The position numbers were made by a program, and so were the translations under genes. Below are positions 1 to 64,000 of a DNA stretch of 64,000 nucleotides, in pieces. Origin of the DNA: Taxawa tesnikishii (nom. ined.). Lineage: Eukaryota; Ascomycota; Dothideomycetes; Dothideales. A model generated the notes under the pieces. The model searched no databases. It had not been told where the DNA came from and saw only the letters and a list, made by a program, of their open reading frames with translations. Location: contig JAPDRO010000014.1 of assembly GCA_030247885.1 (NCBI GenBank), positions 620,001 to 684,000 on the forward strand, in the 5' to 3' direction. How positions within the stretch are numbered: position 1 is the stretch's first letter; every line of letters starts with the position of its first letter.

Positions 1-1271
1 CATTGCGCCAGGTTTGTTGTCTCACGACTGGTCGAGCTGGCGTTCGCCTGTTGCTGTGAGCAATTACACGAAGCCCTTTGTGGACGAGACTCTCCACTGA
101 CCGGGACGACGCCTTCACAAACTTAGCATATGACTGCGAAGAACGGAGTCTCAATTCCTGCTCACCCTGCCGTAACGTGGCATAGTAATGAATGACACAT
201 TTTTCGACGCGGGAAATGAAGGTCTTCTGAAGCGGATCAGCCAGACCTCAGACGAAGAAGCCATTGGGTCGTACGAGATACAGGAACCTTGTCTTACCTT
301 GACTATCCTGTGTCTTATATAATGAAGATCACCACACGTCCCGGTGCTCAACGACAAGTGCCTTCAAACGGAGAACCTTTCTGCAGCCATATACCGAGCG
401 CATCGGCGCAGCGATCAACATCAAGACATGCAGAGCTCATCACGCTAGCTTCACCGTACCAACTAGCGTCGCTTTGGTAGACATGCATACAACCTCATTT
501 CCTCCCCATTCCCTCGGCTGCCATGAACCAGCAGCACCAAAGAGGCGCTTGTTGGACTCGAAGATCGATGGGCAAGCAACATGGCATCTCCAGCTCGCTC
601 CGTTGACCGTTGTCAGCCATGCGTAGTTCTTTGGACACTTGTGATGTAAATATGTAGGTCGGTGCCGACGAAATCTGCGGATTCAAGCACCACTCGAATG
701 ACCAGCATCATACTGGTACTCTCGATGGAGCGGCCGCCGGCCGGCAGCACCGTTGTCGCCTCGGATGCGTCCTCTCCGCGTAGTGGAGCGGTCTTGCGGA
801 CCGCTTCTGGAAGTGATGGTTTACAGTACAAACGCCGGGAGAGGTGGACATACATATCCTTCTCCGAAAGATCGCTAACGAGGGCGTTGAAAGCCTGGTG
901 CGGTGGACAAAGCCCCTTTCTCACCGGAACCGTCACGGTTGTTTGGGCATTTGTCACAATGTGACGAAGGTTGGGTCCATCCAAACGTAGGGAAGGTATT
1001 TCAGGCCAGCACGAGAAGAAGACAAGCGAAGGGGGAGACCAGCAACCGACTCGTCCAAAGAATCAAACATACAGCTCATAAATCACGAACAAGTCCAATT
1101 TCATTAAAGTCGTACGTACTGCCTGGCCTGCCGTTTCCATGCCATACGACAAAGTCCCCATCCCACCCAATCCCATCCCATCGCATCCTATCCCATCTCA
1201 TCCAATTTCCCAATCCCGCATCACCATCCCACTCCACCCACTACCCTCCCCCTCCAACTTCCCTCCCCTAC
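1..1271. other. Left-edge region with no recognised gene
   Basis: No stretch here reads like a known protein on either strand. The longer open frames (for example 613-984 minus and 903-1637 plus) lack conserved motifs, and several open only at non-ATG codons. A pyrimidine-rich stretch with repeated CATCCCATCCCA-like words lies at about 1155-1260, just beyond the 3' end of the small minus-strand gene, and probably belongs to its 3' flank. Confidence 0.5.
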
Positions 1272-1664
1272 TTACGCCTTCTTCGCACCAGTAGCGCTCT
1301 CAACATTCTCCTGCGCACTCTTCGTCGTGCTCTGAACCCCCTGTCCAACATCCCCCAGTGTCTTCCCGACCCCTCCCGCCACATTCCCCACCACTCCGCC
1401 CAGCTGTGTCGCGTTCTCGTTAGCCAACAAATGCTCTTACTACTCACTCACTCACTCACTCGACGCAACTGGGCGTTTGGGAAAAGGGGAAAGAAGAAGA
1501 AGAAGAACCAGAAGAAGAAGAAGAAGAAGAAGAAGAAGAAGAAGAAGAAGAAAAATAACACATACCGTTCCGACCGTTCCTCCGACGAGGCTTCCGGCGG
1601 TTCCCGTGACGCCGCTGGCGACGTTGCCGGCGCCTGAGGCGAGGGAGCCGAAGAGGCCTTTTGT

Positions 1665-1695
<31 letters not shown>

Positions 1696-1714
1696 TGCTA
1701 TTGTTGTCGGACAT
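1272..1714 (-). CDS. Small glycine-rich (LEA/stress-like) fungal protein, two exons
   Basis: Predicted protein of about 93 residues. The N-terminus (MSDNNSNQE) leads into a glutamine run coded by CAG repeats, then a glycine/alanine/valine-rich repeat region (GLFGSLASGAGNVASG and LGGVVGNVAGGVGKTLG), ending in ATGAKKA. Exon 1 is 1566-1714 and exon 2 is 1272-1403. The intron has a GTATGT donor, a GGCTAAC branch point and a CACAG acceptor, and contains a long AAG/CTT microsatellite. The ATG frame and the glycine-rich frame differ by one base, reconciled by one extra base in the A run at 1659-1662 (T run on plus), after which total coding length is a multiple of three. Small fungal proteins of this composition are often called LEA-like or CsbD-like; the role here is unknown. 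I am confident of exon 2 and the glycine-rich frame, less so of the start. Confidence 0.6.
1442..1553. repeat. (CTCA)n and (AAG)n microsatellites inside an intron
   Basis: A CTCA tetranucleotide run at about 1442-1460 is followed by an interrupted AAG trinucleotide run at about 1491-1553. Both fall inside the intron of the minus-strand glycine-rich gene, where the AAG run reads as a long CTT polypyrimidine tract just after the donor. Confidence 0.9.
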
Positions 1715-2245
1715 TGTAGAGGCGAGTCTTTTTTCTTTTCTTTCTTTTTGGTACAAGTGAGTTCTGTGAGATTGTTTTTCTCTCCGACTCTTTCTTTCTC
1801 GGTTTTTCTTTGGTTTGTAGGTTTGGGGTGTCTGGTCGGAAGAGAACGAAACTACGGATGTCCCTCTTCTTATGTACCGTACCCTGCAAGAGAAACGTGA
1901 GAATGATCGGTTCGATGCGACAGGGCCGGGATGGGACGCGGCATGCGCTCGCAAGGGTTGCAGAATGACGTTTTGTTTAGCGCTCGATTGTCTCATTGTG
2001 GAGGGGGAGGATTTGCGGGACGTACTGCGGGGATCTCTCGTCTTCGCCTTCCGATTGAAACGGAGGGGTCCCACGGGGTGCAAGAGAGACAACATTGTGG
2101 GAAAAAGAGAGACAAGTGTCACATGGCTAATGCATTGAAGGGTGCACAAAAGTGTTTCTCGAAGAGAAATCGGTTGGGTATTCATTTCATAAACAATCTT
2201 TTTCTAAGCTACAAGAAGACGTGACAACGTGCCATCTACGCGCGT
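1715..2245. other. Intergenic: 5' flank of the glycine-rich gene, 3' flank of the reductase gene
   Basis: The interval next to 1714 is strongly CT-rich on plus (AG-rich on minus), as expected of a 5' leader or core promoter for the minus-strand gene. No protein-like reading frame is seen, and the remainder shows no recognisable signal. Confidence 0.5.
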
Positions 2246-3323
2246 CTAAGCGAAGATGGGGAGGTTGATACCGTAGTTGGTCGGGTTGTTGAACCTCAGG
2301 CCCTGGTCGAGGGAGCTGATGCTCTTGATCTCATCCTGGCTGAGGTCGAAGCTGCAGACGTCGAGGTTCTGCGCCAGACGGTTCTGGTTGTTGGACTTGG
2401 GGATGACAGCCACGCCGCGCTGGGTGGCCCACCTCAGGAGCACCTGAGCGGGGGTCTTGCCGTGCTTGTCGGCGATGCTCTTGACAGTCTGATGGTCGAA
2501 GAGAAGGGGGTATCCTTGGCGGACTGCATGTCGAGCTCGACAAAGGATTGAGGGCCGAAGGAGGAGTAGGCGGTGACGGAGATGCCGCGCTCTTGGGCGA
2601 GCTTGATGAGCGGCTCCTGGGTGAGGTAAGGGTGGTGCTCGATCTGGAGGGTAGCTGGGTGGATCTTGGCGTAGCGGAAGAGGTCAAGGATAAGGGCGCC
2701 GTTGTAGTTGGAGATACCGATGCTCTTTGCAAGGCCGTCGTCGACCAGCTCCTCCATCGCCTTCCAGGTGTCCTTCAGTGGTGCGTTGCTCTCGGTGACC
2801 TTGTCGTTCTCGTCGGTCCAGCCTGGTGGGTAGCGGACAGAAGGGTCGACATACTTGAGCGCAATGGGGAAGTGGACAATGAACAGGTCGAAGTAGTCAA
2901 GGCCCCAGTCGGCCAGCTGCTTGCGGCAGATGGGCTCGACGCGGTCACCGTCGTGGAAGCTGTTCCAGAGCTTGGACACAATGAAGAGCTCTTCACGCTT
3001 CACAATTCCTTCCTGAATGGCACGGGCAACACCCTTGCCAGCCTCGACCTCGTTGCCGTAGTCTGGACGTTCAGTCAGTAGGGTTTACTTGCAGAAAACT
3101 GCGTGCTTTCCACTTACCGCAAGCACCATCAAAGAGCCTGTAGCCAGACTTGATGGCATTGTAAACGGTGTCGGCGCAAGTCTCTTTGTTGACCTTCCAG
3201 AGGCCAAAGCCCACGAGAGGCATCTGCGCGATGAATTGTCAGCGGGCATGGTTTGAGAAGACGAATGGAGATTTGAAGACTTACCTGGTGGCCAGAGCTA
3301 AGCTTGACGGTAGGAGCGACCAT
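2246..3323 (-). CDS. xyl1: NAD(P)H-dependent D-xylose reductase (aldo-keto reductase)
   Basis: Aldo-keto reductase that reduces D-xylose to xylitol, the first step of fungal pentose catabolism; cytosolic. Exons are 3285-3323, 3118-3223 and 2246-3062. The protein is 320 residues, the usual length for the family. The catalytic tetrad is visible: Asp45 in RLFDGAC, Tyr50 in DYGNE, Lys79 in IVSKLW and His112 in FIVHFPI. The cofactor-binding motif [10 protein letters not shown] lies near the C-terminus, which ends NLPIFA as in fungal xylose reductases. The start fits because exon 1 codes [13 protein letters not shown] directly before the conserved MPLVGFGLW. The frame is one base short at the C run 2506-2510 (G run on plus); with that base the coding length closes exactly. 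Close paralogues (glycerol or arabinose reductases) are possible, but GACDYGNE and the C-terminus favour xylose reductase. Confidence 0.9.
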
Positions 3324-3497
3324 GTCTGCGTATGATCTGATGAATAGAGGTTTGTAAACTTGTTTCAGTGGAGCAAAGGACGGTCTAAGCCTGGTGGATT
3401 GCAGGGATTGCTTGCTGGAGAAGAGTGCAGCAGATCTAGATTGGAGATAAATAGTAGAGTCAGTTCCAATGGAGTCGGGAGGGAAAGGGCAGGCAGG

Positions 3498-3504
3498 TTA
3501 TATA
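3498..3504 (-). promoter_or_regulatory. TATA-like element upstream of the xylose reductase gene
   Basis: TATATAA on the minus strand, about 175 nt upstream of the ATG at 3323. Its position and match suit a core promoter element; a transcription start has not been seen. Confidence 0.4.
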
Positions 3505-3523
3505 GCTAGCTCCACCACCGGTG

Positions 3524-3529
3524 GGCTAG
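3524..3529 (+). promoter_or_regulatory. GGCTAG: candidate XlnR/Xyr1 site
   Basis: GGCTAR is the known core of the XlnR/Xyr1 xylan regulator site, and xylose reductase genes are established XlnR targets in Aspergillus. This copy lies about 200 nt upstream of the ATG. A six-base match alone is weak evidence. Confidence 0.25.
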
Positions 3530-4349
3530 CTCGCAAATGAAATTTTGCCTGCGATTGCGTACCTGGCGAAGGGTCTTAGCACGTTCATGTGAGCTCACTG
3601 GGGCAGAATCAATCACGCAGGCAGAAGAAATCTGGAAATCAGGCAAAGGCAGGACAGCGGTGCGACACGGCGGCGGGCCAGAAGCTGGCGCTGCCTTTAA
3701 GAGGCCCATCGAGCACCCTGGCAACGGACCAATTGCCCGCGCTCGTCGTCTTCTCCCAGAGTGCTCTGACCGTGGGTTGTAGCCGCGGTGGGCGTGTTAT
3801 TGACCCGAGAGGCCGCATGGAGGGGTAAACTCGTTAAACTCGTGCACAATGTGGGGGCCACTTTTGCCTGTATGTCATAGAGTTGCCGCACCGACGCTGC
3901 ACGGATAGCAGGCTGGGTCAATCACTGCCTCTTTAGCCTGTTCATGGAATACGGAGGTCCCCGCCAAGGCCAGAATCGAGCCTCGGTCAGGCCGTCGCAT
4001 CTGAGTAGAGACGATGAACTGGTCCGGCGGCAGTTAGGTCGCCGGAAGGCTTGCTGCCTGATGTTTGACGGCCGACACCTGCCGTCGCGGAGAAAAGAAG
4101 GCAACCAGGCAGACGTGGATGCTTCATCGGTAGCTGCATCACGTGATGTACCAGGCAAATGGAAAAAAGGCATATACAACCAGCAGGAGCAGTACACAAC
4201 GCCCGTTGCCCAGGACCAGAATGCGAAAACACTGCATGCAAGAAGAGTCGAGGAAACGATAAAAAGGCTTTTGTCTGCAGAGACGCCGGTTTTCCACTAA
4301 ACTAAACCCATCGCCGCTAGAATACACTCCAAAGGACGCCCCGTGGTAT
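3530..4349. other. Intergenic between the reductase promoter and the Sec61 beta 3' end
   Basis: No protein-like frame was recognised. The open frames at 3537-3828 and 3944-4300 have no conserved composition. The region probably holds the upstream promoter of the reductase and the 3' UTR of the Sec61 beta gene. Confidence 0.45.
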
Positions 4350-5187
4350 CTACGAAGAGAATCGCCTGGTGAACTTGGCGATGACTTTGACATCGTTAGA
4401 TTAAAAGGCAGAGGATGGCTGGACAGCGGACTTACTGTGAAGAGCTACCACACTGATGATGAAGCCGACAGACAGAACAAGCACGACGAATGGGTCGACC
4501 TTGAGACCTGGGGACTCGTCGGTGTAAAGTCCTAAAACATATCATGTCAGCATGGATCGTTGATCGTGAAACCGAAGGCGAAATCAAGCCGTGCAAAGCT
4601 CCTGATGCGATAGCAGAGTGTAGCCAAACGACACGAGCCGTCTCTTTGCGCGTCAAGTCTATGCCAGATAGAACGCATGTGCTCTCAAGGGGTTTCGTGT
4701 TGTACAAGGAACGCCACATACTCAGCATGGTACTGCTGCTGCCGCCCGCGCCAGCGGCTCTTGTGCTACTCGGCCGTACATTTGCGACCTTGTCTGCTCT
4801 GTCTGCCGCAGCCTTTCTCCTGATTGCGGTCGCTGGTCCTCCAGGTGGCTTAGGGGACGAAGGACGGGCGGTCGATGAGCCGGTGGACGGAGGAGAGTTG
4901 ACAGGGGAAGAGGGACGAGGAGAAGACTGGCATTGAATGTTAGCATCGTGATCCAAGTATTGAATGTGTGTATGTCGGAATATGTCGCGGAAAAGCAGGA
5001 GACGGTGCCATTGGAGATGGAGAACCGCATGCGAAGAGAGGTTGGAGCTGAGACAGATGGACCAGTTGCTCATATGCGCTCTCGCTCTTGTCTGGTGACT
5101 ATTTCGACAAGGTGAGGGTATTTTTGGTGAATGGGGAGATGTGCTTCCACGGGTCTCCTTTCGCATGACAAGGATGTAACTCACCAT
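4350..5187 (-). CDS. SBH1: Sec61 beta, protein translocon subunit
   Basis: Small tail-anchored subunit of the Sec61 ER translocon. Four exons: 5185-5187, 4722-4926, 4436-4531 and 4350-4384, giving 112 residues with exact phase. The N-terminal half is a proline/serine-rich cytosolic segment ([14 protein letters not shown]), followed by [20 protein letters not shown] and the family signature [14 protein letters not shown] single C-terminal membrane helix follows ([20 protein letters not shown]), ending AKFTRRFSS. Exon 1 contains only the ATG: the donor GTGAGT follows it directly, and intron 1 ends with a GCTAAC branch point and GCCAG acceptor. All donors are GTGAGT, GTATGT or GTAAGT. I see no frame problem in this gene. 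Confidence 0.9.
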
Positions 5188-6038
5188 GTTGTATGATCGC
5201 GACGACTAGCACCGTTTGATGAAAAGGCGATTTTGTATCTGAAAGGTGATTCCGGTGGCAGAAGGGCGGACGACGTGCTGTACGGAAAGCTAATAGGAGG
5301 TGTTGGAGGATCGATGGTTCCCCAGACTTTGTGGTCCCGAACGCAAGCTGGCCTTCCAGAAATTGGGCTAAAGCGCATTACCATAAGGGTCCGTGACAGG
5401 CAACGTGCCAAGCATCATCTTCGCGTGCGTTGTTTGTCTTGAGATGCTACGTAGAATGGAATCACAGGCGCCTGCACATATCCCATGTTATGTTAGGGAC
5501 AAGGACCCTTCCAGTCCAGTCAAAACTTCGTTAGGTTGGAGAAGAGGAGAATTGTGTAGAGGGAGGAATAGACCCAGCCAGCAGCACTTTTTGAACTCTC
5601 CCTAACAAAAGCACATCCGAAAACACAGCCCTTATTACCATCCCATAGAAGCACAACAACCGTTTCCAGTAGACACTCAAACGCAATAGCCAGCCCGTCC
5701 AAATCACCCAGCGCCGCACCAAAGCAAAAGCCCCGTTGAACCCGAGTGATCGCCTCTGTATACGCAGGATAGGGAAAGGAAAACGCCAGCAACAGAAACC
5801 CCTACAAACCGGCCCAATTCCCCGTACAACTTCAAAGCGCATTGAGAAAAAAAGTAAAGGTATGACAGAACAGCAACGGCACAAACAGCAACACCTCGCG
5901 ACCGACCCTGCCCAGACCAACTGGTGACACGACTGAAATCCGAACCGAAACAGGCTATGCAGACCCAGGACTCCGCGGAAGATGCAGTTATGCAATAACG
6001 CCGTTTCCACCGTCAAAGAAACATTGATCGAGACTCGT
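5188..6038. other. Intergenic: Sec61 beta promoter and downstream flank of the next gene
   Basis: The minus frame of the neighbouring gene stays open as far as 5531 only because that gene's true frame is lost upstream; the translation there is tryptophan/cysteine-rich and not protein-like. No independent gene was recognised. Confidence 0.55.
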
Positions 6039-7535
6039 TTAGCCCCAGACAGAAGCCTGAACGCCAAGGGTATTCTTGGAGGAGCCCCAGACACCGCTGT
6101 TTGAGCCCCAGCCACCGAGGCTGACGCCGCTCTTGTCGGCGATAGGGGGTTAGAAGCGGACGAAGTGGAGCGCTGCTCGTTGTTCTTCTGCTCACTGGCG
6201 GAGAAGCCGTAGCTGAGTGGGGATGGGAGAGGGGTGGTAGAGCGCTTGTTCAGGCCCTGAACGGCGGAGGGAGCTTGTCCTTGGATGGGACGAGTACCGA
6301 TGGGAGCGACACCTGCAGATGTAGTGGGTGGCTTGTTGCCCTGAGAGAGAGGTGGCGATCCACCTGGGGATGAGTTGGAGGTACGGCTCGATTGCTGAGC
6401 GGTGTCCATCAGGCTACCGAAGGTCGTAGGGTTGGACGAGGGAGACGAGGTGCTGTTGGCACGTTCAGAGGCGGAAATGCCAGCGTGGTCGCGGGGCGGC
6501 ATTTGGACGGCAGACTCAGCGCCACCCTGAGCTTGAGTTCCGAACGGATCGAAGGCCAGAGGCGAGGGACCACGTCCACCAGCGCCGGAGATGGAGGCTC
6601 TTACATCCTGAGATTGGCGCGAGTTGGCGCTATCGGGGCTATACAGGCTGGACTCATTTCCATACAAGGCACGGTGTTGGCGAGCGATTAGGTCGCGGCG
6701 TTCTTCTTCACTCATACCAGCGTTGGGACTCATGGAGCGGTCTGGCTTGACGCCAGAGGTGTCTGCGAAGCGAAAATAACATGTCAATGACTCTCTAAGC
6801 TAGGGATTGTTCTGGGAGACCCTTACTCCGGTTGTACTGTTGCTCCTGATGATAGTTGCGGAGCTCCCGCTCGCGTTGTGCTGCCATCCGACGCTTTGCC
6901 TGCATCATCTGTTCCGCCTCGCTCTGACGTGGCTGAAAGCGCTGGGCAGCGTAGAAGCCTTGGACGTTGGAGGCAGAGCCCGGACGAGGACCGTCGAACT
7001 CGCTAACGGAATGGTGTCTCGCAGGGCCTCCCATGCGCGCCTCTGCCGTTCATGAGCGCGATCTCCTTGCAACCACTTGCTGTCTTGACATACCAAAGTC
7101 GCCGATTGAGCGTCCTCCCATGACCGGCATCGAGTCACGACGACCTGGGCCTGGAATGCCGGCCATCCATTTCCCGCTCTTTACGAGGTTGTCCGTTGCG
7201 CGTTCGATCTCTGTATACATGTCAGATCCCATTTCCGTACGCTGGAAATGTCTAAAAGAGGCTTGAAGCGCTCGAAAAATGTCGCCTTGAAACCACTTTC
7301 GCCTCGCCCAGCTCTTTCTTCTCATTCTTCACGCACCTTCAAATTGAGAGGCGAACGCGTTGGACTCGCCCTGAGAAACTGTTGAGGTCGCGCCTGTTCT
7401 ATCCATCAGTGTCTCGTTCGTCTGTCCACTTGAGTTTGAAGACCGACCGGATCGGGAAGGTGGTGCCTGCTGCTCCCAGGATGGCTGACGGCCAGGTGCA
7501 CTCCAGGCGCTGTCGTTGCCGTAGTAGGAGGACAT
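6039..7535 (-). CDS. Conserved uncharacterised fungal protein (C-terminus GVQASVWG)
   Basis: Predicted protein of about 418 residues in four exons: 7337-7535, 7094-7210, 6827-7042 and 6039-6762. I recall a family spread through filamentous ascomycetes with the same landmarks but know no function for it. Landmarks are the N-terminus MSSYYGN with WSAPGRQPSWE, the block ERATDNLVKSGK, RRDSMPVMGGR, a basic glutamine-rich stretch (AKRRMAAQRERELRNYHQEQ), RSMSPNAGMSEEERRDLIA with RQHRALYG, a long Ser/Pro-rich disordered middle, and a Trp/Gly C-terminus (GGWGSNSGVWG, then NTLGVQASVWG). The C-terminal frame is reached only if one base is added to the C run at 6145-6149 (G run on plus); the coding length then closes exactly. 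Without it the frame reads through into unlikely sequence to 5531. The charged Q/R stretch and low complexity would suit an RNA-associated protein, but that is only inference. Confidence 0.8.
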
Positions 7536-10500
7536 GTTGGCAGTGTGTTTCCTGATATGCACAGGGGATATTGGACTTGATGTTTGATGGGCGGCGGTGC
7601 GAATCGCAGCAAGTAGAGTTGAGAGGAAGGGTAGAAGCGGCCGGCTATAGATGAAAACGAACGTTAGCCAGTTGATGCAACGAGTGGAATCGTGAACCGA
7701 ATGTCACTGTGAATTGTTGGAGAGCGCCGAAGAGGCGGGCAAGCAGAAAAGCGAGGCCAGGCCGTCGGGGATGGGGACACCAAAAAGCCAATTCGTGGTA
7801 AAGGAGGAGACAGATTCGGCGTTCGAAACTTACCGAGCAACGCTGCGAGACCGAGGCGGAAGATAAAAGGAATGACGGCTCTCACAGCAACAGGCCGGAG
7901 AAGAGTAACAATGGGGTATCTCAAGGAGTCGTCGAAAAAGAAGATAGAGGAGACAAGACGAGACGAGACGAGACGAGACGATGGGAGAGCGGACGGCCGA
8001 GAGCGACGAGGAGAGGTGGGCAGGCAGGCAGGCAATTCAAGCAGGGGCCAATCTTTTCACTAATTTCCGCGTTGGCGCATTCGCAAGGTAGTTTAGCACA
8101 CAACTGATGGTCATTGCGAACAGGACTACGGCCACCACTATGCGAGACAGAGCCGCATGCGAGAGTGCGCAATAGCTTCCAGCACGCCACGCTCCGCGAC
8201 TGTGCGCTCCACCGTCGGGGACAGAGTGCTATACAGCAGAGCGCGCCCGCACGCCTAGTAGTACCAATGCTCGCGGATGCCGTCGACAAACTGTGAGACA
8301 TACACGAGCAGCGGTTCCCAGCGGCTTGCCGCCTGCCGCGTTGTGACAATATCCCGAGACACATGCAACGACCCACCACCAACAGAGCCATTTTTCCCTA
8401 ACTAGCACGCACGCGAGAGGGTCACCCTCCTCCCGATTCCCGTAGTTAGTTAGGGTGACCGCGCTCCGCGCGCGCTTCTCCAACCCTAACTGCCAACCGC
8501 ACGACGTCGGCGTGTTGTTGTCTTCTGGCTCCTCATCGATCCTTTGCTGGCCAGGTCCCCTAGTTGCTTTTCCCCTCGAACGTCCCGACTAGCAGCTTCA
8601 ACAACAGCGCAACAGCGAGCCTCGCATCCCATTCTACCGTGCAGGCCTGGCTGCCCATATCATCCGTATCATGCAGTGGCTGGAGCATGCCATTGTTCGC
8701 ACGGCTCAGCGTTGCAACCCATTGTCGTGCCGGAGCAGGCTGACATGTCTTGATAAAGCAGAGTTTGCAGACGCGCTCATGCAAACCCCGCCGCAATGTG
8801 CAGCCGTCCATCCAATGAGGTCTTTACGGGACGGCAGACCGCTCTCCGCACTTCCCAAATACCACCTGCCGGAGTTGCACGATCGTGAACAAGCAATTCT
8901 CTCTGCTCTCAAAATCACTAGCCGCCTCGTCCTCGTCGCGCTGGGCGTGCGCTAAAGTACATCTGCACGCGCTGGTCGCGTCCATCTCGCCCAGACATGC
9001 CACACCCCACGAACTCTAATGCGTCATACGGCCCTTTTAACCCACGGTTCGGTGCTACACCACTGGACGTCGTCTTTCACATGCAAGATTTGGCCTGTCA
9101 GCTGCTTTAGATATCCTTCTGCCTGGGTGGGGTGACGGACGGCAGTCTGGGCTAATAATTCCTTCCACGCTATTGTGTCGTTTGACAACTCACTTTTCCC
9201 TACACCCGCCGGAGGAATACTTGCTCTGGAGATGCCAACTCAGGACAGTAGACTAACCATCATGGGGTCCCCGGAGTCCTCCCCAGCGTACCGGTCCCAG
9301 GCATCTGGTTCGCCCACCACTTCCACTCTCTCGTAGCGACCCGACCAACCGAACAGCTTTCGCATTCAGTAATTGTGATGGAAGCGCCATATTGACTACG
9401 GACGAGAGGCGCAATAAGACTGTATCAGCAGCAGTCACCATTGTCCCTACCTGGCGAGCTTCTAGCGACACTTGGCCGCGTCATCATCGAAGACCAACCA
9501 ATGGCTTCATGTAAGCAGCGGCAACCACCGCTGACTTGCTGTCTCTCTTGACAAGAAATCTATATGAAAGGACTCTTAGACCCTGTGTCAGATCGGACTT
9601 GCTGTGCCAATTTACCGCGCCACTCACGAAGGCATCAGCCAGGATTTCCCTCAATTTTACAGCAGCGTACAGCTATAGACAATCGATTATACATGGCGCA
9701 AGTGTGGCAACAGCGCCTCGGGAAGGGAACCGATGACAGTCTGAGGAGACATTTTTGCCAAATCTTGCCAAATCTTGTGACGTCTTAACACAGACGGAAG
9801 GTGCGTACGTTACGCGCTTGGGGCGATGAATGAGCATACGCGTCGCTCACTCAGCAACTTCTTACAACGCCAAACACGAGCAAGTCGGAATACTAAACCA
9901 CACCGAACCTGATTCAAGCCGTGGGTTGTTCTCTCGTTGCGTGCGCACTCTTCTCAATGATTGCATGACATTGGTACGGTAAGCTACAGAAGGTGATTGA
10001 TCCAACGCTTCCACAACTCTTCTCTTCTTTCGCGAAGCACGATTGTTCCTTTCCTCCTCTATTTCTCATCTTCCCACTGCAGGACACTGATGCTTGTGAT
10101 TCTTTTGAGGCGGTTGATGCATGACATGATATCTGAAACAAGTGCACGGACTTCCCCTGCATGCTGCAAAACGCAATCCCCTGATCTACATCGCATGGGC
10201 ATGGGCGTCAAACCGGTTTCAAAACAAACATACATCGTCATCGCGCAATACAAGAGCTCAGTTCGAAAGAAACCTTGATATCGCCTTGAAGAATAGTACA
10301 CATATAAGGCCCATGGGTCTGCCGGATTCGCGTTGTGGCTGTCACGCGGCTCACTACCCTACTTCCCGGGAGACATTGGTCAGATGAAACAACAGAGCAA
10401 AAGATCCATTGGCGCAGTCTCGATTATCGCACACCCTTAGAGGAGAAACGTCAAGGCGCAATTTGACATCAGCCTCTTCCGCCTCATGACAGGCACCGTG

Positions 10501-10882
10501 TCTAAGAAAAGGCACATGATGAACGCGACAAAGAAAGACGTTGGTCCTTGAAGATACAAAGCGGATTTTCTCCCTCATCAGGCTCGCCTACGACACATCA
10601 TAAACAGATTTACATGCGAGGACCAGGAGCGCGACAGATTGCGACCTCTACGAACTTGAAATCCAAGTCAACTCCTTACCTTGAATCCTCCCGACCTGCA
10701 ACCTGCACCTTAACCCTTGATTCTTGGCGAAAAAGTTTACCCCTTTCGTAACTCTGATATCACGAGACAAAACTGGTGTAGATTTGTTTGCTGCAGATCA
10801 CGGCTCTTGTCCTGGCCCAGAACAGTCTTACCATCCTCCCATCGGCGACTAGGACCTATATTGTACGGCCAACACCAGAGAA
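7536..10882. other. 3.3 kb region without a recognised gene
   Basis: The first part is the promoter of the minus-strand gene. The rest shows only scattered short open frames with no conserved motif, intron-exon pattern or codon bias that I can support. No terminal repeats, target-site duplications or transposase-like translation were found, and it is not strikingly AT-rich, so heavy RIP is not indicated. It may hold noncoding RNA or degraded sequence. Confidence 0.45.
7956..7980. repeat. (AGACG)5 pentanucleotide repeat
   Basis: Five perfect AGACG units, preceded by an imperfect unit, about 420 nt upstream of the ATG at 7535. It is probably in the promoter or 5' leader of that gene. Confidence 0.9.
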
Positions 10883-11649
10883 ATGGGCGCACACACCAGC
10901 ACCTCACCGTCGTCGCCACCGCCGTCGCGACGCCAGCCTACCCTTTATTCACCTCCTCAAGGGACCACGACGCCCTCAATGACCCAAACCGCCATCCCAG
11001 CGGCTACGCTCCCTTCCTCGCCACCCTCATCGCCCTCCGGCCCTCTGTCATCCTCACCTTTACCCAATACTGTCTTCCCTCTCCTCTCCCTACCCCTGAG
11101 CTTCTGATTTCAATTTCCACCTTCTTACCTCCCTGCGCCGTCTTCTCCCTCTCCCTGACCAATCGGACATTACACATCCTTCTTAGCTCGGACTTCAAGA
11201 AACGGACAAAGAACTCCGGAAAGGAACTATCCGACTGCATGCGGCTCGCCATCGCCAACTACGCGCAAGAGAAGCGCGAGGCAGGTGGCGTGAACGGCAA
11301 AGGCAAAGGTGGCAGGAGGTGTTGCGCGCTGTGCAAGGGCGTCTATCCGGTCGAGATGTTCGAGCTCTCGCCACGGCTGGCGTCGGGAGAGGGAGAGGGA
11401 GAGGGAGAGAATGCGGAACAGATCGTGGAGGGGAGGATTTGTGAGTGGCATTATGCACCATTTGGCGAACTCGAGCGGAGAATCGTCCTGGGAAGGAAGG
11501 ACGAGGACAAGAGGGAGGGGAAGGTGGTTAGTACGGAGGAGGCGTGTATGCACTGTGGCGCCGTGTCTGCGTGGAGGAAGTGCAGGTGCGATTGTCAAAG
11601 CTGCGGATTCAGGGTGGTGAGATGTTGTACGGTGTTTGTGAGAGGATAG
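10883..11649 (+). CDS. F-box-like protein with a cysteine-rich C-terminal half
   Basis: Single-exon protein of about 255 residues. After a Ser/Pro/Thr-rich N-terminus (MGAHTSTSPSS) comes an F-box-like segment at about 65-95 (LPPELLISISTFLPP, then FSLSLTNRTL), the Skp1-binding fold of SCF ubiquitin ligases. The rest is charged and has paired cysteines (RRCCALCKGVYP, ACMHCGAV, CRCDCQSCG) that could bind zinc, a pattern common in fungal F-box-like proteins. The ATG-led frame and the F-box frame differ by one base at the C run 11093-11096; adding one C gives the canonical LPPELL and an exact coding length. A start in the downstream frame would use no good ATG, so 10883 is preferred. Substrate is unknown. 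Confidence 0.7.
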
Positions 11650-11824
11650 GGTAGCGCGGGCCGCAAGCCACAGCCGGGTAATGGACCCGGGGCCATGTCC
11701 GGGCTGAATGGCTGGGTTTGACCCGGGTCGTCTCGACAGAGCAGTCAGCGCGGCGTCAGAATCCCGGAAGGGCGTTTTGTCCAAGGAGATCTCGAGCGTG
11801 CAGCGTTCCATTCCCGATAATTCG

Positions 11825-12802
11825 CTATTCCTGAAATCGTCGCGTGTCTTCTCCACCTACATCCTCCGCCCGGGCCGTACTACCAGCGTTCCGTAAACCA
11901 TCCCCGTCTCCCACGACAAATACACCCACGCTCTCGATCTCGTCCCGCCTCCCCTTCTCGTCCTCGTACCGCACCAGCACGACACCCTTCTCCACATCCG
12001 CCCCGTTCTCCTTCGTCCCCTCCCGCTCCGCCTCCAACCGCATCGCATACCGTCTCACGCTCATGCCCAGACTCCACTGCGCAGCCGTCCACAGCGCGAA
12101 CACGAGCACAAATCCCAGCTGCGCGAACACCAGACTCATTTCGCACTGGTCCATCTCTCTGCGCGCTTGCGCCACTTGCGCGTCCACGCTTCCTCCTCCT
12201 CCTCCTCCGACTCTGCTGTTGCGGAATCCGGCGGTGTTGTGCAAAGGCCCGGGCAAGGGCTCTGGACGCCAGAGGAGCGGGAACGAGTCCATGCAGACGT
12301 CGTGGGTGAGGTCGGTGATTAGGAACAGGACACCGAGTTTGGGGATCAGGGAGAGGAGGGTGTCGATTAGGAGGTGGTGGGAGAAGATGGTTAGGAGGGT
12401 GAATCGGCGCTGGATGTTGCTTTCCGTTAGAACCAGGCGTTTTCTTTGCGCGAGAGGAGGAGAGGAGGAAAGGAGGGGAGGGGGAGAGCGTACGTTCAGC
12501 GCGCCGAGGAGACCTAAGGAGCTCAGAGCGCAGCTGTACCAGGCGTACCCGGTCAGACCGATGGAGAGATAGAAGGGGTCTGCGGGGAGGTAGCTGCAGA
12601 GGTAGGCGATTGCGGCGTAGTAGGTTAGGAGCAGGGTTGATGTTACGAGGCTCAGCCTCCTGTTGTAGGAGCACATCAGCCACTGTTCCTTTCCATCATG
12701 TACCACTGCGGGTGGACAGTCTACTAAGGGGAGGGTGGGACAGTTGCAGGACGTGACGTACCTGCCGAGCCTCTCGCTCTTCGTCTCCGGTTTCATCGCC
12801 AT
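11825..12802 (-). CDS. Uncharacterised four-TM membrane protein
   Basis: Predicted 263 residues in three exons: 12762-12802, 12494-12659 and 11825-12409, all phases exact. Exon 1 codes MAMKPETKSERLGR. Hydrophobic segments are at about 20-40 (LVTSTLLLTYYAAIAYLCS), 45-70 (IGLTGYAWYSCALSSLGLLG), 75-100 (TLLTIFSHHLLIDTLLSLI) and 170-195 (VFAQLGFVLVFALWTAAQW). The loop before the last helix carries a glycine run, and the C-terminal tail is acidic and lysine-rich. Intron 2 has a TTCTAAC branch point and CATCCAG acceptor. I do not recognise the family; a small fungal tetraspan membrane protein of unknown function is the fair description. Only about 175 nt separate its stop from the stop of the convergent F-box gene. 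Confidence 0.7.
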   Translation of the reverse strand: MAMKPETKSERLGRYVTSCNCPTLPLVDCPPAVVHDGKEQWLMCSYNRRLSLVTSTLLLTYYAAIAYLCSYLPADPFYLSIGLTGYAWYSCALSSLGLLGALNVRSPPPLLSSSPPLAQRKRLVLTESNIQRRFTLLTIFSHHLLIDTLLSLIPKLGVLFLITDLTHDVCMDSFPLLWRPEPLPGPLHNTAGFRNSRVGGGGGGSVDAQVAQARREMDQCEMSLVFAQLGFVLVFALWTAAQWSLGMSVRRYAMRLEAEREGTKENGADVEKGVVLVRYEDEKGRRDEIESVGVFVVGDGDGLRNAGSTARAEDVGGEDTRRFQE

Positions 12803-15173
12803 CGTGTTTGGATGTTTTGTTTCGTTTCTGGAGGTTTCCAATCTCTCGGCGGGTATCGTGGGTATCTCAAAGGGAGGCGGACTGCACAGCAGCGCAAACG
12901 TCACGTCCGGATGGATGTCTCAGATCCAGCTCGACACGGATGGGTGATTGACAATCGTCGCGGCCAGCACTGCGGCGCGGTTCATTCAAAGCGAAGGTGA
13001 GGATTACAGGTAGAGGTTAGAGGTGAAGAAGCAGAAGAAGCCAACGATGCGTTTGTCATCCAAATGTACTCCACTCCAGCAAGCAAGGCAGGCCGTGGGC
13101 ACTTGGCTGAATCCCACCACGACGTGTCTCATCGATGACAGAATCGTGCGATTCGGAACGTGCACCGTTGCAGCAGATCACCAATTGAACACGACGCGCG
13201 CACAAAAGCGATTGTAAGGTTCCATGGTCCCGCCAGCTTCCGTTTGCATCAGAAGATCCGGATTCCCCACCATGATCCGAGCATACAGCGTCAGCACTGA
13301 AAAGCCAAGGAATAGGGCTCTGCCGGTGCACCGGCTCGTGTCTCGTACCATATCGTACGATCGGTTGCCTAACACGGACGCAAAAGCCAACGACCGGACC
13401 CCTCTTCACCGGTATATACACCGATCACACTGGAAACGCTTATACAGCACATGGGAACAAGAAGACGTTTCATCCGCAGATGCGCGTCGAACCGGTACGA
13501 CTCGTTAGTGCAGCGGAACGGGATCTACCACGCAGGCCAAGCCTTCCCGAGCAAGCCGCCATGCACCCCGCCAAGACGGCACGAGACGCCGTCTTGAGCA
13601 ACATATATCAAGTTTCTCCTCTTTTTGCATACATCATCCAAGCAGTCCTGTAGCTGTGTCGGGAGGGCGTGTTTGTCCAATCAATACCCGTGGTTTAACG
13701 AATGGAAATCGGGCAAATCGCTCATCGCCAAACGGAGGTCAAGGAGGGTCATTGAAAACCGACGATCACGGAGTCTAAGTTTGGTTTATCCCATCCACGC
13801 GCCCCCCGCACTTTTCTAGAAGTCATCATTGTTGCTTCTCCCGCCTTTTCTGTGCCGTCCATGAGGCACAGCAAACGGAAAACCACATTGACAGCACGGG
13901 CAACTCGGGACACTCTCGTTCGCGTATGCGATGTTTCGAACTCTAGCTTCAAGCTTGACACCGCTGGACTTCTTTGGAGAAGCATGCCGCTCCGAAGCCC
14001 CACGGCATTCGATGCAATGGGTTCTTTCTGTTCGGTCTATCCCACGCCGTTCAGTGCAATCTGGACCAAAGAGCTGTAGCTTCGGAAGTAACGCAGTAGC
14101 TTTTGAGGGCAGTTGTACCTTCCACACACGAACGCTGGCCAAACGGGCCACAAACCTACTCCATGGTGGGACGGGCCATAGCTGTTGGTTGCAAGCACTG
14201 CACTGCACTGCACATTGTGTGTGGTGACATCTGAACCCACAGAACCTGGGTTGTTTCGCTCTGAACGCCTGAGTTACAAGTATCGCATTTAGTGTACCAT
14301 GGTCGTGGTCGAGGGTCTCGGATGGGACGCGCTTTGCAGCGCGGTCCTTGGCTGAACAGTATCGTAGCCGTCTAGACCAGACTGGTTTCTGTGCTTGACA
14401 TCTCTGGAAAAAGTCCAACACGTCAATCTGAGGGTTTATGGCAGTTGGTTGGTTCGGTGCTTTGATGCTCTTTTGACTAAGAAAGACTTCCTGCAATGGC
14501 GCTATTATCAAGCCAAGCGCATTTATGACAATAGCAGCCAGAAGAAACCGGCTTTTATACCGCTGCCAGCCTTTGGAGCGTAAGATGTTGATCCAGGTTC
14601 CCGTCGACATCCGGCCCTTGCCAGCCAGTGCCATGGTTTGCCTCATACCCAGACTGAATCGATGGCGGTTCGTCTGCACGTATACGACTGCAGCTTTGGA
14701 GCATACAGCAGGGGTAAGAGGTAAGGCGAGCACGGAAACAATACTCTGTAAAACCCTCGAAGCTTTGAATCAGCGCTCGTTCTTCGCGTAGGTGGCCTGT
14801 TCATCATAGGATATCATGTATCCAATAGCATCGGTTGCGTATGCAAGGGTACTAGTATAGGCATAGGATGAAGTAGTTGTTAGACGGTAGCCGAGAAGAC
14901 AAGTGATGGTGCGGGCGCACACGGCATGCGACAGCAACAGGAGCGAAATCACGATAGAGACAACATGGACATACACCTGTATACATGAACTCGAATACCT
15001 ACATATGCAACATCATACAGCTGTCCGGCGGCCGATGCTAGATAAAGACGAAGGATTGGATCGTCGCTTCAGGCTCAGCCACAGCCCTACCCGAGGGTAT
15101 CTTCCTTGTTCGAGAAAGGCCGTGTGTGTCTGGCGGGAAAGGCCTATCAATACTGCCCGCCAACCTCTCGAGA
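12803..15173. other. 2.4 kb region without a recognised gene
   Basis: The segment next to 12802 is the promoter of the membrane-protein gene. Beyond that no frame reads like a protein. A long minus frame (13816-14733) is low in conserved features, and a short hydrophobic minus frame at 14770-14976 has no ATG in frame. No repeats at ends or transposase signature were seen. Confidence 0.45.
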
Positions 15174-15804
15174 TCACAGGAAGTCGTCGGCATCGATATT
15201 AAAGAATTTCTCGAGGAGACCTTTGCTGGGATCAACGAGTTTGCGCTTTTGGGGTTAAATTTGGGCATGATTTAAGGTTGGGAGATCAACTGTGGGACCT
15301 GCTTGATTTGGGGGGGGGGAAATGGGCTTGTTTGGAGAAGAGCCGCCAAGATCCAGCCTAGGAAAGCTTCTTTCCTTCGCCTCCAACTTGGCAGTGCTAT
15401 AGCATACTTCGTGCCCGCCTCGTCCGCGGTATGCACGTCACCGGCAAAGATGGAGATGTGGACCTGAGGCAGCAACCGGTTTGTGGAGGCGTCTCGAATG
15501 ACGTGAGATTCTACGGAGGAGAAATGGTACTAGGGATGGGGAACGTCCATATAAGGTGCTTACGACATGAGCTCTGGCGTAACCACATCACGGTGTGATC
15601 CTATGCCACGCTACCTCTCACCACCTCCACTAGCGTGGTCGCAGAGAGAATATACGGGACCTTGCCGTTACTGCATAAACTCACCGATTCCTCGGCCAGG
15701 CCAGGCCAATGTTGGGCAATGGTTGCAGGAAGCTTCGTGTTCCGGTGGTAGCGGATGGGTGTAGCAGCGGTCGTACGGCGTTTCATTGATGGTTGAATCA
15801 GCAC
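15174..15804 (-). pseudogene. Possible decayed or miscalled gene, unknown family
   Basis: Three stretches read like protein but do not share one frame: an N-terminal segment opened by ATG near 15804 with HWPGLAEESVSLCSNGKVPY, a middle segment with LLPQVHISIFAGDVHTADE and YAIALPSWRRRKEAFLGWI, and a C-terminal segment (LVDPSKGLLEKFFNIDADD) ending at 15174-15176. A run of ten C (G on plus, 15310-15319), an in-frame stop and at least one further one-base conflict separate them, and an intron near 15520-15560 is possible. I do not recognise the family. It may be a true relic or a gene damaged by homopolymer miscalls. Confidence 0.3.
15310..15319. repeat. Run of ten G
   Basis: The longest G/C homopolymer noticed in the window, inside the uncertain gene on the minus strand; its true length is unreliable in most sequencing chemistries. 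Confidence 0.85.
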
Positions 15805-16046
15805 TTGCGCTGGTCATGAAAAGGGCGCTGGGTGGTGACAAAACGGAACCGAAGAGCGCAAACGGATGGAGCCGCAGAACCAGTCCACCACACGCTCGTC
15901 AATACCGCACGCACGTCGTCCATCTCTGTCATACATGCAATTCACACAAGCTCTCATCGCTCTCTGCTATCCAACATCCAATCCCGCTTTCCTCACCCAT
16001 TCAACATCGCCCATCACCCATCGCCCAATGCTTCGCCCGTCTTCAC

Positions 16047-18293
16047 CTACTGCTCGCCCAACCTAGCTTTCAGCCCCGCCACCTCCTTCGTCAGCGCCTC
16101 AATCTGCGCGCCCTGCTGCGTAATCAAATTCTTGATATCATCCAACACGCCCTTGATGCCCGCCGCTGCGCCTTCGCGCCTCCCGTCGCCCCCGTACTTC
16201 CTGCGCTCGAGTCTCCATTGACAGTCTTCTGCAGTTCCGAGAGGGGCACACTGGTCGCGCTTGTTTGCTCAGTGAGCGTCGCTCCCGAGAACGAATGGCT
16301 TTCCGGTCGCGGGCTCGGCGCGGAGCTAGTCTTGGTGGGCTCGGGCTGCGCTTGGGGTGGCGTGCGCACGCCCGTCTTCTCCTCCTGCCGCGAAGCCACG
16401 GCAGCAGCGGGCCGCTCGACTGGCTTGGGCACTTCTTCGAAGGAGCTGGTTTCGTCGTCTGAAGATTCTTCTTCGTCCTTGTCGGCGAATCTGTCCGCCA
16501 TTGCCGCCATGCTCTGCTTGTTGTCGTTCATTGTTGGTTGCGGGCCGCGCACGTTGCTTGGCGTGGTACTTGCTGGGCTTGCAACGCGTTCGGGTGTTGG
16601 CTCGGCCTTTGCTGGGACGGCGGATGTGCTCGGTGCAGGCTTGGGTGCGGGGGTATCCTTGACTTGTGCAGGCTTGGGGAGCTGCGATGCTGGAACCTCT
16701 ACGGGCTCTTCACCCTCGTAAAGGCTCTCGAGGGAGATCTTGGGTGGAAGAGCGGGTTCGGCGCCTCCGAACCAGTCTGAGGCGCTCATGGATGGCTTGC
16801 TGCCAGTGGCGGGCGGATAGATGTCGCTTTGGAACACTTCGGCACGGCGGGGTACGATGAATGAGATGGGCTCGACGTATGAGTCGTTGACCGTCTTGTA
16901 CATGCGCGTGACCTCGTTCTCGTGAGTGTTGATTCCACGTTTGGGGATGAAGGCAACTCCACGCTGCGGTTCGGCGGATTTGTATTCGGAGAGATACTCG
17001 AACTTGTCGTTCTCGTACTCGTAGTAGCGGACGTTACCGTCACTGTGTAGTGTTAGTGCAGCTGTGCTTCGATATGGTCAGTCACAGACTCACCCCTTTC
17101 CGGCAAGGTACAGCATCTGCGTGCCATCGTCCCAGAACGGCATGCAAACACCGCTGATGGAGTCCAAAATCTGGAATCCGCCTATTGGCTCCTTTGGGTT
17201 CCTTGCGTCCCACAGACCCAATTGACGGTCGCTCATGCGGGAAAAGCCAGTCGTGGCTACTCTGTCATGCTCTCCCATCCAGACTGCTCTGCTGTTCTTC
17301 GCCCCAGCATGTCCCGGTACTTCATGGGTTGGCTTCTCTTGTCTGACGTCCCAAAAACGAAGCTTCTTGTCGCGGCACGTGGTGACGAGCTGGCTGCCGT
17401 CGGCAGACCAAGAGAGGGACTGCACAATATCAGGATGCTTCAGGTTCAGGTGGGCCTTTTCAGCAGAAACGTCCCAAAGCTTGATCAGGTAGTCTCCGGA
17501 AGAACTGGCAAGAACGTTTTCAGCCGAAGGATTGAAGAGGACATGTCCAACTTTCCTAGCAATAATCAGCATGCATCGCCTGAAATCCGTCTTTGTTGAA
17601 TGGTTGCGCACCGTGAGTGGCCCGTGAGCTTGCTGATCGGCTTAACATCCGCGGGCTCTTCTGCGTCGGTGTGGAGCGTGAAGTTTTCCGGAACCCTCCA
17701 TATGAAGACCTGCATGACCCTTCAGCCATCCTCCTCAGTGCGCCATGTGTGTCTTCCATCATACCTTGCTGTCATCCGAACCAGAGGCGATCAGGGAATC
17801 GTCAAAAGGGCTCCTGGGAGACTGTCAACCACCAACCGTGTCCTCCGAGCATCAACAAGGCGCACCAATCCGTATCCAGCACAGCAGCGGTGTGTCCTCT
17901 GAAGAGAGGCATGACATCCGGCAGCTTTCCACGCTCATCGTGAGGAATGACAGCAAATGCGCCTCCACCGCTAGCTTCCCAGTTGACAGAGATATAATGT
18001 GGATTCGCCTATACCGGGTATAAGCTCGTCTTCTCCAGCAAGACCAGGAGAGTGCGCACCTTGACAATGTTCGAGTCCCAAGCGTTCTTGCTTATGCGAA
18101 GGTTGTCGTAGCATTGTTCCTTGTAGAGATGAGTTTTGCTCCTGCAGCGGCGTGAGGTACAGTCCGAGATACCTTCTTGGTGGACCTGCCAAAGACATGG
18201 CCTGGAAGAACAATGGTCAGTAATGGTATGCGCGCATGATGACAACTTTCAACGCGTACGGTACTTGGAAGCGCGTACAAAGCGCCCGGACAT
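16047..18293 (-). CDS. crn1: Coronin, actin-binding WD40 protein
   Basis: Coronin binds F-actin and regulates Arp2/3 at cortical actin patches and endocytic sites. Eight exons: 18260-18293, 18173-18201, 18060-18119, 17866-18008, 17765-17813, 17612-17709, 17094-17555 and 16047-17042, giving 623 residues. The N-terminus MSGRFVRASKYRHVFG is the classic coronin signature. WD repeats follow (FRGHTAAVLDTDW, SDDSKVFIWRV, GDYLIKLWDVS, DKKLRFWDVR, RQLGLWDARN), then IPKRGINTHENEVTR and SFIVPRRAEVFQSDIYPPA. A Ser/Glu-rich linker precedes a C-terminal trimerising coiled coil (GIKGVLDDIKNLITQQG, then IEALTKEVAGLKARL). All splice phases close. One base is missing at the G run on minus (C run 16189-16193 on plus) just before the coiled coil; with it the frame reaches the coiled coil and the stop at 16047. 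Confidence 0.93.
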
Positions 18294-18782
18294 GTTTGCT
18301 CCTCGACAAGAGAAGAGGTCAAACAATCGATGAAGCCGGGGCAGAACAGAACCTCCAGAGAAAAGTGCAGGATATCTGGATAGGTTGTATGTAGAAACCA
18401 AGAAGTCAATGATTAGATGAACAGGAGCCGCAACACGCGAGCTCGCTCCCGCCAGCCTCCAAGCCTCCAACCAACTGACTATTGTCCTAACGCCCACCCG
18501 CCGCGTGGAGCTCGGGCCGTCCATTTCTTCAGGGTCTCATCTGGTCTGAGCTGGGCGGAAAACGTTACACCGAGGGTTACTGCAACACGACGCTGTCTCT
18601 CTACCAAAGGACTACCCCTCAAACATCTCATCTGCGATCATCGTATATCCAGGTTCCCCTCGCTGTTCTGCCCGCTGTTGGCCTCGTGTCGATCCCTCGA
18701 CCTAGATATATAAAACTCCCAGTCATGACCGGCAAAAGTGCTGCCTTGCTCAAGGCAGGTTTCCAGCTCGATATATCCCACC
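18294..18782. promoter_or_regulatory. Divergent promoter region between coronin and alpha-L-fucosidase
   Basis: About 490 nt separate the two start codons. A TATATAAA element at 18707-18714 lies about 75 nt upstream of the fucosidase ATG and is a good core promoter candidate for the plus gene. No TATA match was noticed on the coronin side. Confidence 0.5.
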
Positions 18783-21730
18783 ATGAAGTTCAACACACCG
18801 TTCTCGCTTGCGCTGCTCACTGCGTCTTTCAGCAGTGCTCAGCAGGCGCTACTTAATCCGAATAATGCAGATGATTGGTTGGGGGCTTTGGCCATACGTC
18901 TTCTGTGCCTGTTGACATATCCTCATTGTTCGATAATCGCGGCTTCGCTATGAAGCCTGGCGACGCGAACTTTGATCAGCTGCATAGTATGCCTCCATTC
19001 ACCACTCTCTGGTTGCTTCTCCCTCTCAAGCTCGCAAATCGAACCCGAGCAAGCATGTTTGATGTGCCCTTGATTGTTTGCACTCAGCCCTCAATATCCT
19101 CGTCGCGCCCAGCAGTCAGCGTTCAGATAAGCTCTCATTATCTAGCGGAACTGACCGAAGTCCGCAGGCGGATATCCAGCAGAATACTTGCCTCCACCCA
19201 ATATTACCTACAATGGTGTGAACTTCACCTTTCCCCAGTACAAGACATCTGGCAACGACAATGCACTCGCGACGGGACAGATCGTTCAAGTCCCACAAGG
19301 TCGATATATCTCAGTGCATATGCTTGCAGCAGCTGAGGCTGCCGATGCTATAGGATGGATCAATGCCACCTATTCCGACAATACAACCACGTCTGGACCC
19401 ATCCTTGTCCATCCATTTTGGGACTGGCCATACCCCTTCGGAGGCGACATTGTCTTTCCACACTATCTGACAAACTCGTCTGTTGACTACAACAGAAGCA
19501 TGATTTTCCATACTATCGATTGGCTTGACAGCACAAAGGAGTTGGTCTCGATACAACTACCAAACATCACAGAGGGCGCGGATACTGGACCCGGCGGCTC
19601 ATCGGTGAAGACGAGACTCCATGTGTTTTCTCTTTCCCTCACACCAGCTCGTGGCCACGGGAAATGGCTGGATATTCAATATGCACGCTCAACCAACGCT
19701 TGGTTCGAAGGGACTAACAAGACGCAAATCATCGAGGTGACTGTGAACAACGTAGGCACTGACTGGATACTGACTAACGATTCTTTCCGCGTAACCGTCT
19801 CCGCGCCCGGTTATACCACTGTCATTCCTGGCGTCATCAACCGTCTGAGACCTGGTGATCAAGCGCGAGTCCAGGTGGGCGTTGTTAACAGCAACGGCAC
19901 AGCTGCTGGTACTTCTGGCGAAGCCACCGTTCTGGTCACGGGTCACGGCGAGCAGTTTTCATACTCCTTCAATGCGACTTACGGTATTCTACCATACGAA
20001 CCGACGTTTGAGAGCATTTATTCCCATGAGAGCCCGCAGTGGTACAACAATGCCAAGTTCGGAATCTTCATACATTGGGTATGTCTTTTCGAAAGATAGA
20101 GGATAGCAATCTCTTCACCCAGAATCCTACCCTGCAATCCTAAATCATCGGTTCAGTAGCTTACCTTCTCACTAGGGTGTCTATTCCGTCCCGGCTTGGG
20201 GCAATGTAGGGAAGAATGAAAGCTATGCCGAATGGTATGTACCTGGCGGGAATTCTGCTACGATCCATGCTCATGATCCAGGTACTGGTGGAACATGAAT
20301 TCTGGCCCCGACACAAAAGATCGAACTTACGAGTATAACCTGCAAACCTATGGTCCGAACCACGTTTACGATGATTTCATCCAGAACTTTACAGCCAGCG
20401 TCTTTAATCCTAAGGACTGGGTCGACCTCTTCGCCGACGCAGGCGCCAACTATTTTGTGCAAGTCAGCAAGCATCACGACGGCTACGCAATCTTCGATCT
20501 GCCCTCCAACGTCACAAAAAGAACCTCAGTAGCACTACCACCTTACCGCAACCTTCTAGGCGAGCTCTTCGACGCTGCAGCACAGCACCAACCGCAACTG
20601 CACCGCGCGACCTACTTCTCGCTTCCAGAGTGGTATACCTCTCATCAATGCCTGTTTTATCTTGCACTCACGCTCACGATCCTAGGTTCTCCCCAGCCTA
20701 CCGCCCCTACGGCTTCGGCGAATGGCCCGGCGGCAACGCGACAAACCCGTATACCAACGTCACGCTCCCGTACACCGGTTTCGTACCCGTCAGCGACTAC
20801 GTCCCCGACGTCATACTGCCCGAGATGCAAGCACTCGCCTCCCTAGGTACGGAAATCATGTGGTGCGATATCGGCGGGCCGAATCTCACAGTCGAATTCG
20901 CCGCGTCCTGGTTCAACGCGGCAGCGCAGCAGGGCAAACAGGTACTCCTCGACAACCGGTGCGGCCTCCCCGGCGACTTTGACACGCCTGAATACGCACG
21001 CTACGACGCCGTCCAAGTGCGCAAGTGGGAGAGCAATCTAGGCATGGATCCATTCTCCTACGGCTACAACCGCGCCACGCCCGCGTCCGCGTATCTCCAG
21101 CCCAGGGACATCGTGACCAGCTTAATCGATATCGTCAGCAAAAACGGGAATTTCTTGCTCGATGTAGGACCGACGGCTAATGGGACCATCGTCGAAATCG
21201 AGCACAGGAACCTCCGCGATGCCGGGAGGTGGATCAAGGGCCATGGAGAAGCGATCTTTAATACAAGCTACTGGTTTGTTACGCCGGAAGAGGGACAGGC
21301 GATAAGGTTCACGCAGACGGTGGAGGCGTTTTATGTGCTGTGCTTGTACCCGCCCAACTCAACACTTGTCCTTGAGAGCCCGATCCCGTATGTGGAGGGC
21401 GATAGGATTACCGTTGTTGGTGGTAACATGAGTGGAGAGGTGGTGCCCAGTAGGCTGAGGAGCGATGGGAGCGTGGAGATTATGGTTGATGAGAGTGTCG
21501 TGCAAGCGGATCAGTATGCTTGGGTCTTTAAGATTGGGTACGGCAGTGGAAGTGGAAGTGGGAGTGGGAATGAAACGAGTACTGTAGGAGGGAACGGGAC
21601 GGTTGTGGGCACTGGAGCGGTGCCAAGTGCGACGGGTGTGGTTGTATCCACGGGCGGCGCTGAAAGAGAAGGGTACAGTGCGCTTTTGTTGGCGTTGTTG
21701 GGTGGTGCTGCTGCGTTGATGGCGGTCTAG
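18783..21730 (+). CDS. Secreted, probably GPI-anchored alpha-L-fucosidase (GH29)
   Basis: Glycoside hydrolase family 29 enzyme that releases alpha-L-fucose from glycans by a retaining mechanism. Five exons: 18783-18986, 19168-20078, 20176-20234, 20282-20632 and 20686-21730, about 856 residues. A signal peptide (MKFNTPFSLALLTASFSSAQ) is followed by an extension of roughly 320 residues rich in N-glycosylation sites. The catalytic domain opens at SPQWYNNAKFGIFIHWGVYS; KHHDGYAIFD and MWCDIGGPN (with the probable nucleophile Asp) are the GH29 signatures, and NGNFLLDVGPTANG closes it. The C-terminus has a Gly/Ser/Thr-rich stalk and ends in a hydrophobic segment (SALLLALLGGAAALMAV), which suits a GPI attachment signal. 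The frame is one base short at the G run 18881-18885; adding it gives DDWLGGFGHTSS and an exact coding length. Confidence 0.9.
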
Positions 21731-23089
21731 GATACGAACAACGGAGACATGCTCCCGTGAACAACGCCAATGAAGGCGGTGAAGAGATAGTGTGATGGAA
21801 GGCTTCTGCTGTGAGGGAAACAAGGCAAATCAGTCTCGTTGGAATGCTATCGTCTTGAACTTTCCATCACGCTGTTCCTCACCGCCTCCACTAGGGTGGG
21901 CCCTTAGGGTGTATGTTCGATATCCCCAGACTTCGAGTTATGACCCGAAGACCCATCCTCGATGTTTCGAAACATGGTGCGATGACAGCGCCGTAGAGGC
22001 CCAAGTGTCTCACTGCACCAAGCGCAAGTGCAGCCATTCCTTGTAGGGGCCCTTGCAGGCGGCCTCCCGTTGATTGCATCGGCCTTCTGCTCGGTCCTTT
22101 AAGAGTGGAGTGGTATTGCTATGCGCTCAAGGTGCATTGGCTGGTTACGTTTTACGTAGTCTAAAAGTTGCTTGCCATGTTGTACTGCCGACTCCAGTGT
22201 TTCCAGTGAAGCGAGTTAGGGAGTCGGAGACGCCATGCTTTGGCAACAACCAAGGTAGTACATCGTCTCCGGTCGGCAGGAAGATACTGGTTTTGCAAAG
22301 GATGAAAACAGTCCCATTTGATAAGACTTGACACACAAACCTAAACCCTCCATTGCCTTCTAGTATTGCATGTCGTCCCATTTTGTTAAGCATCCAGCTA
22401 TTGATGTCAAACCTGGCGCTGAAGACTATCCGGGGCGATACGTGGTCGGTTTGTTGTTCCATCACTCTTTGAACAGAAGAACCATTATTGAATTTTTGGC
22501 GTCTCTGTTTCAATGTATGACGGGGAGACTCCGAGAAACGTAGGTAGATGGGGAGGAGTAAATGATGTGCCGGGAAAAGAGAAACCGACACTGAAGACAC
22601 GAACGTGCTCCGTTGTCTTGTTTTGACTAGTAGCGGGGACTGTAGAAGTACCTTGCTACTAATGCGCTGCAATTCGTCCTGTGTGTCTAGACCAATGTTG
22701 CCAATAAAGCAAGTTCGTTGGTATCGCGACATGAGAATACAATACCTGCTTCGAGATGTGGTTCCTGTGTGCACCGCGCGAAACCGTCAGCTCAATGGAT
22801 GCACTGCTGATCTGTCACTGCATGGCCGGAATAGCCACACCGAAGGATACGGAGAGCTGCAGATGATCAGATATCGTAAGTCATTCTGAACCTTTCCTAC
22901 GTACCGCCTCCACAAGAGATCAACCTTCCTGGACGCCCCGCGCAGTTGAATGTACTGGTGCCCCAGCTCCAATCCGTGTCATCTAATCCTGAACGCCTCA
23001 TCGATCGCTCGTCTCAAGGTATCATCCGTCGCACGTGTTTCCCATGCATAGCACTCCGCAGCCAAACCCAAATGTCCACCGAAAACGCC
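21731..23089. other. Intergenic region between the fucosidase and PHF5A 3' ends
   Basis: The two genes are convergent. No conserved frame was recognised in this 1.36 kb. The largest open frame (22145-22774 minus) has no motif and no matching splice pattern. Confidence 0.5.
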
Positions 23090-23534
23090 TTAATGATTCC
23101 TGAAATTCTTTTTCTGGTAGAAGAGATCCGTCCTGGAACTACCGAGATTGATAATCTTCGGGCAACCGTCACGGTCTTTCTCGAGGCGGGTGCATTCGAA
23201 GCAGTAGAAAGCGTCGGAGATACCCTACAACATCACCGGTTAGCCGCTGTCTCAAGCACTTCTAGAGGGTTGTTGCAAGACTCACCTCTCCGCCGCACAC
23301 GACACACTTGTTCTGGTAATTGCCAAAGGAGCATTCATCGCAGATCCGGACAAGCGTCGTAGGTCGCACGTAGGAATCGCACACGGGACACTTGCCGTCG
23401 CACTTGTCGCAGAGACGGCCGATGGCAATGCCGGCGGTCTTGCGGCACATTACCAAGTCTCTGTAAAGAGAGGTGTTAGCGGGCGTAGAATGGAACGACA
23501 ATGTACGGGATACTTACGGGTGATGGCGAGACAT
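23090..23534 (-). CDS. RDS3: PHF5A/Rds3, SF3b spliceosome subunit
   Basis: Zinc-finger subunit of the SF3b complex of U2 snRNP, needed for branch-point recognition; nuclear. Three exons: 23518-23534, 23286-23460 and 23090-23224, giving 108 residues (human PHF5A has 110). The sequence is nearly invariant in eukaryotes: [77 protein letters not shown] and the tail [14 protein letters not shown]. The many CxxC pairs form its zinc knot. Donors are GTAAGT and GTGAGT. The first exon codes only five full residues, so the start is fixed by the conserved N-terminus. No frame problem. Confidence 0.96.
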
Positions 23535-24173
23535 GATTGTTTGTCGCGGATATGTTTTATGGATGTGGTTGTGGTCGCGAAGATGTGTTTGTGCTTATAG
23601 AAGTATGTAAGATGCAGATCCGTTCCGCAGAGGTTATTTGATGTCTTGGATCTTCTGTGAAGTTGCTTGGTCAAGCATCTGTAGAAAGTCACAGAAGGCA
23701 TGTATGATTGATAAGATTACCGAGATTAGCGGAATCTTGACATCGGCAATTTAGGCTGCTACGTCCTGCTCCATCGAGTACGTCTTGAACACCACAACCG
23801 GTACAATACGCCAATGAGAAGCATTCGGTATTGATGAAGATACCTCTCCAACCACCAAAGTTCGCTTTGTCTGGCCACAAAGCTTCTTGGCCGGTTTCCT
23901 GGCTTCCTGCGTCTCTAACGACGTGGATCGCCATCTACAAGATACAGCCAGCCATGCAGTCAGCCACAGCCACATATGACGGGAAGCACTTGGCGAATGG
24001 GATTAAGATCAGGCCTCTGTGACCTCGATCGACATTGGCGACGTTGCTACTTTCTCTGCTCTCATGGCTTCTTGAGTCCAGTCGCTTGAAAAGGCCAAAT
24101 GGTTTTCTTGAGCATGAATACGCGCTTATGGAGATGAGCATCCAAAGCCAGTGGCATCTTCCACAAATACCGC
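23535..24173. other. Divergent intergenic region upstream of PHF5A and the TF-like gene
   Basis: About 640 nt. It contains the PHF5A promoter and probably the 5' region of the plus-strand gene. No clear upstream exon of that gene could be fixed. Confidence 0.45.
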
Positions 24174-25744
24174 ATGAGGGCAAACAATCAGCGGCTGGTC
24201 TTCAGGCCAGAAATTCGCTTTCGAGACTCCAGCGATCCGGCCGATAAGTCTCGTTCGCGTCAACATGCTGCTCGAGAAACCCATCGTCGCCGCAAGCTCG
24301 AGAAGGCCCGAAAGTTGCTGGAAACCCCGACACAAAGGCGGGAACTTACTCATCAGGAAATGGAAGAGGATCCGGAGAAGCGAGTCCGTGTGAGAAGTGA
24401 ACCAGCTCCTGATCTCAACAAGCAACTTCAGAATTTGTTTGACCTCTTTCCTTTCCGGGTATCCAACGAACAGCAGGAACTGATGCACCACTGTAAGTTC
24501 TAAAAGCTTCGTACGTAGAAGGTGGTGTGGATCATGCAATTCAGTAACAAGACTGTTTCATGTCGCGAATGCTTCGGCAGAATGTTAAGTGCTGACAGCA
24601 AACTCTTCCGGAGTATCCACTTGCCTTCAGGCAACGAGGATGGAAGGGTGTTACTGACGCTGACACGCCACAGTCATGACTGCCTGTGTTACGAGAGGCT
24701 TTCTCAACCTGTCTGCCGCTGATCACAGCCCCATTCTGCGCTACTGGCTCACGTTAACCTCTTTGGAAGAGTCCAATCTGCATGTCACTCTCGCGATTGC
24801 TGCAGCAGACATTTGTGCTCGCAAAGGATGCCCACTCGAGCCACGAGTTTGGAACAATCTAGGAAAAGCCATCTCAATAACCAATGCGCGCATCTCAGTT
24901 CCAGGCTATGCAACGACAGACGCTGGTTTAGCCGCCATAGTGATGCATGCAGCTGTGCAACTGATGTTTGGCAATGCCCGAGCATATAGAGTGCATTTGC
25001 GCATGCTCCAGCACTTGATTGCCGAAAGGGGCGGTCCTTCTGAGCTTCAAGAAAGCAATCTTACACTGGCAGGTGCCATTGCGCACGTTGACTACGGCGG
25101 TGCTATAGCCCTACTTACTCGCCGCTGTTTCTACTGGAAAGATGAAGAGGACACGCCCTTGAGTGATTGTCCTACCTCAGGACTTCCTCGGAGGTGGCGC
25201 CGTGGGTTATTCCGCACGGCTGGGCTGCGTCTTGGGACGTCCTTCAGTACACTCGCGACATTGTACGTCTGCTGCGTGTGGAGGAAACGCTAAGGCAGGC
25301 TTCTTGGGAAGCTGCTACAAAAAGACCGGTACGGTGGCTCGCTACGTGCCTCTTGGCGAACAGCTATCCGAAGAACTGAGCTGTTCTCTGGCGAAACACT
25401 GCCTGACAGACACAGCCGCAGCCACGAATGACGTGGCTCAGACCGCGCTCCAGGCCGCTTTAATCACAGCGTTGACCTATTTCTCGGGGTTTTCTCGTAA
25501 AGACTGGCCAAAGCGAATTCTCAACTTTTAGAGCGGCAGCAGCAGATATTTCCTCAAAGCAGAGACCCTTCCTGGTGGACGTCGGTTCGCATGGTTATCT
25601 CGCTTCTGTTCTGCAAATCCAAGCACATTGGAGTTTACATGCACAAAATCCACTATCCACACACCCGTCTACAGAACAGTGCCTGGACCTGGATGGCGAT
25701 CCGCAATGCACTCTTCGATTTTTTCTTGCACGAGGATGTTTGTG
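24174..25744 (+). CDS. Fungal-specific transcription-factor-like protein, frame interrupted
   Basis: Resembles the fungal-specific transcription factor regulatory domain proteins that lack a visible Zn2Cys6 cluster. Exon 1 (24174-24492) has a basic block (SRQHAARETHRRRKLEKAR). An intron (donor GTAAGT, acceptor CCACAG) leads to 24674 onward, coding SPILRYWLTLTSLEESN, LAIAAADICARKG, GKAISITNARISVPGYATT, VQLMFGNARAYRVHL and AHVDYGGAIALL. Three one-base conflicts follow at or near homopolymers: TT at 25167-25168, AAAAA at 25319-25323 and TTTT at 25526-25529. Downstream, YLASVLQIQAHWSLHAQNP and CLDLDGDPQCTLRFFLAR lead to a stop at 25742-25744. The start is uncertain and the repair at 25526 could go either way. 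Miscalls and true decay are both possible; the spacing of protein-like text favours miscalls. Confidence 0.55.
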
Positions 25745-27679
25745 AAGGTCAACATCAGACGGAATGGCTGGAAAAGGTTCAGAACGGATTTGCAGCTCGA
25801 TAGTACAGCGTGTCCGAAGGTCTGGGAGATGAGGTATAAAACCAGCTAAATTATTCGGGAATGCAACATCCCGGTTACATATGGGTCGTTTCCGTGGCTG
25901 TACCTTACGTGGCGAGTGCTTCTCACGTTCCAAGAAGAGAGCGCGTGCGATCTGCAATGGCCCATCACAACAACAGAGACGTGCACAGGTTTTGGCATTC
26001 CAGAAGATTGCCTTCAGTGCATTGACGAATGCTAGGTGATACAGTCCGAATTGTATGAAGGAAGCCTAGTAAGGACCATGATGCGGGATGTCGGTTGTTC
26101 TCTTCACCTGAGAAATACCTTGTTGTGGTGAAGAGCAGCCCGTATCATGCTTCAACAGGTAGTTGCTTCTCAGCATATGATAGCAACAACACTTCATCTT
26201 ACGGTCAAAATTTGGGTGACACGGAAGTCAATCAACGACGGGAATCACGAGCCAGTCGGCCGTGGGGAGAAGCCAGCAAACAAGTTCGTGGGCTCGTGAC
26301 TTTTTCCATGAACAGACTCAGATGCCGTCTGGTTTGTTTGGTCAACAGCAGCATATGGACTGGAGGCTGTGGGGTTCTTTGTCTCGCGAAGAGTATCGCA
26401 ATAGGCGGCCCCTAATTACCTAAGGCGGTAATCTGACGGCCCCCACGCCTGAGAAGCTGCACGTACACGGCGGTGAGTGCACACGCGTGGTGCTCATTCG
26501 ACACCGTTCGCACAGAAGGCGCCTGAATGCATGACTACGGGATCCTATCAAGGTCTAGACAAGCATTCTTTCTAAAACGCACAACTGTTGAAAAAGCGCA
26601 GGGCTAGCAGGCAGGTTTCTGCTGCGGGTTGTTCGGATGACCGTGGCCATGGTTGTTGATTGGTGTGTTGTGTCATCGTCGGGCTGAAGGCGACCTGAAG
26701 CTTTTGCCATGGTCTGAAGACGTGGCCAGCCGGAAGGCACTGGTTAGGCTTTCTGCAGCAACGAGGCTGGCGGCAGCTGATGGTGAGAAAAAGGAGGAGA
26801 TTGTTTCAGCATTTCCGGATATACATGTACCTATCTTAATCGCCTAATCGCCTAGTTGCAGGGGCTGAGACCGAGACTGAGACTGAGACTGAGAAAGAAC
26901 GGAGAGAGAAATAGCCGGCGGCCGGGATATCCGCGATTGCCCGCAGCGATTGCTCGTGCTTTGTCGCTTTCTGCCCACTGGTGAGCGGCCGTGCGCAGCC
27001 ACCGCATAAGCAATGACAGTCAACAACGAGGGGAAATCTAGAGCCGTTGCTGGCGTGAGCTATGCTGACTATCGCGCGAGATGGCGCCGGTGTCTTCTCG
27101 CCTTGGCTCAGCGATTTGAGTGGTCGTGACGTACAAGGACGTGCGGAGGAGTGTTGTGCAGTACACGGCGGAGTTATCATAATGCAGGCAATATCGCATC
27201 GTACACCGTGTACGACCCGGCTGCGTGGATAAGAAATGCAGCCCTCTGAATGGGTTTGAGTTTCCAGGTGAGACGGGCTTTGCGTGTGTGACATCTGTCC
27301 TAGATCCAGGTACAAGGTACAAGGTACACGTATACGTACCGGATACCGCCTTTACCCTATTAGTGCTTCCCCGTCGGAAAGTCGCGAGATAACGACCGAG
27401 AGGCTTCGCCCAGATGTCCACCACCGCGGCTGATCCGCACCACACACCACCCATGTTGTCACCACCTCCTGCCTCAAATGAACCCAGGCGTCTCCAGCAT
27501 CTTTCCCTGTCCCCCTGTGTGACCCTCTAACCGCTTGACCAAACACCAACAGCGTCCCCCATCGCCATTTCACCTCACCAAACACATGAACTTATCACTG
27601 CACGCCGACACAAGTACGCCGTTGATCGCTGCTGCGCATTCGCCATGATCAGATTGCGAGCATCTGGATCACCTGTGCG
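25745..27679. other. 1.9 kb intergenic region upstream of Med12
   Basis: No gene recognised. It holds a (GAGACT)n-like run at about 26864-26893 and a short GGTACAA tandem at about 27308-27328. The last few hundred bases before 27680 are pyrimidine-rich and presumably the Med12 promoter. Confidence 0.5.
26864..26893. repeat. Short (GAGACT)n tandem repeat
   Basis: About four to five GAGACT/GAGACC units in tandem in an intergenic region. Confidence 0.8.
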
Positions 27680-30600
27680 ATGATACAAAGACCCTCAGCG
27701 GGCAATCAAAGACCCCCTCACCCCCAGCGTATTCCCAGCGGAGGTTCTCATCGCGCCCTCAACCGGCCAGCTCTGCCCTCGAAGCTCAGCAATGTCAACT
27801 TGGCCTCTCAGAACGACCTCGTGGACCTCACGGATGATGACGGGGAGCGTACCGGCCCAGAAGGCCAGCATCCGCAGCTGCAGCAGAAACAACTTGTCAA
27901 GTCTGAGATTATAGATCTGGATGGAGATGAGCCAGGCGCCGCTGAGCGTAACTTCCAGGATGGCCCCACAAAAGAGCTGGACAATGCGGCGGACGGATCA
28001 CTCGAAGAGGATCAGCTGCCATTCCCACAACAACCAAGATATATAACAGCGCCAGGAAGACAAAGAAGCCGCAATGCCACGCTGTTGTCCCGCGGACGGA
28101 GGGATCCTGCTCGGAGGGCATATGGATTGGAGCCGCCTGCGATCGCGAACAAGATTACTCCCCGCAAGATAGCAGACTTTTTCCCCTGGACTGGTATACA
28201 CCCGGAAGATGTTCTTAACGAGCAGGTGATAAAATCAGGCTACTGCGACAAACCACCCGGACCTACCCAGAGCGAGTCCAATTTCGCGAGACCTACATTA
28301 TGGCCTGTTCTGAAGAACAAACAAGGACTCCAGGTGCTCTCCGCTCTTTTCGTGCAGGTTTTGGACAAGAGACAGAACTCTGGCCGTTGTACTGCGCCGT
28401 CCACTTTCAGACCGCCTCCAAGAGTTGCCTTAACGGATACGAAGAGGGAAGCATGGCTGCGAGACCTTGCTAAATCAGACGTCCCCCTAAGGAGGCTCAG
28501 CAGAACAATTCCGCACGGTGTCAAGGGCAAAGTGCTGTTGGACCAATGCATCGACAAGAACATCCCTATTCCTAGGGCCATCTGGCTTGCAAAATGTGTA
28601 GGGGCGAATGAGATCCGTGGATTCAAGCGGAAAGGTGTAAGCGATTCTGTCGCACTCACCGGCGAACTGAAATGGGTCAGAGAGTGGACGGTGTCTGTGG
28701 AGCAGTTTTTGACAGTATCGTGGCCAGCTGCGGGCAACCGAACTGGCAGACCAGGATAAACTATGCTATCCGGCTTGCCACCAACTTCTTCTCGGAACAA
28801 TTGCTGGACACCGAACACTACATGGACTGGCTTCTCACGTCTCTTGAGTCCACGTCTCCGGAGAGATTGCCGATTTGGCTTGTATTGGTTCAAATATACT
28901 GGAAGCACCTGGTGTCCCAAAGGAAGCGGGGCCGCCGCTTGGCCGAAATTTTGCTCTCCCATCTACATACTCTGACTACATCAGCCTTTCAGCATACAAC
29001 CATCCAGATCATCCTACGCATTCAGCAACTCGTGACGGTCCTGGCCGTCTCCCACCGGGGCTGTCTCATCCTTCCCAGGACTTGGGACAAGCACAAGCAT
29101 GTGTTAGCAGCTATCGACAACCGCGGTAGACGTGGTCTTTCAGAGGCGTTGAATAGCCTCGAACGCCGCAATAGGCGCCTTGCCGGATCAATCTCTCTCA
29201 AGGCGCTCTATTCCGAGGCACAAAGTTAAGATTCATTGACCTTCTCGATTCTGTCGGCGTAGACGTCCACATCGAGAACATTGCAGCTCAGGCTCAGTCT
29301 CTAGTTCAGGACCCTCAAGTTCTCGTCGATACTCTCCTAGAATGGGCCTCTTCGAAGTATCGCAACGGGCATGCACGGATCTATTTGGCAGCACGGTTGT
29401 TGAGACACTGGAAGTCGGTTGGTATGGATGTCGATGAGGCTATCTTGCACACTCTCGCCAGGACTACTGGCAGACATGACATAGATCGTCGCAGCCTGCA
29501 CCGTGTGATAGCAGAGCTTGTGCGGTCCAAACACTTCTCCGTTGGCCGTTACCTACAATGGCTAATCTCGATGGGTGCCTTCTCCGGGACTCATGTATGT
29601 GTACAAAGTCACGAATCGAGGCAGACCAAGCTAACACGCATGCAGAATACTGGAGACGATGCACATCTCATACTAAACATCCCAACAGCAGGTCTCACCC
29701 CAAATGTGGCGAATTTACGTGCCACCCTACTGCAAAGACTGGGTTTCAGCCTTGACTTCGAAAAGCAGCAGATCACGAGTGCGAAGGAAGCGCTCTCGTC
29801 CTTGTTGTCAGATAACGACGCTCCCGCGACTCGAAATCTGGAGGCAGCTACCGCTCAGTTCTCACAGCTTACTGGTGCAGTCAAGCTTGCTGTAGGCCAG
29901 TGGCTGTGCGAAGAGGTTTGCCGTCTCGCCTCGTATGACATCAACCTGACAGGCAACGGCGATGTTTGCTTCGCTCTACCTGAGCCGCTCTTCTGCAGGA
30001 CCAGAAGCGTCCTCGAGCAACTCGAGGATCATGCATCCTTGTCGGTCCTGCTCAGTAAGGCAACAACGTCCACTGATGCCTCCGTGCTGACTTCGATCGT
30101 CGACACTGTCAACATGCACGCTCAAACCTTAGCAGCGATAGGCGCTCTGCCGGAACTGACCAGTCATCTCTGCAAACGTCAACGCTTGCTCCGAGTGCAG
30201 CAACCTTTGGACAAAGTATTCCTGGGTGCACTCTCCAGTCTGATGCAGCGCGTTCCGACTGATCCGGCCTTGGTACGAGCACTGAACAGTGATGTGGCCC
30301 TGTGTGAACAGCAAATATCGGCGGCAGCATGTTCTCCCGCGTCTGACAGCATGATCGCTCAACAACCCGGTACTCTCGAAGCCGATGAAGACATCAGTAG
30401 AGTCCTTTCGAGCGGCAACAGCATGGATGATCATCTTATGCAACGCATGTTCAGCGTCATCACACAACGCGCTGCTAAGGCTGGCTCGAATAATGTTGGT
30501 AACACAGCTCGCTGGTACAGTCAGTTAAGGACGTTTGATCAGTCCGCTTTCGATCAATTGGCGCAAGATCTCATGAGGAAGTTGGCTACTGGGGGAGCAG

Positions 30601-32550
30601 ACAGCGGTACCGTCACTGCGGTGTCGTGTGCACTCGTGGGTATGGGATCGATGCAACTGGATGTCCTTCATGGAGCGTTCTCACGGCAAATCGAAACGAT
30701 TGGCTCTAGCGACCCGATGAAGGCCAGCCGGTTGGCCGCCACATCCTTGCAGGTATTGGTGCCTTCTTCCAACAGCGCTGGTGTCCTCCAGTCCGCGGTA
30801 TGTTCAGTTCTATTCCTGCCTCAAGTTCATCGCTAATGCCGTCTAGGAGGCTTATCGGTTCTCGCTAGAGAAAGAGCTTTTCTGTACAAAGCATTCCACG
30901 GAGATCCTTTCTCTACTGCGTAGCCTCTCAGCATCCCTCCCTGAGACCACGAGCTTCGGCAAAGTGGCACGTAGCCTGTGCGGTGGCGCTCTGGTGCCCC
31001 TCCTTCGGCGTTACATCGTGCATGAGGCAAGTGTCGTTGCAGAGAAACTGGGTGTAGCGGGTTCTACTTCACCATCTAGCACAGCACGCATGGACGAACT
31101 CCTGACCGCTTTACTGAATGTCGAGGACGCAAACAATCCTCAACCTGGGCCTTCACCGTTGCCAACGAGCCCAATGGATCTGAATAATCAAAGCGGTTTA
31201 GGCGGCAAAGTGAGCAACCTGATCGCCTCTGCAACCGAGATATCACTGCCGCTATGCCAGCTTGCTCTGCAGCATACAGTTAACCAGAACAATGGCAATC
31301 AGCCCGGCGCACGCAGCGAGGAACAATTTGGCATCTTACAGTCTCTGAAGAAGTTTATCGAGGAGGATCGTGCGATTTGGCCACAGCTTCTGAATGCGAT
31401 GGGCCAACCCACTATTCAAGAGGTAGGACGACAGCTTTTCCTTACACTATACACGCTATTCGTTAACTCTATAACAGGTGTGCCATTGGGCTCAGAGTTA
31501 TATCTTGGACGCTGCGTCCGCGTTTATTGCAGCACCACATGAATCGCCTATCCTGGACAAGTCAGCCATCTACCGATATTTGAAGGTCTTGCAGATTTCA
31601 TCCAGCTCAATGCCTGCAGACACCATGCAGGGCCTGACTACCGTTATTGAGAAGCTGAGAATGGTGGAGAGCGTCGTAGACAACATGCAACCGCTGGGCA
31701 TCGCTCGGCTGATCCACAAAGGGAATTCTGGCATCACAGAGGCTTGTTTCTGGTGAGCACCCGAGAGTCATCCTTGCAACGCGAAGTAGCTGACAAACAA
31801 CACAGGATTTCTACCTTGCTCCAGCTGGTGACCCTGTATCAACCTTGTTCGGACTCATCAACTACTCCGTCAGAGCACACAAGCCTTGTGTATACTCTTT
31901 GTTCGTTGTGCCTGCAACCAAACCTGCAAATGCAACGACAGACCATCGAACATACTCTCGACGTCGCGTTGGTATTCTCCGATGGTGAGTCCAAAAACCG
32001 AGCAGTCCTGGCCGCTAAGAAGCATGGGTTGTGTATCCAAAGATCTTGCAGCTAACCCCCCAAAGGTCTTTGCGCCGAAGCACACACCTCACTATCGCGC
32101 CACTTCAACCCATCACCACACAACAACGCATGCCTTTCCTTCATCCTCGGCACCTCCTCAAATCCCTTTAACTGGCTATCGCTCGCCTCCCGCGTCCAAC
32201 CACCCACCTCCTCTCTTCCTCCCGCCCTAGCCTCCGCACCCACATCCGTACCTGCCAGCAACCGGTCTAATCCCAACCTGCCGCCCCGGCCCGGAGCGCC
32301 GAACGGAACAATGCTCGCCGGACGCCAACAGCAGCAGCATGCTCAGCAGCTGGGCACCAGCAACACGCAAGCCCGACAACAACCAGTATCGCCTGCTGCG
32401 GCACGTGCGGCTGCTGGACCTTGGGGCCCGGAAATCAAGTTCACGCCGTTCAACCTCAGGAGGTGGGAGATCATGCCTGATCCCACACCGAATATGGGTG
32501 AGAATGACGCCAGTTTGAGTCTGACCTTGTTTGCTGCGAGGAGAGTGTGA
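27680..32550 (+). CDS. MED12: Mediator complex subunit 12 (Srb8)
   Basis: Subunit of the CDK8 kinase module of Mediator, which with Med13, cyclin C and Cdk8 modulates RNA polymerase II transcription. Six exons: 27680-29594, 29646-30797, 30847-31422, 31478-31752, 31806-31984 and 32066-32550, giving about 1527 residues. Signatures are the N-terminal MIQRPSAGNQRPP, LVDLTDDD, the Med12 domain core (HGVKGKVLLDQC, IWLAKCVGANEIRGFKRKG, LKWVREWTVSVEQF), WQTRINYAIRLATNFF and the C-terminal FNLRRWEIMPDPTPNMGEND. Two one-base deficits interrupt it: the T run 28706-28710 (giving EQFFDSIV) and GG at 29216-29217. With both added, all six exon phases close exactly. The last intron uses a GCTAAC branch point immediately before its CCAAAG acceptor. 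Confidence 0.93.
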
Positions 32551-34038
32551 TGACGTTTGTAGAGCTTCGTTTTTGGTTTCCTTCTGTCTAGTTTTCTGGT
32601 GTTCGGTGTACAAGGACGGGATTACACACTCAGGAAAAAGAGTCGGGTGGAGGGAGTATTGCGGTTGTTTCCGGAGCTGGGGTATAAAGGGTGGGAAGGC
32701 ATACGCTGTGTTTATTTAGAGGACCGACGTCGCCAGCGAAAGGCGTTATCGTTTCTCGTGTAGTGATTTCAATTGCTCCCAACGGAGAACCCCGTGCTGA
32801 TGCTCTTCCTACTGGGTCCGACACCGGTCACGATTTGTTTAGCTGAGGGGGTTTCCTTGTACCACATCGGCAGATCCGGTACCAGCGCCCTCAAAGGTCC
32901 ACCGCAATATCGTCCAAGTCCGACGTGAGCCAGAGCGGCTCCGTACTCCGGAATGGAACCTCACAGATCCGGACAAGAACCAAGATGACGGTTTCGGTTA
33001 CTCTTGTGATGAAAAGGAGGACAGGGCCATCCGGAGCACCGCAACTGAACACTGGCCACCCGTCAGCCTCCTTCTCGTTCGAGAGGATAGGCGATGTTCG
33101 CTTACATCTATACATTCCAGCACGAGGATCAGGCAGTGCCAAGATCCAGTTGCAGCAGAGAGTGCTGAGGGAGAGTACTTTGGCATTCCTGTCACCGCTA
33201 CAACTCCCACCGCCTTCGTTAGCGTGTTCGGGTGCTTATACGTACTCAGCTTCTTCTTCTTCTCCCCTTCCCTCCAATGCACTCTTTCGTTGAGCGGCGC
33301 TCCGTTCGGCCCCTCGACACTACCCCGAACGCCATCCTGCCTTGTCCGCTACCGGCATCGCTGGTCTTCAGAGGGGACGGGAAAGTCTTGTTTCAACTAA
33401 CACGGCGTGCAGCAGCAGCATCCGCCCGACCAAGTCTGGCATCAAACCTTGCTGCAAAGGCGACTTATGTCTCATTCAGTCATTTGACGTCGGGCATGTT
33501 TCGCAAAACGTGAATGTGACTGAACCGATGGCGCAAACATCTTCGGCACAGCTAGCCCTGGCCGTCCCTGGTTAATGTAATCCTCTAATTAGATAAGGTA
33601 GGTGAAAAGAAAAAAAAGGACCTTGCCCCTACTCCGTCTAAATCTCAGCTCCTTGCGGGTTTCGGACGTCTGTCGTTCCAGCCTCGACACCGCCCGCATC
33701 ATACGAGGAGCACACCGGTCTCCATCGCATGCGTCAGTCTCCTTTCAGCTGATCAACAAAGGGAAAAACCATCTTTTGAACCTGGACTGGCAAGGATGCA
33801 GATCCGTGTTTGAGAATTCTGGTTTGGCCAACTTGTCTCACTTTCTTTCCGTAAGAATGCGATCTTACTCCCTTCATATCAGACTTCTTTTTCTCTACGA
33901 CGAACCCCTTCCAGAAACTCCAAGCGGAACTTTTTCGTCTTTGCCCCCCACAAAACAACACGCAGCCCTTGATTGCTCGAAAACGAACATCGATACCGAT
34001 CAACCTTCCATCCCACCAATGATCGGCCCCCCTCCTCC
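32551..34038. other. Convergent intergenic region between Med12 and ALG5
   Basis: About 1.5 kb between two stop codons. A plus-strand reading around 32950-33060 (EWNLTDPDKNQDDGFGY) looks vaguely protein-like but has no continuation I can support. The open frame at 33602-34057 runs antisense into the ALG5 3' end and lacks conserved features. Confidence 0.45.
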
Positions 34039-35561
34039 TCAGATATCCCTCCTGTAAACCCCCGTCATCCACGCCGCCCGCAATACCGCCAACCCCCACG
34101 CCATCCCCAACGAGTCCCAAACAACGTTCAACTTGCTCCCCTTGACCTCCTTCCAACCAATGGCGACCTCAGCCATGGGGATGCCGGCGCTCTCGGCCAG
34201 CATCAGCATCTCGACGTCGAAGATCCAGCCTTCACTGTGCATGTAGGGGACGATATACGGCAGCGACGCACGCGTGAAGAGCTTGAACCCGCACTGGGTG
34301 TCCTTGATCGCTGACGTGGCGGGCGGTGTGAGCAGGCGGAGGAGGAGGTGGAAGGAGTGCATTAGGAGGTTGCGGAGGGCGGAGCGCTGGATGCAAAAGT
34401 GTTAGCCTTTTTACCTTTTCACGTAGACGGTAGAGACGGCGGATGGTAAGTGTAACGCGTGGGTGTGAGGGGGCCGTGATGGGGAATGGGGAATTGGGGA
34501 GGGGAGAAAGGGGAATACACGGTTCTTTTCTAACCTTTACGACGGCTTCACTGCCGACCAAATGCGCCCGACTACCGATCCCGACGGCCCTGCCTTTCCC
34601 GTCGCGCACGCGTTCGCATCCCTCGACCAGTCTTCCGAGGTCCGAGAACCGCGAGGCGCCGTCCGCGTCGGCGAAGACGACGTATGCGCCTCGCGCGTGT
34701 CGCATGCCGTGCGTCACCGCGCCACCTTTCCCTCTGTTCTCCTCCAGCGTGACCACGCGTATGCTGCCGTGCGGGATGTGCGTGGGCACAGGTTCTGATC
34801 TCGGGCCTGACTTCGACCTCGTGCGCGGACCGGCCCTGGACGTCCAGGGGCCCGCCGGGGTGGGTGGGTGGGCGGAGAGTTGATGCGAGCGAGCGAAGGA
34901 AAGCGCCGTCTCGACCGTCTTGTCCGTCGAGCCATCTGACACGACCAGAATCTCCCAGCCTCTGGGTGCGTGTGGTGTCGGATTCTGAGGCGTGACGGTC
35001 GTGCCATTGCTCTTCTTGCTGCTCTTCCCCTTCTCTTGCGTGGATGCTGAGTGCGGTTGCGGGTATGTGGCCTGCAGGAACTCGACCGCTTCTTCCAACA
35101 TCCCGCTCAAGCGCTCCTCCTCGTTGTACGCCGGCACTACGACGGACATGAAGACTTCGGCGTCGCCAACTTGGTACGCCTCCTCGGGCGAGATCTGGTT
35201 CTTCTGCGCCATCTCCTTCAGCGCAAGGTGGTTGTCGTACCAGCAGCTGAGCGGCTTGGGCTCGCTGGTCGAGCCGTCCGGTAATATGGTGACATAGGTC
35301 TTTTCTGAGTTCCGCGGCGGACGTGGGATGTTGCTCTTAGCTGCGATGAAGAGGCCCAGGTATAGCTATTCGAAGCGAGGAGTTAGCGGATGTCATGAGA
35401 GGGAATTGGCGGCCCGGAAAGGTTGAGGATGTGATGTTCGTGTGGAATACCAGGACTATGATACCGAAGACAAATGTCACTGCTGCGAGCAGGAGGAGCC
35501 ACATTGGCACCCTCTGCAGCATATCCAGGACACCCTCAGCGGGTGCTGTAGTGTTCTCCAT
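34039..35561 (-). CDS. ALG5: Dolichyl-phosphate beta-glucosyltransferase
   Basis: ER membrane enzyme that transfers glucose from UDP-glucose to dolichyl phosphate, supplying Dol-P-Glc for the last steps of N-glycan precursor assembly. Three exons: 35451-35561, 34535-35365 and 34039-34386, giving 429 residues with exact phase. One N-terminal membrane anchor (MWLLLLAAVTFVFGIIVLL) precedes a GT-A fold of family GT2: VVVPAYNEEERL, ILVVSDGSTDKT, VVTLEENRGKGGAVTHGMRH, then VVFADADGASRF with the DxD-like metal site, DTQCGFKLFTR and SEGWIFDVEML. A low-complexity insert of about 60 residues (proline/arginine-rich) sits between the first two motifs, making it longer than yeast Alg5. The donor of intron 2 (GTTAGA) is weak, but branch point GGCTAAC and acceptor CATCCAG are good. 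Confidence 0.93.
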
Positions 35562-36032
35562 GGCTTCGCTCCGGGTAGAAGGTGGTAGGTGGTAGGACTA
35601 GGATATGTTATGCGATCTTGGGGCTATCGCGTCAATTGGATGTGTATGCACGGCGCCGCCATCAGCCGCGCCCGACAACGTAAGCAGAAATAAGTGTTAA
35701 TAACCCTGTCGGGTGGTGAGTGGGACGCGTGTCTATATAAAGAGTGGAAGCGTTGCGATCGCGGGGTGGTTTGGAGCCAGCTGTCTTTCGGCTGTTCAAT
35801 CCCTTTTCCTTCTAGTAAACCAATGCCTTTATCCGCGTGGTAACGTTTGTATGAATCTACAGAACTTCAAAGGTTCTGCCTTGAAGCAAGAGCGAGGCAA
35901 TGTCTTTTGTTGTCATACACGCTCTATACATTATTCGTACCCAAGTCTCCGCTCCATGCATCGAATGCCAGTCGCTGAACGCTCACATTATCAAAAACCA
36001 CACAAAGACATGAGCTCCTTCCCACATGGCGC
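35562..36032. other. Intergenic: ALG5 promoter and transporter 3' flank
   Basis: About 470 nt. TATATAA-like sequence occurs at about 35735-35741 on plus, but no plus-strand gene was recognised here, so it is not assigned. Confidence 0.5.
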
Positions 36033-38040
36033 TCAAGAGGCCGGGCTGTACTTCGACAGCTTACGGATCCTCGCACCATACCTATAGAACAGGAACGGCA
36101 CCGGAAGCAGAGCCACGGCGAGGAAGCCGAGCAACGAGGTAGCCCAATTAATGCCGAGATTGTGATACATGCCAGAAGCGAACAGAGGGACTGCCACAGG
36201 GTCAGCATGCGAGCTCAGCTGGGGAGGATGAACGGGGACACTTACAACCCGCACCAAGCCAACTTCTGAAGAACGTGTTGCCAGCAATGGCCGAGTTGGC
36301 GAACATCATGTACACATCGATGATGTAGTTCAACCCCTGCAAGAAAACAACCATGATACCCATCCCGATGGGCACGCCTGCAATAACCTGAGGCACCCAG
36401 ATGATGTGCGGGTTGCTGGTCCAGGCAAACCAGAACAAACCCGCAGGGAACACGACGGCACCGATCATCATAGGAACCAGTCGCTCTTCGGGTACCACGT
36501 GGCCTTCCTGCTTCAGCCGCTTCTGGAAGCGCGTCTTAGTGGTAAAGGTGATGAGCAGGGCGCCCAGCACGACTCCGACGGTGATGGAGATGAAAGGGAG
36601 GGCTCCAACGCCTTCGTTCCAGCCTCGGGCTTGTTGGAAGGCGATCGGGTAGGCTTCGAAGAAGAGATAGAGAATTCCGTAGATAAAACCCATGTACAGG
36701 GTCATGAGAAGGAGGATAGGCTCCAAAGCGAGCATTATGAAGGGTCGAAGGAGGTACTTTTCGGCGATCTAGTGAAATCGGTCAGTATCGAGGTTGCGAG
36801 GCGGGCCGCGTTGGAGTGTCGACATACCTCCCTCAGGTTCACCTCGGTCTCATCTGCCTTCGCGTGGATGGCCCAGTTGCGCGTCTGGTACCGAATCTTC
36901 TTCGCTCTGCGCTGCAGCAGCACTGGCGCATACGACTCCGGATAGATGAAAAACGCGCATGTGCCCAAGAACGCTGCCATGATCATGGTAAACCAAGCCG
37001 TCCAGTGCCAGCCCAGAGACTGATTCATAACCGTGAAGCCTCCAACAATGGGGCCAGCAACCGGACCGATGAACACGGATCCACTGAAGATGCACACCGC
37101 AATGCCTCTCTCAACCGGGTCCCAGAAATCCGCCAGCGCACCGCCGACGATAGCCAGCGGTGCGGAGCCGAAGAAACCTCCAAAGAATCTGCAGATCATG
37201 ACGGTATAGATCTTGTCGGCGACGCCAATGGGGATCTGGAAGATGACGAAAATGGCATAGCCAGTGAACAGTGGTAGTTTGCGTCCGTACAGCTCCGACA
37301 GCGGTCCCCAAATGATTGGTCCGAAAGCAAATCCGAGCACGAATAGGGAGGTGCCGAGGACCATGACTTCCTGCGAGACACCGAATTGCTGCGCGGTCAC
37401 AGTGGTGGCGGTGCTGAAGACGGACGAGGCGAACGTGATGCAAAAGGTCATCAGTCCTAACGCGAAAGTGATGAGCCATTTCTTCCATTTTGGCCAGTTC
37501 ATTGGATTGCCCTAGCACAAACACGTCAGCTGCAGCCATGAGAACCATTCAGATACTCCCTACCGGATCATCGTCGCCATCCCATTCTACCAGATTGGGA
37601 TCCTTGTCCTCTCCCGCTTCTTGCTTACGCTCGTTTCGGAGGTGCTGCTTCTCAACATCGGCGTCGCGGTCGAAGTTCTCCTCGTTGGCTCCTGCGGTGA
37701 ATCCCGCAACAGGTGCTTCTCTGCTGTTGGCGTCATGTGATACGCTGTGTCCAGAATCCCCTGCTTGAGCGTCTTCCGCTTTAACGTCGTCTTTGTCGAA
37801 GCTTGACCTTTGCGACTGCGCTGTCGTCGAGCCGGAGAGGTTAGATGGACGCTGGCGGGGTTGTGCTTCTGGCTCCCGATGTGTTTGTTCGTACCGGTCG
37901 GCGATGTAAGGAGGTCCATCTGCTGCATGCTGCCAGTAATGTACCTTGGAGTCGTGCGATGCGGGAGTCAAGCCATCCGCTGCGTATGTTGTTCTGCCAC
38001 TCGCGCTCCGAATAAGTCCTGATCCATACTGATGATCCAT
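36033..38040 (-). CDS. MFS transporter, DHA1 drug:H+ antiporter type
   Basis: Major facilitator with 12 predicted membrane helices, 613 residues, four exons (37564-38040, 36828-37511, 36246-36768, 36033-36190), all phases exact. The first 160 residues are a long hydrophilic, charged, presumably cytosolic tail ending EWDGDDDP, spliced to GNPMNWPKWKKWLITFALG, the usual entry of DHA1 (polyamine/drug) transporters. Motif A-like GPLSELYGRKLPLFTG lies between helices 2 and 3, and the antiporter motif C-like FIGPVAGPIVGGF in helix 5. The C-terminal half has FFEAYPIAFQQARGWNEGVG and ends RKLSKYSPAS. Probable plasma-membrane exporter of drugs, polyamines or metabolites; the substrate cannot be told from sequence. 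No biosynthetic genes flank it, so a cluster role is not indicated. Confidence 0.9.
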
Positions 38041-39720
38041 GGCAGGCTAATATTCACTACTGTGGTCCACTCCTTACGTGGTGCACGAGGCTTCTCGTCT
38101 CCGAAATAGATAGACGTCCTCTTTGCGAAACTGGAGGATCAAAATGGCAATAGGAAATGCAATGCAAAATCTGGTACTTACCTACGCCGCAGTCACCGAC
38201 TTTAGTTAAAGGTACAGCAAACATAGAGTTGAGAGTGACGACATGTCCCCCAACCGCTGGCTACTAACAAGCAGATGGACGGAACGAGTTTATGCCGAGG
38301 AGCTTCTCGAACAAATGCCCAATTGGATTTGCAGCGGCAGATTAGAGGGAAAGCTACAATGCTTAACGGTCGAGATCTGCGCCGTGTCTGCATGCGGCAA
38401 CCATCAGAGGTCTTCTGGATTCGTTGACGTGCACGCTGACCCGTTCTGTCTGCAAAATATCGAGATGGTTTGAGCAAGGAATCGTGTCTTCTGCCTCACA
38501 GCTGGAAGACTCCCACAGTTACTCCTCTCGTGTGTCTTCCGATATCTCTGCTCTTCTCTCCCTCCTCTTCCCTTTGCCCGACGTTGGACGACTTGTGAGC
38601 GATCCGTACTCCTGTCTGGATCTGGCAGGCCAGTTCACGCCATGACGTCGGATATTCCAGGAATCAGAAAGGAGGGAAAGGTTGGGTCTTGGCAGCCGCT
38701 CTTCCGCGGAGCCGCATGTCCGAGGGGTCCCCGGGTCCCCCTCGCACGTCATCTCCATCCTCGCGTCTCGCAAACGACAAGCAACAGAAGTAGTGAAGTA
38801 ACTGAGATAGAGCGGCTGATGAGTGCACTGTCCTCCTTGGAGACCAGCTTGTGGCTGATGCGAACAACGCGGCCACATGTAGAGCACCCCATCTATGAGC
38901 GGAGGCATTCTACGCCATAATGAGAAACGGAGGAAGCTGGAGATGAGAGCGTCGCATATATGCCTTGTCAAACCATGCTAATCAGAGCGGTGAGGGTCTA
39001 GCGTGCTCCGTCGTTCTGTCATGGCAGCGCATATCCACGGATACACAGAGATCGATGTGTTGGCCCACTGACGTTCACAAGCTTGCTCGCTATCCAGACA
39101 CTGTGAAGCTTACCCTTCGAGGAGGATGTGCTTGCTTGATAACCCACATGGTGATCCGCCTCCAGGTAAATTCACCTGTCGGTCTTCTCTGAGCTTTATC
39201 ACTCAAAAACAACCATGTCCGCTCGATCCTAGCCATGCGAACTTGGGCAGACCGTACGACGATTTGCCTCTTCGCGATCATCTTGGCAGACACCACAAGA
39301 AGGCAGGCCATGAACTGCAACAGCTAGTGACAATAGCGCGAGCGAAGCAGTTGGAGTGATGTGCGAGTCGGCTTCTCATCAGCGTCTTGGCAGCTGTCTA
39401 TTGCAAGAGCCGGGAATTTTGTTTGCAGTGTCCTTGTCAAATCTTGTATAGCGCTTCCTTTGCTGCTCTATGCATCATGGGACAAAACTTTACGATCTGC
39501 TGTTATCGAGCACATGCTTCTGCTGTGACGATCACTGGCGCATACAATTCATAAGCAAGATGAGATACTGATCTCGACGAAGTATTCGCCTACGAGGCTG
39601 TCCAACGATACCAACATGTTTCCAAAACGTCAAATGAGCGACCCAAGCATATTCCGAGCGGCATACCGAGCCGCCAAATTCAACATCGTGATCCAATGGT
39701 TTCTGACACGGCAAACCCCT
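38041..39720. other. 1.7 kb intergenic region
   Basis: Contains the transporter promoter. Open frames here (such as 38519-38971 minus and 38243-38473 plus) show no conserved motif. No repeats or RNA genes were recognised. Confidence 0.5.
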
Positions 39721-40216
39721 TCACAGCTTAGAGACGAACTTCAGTCGTCCTTGCTCGAAAATCTCTCCCGTAGCTGGAAAATCGAATCCTCCGTCCAGCA
39801 GGAGCGTACGCACGATGATCTTGTCCGGCATGGCATCCTGATGGTCTGTTGAAATCGTGAGAACCCTGCCATTCCATCTATAGTCAACGACTCCTTTGAT
39901 ATACTTACGGTAGATGTGCGAAGTACAGTTGCCGCAGTAGAAGCATCTCACATCCTTACCTGACCAGCGTTTAACATTGAGCACGGTAGACAACACACTG
40001 AGCGTGATACACACCAGAATCACCCTTATAGGTATATACATTCGGCTTTCCCTTGGTGATCTCGAGATCGTCCTTTGGCACGATCTGGTTGCAAGAGTAC
40101 GGACCTCCGCCGGTCTTCTTACACGTGCCACAGTGACACAGGACGTGCTCCGCACTGCCGAGCTTGGCCTTCCAGTTGACTTGACCGCAGTGGCACGAAC
40201 CGTTGTAGGATGTCAT
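39721..40216 (-). CDS. GFA/CENP-V-type zinc protein (glutathione-dependent formaldehyde-activating-like)
   Basis: Small zinc-binding enzyme of the GFA (Mss4-like fold) family; 125 residues, the normal size for fungal members. Exons are 40015-40216, 39909-39959 and 39721-39845, with exact phase. Zinc-ligand cysteines are visible in GSCHCGQVNW, LCHCGTCKKTGGGPYS and RCFYCGNCTSHIYHHQ. The C-terminal DKIIVRTLLLDGG is typical. Bacterial GFA speeds the joining of formaldehyde with glutathione; many fungal paralogues have undefined substrates, so the name is a family label. Intron 2 has donor GTAAGT and acceptor CAACAG. Confidence 0.9.
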
Positions 40217-40790
40217 TCTGATCGTTTATGGTACTGAATTCGGTTGGTGGCAGATATGCGGGCGCAGGTTCTTGGAGTAACAAGGAGAAGCAGAAAAACA
40301 AGGAACAGCTTACTCTTGTACACTCAGCTCGATGGCTAATCTGTGGGGCTTCCTCTTGTTCTTGGAGATGGCATTGCGGATCCCCCTGCACCCCGCAATG
40401 GCGTATAGGTACATGTCGAGTGTAGATACAGGGAGGCCTTCCTTTGAGGCGGGGTAGGAAGGTCTGAGATGCGGTGATAAGGAAGTGTTGAACTCTTCTA
40501 TGTCGACTCCTCTTGACAGTGCAGTAACACGATATTCTTCCATAACCTGCAACAGGATATCATATAAGGGAATGAAGTTCGTTATGGTCTTGAAGCGTAT
40601 GGATCATGGTGAGGAAGGTGGCTGTTGGTTGCGAAAAAGCTCGGGATTCTTGGCGAGCCAACAACCCACAACTCATTTTCAATACCCTGCAGACGTTAGA
40701 CGGTAGGTGTTCGCGCTCACCACCAAGTGTACCAACCAAGAGTCGTAACGAGAGAGTAGCACTGTTGATACAAGAACTATTCGTACACGT
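40217..40790. other. Intergenic: GFA promoter and mEF-G2 3' flank
   Basis: About 570 nt with no recognised gene; the short open frames overlap the promoter of the GFA gene. Confidence 0.5.
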
Positions 40791-43641
40791 CTATACAACA
40801 TCCCCAGACATCTCCGCAAGCGCCGTCCTCATCCTCTGCGCACTCATGCGCTCAAACCGATCTACGCTCATGACAAACGTACCCCTTCCCGCCGTCAGAC
40901 TGCGTAAATGCTTAAGATAGCCGACCATCTCCTTCAGTGGCACTCTGGCGACGATCTGACGCATCTGGTTACCCGTCGCCGCCATCACATCCCCATCCTC
41001 GCCACTTCCAAACGGGTCTGCCGGCGCGTAGATCTTCTTGGGGTCGATTGTGGCTTCGTCTCTGGTATTGGGCAGCGATTCATCGAACGCACCTTCCCCG
41101 AGTGAGATGATCTGCCCACCACGCGCGGCGCTGAGATCATGGACTACGCTGCCCAGACTGTCTTCGTCAACGCTGATTGTGACGAGCATGACGGGTTCCA
41201 TGAGCACGGTGCCGGTGCTCGACGTCTTCGAGTCCTGCAGAGCTTGAGTCACGGCCAGGCGCGCAGCTGAAGACAGTGAGGCGGCGGTAGTGGTTGGGAA
41301 AAGGTGGTTGAGAGGGTCGAATGTCACCGTAACGTGGGTAGAGTGCATCGGGTAGCCGTGTGCCGGACCGCGGGCAAGAGCAGCGGAGACACCCGTCTGT
41401 AGGGCCGTGCGGACAGTCTGGATGGGGAGAGTGGGAGTAAGTGATGGGGTATCGGGTTCTTTAGCGGATCCATCTTCGTTCAAAGTCGGCGTGGAAATGG
41501 TCAGGTAGTTGTTATCAACAAGTTCGACGCCCGCCTCCTCTTGAGAGAAGTCGTGGTCATCGCGCGGTTGCACCACAGCCTCGCAGGCGGCTTTGCTCGC
41601 CTTTCCGGCTACTTCGCGGTCAAAGATGCCCGTTTTCTGTGTGGATGGTGACGTGATGGCTTCTCGGAATCCGATTTGGATGTTTCCAATTCGAGCTTTC
41701 GCTTTCAGGTCGTTGACCAGGCGGTCGCGTGCGATTTCGAGGTGCAGCTCGCCCATTCCTGCCAAGTGCGTCTGCCCGCTTTCGTGATCCTGAGTGACGT
41801 TCAAACTTGGATCTTCACGGAGCAGCAGCTCAAGCGTCTCTGTAATATGCTTCTCCTCAGCAAGGCTGTTAGGTTCAACGCTCGTAAAGAACACTGGAGG
41901 CGGTACAGCGATGGGCCTGAGTTGGAGGCTGTTGAGGGGCGCTGGAGGTCCGGTTTTTGGATTCGCGCCCGTGTACGATATCAGAGTATCGCCAGTGCGA
42001 GCGTACTTCAAGCCAGATATGACTCCAATCTGTCCAGCGGGTATGAACGGGACTTCCACAGCGTCGTTGGCGTACATTTTCATCAACCGGGGCGCTCTTT
42101 CCGTGACCTGCAGGTTGGTGTTGAACAGTAGCGCGTTTCTCGCTATCATTCCAGAATAAACCCGTACGTAGACGAGGACGCCCCTACGTGGGTCGCTGAC
42201 GACTTTGAATGCGAGAGCACATCCCTCTAGGTTCTTGACCATGTGCGTCGCTTTCCCTGTAGCGAGAGCCTTGCTTTGCTTTTGGCCGGATTGATTCATC
42301 GTTGGCTGCGCGAGCGCTACTTTGCCCGACAATAGCTCGTTAAGGCCAGAATGTGTCGCACCAAGGCTCACTTCGGGATCTGGCCGCTCGTCTGGAGACG
42401 GCAAGAGATCCACGACAGCATCAAGCAGAGGCTGTACACCAACATTGCGGAAGCTTGCGCCAGCAAATACAGGGACAACCACTTGCGGGGTAGCCAATGT
42501 GCATCTCCTAAGACTCTCTGTAATAGCCGAAGGCGGTATCGCAAGATGATCTTCCTCGTACTCAAGGAACTTCTCAACCATTTCATCGTCATGCTCACTT
42601 AACAGCTCCACCAGAGCGATTCTGGCTTTCTTGAGATCTTCTGCAAGTTTCTCTCCACGGCTGGCGAGGTCTTGAAGGTCGAAGACCTGCATGGACTTGC
42701 CGTCACTCCCTTCCTCGTAAAGCAGTGCCTTCAGGCCTAGAACATCGCCCACGCCCTGCAGCTTGCCGTCTGCACCTCTCCACCACGGAACTTGGCACAG
42801 GGCAGGCCAGCTGTTCAATCTCGTGCCGATCTCTTTGACAGTTCTGTTGAAAGCAGCTCCATCACGGTCGAGCTTGTTAACGAACAATATCCTTGGGATG
42901 CGGTAGAAGCTGGCTTGGGCCCAAACTTTTTCTGTCTGCGCTTCGACGCCTGCTACGCCGTCGAGGATACATACTGCGCCATCCAAGATCCGTAGCGAAC
43001 GCAGGACCTCAAAGGTGAAATCCGCATGCCCGGGAGTATCTATCAGGTTGACTTGATGCGCCTGCGATGAACGCGGTAGTGTTGGTGTAAGCTCTGGTGT
43101 AGCAGTTCCGTTGTCAGGTACAGGCGGCCAGGAGAATGTCACAGCTGCCGATTGGATAGTGATGCCCCTGGCCCGTTCAGCAGGAAGAAAGTCGGTGACA
43201 GTTGATCCTTCGTCCACATCTGCGCGCTGTAGTGAGCCATGTGTACCAACAACGGGTTGGATGATCCTGGCCACGAGAGGAGTGTACGAAAAGAGCGCGT
43301 GCACACGGATGGGTCACCATGAGTTGTATGTAAGAAGGACAGCGCAAGTCTTACCTCCTAATCTACGGGTAAAGCCACTGTAATACAGCATACGCTCCGT
43401 CGTTGTAGTTTTACCCTGCCTTGCTTAGCACCTACGCTGTTCTTGCATATCTCCAGCATGTACATACAGCATCAATATGGGCTATGATACCAATATTGCG
43501 TGTTTTGGCAGTGGTTGCCACTGCGGTTTGAGCAGTAGAGCTAGCATGACGATTGACGGAACGTGAGAAAGCCCTTACACGTTCTCGCACTAAGCAGGCG
43601 GCAGGACGACGCGCTCGAAGACACGTCCATCCGACTATCAT
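40791..43641 (-). CDS. MEF2: Mitochondrial elongation factor G 2 (ribosome-releasing factor 2)
   Basis: Translational GTPase that, by family knowledge, acts with mitochondrial RRF to split ribosomes after termination. Three exons: 43468-43641, 43355-43415 and 40791-43219, 887 residues, exact phase. The N-terminus ([30 protein letters not shown]) is arginine-rich and lacks acidic residues, as expected of a mitochondrial presequence. G motifs are [19 protein letters not shown] (intron 1 splits the P-loop), [31 protein letters not shown] and [11 protein letters not shown]. Later domains show [14 protein letters not shown] and the C-terminal [19 protein letters not shown]. An insert around the switch I/II region ([18 protein letters not shown]) is longer than in bacterial EF-G. 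No frame conflict is seen over 2.6 kb of coding sequence. Confidence 0.93.
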
Positions 43642-43977
43642 AACAATATGTGACGAACGGGCGGACGCTCGATTAGTGGAGGCGTCCCGTGTTTCTCAGA
43701 ACTCAGATCTGAGCAGCACCCTTGCAGTAGTCTTTGTCGATATAACGTTTGGCGTGCAAGGTCAGAAATGCAGAAGAAAAGGAAGTAGATGGAAGAAGAC
43801 CGAGTTTGAACGTATGGCAATGCAGAGGAAGGGGGATAGATACATGTAGACAGGTTGGGAGAAGATGAACCGATCGTGCGAACAAAACGCCAAGCCAAAG
43901 CCATCATGCAGCCACGGACAGACACCAACACGAGCCACACTGCACACTACCACTACGACAACACACAACATGTCGCA
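43642..43977. promoter_or_regulatory. Compact divergent promoter between mEF-G2 and Vps17
   Basis: Only about 340 nt separate the two start codons, so the genes share one short intergenic region. No clear TATA was noted on either side. An upstream in-frame ATG at 43906 could lengthen Vps17 by 24 residues. Confidence 0.5.
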
Positions 43978-44342
43978 ATGAGCTCGAGCTCCGGCAAATC
44001 GCCTGTACCCAATCTTCGTTTCCAGAGACGAACCAGCGAGCGCGCCTTCTACGAGGGCCAGTTCAAGCCTGGCATGGATTACTCCACTCTTCCTAACGAC
44101 CCCGACCATCCCGCAGGCAGCTCACCATGGGCCTCCTCTCCTCAGCACTCCAGGACCAGCTTTGGTGCGCCCTCGAACGCTGACATACCGCCGAACAATC
44201 TGCCTCAATCGCCCTACGGTGTGCCTTCTGCTCAGCAGCAGGCGTCCGCGGATGACTTTGGGAGACCCTCTACCAGCGAATCTACCACGTTGGCGGCCTC
44301 GGAGAACGGAGACGTTGCGCCATCGCCCTATGAATCGCAGTC

Positions 44343-44378
<36 letters not shown>

Positions 44379-46008
44379 TCAATACCAGCAGCGACAGCAG
44401 CTTCCGCTGACAGGCCAGGAGAACCAACGCCATGATCCTCAGCGCTACCACGGAACTGCGGCCCGCCAGAGGCAGCATCAACCACAGTACAAGCTGCAGG
44501 CTAAGATCACGGCACTAGAGCGTACAGGACGAAAAGATCCTATCCTCCGATTTGATGTATACGTGCGTGTTCTTTCAATGTAACAATGCTCTATTACGAG
44601 TGCTGACCACATAGGTCTAGACCAACCTGCCTAAGTTTCGCACCACCCAATTCCGCGACGTTCGCAGGAGCCATTCAGAGTTCATCAAGTTCGCGGATCA
44701 TTTGATCTCATCTAACCCAGAAGCTTTTGTTCCTGCCGTTCCACCGCCGCTCACCGCTGCCGGAGCAGGAACCGACGAAGATGAAGCAAGAGTCAAGGCA
44801 TCAATGCAGCGATGGCTGAATAACGTGTGCGGGAACGAAGTTCTAATGCGCGATGAAGAGATGGTTTTTTCGTCGAGAGCGATTTTGGATACAGTCCGGT
44901 GGTCAGACGCAAGCAGCCAGCTACGGGTGTCAGGCGGAAGTACATCAAGCAGTTCGCCCCACCGCCGGACGACACGCCGGAATTGCTCGAGGCAAGACCG
45001 GTTGTCAAGTCCTTCTACCTAGGTACCATGGAGACTGGCCAGAAGGTGGATAAGGTGGTCAAATCACGACGAGGTGAGCTAGCATTTCACAATAGCTGCA
45101 TTGCAACAAATGACTGACACTCATCGCGCGTAGCACTTGGCCTTGCTGAGAACGACCTCGGCGTAAAGATGGCTGCCATGCAAGCGCAAGAAACGCATAC
45201 CGGACTTGGAAACGCTTACAGAAAGATTGGCAAGGTCATCCAAACAGTCGGTGACTTCCACGCGGCACAGGGTACAGCTGAGGCAACCACCCTGGCGGAT
45301 CCCTTGCAGTACCACTCATCGGACGCCTTCATTGTCAAAGAAACGTTGACTAACAGGCACATTCTGCTGCGAGAACTGCTGCAAGCTCAACAGTCAACTC
45401 GGTCGAAAACGAGCGCAGCGGACCGGCTGAAGGCGTCGTCGTCTGTGAAGCGGGACAAGGTCGACGAGGCCATTTCCGCGCTCGATGAAGCGCGCAGTCA
45501 CGAAGCCTACCTCAAACAGAAGACGGAGCGCGTGACCGCGAATCTGGTCCAGGAGCGCCGCAAATGGTTCGCCCGCACAGCCGCAGATCTGCGTTCCGCC
45601 ATCCGCGAGTACGCCATCCGCCAGATTGAGGTCGAGCGTCGCACTCTGGCGACGCTGGAACAGGTCCGCCCCGACGTTCGCAACATTGATGCTTCTGGTG
45701 GTCTGTCGAGACTCGGCCGCGAAGCCCATCCCGTCATCAGACGCAGTAGCTTGGCTAGCAGCCAAGGGCCGAAGGGTGATGCTTGGAGTGGCGTTCCGAG
45801 ACGACCGGACGGCTTGAACAGGAGTATCAGTGGTAGTTTTGCCGGGACGCCTGTTCCTGAGGAAGAGGACGGGGCAGAGCAAGGTGCCGCAACGGGCAGG
45901 AAGAGAGCCACCAGTGGAGCGAGTAGTTTGGGACGGTTAGAAGAGGACGACGAGGATAGGGTCGACGCAAGGAACGCGGCCAGTCGATTGGCTCAGACGA
46001 CTTTCTGA
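43978..46008 (+). CDS. VPS17: Retromer sorting nexin Vps17
   Basis: PX-BAR sorting nexin that pairs with Vps5 and helps the Vps26-29-35 trimer form endosome-to-Golgi tubules. Exons are 43978-44562, 44621-45073 and 45134-46008; about 637 residues. The disordered N-terminus carries a pure glutamine run. The PX domain starts at about 180 (YKLQAKITALERTGRKDPIL, TNLPKFRTTQFRDVRRSHSE). Further on are RVKASMQRWLNNVCGNEVLM, QFAPPPDDTPELLEARPVVK and the BAR region (NAYRKIGKVIQTVGDFHAAQ, DAFIVKETLTNRHILLRELL, ADRLKASSSVKRDKVDEAI). The frame is one base short at the T run 44865-44870; one extra T gives EMVFFVESDFGYSP and restores exact length. The ATG at 43978 (MSSSSGKSP) is preferred; an in-frame ATG at 43906 is also possible. 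Confidence 0.92.
44344..44376 (+). repeat. CAG repeat coding polyglutamine in Vps17
   Basis: About eleven CAG codons in tandem within the disordered N-terminal region. Likely length-variable between strains. Confidence 0.9.
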
Positions 46009-46691
46009 GGTAGTCTCTCAGAACGATCTGTATAGTCAAGAGACGATGAATGAGATGCATTTTGTTGATTCTGCTCCCTGATATCTATGGTCATAAATGC
46101 CCTCGTATGGGGATCAGGAGGTCTCTTATCGACCGCGAGCCGCTGACCGTACCGTATATCTCTTGTAGGCACGGTTAGCCAAGCGGCAGGTGAGACTAGG
46201 GTGAAGGTGAAGGTGAAGGCGTGGAGGGCACGCTAAGGCGATGACGTAACACCGTATTTTTTCATGTGAATATCTTTATGCATAGCTCGACGCGTGCTCC
46301 GTTAACGATATGAACCGCGGTTTCCACCAACCAACAGCAAACGCTGGTTGAAGAAGCCGCGCTGTCGACTGCGTACCGTAGCAACAGCGTAATGCAACTG
46401 CCGTGACAATTGGTCGTCTTGAGTTCTGGATCTTGTCAGTTCCTGCGGCGTTTGGCGTTCATGCTGGACGTGATCTCGTTTGACACGCTGGTGCCTGTCA
46501 TGAGCATGCACCTCTCACCATCGCCGCATCTTGTTTGACCTGTTAACAAAAGGTACAGCGCCTTGAAAACGATCGTATCTTCGATCACTCAACAGGAAGC
46601 TTTTCTGCTGCATTTGAAGGAACATACTCGACTGTTCTGCATTGTTAACTTTCTAGCTCACAAGGCTGACCGGCGTCTACTTTTCTTCACC
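46009..46691. other. Intergenic region between Vps17 and the USP34-like gene
   Basis: About 680 nt. A three-unit GTGAAG repeat is at 46201-46219. The short sequence GGTTAGCCAAGCGG near 46174 resembles a tRNA D-arm, but no tRNA fold surrounds it. The rest is presumed promoter. Confidence 0.5.
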
Positions 46692-49600
46692 ATGGATCTC
46701 GCAGCATCACCCACTGCTGGCGAACCCTCACCTCCCTTAACACCACGCAGGAATTCCTTCACTGATGCAAACGCCGCGCTCGCGAGGAAGCGACCCCGAT
46801 TGAGTGCTTCTCCAGCCAAACCTCTAACCAAGGCCGCATCGCCGTCACCGAACAATTCCCCTCCACGCAGCCCCGTCATCGAGATAGTTGAGCCCGACAC
46901 CGTTCAAGAGCCACCGCCTGTTATCATCGACCTCGACGGCGACATCACCATGGACGTCGGCCGCATTCAGGATTTTCCGTTTATCAATATGTCCGACTGG
47001 ACGACGCCCGAAGCTGCGAGCAGGGGTCTTGGAGAATACCTGGACCAAGGACGTAAGGAAGACGTTCAAGCACCACTCAAACGTTGCTGATGTTATGTTC
47101 TTAGATCCGTTCAATGTCCTCAACTTGCATGCGCTCGTCGACTGGTTGGAAAACCACATAAGTTTAATGGCGGAGCGCGCCGCGGAATGGCCTCGATACT
47201 ATGAGGCGGGCAAGCTGTTTTGGGACCACCTCGGCAACGTGATAAGGAAGCTCGCCCACAGAGGGTATGTGTTTCCTAATTGTTTTCTCTTTCAGTCCAA
47301 TCCTTGTTGCTGAACACCTTGATGACAGCAATGCTAAGAACTGCAGAAGACCCAACGACTCCAACAAGTACTCGGCTCATGACCTTCAAGATCTAGTCCG
47401 TCGCCTGTACTACAACTACACCTTGTTGTGCCTCAGGTTCTTGCACATTGATGCTATGCGCATCTCAGACACAGGCCTCCGCAGGGATTCGGCTCTTGCA
47501 GGTGACTCACCAGCAATCTTGCTGTCAGCGACACCTCACGTCAAAGCTCTCGGAGACCTCCTTCAACAAAGGTGCTTGGTAAAGATGTTCTTGTTTAGCA
47601 TACAAGAAGCCGACAAACTATTGGTCGATACTGTCGAGTGGTTCGTTCAAGATGGCAGTCCGCAGAAGGACCTTTTGACCCTCTTTGAGACTGCAGTCCG
47701 CCGGTCAGAAGGAATCCAAGACAGTCTGGAGACGTCGCAGGCTTGTCTGGGTCTTTCCTCGGTGGTTCTCCGCACGCTTCCCTCTCCCCTCTTACGGCAG
47801 CAAGCCCAAGATTCGATTTACTTGGGTTCAGCCTCAGAACTGTTCCGACTGGCCAGTGAAGTACTCCTCCCGAAGCTCTGCAAATTCCAGCCAAGAAATC
47901 TACCAGAAAACTTCCACCGAGACATACTGGATGCTACGGAGAAGATTTTGGCAACTTTGATGTCGGTGAACAACCACATGATCTCTGAGATGCTCGACAA
48001 TGCAGTACAATATGTTAGCAGTCTGGTGGAAGAACGTCCCGCTGCTTCTGGTTCAGAAGGCTCAACACAAGAGTTGCCATGCCATGTTCTGAACTTGTCT
48101 TTCCGAACAGGAAGCTCGTCACCTACATTCCCCTTTGCTGTCTGGAGGGCTGGTGTATGTATTGGCTACCTCACGAGCGAGATCATATTCTTGCGCGGGA
48201 TCGGCCTCGAGAAGCTCAATATTGTATTGACAGAAACATACAGGCAATGCGAGAGAGAGCCGGACAATCTCACTCTGCAATGCGTGGCCAGAATACTTCG
48301 CTGCAAGGCCGGCGTGTCATACTTCATGGGACCCCTTACTCACCCGGATCTCATACGGAGAAGTGCGCACGTAATCAACTTTCTCCTAGTCACCCACAAT
48401 ATCTCTACTGCAGACATTGACGTCATGTGGTCCACCGTTGCGACGAATCAGCAAGCCGAGATCGTGGAAGCAGGTTATATCATGCTGGAGCAGCTTCTTC
48501 AGTACATGGATGTCGAACATCTTGTCCACTTGGCGAAGAAGATTGGCCAGTTGCCTATACAACACGCCGGAAAACATGCACTTCGTCTGCTGAATCTAGT
48601 GGAGAATGCATTTATCGACAGGGCTGTACCAGGCGAGCAGTCAGCACAGCTACGGTTCGAGATGATAATGAACTGCGTGCAGCTCCTTCGAACTGTTGGT
48701 TCCGCTAGTTTTTCCCCGGGTTGTCAAGCACTCCAGGCCGCTGCGTACGCATCCATCAAATTGCTTCTGACCCCAGAGCTACTGGAAAGAACGGTGTCTT
48801 GTTGTTTGACGGAGATGAACCGAAACTCTGCTTTAGCCGCTGGCTGTGCCTGCGTGTTGCTGCAAGTGTTGGATCGCCCAGATCTGGGAACATCATGGGC
48901 TGTAGAGGCGATATCCATTCCTTTGAAAGACCTCTGCCACTACGTCGATGAGCAGCGCACAGCCAACCCTGCGATCTGTCGGCCACAAGTTTTACTCCCT
49001 CGCATTCAGCTCGTGCTCCAATTACTGGTATATCTTCCCATGGATGATCGACAAGTCGTGGAGATGACGCTTTGGAAGTACCTTGTTTCTGAAGAGGCAA
49101 TCAATCACTCAGCTAGAAGCGCCGCATTGAACGAAATTATCGCGAACAAGGAGAGAGATACGGCAACTGGACAGCTCTACTGGCGTTGTATAACGTCATT
49201 TTTGCCAAAATTGCCAGCTGAGTACGCCACAGATGCTGTGTATGCGCTCTTACACGACTCGCTCGCGGATGACTCCACCTGGGAAGCCACCCAGTCGGAT
49301 GACAACAGTTTCTCCATACATACTGAGATACTGCGTCTGGCTTTCGGTGCTCCGGATAGCACTCTTGCCAAAGAGTTGGTCAGCCTTCTGATAGCCTCGC
49401 TGTTTGACCCGACCTTGGTGCGACACCACCGGGATATTGCACTTGCTGCGCAAGTTTCCACCGTTCGTCAATGTCTTGAGTGTCTTTTCCGTCGCGATGG
49501 TCGCTTCGTGGAAGCCGTAAATCTCCTCACTGCCCTTCTTCAACACTCGCGCGGCCTACATCGATCTCAGAACCATGAGCCACAACTGGATTTGACTCGC

Positions 49601-52600
49601 AAAGTGATCCGCATTGAGGGATCGGAGCAAGGTGATCTTGTTAGAATACCCGTTTCAGGCGTACACGACAAGCTAAAGTGGGATCTCCTCACTCCTACGA
49701 CTGCAACGCTTGAGCAACTGTCACGCACCCTTTCGAATGGAACTGGTTTCAAGGAGTTCTCGCTTTTCGGCAGTGGCCAAGCTGTTGACTTGAAGAGCGA
49801 CCCGCAAAAACCATAGCCGAGGCGGGACTCCAGCGCAAAGGCCAACTATTGATCAAAAAGGTGTACACAGTGAAGAGTATCACCGACGAATGCGACAATA
49901 AGGGAGTCTCCAACCCCGTCGAGGCGGAAATCCTGCAAGAACAGGAAAGACTCAACACCTGTCTCGATGACCCAGAGGAGATTGGCCGGACGGTATGTCG
50001 TACATAACTGACACGACTCTCTCTGAACTTATTTCGTGCAAACCAATACTGACTCGGCTTGTCTAGGCCTATAAACTTATGTTGCAGTTTCCTTTCCAGC
50101 CGTCCATAAGGCGCGCGGTAGCATCACCCAGAGCAGCCGTTGATGATGTTTTCCCTCCCGACAAACCATGGAAGGCTATGTACGCTGTAGGCGCGCTTCA
50201 GGGTCTTTTGCAAGATCAGCTCCGCTTGGGCATCGCGGACGAGGCTTTCCTAGTACACGGCGTGCACGTATTGATCGAGCTTGCGGAACGGAATAACAGC
50301 GCCGACAAGTTTCTAGCTGCGGCCATCGCTTGCGCCCTGTTTTCGTTTCTCAAAGGTACGCTTACCGTGTTAGTTTGAGACACGGTTGGCTGACGCTTGC
50401 AGTAGAACGGCCCGTTACGGATGTTTCCAGAGAGTACTTCCAAAACCCATCACGATTTGTATCGAGAATGATGGACCTGACCCGTACGGGCAAGGATTGC
50501 CTGCTGTCCACACCAGGTAGCACTCCGGTGCCCCAGCTTGACGAGTTGTTGTCCATTATGCATTGGTCCTATGACTGTCTCCTGGAAGGAATCAGGCTCC
50601 AGCCGTTGATTGGTGAGGCTCTTGCTACGGCAGATGGTGTGATTAAGGATCATAAGCATCTTTTGCTGAGCAGTAGTCCGGCTGTCTCGGACAAGATCAC
50701 GAACTCTATTTACCGGTTGTGTGAGGACGGGAATGTGTGAGTAACCATGCGTAGCCCGCCGTCTGATAACACAAGCTGACCACGAATACGTTAGATCCTC
50801 TGTAATAAAAGCTTTCTACTGGGGTGTGGTGTCTGAGTCGCTGAAAGATGCCCTCAACGAACCGGTTCATTCAGGGCAGCTCTTCCACTTGGCTCCCGAA
50901 ATCCTTCGCTCCAATGAAAGCGTAACCTCAGACGAATCGCAGATGATGGCCTTGGTCGACCGATTCAGCGCAGCGCTCCTTGCTTTGGACCACGTGGAAA
51001 CGTTCGGCTCGGACATGATTGACGCTCGGGTCTCCGGACTTGCGATTCTCTTGAAGACTTGCGTGACTTTTCTCAAGCGGTTCAAACAGCCGTTGAACCT
51101 GACCATCCTTGCGGCAAAACTGTTTACAAAATTTCTCTTCCCAAACAGGCCTTCGAAGTCTGTGACAGACGGCAGTGCGGGACCGATCATTAGCCCTCAT
51201 TCGCGTGCAGCCATCTATGACCTGATCCTACTTCTGTGCGAGGACACACAGGTCTGTGATGACTTAGTCGCACTGCTCGATCGAGCTGTCCAGGATACAA
51301 CTTTCAGTGAACGCTTCTTCGATGGAGAGACCAGGCTGCTGCGGGCCAGCTGCGGTCGCGTTGGAATTTCCAACCTTGGCCAGACCTGTTACATGAACTC
51401 TCTTCTGCAGCAGCTGTACATGAACACCAATTTCCGGAAGTTCATACTCGCCACCCCAGTGACCGATCCAGAGAAGCAAGCAGTACTTCATGAATTTCAA
51501 GAGTGCTTTGCCACACTACAAGACAGCTATGTGCACGCGTATTTCCCGGAACGCCTTGCGCAGGTTCTTGGTGTCGACAAAGACGTCCAAGAGGATGCTC
51601 ACATTTTCTTCACCACCATGATCGGGAAACTGGAAGATAGCATGCCTAGTGACCAAGCCAAGCAGGAGCTGAAGAGATTCTTTGCCGGCAAAATAGATCG
51701 CAGACCCGTGGGGACTGCGGTCATGTGTCGGAGAGTGCTGATGAGTACTGCAACCTTTCTTTGGTCGTGAAAAACAAGACAAGCCTGAAGGAAAGTCTTG
51801 ATGAATACGTGGTCGGAGGAGCCCTTGAAGGTGGCGACAAGTTCAAGTGCTTGGCCTGCGATCCGCAAGGAAAGGCATACGTCAATGCGAAGAGACGCAC
51901 CGGACTGGACCAGATACCGGACAACTTGGTTCTGGGACTGAAACGCTTCCGCTACGAAACCTTTGACGGCGGAGAGAAGGTGAATGACCACTTCCAATTT
52001 CCTGAACAGATCGACATGGCACCTTACAAACTTCAAAACCTCAACGATCCTACCGCACCGCGCAAGTCGGATATCTTCGACCTTGTCGGCGTCGTCGTCC
52101 ACCAAGGTTACCTGGACCGCGGTCATTACTGGTCCTATGCCAAACAGAGGCCCTCGATGCCTACAGAATCTCCACTCTGGTTCAGACTTGAGGACGACAG
52201 CGCCCGGCATTCAAGCGTACAAGAAGTTCTCCAGGAGACCACTGGTGGCCTCTCTGACGACGGAAGAATCAGAGAGGATAGCGCCTACGTTCTATTCTAC
52301 CAGCGTCTTGCTGACACTTTTGAAGTAGACGATCGTCCAAACATCGAGCCATCTTCGAGAGCAGGACAATCTACCAAGGTGTTTGTACCAGAACATCTTG
52401 AGTCAAAGATCTCGCAAGACAACCAGAATCTGGTTAGACAGCAGCATTTGATGCACCCATTGCACGCTCGTTTCGTGCTCAACATTTTTGGATTGCTTGA
52501 CCGCCTGACCAAAGGACAGCCGACTGCGGACTACAAGTCGGAAATGACTGTCCTCTCAATGGCTTTGGTCCATCTCCATTGGGTCATCGTGCGTAATGAA

Positions 52601-54387
52601 GCTCTACCGTGTCTCAAGGAGATCATCGAAGCAATCCAGAGGGTTGCGTTAAGTGCTCCAGTGCTCGCTTATCAGACCGTCGAACACTTAGTCGGAAGAG
52701 ATGAAGGTGCGCGGCACTTCATCATGCATAAGAAGCCTGAAGTGCGGTGGCTCTGTCAAGAGCTCGTCATTCGATGTCTCACGTTCTTGAAGAGGAATTC
52801 ACCAGAACTTTACGGTCTCGATGCCGACGGTGGTATCATCACAAAGCCTCCTGGACTCATCTGTCAAGTTGCACTAGGCCACATGAAAGCGAGAGATGAT
52901 CTTCCCTATAGATCCAGAGTCTGGGGAGAATACCTGGGCCTTGCTGGCCAGATAGCATTGCTTGGGCAACCCGAGACGGAGCTGATGATCAGAGCCGGGA
53001 ATCTGAAATGGTGTCTGGACGTCCTCTATCTCCAAGAATGGGAAGATGCCCAGCTGAGGCTTCCAGAGATTTACCAGTATATGCAAACGAACCGCAAGTA
53101 CAACCTTTCGGCAGTCATCGATTGTATCGCTGCCCTGCTTTGCAAGCATGTCACCATTTTCCGGCGTAATGGAGGAAGGAATGGTAACCAGGCCGACAGC
53201 GATCTTGTACTCTTGAATGAGGAGGAATTGGAAATGTTCTGGCGCGAAGATGAAGGAGAGTGCAATTTTTTGTCCAAGAAGTTTGTGACAGGTACGGAAA
53301 GAACAGGGAACCGTGAGTGTCTTCAAGTTTTCGTTGTCTTCCAGATCAGATTCTAACACCTGTGATTAGATCATTGAACGATTGGACCCCTGGAAAACTG
53401 GTCGACCTTTTGACCGGCACTAAGACCCCTACGAGGCTGCGTTCAAATGTGATCAAGACTCTCATCCATGCCCTTAAAGAATACGAGGAGCCTGTTCCTT
53501 TCCTCAAGGCTGCATGGTACTACTGCCGGAGTGGTTACTTATCCGACGCGAAATTCGAACTCATCGAAGCCGCCGCGCGTCTGGCTCATCGTGTCGAATG
53601 GCTTGCCATACCCAACGTTCGAACATTCATGAAAGACACTTTCCTCTATGAGCCAGTCAGCGTCCTAGAGTGTACAAAGCACTGGATCTTAAAGTCGTTG
53701 CATTGTGCGGATGAAGACGTGGAGCAAGGCACTCTCGAATGGCTCAAGGAGCACATCTTCGATCACGCCTCCATCACGATACCGCAAACGGACACCAGCA
53801 TGCGCCTGGATGTCTACAGAAGTACCGCGGCGACAGTCCTCCTCGGGCAGTGCAATCACGCGATCCGGACATCTCTCAAGGAGTGTGCGGTGAAAGGGGA
53901 CTTTCAGCGTGTGATCGATGCTTTTATCGGTTTGTTCAGGCATCTCCGGGCGCTGGTTGAGACTGCCGATGCGCTGGAGGAGGAGCAGGATCAAGGAAGT
54001 TTGTCGGCTGTGGAAGCAGGCGAGAGCACTGCATCAGAATCTAGCGGCGACACCGGCACCAGCTGTGAGGGTGCGGCTAATCATCTTGGAGAACACAAAG
54101 TGCACTTGGACGACGCCATGCAACGTGCGGTCACCGAAGCGAGGGTGGCCATACGCGAGAACGCCCAATTGTTCGACATCATCCAGGATTGGTCAGAGTC
54201 TGGGGTGGAGGAGGAGGAGGCTCCAAAATCGAGGCCAAGAGGTCGCGTCAGTGTTGTTGGGGAAGAAGATCATGAGAATGGTAAGTTCTCTGTACCCTCG
54301 AAAGCGTTCAATCACTGATTTGGGGTGACAGACGTGAGTGTAGAGGGCTCGGATGCCGAGGAGACGATACTGAGTGAGGGCTGTTGA
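46692..54387 (+). CDS. Giant USP34-like ubiquitin carboxyl-terminal hydrolase
   Basis: Cysteine protease that removes ubiquitin; about 2450 residues. Exons: 46692-47264, 47329-49992, 50067-50355, 50403-50736, 50795-53312, 53370-54280 and 54332-54387. A disordered N-terminus with a basic, possibly nuclear-targeting block (ARKRPRLSASPAK) precedes a very long helical-repeat region. The USP domain begins with the Cys box GISNLGQTCYMNSLLQQLYM and continues through GDCGHVSESADEYCNL, CLACDPQGKAYVNAKRR, LVLGLKRFRYETFDGGEKVN and the His box YLDRGHYWSYAK, closing at DSAYVLFYQR. Fungal USP34/USP24-like proteins share this plan. Single-base conflicts lie at 47024-47027 (one G too many), 49806-49810 (one A short) and 51691-51694 (one A short, giving FAGKNRSQTRGDCGH). 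The intron at 53313-53369 also joins out of phase, implying a further miscall or a different splice. Confidence 0.9.
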
Positions 54388-54859
54388 TGGCCCTATGTTA
54401 CGACGCAACACGGGTGATGACGAACGAAAAAGGGAATGACACTCTCTACGGATCACGGATTACGAGCTACGGGCTGAGAGCTAAGGGCTGCGGGTTCGCA
54501 TATGCGAGAAAATCATCAGCAATGGCGTCTAGGAAGTGAACGAGATGGGAAAGCAAAGGGATCGCTGGAGATGCATTGCTGGCGTTGCGAGTTATCGAGC
54601 GCTTCATAGCTCGTTTGTATCATGCGGTGGACGCAAAATTCTGCCATGCTTCTCCTCTCCTCATGTCTCCCTTTCAAGCAGAGTATCCGAAACACAATAG
54701 TCTGCTAAGATGGTTTCGCTCGTCAAATCATGTATATGAGAAATGCCTGATGTATACACGTATCTGCCCTAGGTCGCATTCCGCCAAGTGGGTTGTCCTA
54801 TTTATGATATTTATTCGATTTTCCAATTCTAATTGCCAAGCCAGGGGTACCTTCAGTAA
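54388..54859. other. Convergent intergenic region, USP34-like and Pth11-like genes
   Basis: About 470 nt between two stop codons with no coding signal. A GAGCTACGGGCTGAGAGC-type near-repeat at about 54460-54490 is the only structure noted. Confidence 0.5.
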
Positions 54860-56213
54860 TCAATAGGGATCCTCCCTCCTCTTAGCTTCCGCAAAGTCCT
54901 CACATACGAGGACCTGCGGGTCCTTGCCGCCATCGTGGTAGTACTCTTCCTCGACGTCAACCTCCTCTCGCACCATGATGCCTTGTGACGGGAGGATGTC
55001 TTTCTGGCTCTCTGCGGCGTCGTCTCCAAGACAGCGGTTGCTCGTGATCTTTGACGTGTAGTGGTCCCGGTCCTGTGACGGTGCCAGCTTATTGAGCATG
55101 AAGCAGTTCCGGTTGGAGTTGTGGAGTGTGGGCTCGCTATGCGGGTAGGCCTGGGGCGTGGGGTCTGGGCCGAAGACGGTGGAACAATTGCGGATGAGCG
55201 GCTTGAGCGCTGGCATGGAGCCGGCGATGATTCCTACACCACTCTCAACTATTGACCATGCAGCTATGTCGGTCAAGCGATCTGTGTGACCTGGTTTAGC
55301 AATGCCACTTCGTGACTGAGGCCGAGCTACACTTACAGAGGAAGTCAACCTTTGCGGTGTAGGAGTGGAAGTATTGTAAGCGGAAAATGGTGGCTAAACT
55401 GGCTCTGTTGCACACATTGTCAGTCGCAGCGTGCATGATGAAAGGGCAGTCAATATTACAGGAACCCAAGACTTGGAATGGCGGAAACGGTGAGCTTCAG
55501 GCGGCGCTTCATCTGAAGCTTCCAAAGGATGATGGATGGGATGATGGAACAGGAGAAGTCGGTAATGATGGACATGACTGAGATGAAGTAGGATACACCG
55601 ACAAGGACGTTCATGGGGGCGCAGAAACCGCCAGCATGGTCGGGATCCCATCCGGCGGTGATCGGGTGGCAAAGGTTGAGCAGAGTAACCTCTGTGATGA
55701 AGCCCGAGACGATACTCAAGCCGAGGACAATATAGAGAGCGATGGCCAGAGGCCTTTGAACAGCAATTCGTATGAGGCCGACGCAAATACTGCTCTTGAT
55801 GAATACAAGAGCGACGATATAGAAGTAGGTGAACATGTTGTAACCCTGATTCCGTCAGTGAGCGGTATTCTTCCCATCATCCACTGCAGGGAGACCTACA
55901 TGTCTGCCTTGGATCTTGTCCGGCTCGGTCAAATAGCGATCTCGCTGGCCAATCCCGTGAAAGCATGCGAACGAGGTGGCGATACAGGTCGCGATGAATA
56001 ATGACTTGCCAATCCAGAGTCAGCAAGTCCTCCGCTCGGCGTTCTATGAGACATCCACACCTGTGCCACGAGCATAAGCCAGTCATCCAAGGCGAAGGCC
56101 CGAATTTTCCGCCGTGCAGAGCATCTCAAAGTGACAACGATGGTTGAGAGGAATCCCAGGATAAGCACCAAAACGAAGAGAGTCAGTGATCGCTCATTGA
56201 GCTTCACCACCAT
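54860..56213 (-). CDS. Pth11-like integral membrane protein (fungal rhodopsin domain)
   Basis: Fungal plasma-membrane protein of the seven-helix rhodopsin-domain family typified by Pth11-like receptors; 377 residues. Five exons: 56061-56213, 55900-56004, 55460-55845, 55337-55404 and 54860-55281, all phases exact. Helix 1 is LTLFVLVLILGFLSTIVVTL, followed by the family motif FALDDWLMLVAQ. Further landmarks are FTYFYIVALVFIKSSICVGL, VLGLSIVSGFITEVTLLNLC, CHPITAGWDP, SIITDFSCSIIPSIILWKLQ, ASLATIFRLQYFHSYTAKVD, AAWSIVESGVGIIAGSMPAL and KPLIRNC. The C-terminal tail is hydrophilic and charged. Some members act in surface sensing by plant pathogens, but most are uncharacterised and it lacks an N-terminal CFEM domain. 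No frame problem. Confidence 0.9.
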
Positions 56214-57659
56214 GTTTGACAATCGGACCAGGAAAGCAGCTGACAGGTGGAAAGAGATGCGTCTCCAAGTTAAACCATAGGATGGAGGCAGCGATCTCTT
56301 TTTACAATGCGACAACTCCTTCTCAGGTCATGACTAGCATGCTCCACTGTTTCTGCGCCGGACATCATGGCGAAACAAGGATCTCCGCAACTAGGAAAGG
56401 CTTCAGGCTACGCAACCGGGGAAAGCGCTGCCCGAGACTCCCGAGAAGGAAATGTAGCAACGACGTTGTGAGGAAACCACAACCCTGCGAGCTTTGCTGC
56501 GATGGTGTCTGATAGGCACCGGAACACTGAGTGTGTCAAGTTGGTAAGTAATCGATTACTGCTCCGATTATCACATCGCATGATTTCCTTCGTGAGATCT
56601 GTCGTGCACATACTGGCACAGTTCACATGAACCACAACCTCGTCATCCAGAGGTGCCTTCTTGCTCGACAGATCTCTTCAAGATGAGCACTCCTCCCCGC
56701 TGCTGAGTTGTTTAGGCTGACTTCAACCGGGCACACGACCTTTTCGAACCACGTGGCAGTCCTGGTTTTCAAAAATGGCGTCCGGGACATGATTTGATCG
56801 CCGAATGCTGTACAAAGCCCCTCAGAGTCTTGTCTTGTGCCTGGTGGCTCACTGACAAGTCGCAGAACCGGGAGCAACATCTATACCCTGTTGACTTCAG
56901 CATCATGGCGTCAAGATGGAGAATGAATCTCGACTCGAAACGCTCCAGAAAAGGCTCAACATGATGATCTCCTACCAAGAGAGTACGGTCTAGTTGTAGG
57001 GCTGTAGATTTTGCCCGGTTCCAGATCATTAGCTCCCATGTGCATTGCCGTAATGACGACTCTTCTCGTGAAGACTCGAGATGAGTTGAGTGCGCGTATC
57101 CCGCTGCGTCGTTGCTGCCTCGCTACGAACAGTCTGATGAAGGATATAGGGTGATCAGAAGATACAGGCCCTCCTAACCGAACAGGGATGACGACTAATG
57201 GTGAAGTGCAGCATCTGAATCTGATGGGACGCCACTCCTAAGAAACCAAGAAGTTCAATCAGATCTGCAAAATGCTATGATTGGCTCACGTAACCTCGAA
57301 CGCCAAAACATCCGACTGCCAGGGGAATTCCGATTTTCTCAACACACCTCGACGGACAAGGACGAATGAGCGCCCGCTCCTACTAGAGCCACCGTTCTCT
57401 CAATGTTCATGAAGACAACACGTGCTTCAATTCTGCGGCTCTGCTGACATTGTACAGCAGCTTCGTTAAGGCTGGTTCCCGGGAGAAGCCCAAGACTCTC
57501 GATGGTCAATGTTCGATGCCATCCCTGGACGCATTGTTCAAGCTCCCTTGGCGGTTCCGCTCTGTATCGAAAGCGTGCAACGGCACGAGCCTACGTTTCT
57601 TTGACATCCACAATCCGTTATATGTGTTTCCCAAATTTTTGCCACAATCAGACAGCACA
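56214..57659. other. 1.4 kb region without a recognised gene
   Basis: Promoter side of the Pth11-like gene, then sequence with no protein-like frame on either strand and no repeat structure that I could see. Confidence 0.5.
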
Positions 57660-57751
57660 GCTTCGATGGTGTAGTGGTATCACACTCGTCTCACATACTT
57701 CATAATGTGGGCATCCACGAGAGGCCGCGGGATCGAAGCCCGCTCGGAGTA
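57660..57751 (+). tRNA. tRNA-Val (CAC) with a 20-nt intron
   Basis: A full cloverleaf can be drawn. Acceptor stem 57660-57666 pairs with 57744-57750, and the discriminator is A57751. The D arm is around GTGTAGTGGTATCAC. Anticodon stem CTCGT (57685-57689) pairs with ACGAG (57717-57721), and the loop carries anticodon CAC at 57692-57694. The intron is about 57696-57715, one base after the anticodon as is usual, and contains GTG at 57707-57709 able to pair with the anticodon. T stem GCGGG pairs with CCCGC around loop ATCGAAG. The loop starts with A where T54 is usual, and the D loop is one base short of the common TAGTGGTTAT form, so a base miscall or a weak gene is possible. No CCA is encoded, as expected. 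Confidence 0.75.
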
Positions 57752-58457
57752 CTAGATCAGTGTCTTCTTTTGCTTGTATGGCATCCTATATCGCTCTTAG
57801 TCATGTCTAACCTGTCCTCGCTGATTTAACAGTATGAACTACGCGTCCGCGTGTTGTTGGTCTGTAGCAAGGTTTTAGTATATATGCCGCAGCAAAGTTC
57901 CGCGCCGCGAAGCGGCGTGGCACCTAGAATTTGGTTGGTTACACGGCAAATCAGAAAGAAAGTTGTCGCAATCATTTTGAGTCTATATACATCTACATAC
58001 CACTTATGGTTCCAAATTTGTTCACTGTTGAAAGGGAGCGGTTGCATCTCTGGAAGGGCGCCAAGACCTTCACAATTTGATAGTTCCGCCAACGTTCGCT
58101 TTATAGAGTGCAAGTCTGTAGGTAGCCGGCAGAACCTCGGAGTGTTGGTTGAAGGATGAATAACAGCATTTCTCCAACGTTCTGTAGTACTCGGTTCAAG
58201 TGCCGTTGCGGCGTCTCACTTCTGCTTCAAGCTCGAGGCCGTGCCCCTGGAAGGCATTCCTTGCGTTTTGTGGGAGCATGAGACCTTCTGTAGCCGGACC
58301 TGCGGACCTTTGGACGGGATTGCTATGCCACTAGATCAGGAACAGTTGCCCGAAGAGATTAGGGATCTAGGGGTTTTGACATTTTGCAACAGCGTGGCAT
58401 CCTCCGTATCCATGACTACCAGAGGATGGTTCCTCTAGAAGCTTCAAGCGCCTGAAG
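57752..58457. other. Intergenic between tRNA-Val and the HET-domain gene
   Basis: A T-rich stretch shortly after the tRNA (about 57765-57775) may serve as a Pol III terminator. The open frame at 58241-58438 has no recognised features. Confidence 0.45.
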
Positions 58458-60350
58458 ATGGCAACCACGGAGAGCCCTTACACACCGCTAGATGATCCTG
58501 AAGACATCCGATTGCTCCGTGTTCTCCCGTCCGTAAATCCTACTGCAGAGCTGGATTTTACGGTGGAACACGTATCACTGAACGACGCGAGTGTGACATA
58601 CGAGGCTATCTCGTACACATGGCAACCTTCGTACGAGGAGACCGCCGTCGCCGCAGGCAGGCAGCACTACCAGACTGTCGCGGTGAACGGGTTCGTCTTG
58701 ACGTCGAATGTCTATCTAGCATTACTACGGTTCCGTTTGTCGGACGAACCAAGGATACTATGGGCAGATGCGCTCTGTACAAACCAGGAGGATGACACGG
58801 AGAAAAGCCACCAGGTCTCCACAATGAGATACGAGCAGCGCGAGTCATCATCTGGTTGGGTTAGCCGGAGCAAAGCGCGATATACCACAAGGCGTTCAAG
58901 AAACTGGAAGAGATTTCTGCGACGTTCCTATCTCATGACGAGGCGCTTGCGCTTCCGTATGCCGGCGCTGCCGCAATAGCCGCCGTCCATCATGCTGTAC
59001 GATCCCACACGGTATCCGACCCGGATTTCTGGGCTGACTGGCTTGCCGTCGATGCGCTTTTCAGCCTGCCGTGGTTTCACCGCGTTTGGATAGTACAAGA
59101 GAGCTTGTTTGCCCGGAACAGTCCTGGAATGCCAACAATAGTGGGTCGTGGTACGAGTCACACAACGTGGGATGTCATGGCAACCTTTGCGGAGGGCTTC
59201 CTCCGTTTTCAGGTCAGCCGCATCTTGCCAACCAGCCGAACTGTTCTTTTGGGTATCGATCCAATCCGTTTGATTGGGATCATGGAGGAAGTCTTTGAAT
59301 ACCGTTCATGCGCCCAGCTTTTTTGCTGCATTGGTGCGTATGCGCTCCCGTAAGGCTACGGACCCGAGAGATAAGGTATCTGCACTTATGCATATCATTC
59401 CGGGTGAAGCTGTGTCAAATCCCTCGTTAGAAACGGATTATTCGAAGACCGTCCAGGAGGTCTACACGGCAGTAGCGCTGCATTTCCTCCTGAGACGTCA
59501 TTCTCTTAAGCTTTTGCAGTTGCCGGGATGCACACGTTCCGAACGCTCTCGCATACCTGGGCTTCCTACCTGGGTGACGGATTGGAGCATGGATATCACA
59601 GGAGGAACCCCTTTTTTTGAACGGTTTTCACGCTGGGACATCCTCAGCCGGACAATTCACCAGTCCGTTGGTTTCGATCTCCGAAAACCAGAGGACTTTG
59701 CGCGTTTTCGGAAAGATTTTGGGCGAAGTAACGGATATGTGTTCATCTAGGGAAAACTACGTCTTGAAAGAAGACCGCATTGCTACCGGAGAGCCGGAGC
59801 GGCAAGAGTTTGGTGAAGAAACGATATGGGCATCACAAATATGGTACCGGGAAGCTCTTGCGCTCGTCCAGACTCTGGAACAATATTTTCCATCTACAGG
59901 CGAGGGAACTCGTTCCTCTGCAATAGCAATGCATCCTCCCAGCACGATCGATCTCGATGATGCATTCTGGTGCACCCTTATCTGTAATAGCGACGAATCA
60001 TATAGAGCGGCGCCGACCTCGTACAGGAGGCTGCACCAAGCCTATCACGAATGGATGATCACGCCAGAGGAAAGAGCTTCACCTGAAGCTGAAGCGTTTG
60101 GCAATCTCCACTCGCGTTGGATCAACGGGAGATACTTGTGCACGACCCGGCAAGGCAGCATGGGCTGGGCGCCTTCCCGCACCAACATCGGTGATCTTTT
60201 TGCGTGCTCGAGGGCGCGGATGTGCCAATCGTGATACGCAGAAGTGGAGAAAGGTATGAGTGGATTGGGAGCGGATATCTGCACGGCTACATGTATGGGG
60301 AGGCCTATGAGAACGACAGGGTCCCTCTGAAGCAGATCGTCTTCATCTAG
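58458..60350 (+). pseudogene. HET-domain (heterokaryon incompatibility) protein, broken
   Basis: HET domains are fungal NADase/TIR-like death effectors used in non-self recognition between hyphae. The order of motifs is complete: ISYTWQPSYEETA (canonical SYTWG), ILWADALCTNQED, EKSHQVSTM, AARVIIWLG, FSLPWFHRVWIVQESLFARN, SRKATDPRDKVSALMHIIPG and a C-terminal CVLEGADVPIVIRR-like segment ending at 60348-60350. The reading frame changes near 58824, at 59319-59324 (one T too many), near 59717-59723 and at 60197-60201 (one T short). A stop replaces an expected Glu in the WLGEPE segment at 58862-58864. The frame changes resemble homopolymer miscalls seen elsewhere in the window, but the stop is a substitution, so the gene is probably genuinely dead in this strain. 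No introns are needed. Confidence 0.65.
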
Positions 60351-60599
60351 ACAGATCCCGATCACACTTCGGCTTTCATGCGCCAATGGAGGTCGAAACA
60401 GCAATGGATTGTTCCCACGAACCTGGGCTGCTAGATGTTTCCCCGTCGACCTGATGATAGGCGTCTTAACCCGCAAGACGGCAAACACGGTAAAATTCCG
60501 TCAAAAAACCCCCAGTGTGCTGTAGAATAGGAAAACAGTACGAACGTGTGTTATACGAGAGCGCATGGCGCTTCTCCATATTCCATGAAACGACACGTG

Positions 60600-62033
60600 C
60601 TACTGTGCAACCTCTCGCGCTTTGACCGAACAAGAACAATGTCGGAGGCTGGATCTGCCCCCACCGTCTTCTGAAAAAATGAACGATCCATTGAGCTCTC
60701 CGAGCAAGCATTCTTGTTTTGCAATTTCTGTCCTCCGCTTCAGATGTCCGACGTGAGCCGGATTTTCGCATGAAACGTCCCTTCCCTCCTCTCCCCTGCC
60801 CATAACATCACCGGCTCTCGATCCAAACACTCTCAGCTCTACCTCCGGAACCGTCGTATTCTCTGCACACCTGGGACGGAGGGGAGTGCGGTTGACACCG
60901 GCTTGCGCGGTCTGGGTCTCACGGAGGTCGATCTCGCTCTCGCTGTCCTCCAAATCCGGTGCAGCTGTCTCGACCTCGGTTTCAGCAGCCGTTTTCGCCG
61001 AACTTTCTGATAGGGCTAGCGCTCCGAAGTATGCGACGTTTGGTGTTGCGTCTGCTTCAATTCTTGCGGAGGTGGAGGAGTACCATGCGCTGACCCGGCT
61101 CGAGCTGTCTTCCGCGTCGATGGCAGGGTCCCAATATCCGGATGACGATCCGGGTTGCTGCGTTGGGACCTCTTGTGATTCGCAGGATCCGGCGTCCCAG
61201 CTGCTGGCGTAGTCTTCACTATTCTCATATAATAAATAGATTGTGTCGACGGCGGATGCCGTCCTCCAGCAGCTCCCTCTGACCGCCGCAAGCTGTTGCA
61301 CGTCTTCCTCCGTGACGACGGAAGGGTCGAAGGCTGTATTTGCTGCGCTTTCTTTCGCCTCGTCCGTCTCCGCCAGAGCATCACCTTCCATCGCTATAAC
61401 ATCGATTTTCCTCCGCAGCGGACTCCCACCATTGCACTTGCGACTTCTCACCACCGGTGGTTTCGTGTTCAGGATACTCTTTTCCCATGGAAAGCCGCGG
61501 TCAGCTTTCCACTTCAGACGTTGGTATTCCTCGTCCAATTCCTGCGTACGTTGCCGTGCTTTCCCCACACGACGTTCCACCCGCTCCGTATTGTCTCTCT
61601 TTGTCACGGCATCCGCCCTGTCTTCCTCCCCTTCAGCCCCGTCATATTCTCCCCGAGCCTGTCCCCATTCTCGTTGACCTCCTTCGAGCTCCGCCGCAGC
61701 AAGCAGTCTCCGTGCACCGTCAAGTCTTCTCTCCCATTCCGCTTTGAAAGCTGTCAGTTGGCAGCGCCCGCACTCCCCATCCCCCTTGAAGATCAGCGTC
61801 GGTGGGCTCCTGCACGCAGGCAGATCCGGTTTTAGCTTTGCAGACTGCGCGGAGCCTGTGGGAAGACTCCTCCAAGCCGACCGACCGCAACGCGGAAAGT
61901 CGGCCTCCGATCCGGTAGACTGGTGGGTGTCCAAAGTGAGAGCTGAACGTGTACCGTAAACGCCGCGGCAAGTGCTCGTCCGGAACGAGATCTTGTGTCC
62001 GCAGGCATAGTCGATTCTTGTAGTGCGGCACAT
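60600..62033 (-). CDS. Uncharacterised coiled-coil protein with an N-terminal Cys/His-rich region
   Basis: Single-exon frame of 477 residues. The first 90 residues hold spaced cysteines and a histidine (MCRTTRIDYACGHKISFRTS, then GECGRCQL) of the type seen in many fungal orphan proteins that begin with a short YxCGH motif, possibly a zinc site. Residues about 95-190 are strongly charged and helical (ERRLDGARRLLAAAELEGGQ, RTQELDEEYQRLKWKADRGF), suggesting a coiled coil. The C-terminal half is acidic, Ser/Ala-rich and likely disordered. No family function is known to me. Full-length openness and plausible composition support it, but the last 60 residues are less convincing and the frame could change there. 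Confidence 0.6.
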   Translation of the reverse strand: MCRTTRIDYACGHKISFRTSTCRGVYGTRSALTLDTHQSTGSEADFPRCGRSAWRSLPTGSAQSAKLKPDLPACRSPPTLIFKGDGECGRCQLTAFKAEWERRLDGARRLLAAAELEGGQREWGQARGEYDGAEGEEDRADAVTKRDNTERVERRVGKARQRTQELDEEYQRLKWKADRGFPWEKSILNTKPPVVRSRKCNGGSPLRRKIDVIAMEGDALAETDEAKESAANTAFDPSVVTEEDVQQLAAVRGSCWRTASAVDTIYLLYENSEDYASSWDAGSCESQEVPTQQPGSSSGYWDPAIDAEDSSSRVSAWYSSTSARIEADATPNVAYFGALALSESSAKTAAETEVETAAPDLEDSESEIDLRETQTAQAGVNRTPLRPRCAENTTVPEVELRVFGSRAGDVMGRGEEGRDVSCENPAHVGHLKRRTEIAKQECLLGELNGSFIFSEDGGGRSSLRHCSCSVKAREVAQ

Positions 62034-62979
62034 GGTGGCTCTTGCTCCGTAGACTTGATGCTGGTATTGATGATGGGCTACGTAGTGATGTTGAAGTGAG
62101 AAGAATGAGATAGCCGTCCCAGTTTCTCAGACTGGTGAGTGTGAGAGAGGTGATGTGGTAAGGTCTCAGCTGATGTTCGAGCTGACACAGTGACGGGCAC
62201 GAGCAAGGCCTGTGATAAGATGTCAGCCGTGGGCTAGCCATGACACACAACGATACGTGGCACATGTGCTGATTCAGATGCGTGAACGATTCAGGTCTTA
62301 GACATCAAGCTCGGCTCGCTCAATGATTGCGATGTTCTCCGGTCGGGCTTGTGCAAGTAGTGAGAGATGCAGCTTTAGGACGTGTGATAACGGCTCAGCC
62401 AGTGCCCGACAAAACAATGGTATTTCTTTGACTGAATTTGATGGGACGGGTTGGGCAAAATCCTGAGTGGAAGAGTTCCCGATTGTATGCCGGGTAAGCG
62501 ATACCAGAATCGTTCTTGCCTGAAGCAGCGGTCAACAAAAGTCCACGGGTAACCGCTTCCGCGCGTGGCACTGGCACCTGCTCACGAGACCTAGCCATGA
62601 CGAATGTGGCCTGCCGATATCTGCTTGAGGGGGCATTGTTGCAGGGGAGGGAGCACGGTAGAACGAAACGCAAAACACAATGTGTGCAAACGCACAATAG
62701 ACAGCGCAACGGTGAAGCACAGAAGAAAGCGTCATGCTTGTGTTGGCTGCAGTCGTCAAAAGCGGCAAAGAGAAAACCACCGGAACTCCTTCGCCACAAA
62801 GTGAAGTTCGGACCAGCCAATCAGGCGTGACCAACGCCAGTCCCCCATCTCGTCAACGCCGTGCTCTGCCCATTCTGTTCTACTCCGGCATGTCTCTCCT
62901 GCCTTGTCCGTGGCCGAAAGCGGCATTGGAGAGGCCATTATACAATATCACCCAAGCCTTGTAAAACGTTCACAACGAA

Positions 62980-63019
<40 letters not shown>

Positions 63020-63053
63020 AAAAGAAGAACAGTAAAACAAGCGGACTGCAGTA
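62034..63053. other. Intergenic: promoter of the coiled-coil gene and 3' flank of the right-edge gene
   Basis: About 1 kb with no recognised gene. It ends in an AAAG microsatellite next to the stop codon of the right-edge gene. Confidence 0.5.
62979..63022. repeat. (AAAG)n microsatellite
   Basis: About ten AAAG units, some 30-75 nt beyond the stop codon of the minus-strand right-edge gene, so probably within its 3' UTR as (CTTT)n. Confidence 0.9.
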
Positions 63054-64000
63054 TTAGTATCTCACAATCGGGCTTCCGGCAGTCTGATCCTCGACCATGA
63101 CGCCATCCTTGATTCCTAGTTTCTCTAACTGCTCCATCCACGTCATCGGTTTCTTCTGCTTCTGCTTCCCCAAACTCCACCACTTCCTGTCCTTGGGCGG
63201 CACGGGCGGAGGGCTGGCGTAGCTCTTGATGTCCATCACGTTGGAGTGTTTGGTGTCGTATGCTGCCGCTTTGGCAGTGTCGATGCTCAGCTTGGTAGCG
63301 CTGGGTTTCCTGAGACCGACGGTGACTCCCGACCCTCCACTCTGGGCCACGTTGGTCGTGGTGCCGAACGAGGCATTTGTGCATGGAGAGTTGGAGCCGA
63401 CGGAGTTGGAATGAGCGCGAGGCGTCCCGAGGGCGAGACCCGAGCTGTTGCGGGAATGCGCGGCGCTGGCGGCCCTGTTCGTGCGGACTGCCGTGCTGGC
63501 GTAAGTATCGAAAGTGCCCTGCTCAGATGCCATCTCTCGGACTTTTCTGCCGAGCTCGGGCGGAATGTCGGCGTGCAGGGACTTGCTTCGACGGCGATAC
63601 TCTACGTCAAGCGTGTTTGTGGGAACGAGGGCGCCATGGTCGAAATCTCCAGCAGTGGGGGATCCGGAGGGAACATAGACTGCCGGGTTCGCATTAATCT
63701 TGGATGGCTTGTGCTTGGGGCGAACGACTGTACTAGCGTTGCTGCTTTCCCTTTTCTGCGCTGCCGGCGAACCGAGACGGGCAGAGATGATTTCTTCCTT
63801 TTCGTCGACCGGCGATTGGGCATCCTCTGCCCGTGCCCCATACCTTGACTTAGAACGCGGGTTCCACAGATTGGCGATATGGCGCGTTTTTGCCGGTTCT
63901 TCTTCCTTCCACTGATCCAAGCCGGGCAGTGGAGGCAGCTCCCGGTTGAGGTTGACGTCTGTCTTGGATGCCTCTCCGTTGCGGGTCTCGCTTCTGCCTC
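63054..64000 (-). CDS. Conserved fungal protein, C-terminal part, runs off the right edge
   Basis: The frame is open from the window edge to the stop at 63054-63056 (about 315 residues seen); the true start lies beyond 64000, since upstream codons (LNRELPPLPGLDQWKEEEP) continue the protein. The sequence is largely disordered and Ser/Pro-rich (HIANLWNPRSKSRYG, RRRSKSLHADIPPELGRKVR). It ends in a conserved block: PPPVPPKDRKWWSLGKQKQK, then TWMEQLEKLGIKDGVMVED and SPIVRY. I recall this C-terminal pattern from hypothetical proteins of filamentous ascomycetes but know no function for it. Confidence 0.7.
   Translation of the reverse strand, partial: GRSETRNGEASKTDVNLNRELPPLPGLDQWKEEEPAKTRHIANLWNPRSKSRYGARAEDAQSPVDEKEEIISARLGSPAAQKRESSNASTVVRPKHKPSKINANPAVYVPSGSPTAGDFDHGALVPTNTLDVEYRRRSKSLHADIPPELGRKVREMASEQGTFDTYASTAVRTNRAASAAHSRNSSGLALGTPRAHSNSVGSNSPCTNASFGTTTNVAQSGGSGVTVGLRKPSATKLSIDTAKAAAYDTKHSNVMDIKSYASPPPVPPKDRKWWSLGKQKQKKPMTWMEQLEKLGIKDGVMVEDQTAGSPIVRY

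What the first reader, a model, noticed from the sequence alone, without database searches (positions are those of the whole stretch)
1659..60201. Systematic one-base frame breaks at homopolymers across conserved genes
Well conserved genes lose frame by exactly one base at a run of identical bases. Missing base: 1659-1662 (glycine-rich gene), 2506-2510 (xylose reductase), 6145-6149 (GVQASVWG protein), 11093-11096 (F-box), 16189-16193 (coronin), 18881-18885 (fucosidase), 28706-28710 and 29216-29217 (Med12), 44865-44870 (Vps17), 49806-49810 and 51691-51694 (USP34-like), 60197-60201 (HET). Extra base: 47024-47027 (USP34-like), 59319-59324 (HET). Restoring one base gives family motifs on both sides and closes exon phase and total length exactly in nearly every gene. 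Essential single-copy genes such as Med12 are unlikely to be dead, so this looks like homopolymer miscalling, biased to undercalls. Any automatic annotation of this contig would truncate or split these genes.
Basis: partly seen in the sequence, partly recalled or inferred. Interest (0 to 1): 0.75.

Follow-up and report, generated by a model that had tools for sequence, protein, structure and literature searches.

The report
Homopolymer miscalls breaking fungal genes
Several ordinary fungal genes in this stretch change reading frame by one base at short runs of identical bases, most likely because the sequencing machine miscounted the runs, so this is a data-quality flaw and not new biology.

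Summary
Most of the frame breaks are real features of the sequence as given, but not all 14. Nine have independent support of varying strength: 2506, 6145, 16189, 28706, 29216, 44865, 49806, 51691, 60197 (the last and 29216 weakest). Two are likely but open (18881, 59319), two could not be supported (1659, 11093), and one is better explained as a normal 52-base intron (47024). The xylose reductase case (2506) is exact: two frames align to neighbouring residues of the same solved structures and overlap by one base. Seven of the nine lie at runs of 5-6 bases, where a random 31-101-base stretch holds such a run in 3-11% of cases. Observed coding runs are broken in 6 of 36 cases at length 5, 1 of 208 at length 4. 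Length dependence, one direction and several unrelated conserved genes fit homopolymer miscalling in a long-read assembly, already described for ascomycetes. No reads were available, so this is inferred. The HET gene may be different: on my reading it has further frame changes and an in-frame TAG, and could be a true pseudogene. No base was put back; the species is unknown.

The parts
2437..3084 (-). xylose reductase (aldo/keto reductase), upstream frame piece
   Evidence: Pfam Aldo_ket_red profile 51-207; PDB xylose reductases to chain residue 237-238
2249..2683 (-). xylose reductase, downstream frame piece
   Evidence: Aldo_ket_red profile 227-290; PDB xylose reductase from chain residue 235
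2506..2510 (-). frame break at a 5-base run, missing-base direction
   Evidence: frames overlap by one base at contiguous chain residues (my arithmetic); gain 27.5 nats; model interval 2497-2518
6145..6149 (-). frame break at a 5-base run (gene without Pfam match)
   Evidence: gain 15.5 nats, interval 6136-6150; best intron alternative -1.9
16189..16193 (-). frame break in coronin between the WD40_4 part and a coiled-coil-like C terminus; 5-base run
   Evidence: WD40_4 upstream; gain 13.4 nats; the model's own peak interval 16198-16230 lies just beside the run; intron alternatives 2.4 and 2.1, long
28706..28710 (+). frame break at a 5-base run in Med12
   Evidence: PF09497 upstream; yeast Med12 upstream and weakly downstream (E 0.084); gain 5.4; intron alternatives of score 3.8 exist
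29216..29217 (+). frame break in Med12, not at a homopolymer
   Evidence: ARM_SRB8 further down in the downstream frame; gain 6.6; best intron alternative -0.3
44865..44870 (+). frame break at a 6-base run at the end of the PX domain of a Vps17-like gene
   Evidence: PX profile 9-77 of 84 ends at 44863; Vps5 C-terminal match further down; gain 7.3
49806..49810 (+). frame break at a 5-base run in the USP34-like gene
   Evidence: open-frame overlap of 25 bases, best intron -0.5; gain 9.2; called in the decode
51691..51694 (+). frame break at a 4-base run inside the catalytic domain of the USP34-like gene
   Evidence: UCH profile 1-129 then 130-254 in two frames; human USP34 on both sides; gain 5.1
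47053..47104 (+). canonical intron (GTAAGG, CTGAT, TTAG; 52 bases) that explains the claimed extra base at 47024
   Evidence: splice score 4.2, median of the decode's 39 introns 4.1; sequence
18881..18885 (+). possible frame break at a 5-base run near the N terminus of an alpha-L-fucosidase-like gene
   Evidence: 76-base overlap, best intron 0.4; gain 2.2; Alpha_L_fucos further down
59319..59324 (+). HET gene: frame change, extra-base direction, 6-base run
   Evidence: 77-base overlap, introns of score 2.0 and 1.9 not excluded; gain 0.0
59612..59618 (+). HET gene: possible further frame change, extra-base direction, at T7
   Evidence: my three-frame reading; weak introns of score 0.9 and 0.8 exist, gain 0.0
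60197..60201 (+). HET gene: frame change, missing-base direction, 5-base run
   Evidence: 37-base overlap, introns -2.1 or worse; motif recalled; gain 0.0, the model does not see this gene
58826..58864 (+). HET gene: possible frame change not at a long run, then a TAG at 58862-58864 in the downstream frame
   Evidence: my reading; best intron -0.3; against it, the HET match of the upstream frame runs on to 58904
40791..43500 (-). comparison gene without a break: EF-G-like, 840 codons open
   Evidence: Pfam GTP_EFTU to EFG_C in one frame; N terminus joined by introns on my reading

Best explanation
The frame breaks in the housekeeping genes are consensus errors of the assembly. The base caller or polisher undercounted runs of about five or more identical bases by one, which shifts the reading frame in the sequence file but not in the organism. 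Shown here: frame breaks exist in the sequence, are single-base in direction and size as far as tested, and fall at runs of 5-6 far more often than chance. Inferred: that the true genome has the longer runs, and that the data are of nanopore type.
For: Nine of 14 sites supported. Seven of the nine at observed runs of 5 or more; broken fraction 0 of 1020 at length 3, 1 of 208 at length 4, 6 of 36 at length 5, 1 of 4 at length 6. All nine are of the missing-base kind. Control places gave no gain in 24 of 24. Coding sequence has no G/C run of 6 or more, against 14.0 in dinucleotide shuffles, though codon structure also lowers this; non-coding A/T runs of 6 or more show no excess (10 against 12.9). 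Unrelated conserved genes are hit. The same error class is described for nanopore ascomycete assemblies (passages of PMC7500977, and PMC9453082).
Against: 29216 is at no homopolymer (1 of 4967 runs of length 2) and 51691 is at a run of four. At 28706 introns of score 3.8, near the median, exist, and are set aside only by spacing and a recalled motif. With its penalty of 9.2 the gene model used introns, not breaks, at 28706, 29216, 44865 and 51691. The model's peak for coronin lies beside the run. No reads, transcripts or sister genome were found. PMC7500977 reports more overcalls than undercalls after polishing. The run spectrum has no fungal control.
Confidence: 0.88

Rival explanations
1. 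More of the claimed breaks are ordinary introns that the first reader missed.
For: 47024 is explained by a canonical 52-base intron. Two breaks called by the model, 34385 and 43174, dissolve into introns on my reading. 28706 has introns of score 3.8, 16189 of 2.4, 59319 of 2.0, 51691 of 1.5.
Against: At 2506 and 51691 protein matches run across the break and leave no room; at 44865 the PX match runs up to it; at 28706 the intron would leave about 11 or 34 residues where yeast has 59 and the uninterrupted reading 49 (my counts). At 49806 and 60197 the best introns score -0.5 and -2.1, against a median of 4.1.
Confidence: 0.07
2. The genes are truly decaying. This is a serious option for the HET gene only.
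For: On my reading the HET gene has up to four frame changes in about 1.7 kb, in both directions, and a TAG in the downstream frame.
Against: Two of these four changes rest on my reading and recalled motifs alone, with weak introns not excluded. For the other genes the decode needs no in-frame stop, though a called intron could hide one. Joint loss of Med12, Vps17, coronin and USP34-type genes is unlikely.
Confidence: 0.03
3. Real genomic frameshifts tolerated through programmed or slippage-type decoding at runs.
For: Slippage at homopolymers is a known process (recalled), and most breaks sit at runs.
Against: Runs of all four bases in unrelated genes without a common motif by eye; one break is at no run.
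Confidence: 0.02

Closest known systems
Homopolymer indel errors in nanopore-only assemblies of Drechmeria coniospora (PMC7500977; passages seen)
   Same: Single-base indels in homopolymers break reading frames of conserved ascomycete genes, in one example twice in one gene
   Different: There errors leaned to overcalls after polishing; the nine supported breaks here are all undercalls. The platform behind this window is unknown.
Indels in low-coverage nanopore assemblies of filamentous ascomycetes (PMC9453082; passages seen)
   Same: Indels inside and outside homopolymers remain at low coverage
   Different: Coverage and polishing of this contig are unknown.

Membership tests
Homopolymer miscall artefact | Breaks concentrate at homopolymers and rise with run length | tested here: met
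   7 of 9 supported sites at runs of 5 or more; broken fraction 1/208, 6/36, 1/4 for lengths 4, 5, 6
Homopolymer miscall artefact | One-base change with coding sequence on both sides | tested here: met
   Family or structure matches on both sides for 2506, 51691 and, weakly, 28706; model gains at eight of the nine supported sites, none at 60197
Homopolymer miscall artefact | Accurate reads show a different run length | not testable with these tools
   No reads; no own genome held
Homopolymer miscall artefact | Depletion of long runs across the contig | tested here: inconclusive
   No A/T excess in non-coding sequence, G/C runs below shuffles, but no fungal control
Pseudogene (HET gene) | Several disabling changes including nonsense | tested here: inconclusive
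   Up to four frame changes and one TAG on my reading; two changes not secured
Pseudogene (housekeeping genes) | Nonsense codons or larger indels besides the single-base breaks | tested here: inconclusive
   None needed in the decode, but pieces run from stop to stop by design and an intron call could hide a stop
Intron at the claimed 47024 site | GT..AG with donor consensus, branch-like motif, fungal length, frames joined | tested here: met
   GTAAGG, CTGAT, TTAG, 52 bases, score 4.2; a free break gains only 3.4 nats over it

The most novel reading that the evidence does not exclude
At least some of the breaks in essential genes (Med12, USP34-type) are true in the genome and are bypassed during expression by slippage at the runs.
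Probability: 0.02. Interest if true: 0.75.

Novelty: not a real feature. Interest (0 to 1): 0.1.

Why it matters
It matters for data quality only: automatic annotation of this contig would split or truncate several conserved genes and could invent gene losses or false introns. At roughly one supported break per 3.6 kb of coding sequence (9 in 32,652 bases), a broken or missing gene in this assembly should not be read as biology. It also shows that a missed intron can look like an extra base.

Tried and rejected
A first scan that allowed any number of free frame changes per 100-base window was uninformative. A forward/backward version gave approximate gains only, since its two passes differ by 5.3 nats; its gains (for example 1659 -4.9, 11093 -3.8, 60197 -6.4, 59319 negative) are replaced by the one-position test, and only its intervals are used. 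Of seven positions above 5, three lie at claimed sites (2503, 6144, 16216); the other four are 10904 (start-codon effect, my judgement), 20688 (intron edge, my judgement), 34385 and 43174 (introns on my reading). The model does not see the HET gene at all. In one search, 10 of 14 claimed sites gain, 47024 among them (3.4), and four do not (1659, 11093, 59319, 60197); positions were sampled every third base near each site.

Searches for relatives in viral and prokaryote contigs found none. PDB searches with the Vps17 downstream piece and a Med12 junction peptide gave chance matches. Programmed frameshifting, RNA editing and another genetic code were considered and dropped by judgement, without a special test. 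A literature search on Vps17 was not used.

The class 'supported' was chosen by me with run lengths already known; it keeps 29216, which is at no homopolymer. The coding mask was extended by hand for exons that the model missed (listed in that script). The T7 run at 59612 counts there as unbroken.

Full report
What the window is. It is a stretch of a filamentous ascomycete genome, judged from fungal-type families: HET, ARM_SRB8, DUF3517 and Fungal_trans_2 above their cut-offs, Fung_rhodopsin below its own. No whole genome is held for it and the species is unknown. It has 64,000 bases, 53.8% G+C and no N.

How the claim was tested. For each of the 14 sites the two open frames were listed. Twenty pieces flanking sites were searched apart against Pfam, and more of the window; the pieces of 1659 and 47024 and the short downstream pieces of 49806 and 60197 were not sent. 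For some sites pieces were also compared with solved structures. A gene model trained on the window, with both strands, introns and optional frame changes, was run. GT..AG introns of 42-259 bases that could join the two frames were listed and scored at each site. In a last test a single free frame change was allowed near each site and compared with the best reading without one; 24 random coding places served as control.

Result of that test. Gains in nats: 2506 27.5, 6145 15.5, 16189 13.4, 49806 9.2, 44865 7.3, 29216 6.6, 28706 5.4, 51691 5.1, 47024 3.4, 18881 2.2, and 0.0 for 1659, 11093, 59319 and 60197. All 24 controls gave 0.0. The model's own penalty for a break is 9.2. Of the claimed sites its decode calls breaks only at or near the first four, and it uses introns at 28706, 29216, 44865, 47024 and 51691.

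Clearest case. The two xylose reductase pieces match the same structures. The upstream piece aligns to chain residue 237-238; the downstream piece covers the same proline and goes on. By my arithmetic the two frames overlap by one base at 2506, so no intron fits.

Other supported sites. In the USP34-like gene the UCH profile is split 1-129 and 130-254 between two frames, and human USP34 aligns to both. In Med12, PF09497 lies upstream and ARM_SRB8 further down. Yeast Med12 aligns upstream (E 9.6e-16) and weakly to the middle piece (E 0.084). Candidate introns of 113 and 44 bases there score 3.8, near the median. By my count they would leave about 11 and 34 residues between the aligned parts, against 59 in yeast and 49 without an intron. 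The PX domain of the Vps17-like protein runs to 44863, just before the T6 run; the downstream piece found no relative. Sites 6145, 16189 and 49806 rest mainly on the model. For coronin the model's peak (16198-16230) lies beside the run. Site 29216 has only a poor intron (-0.3), a recalled motif, and no run longer than two bases. Site 60197 rests on a 37-base overlap without usable introns and a recalled HET motif, since the model does not see this gene.

Sites that do not hold or stay open. The claimed extra base at 47024 is better explained by an intron at 47053-47104 with donor GTAAGG, a CTGAT motif and TTAG, 52 bases long. Its score of 4.2 is that of a typical intron of the decode (median 4.1 of 39; that list includes this intron and four that I reject). 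For 1659 and 11093 nothing independent was found, and the F-box match is below its cut-off. For 18881 an intron of score 0.4, and for 59319 introns of 2.0 and 1.9, are not excluded.

Run-length dependence. Seven of the nine supported sites lie at observed runs of five or more. A random coding interval of 31, 61 or 101 bases holds such a run in 3.2, 6.7 or 11.4% of cases, giving P of 1.3e-9, 1.9e-7 and 7e-6. Of coding runs, 1 of 4967 (length 2), 0 of 1020 (length 3), 1 of 208 (length 4), 6 of 36 (length 5), 1 of 4 (length 6) and 0 of 1 (length 7) are broken. With the two open sites it is 9 of 11, and with all 14 it is 9 of 14 (all). Without 60197 the set is 8, with 6 at such runs (no P computed).

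Run-length spectrum. In non-coding sequence A/T runs of six or more number 10 against 12.9 in shuffles, and G/C runs of five or more 22 against 37.7. In coding sequence no G/C run reaches six, against 14.0. This fits undercalling but has no fungal control, and codon structure affects the coding figure.

The HET gene. Besides 59319 and 60197, my three-frame reading suggests frame changes at T7 (59612-59618) and near 58826-58850, and a TAG at 58862-58864 in the downstream frame. Against this, the HET match of the upstream frame runs to 58904, the downstream HET match is below its cut-off, and weak introns exist at both places (best -0.3 and 0.9). It may be a real pseudogene; its breaks are poor evidence for miscalling.

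Genes without a break. The EF-G-like gene is open for 840 codons and its N terminus joins by introns on my reading. The GT2 gene and the MFS gene also seem to need introns only.

Literature. Passages of PMC7500977 describe homopolymer indels that break reading frames in nanopore-only assemblies of an ascomycete, with overcalls more frequent after polishing. Passages of PMC9453082 report homopolymer indels in ascomycete nanopore assemblies at low coverage. Both came from one listing; neither was read in full.

Verdict. It is a known artefact without new biology; interest is low.

Noticed in passing
window 24664-25800 (+): A Fungal_trans_2 match (profile 22-140) followed by coding-like sequence that seems to change frame repeatedly; may be a relic of a transcription factor gene.
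   Followed up: partly
window 15310-15319: A run of ten G, the longest homopolymer in the window, outside the genes of the decode.
   Followed up: no
window 57660-57751 (+): A tRNA found by Rfam (48.4 bits) but not by ARAGORN with the bacterial setting; perhaps one with an intron.
   Followed up: no
window 1455-1637: A long GAA-type microsatellite next to the glycine-rich gene (K, R and L runs in the open frames).
   Followed up: no
window 39724-40225 (-): A small gene that looks to me like a glutathione-dependent formaldehyde-activating (GFA) protein (recalled), in two frames that a short intron could join; Pfam gave only two sub-cut-off matches, RNA_pol_N and ABC_membrane_2, for one piece.
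   Followed up: partly
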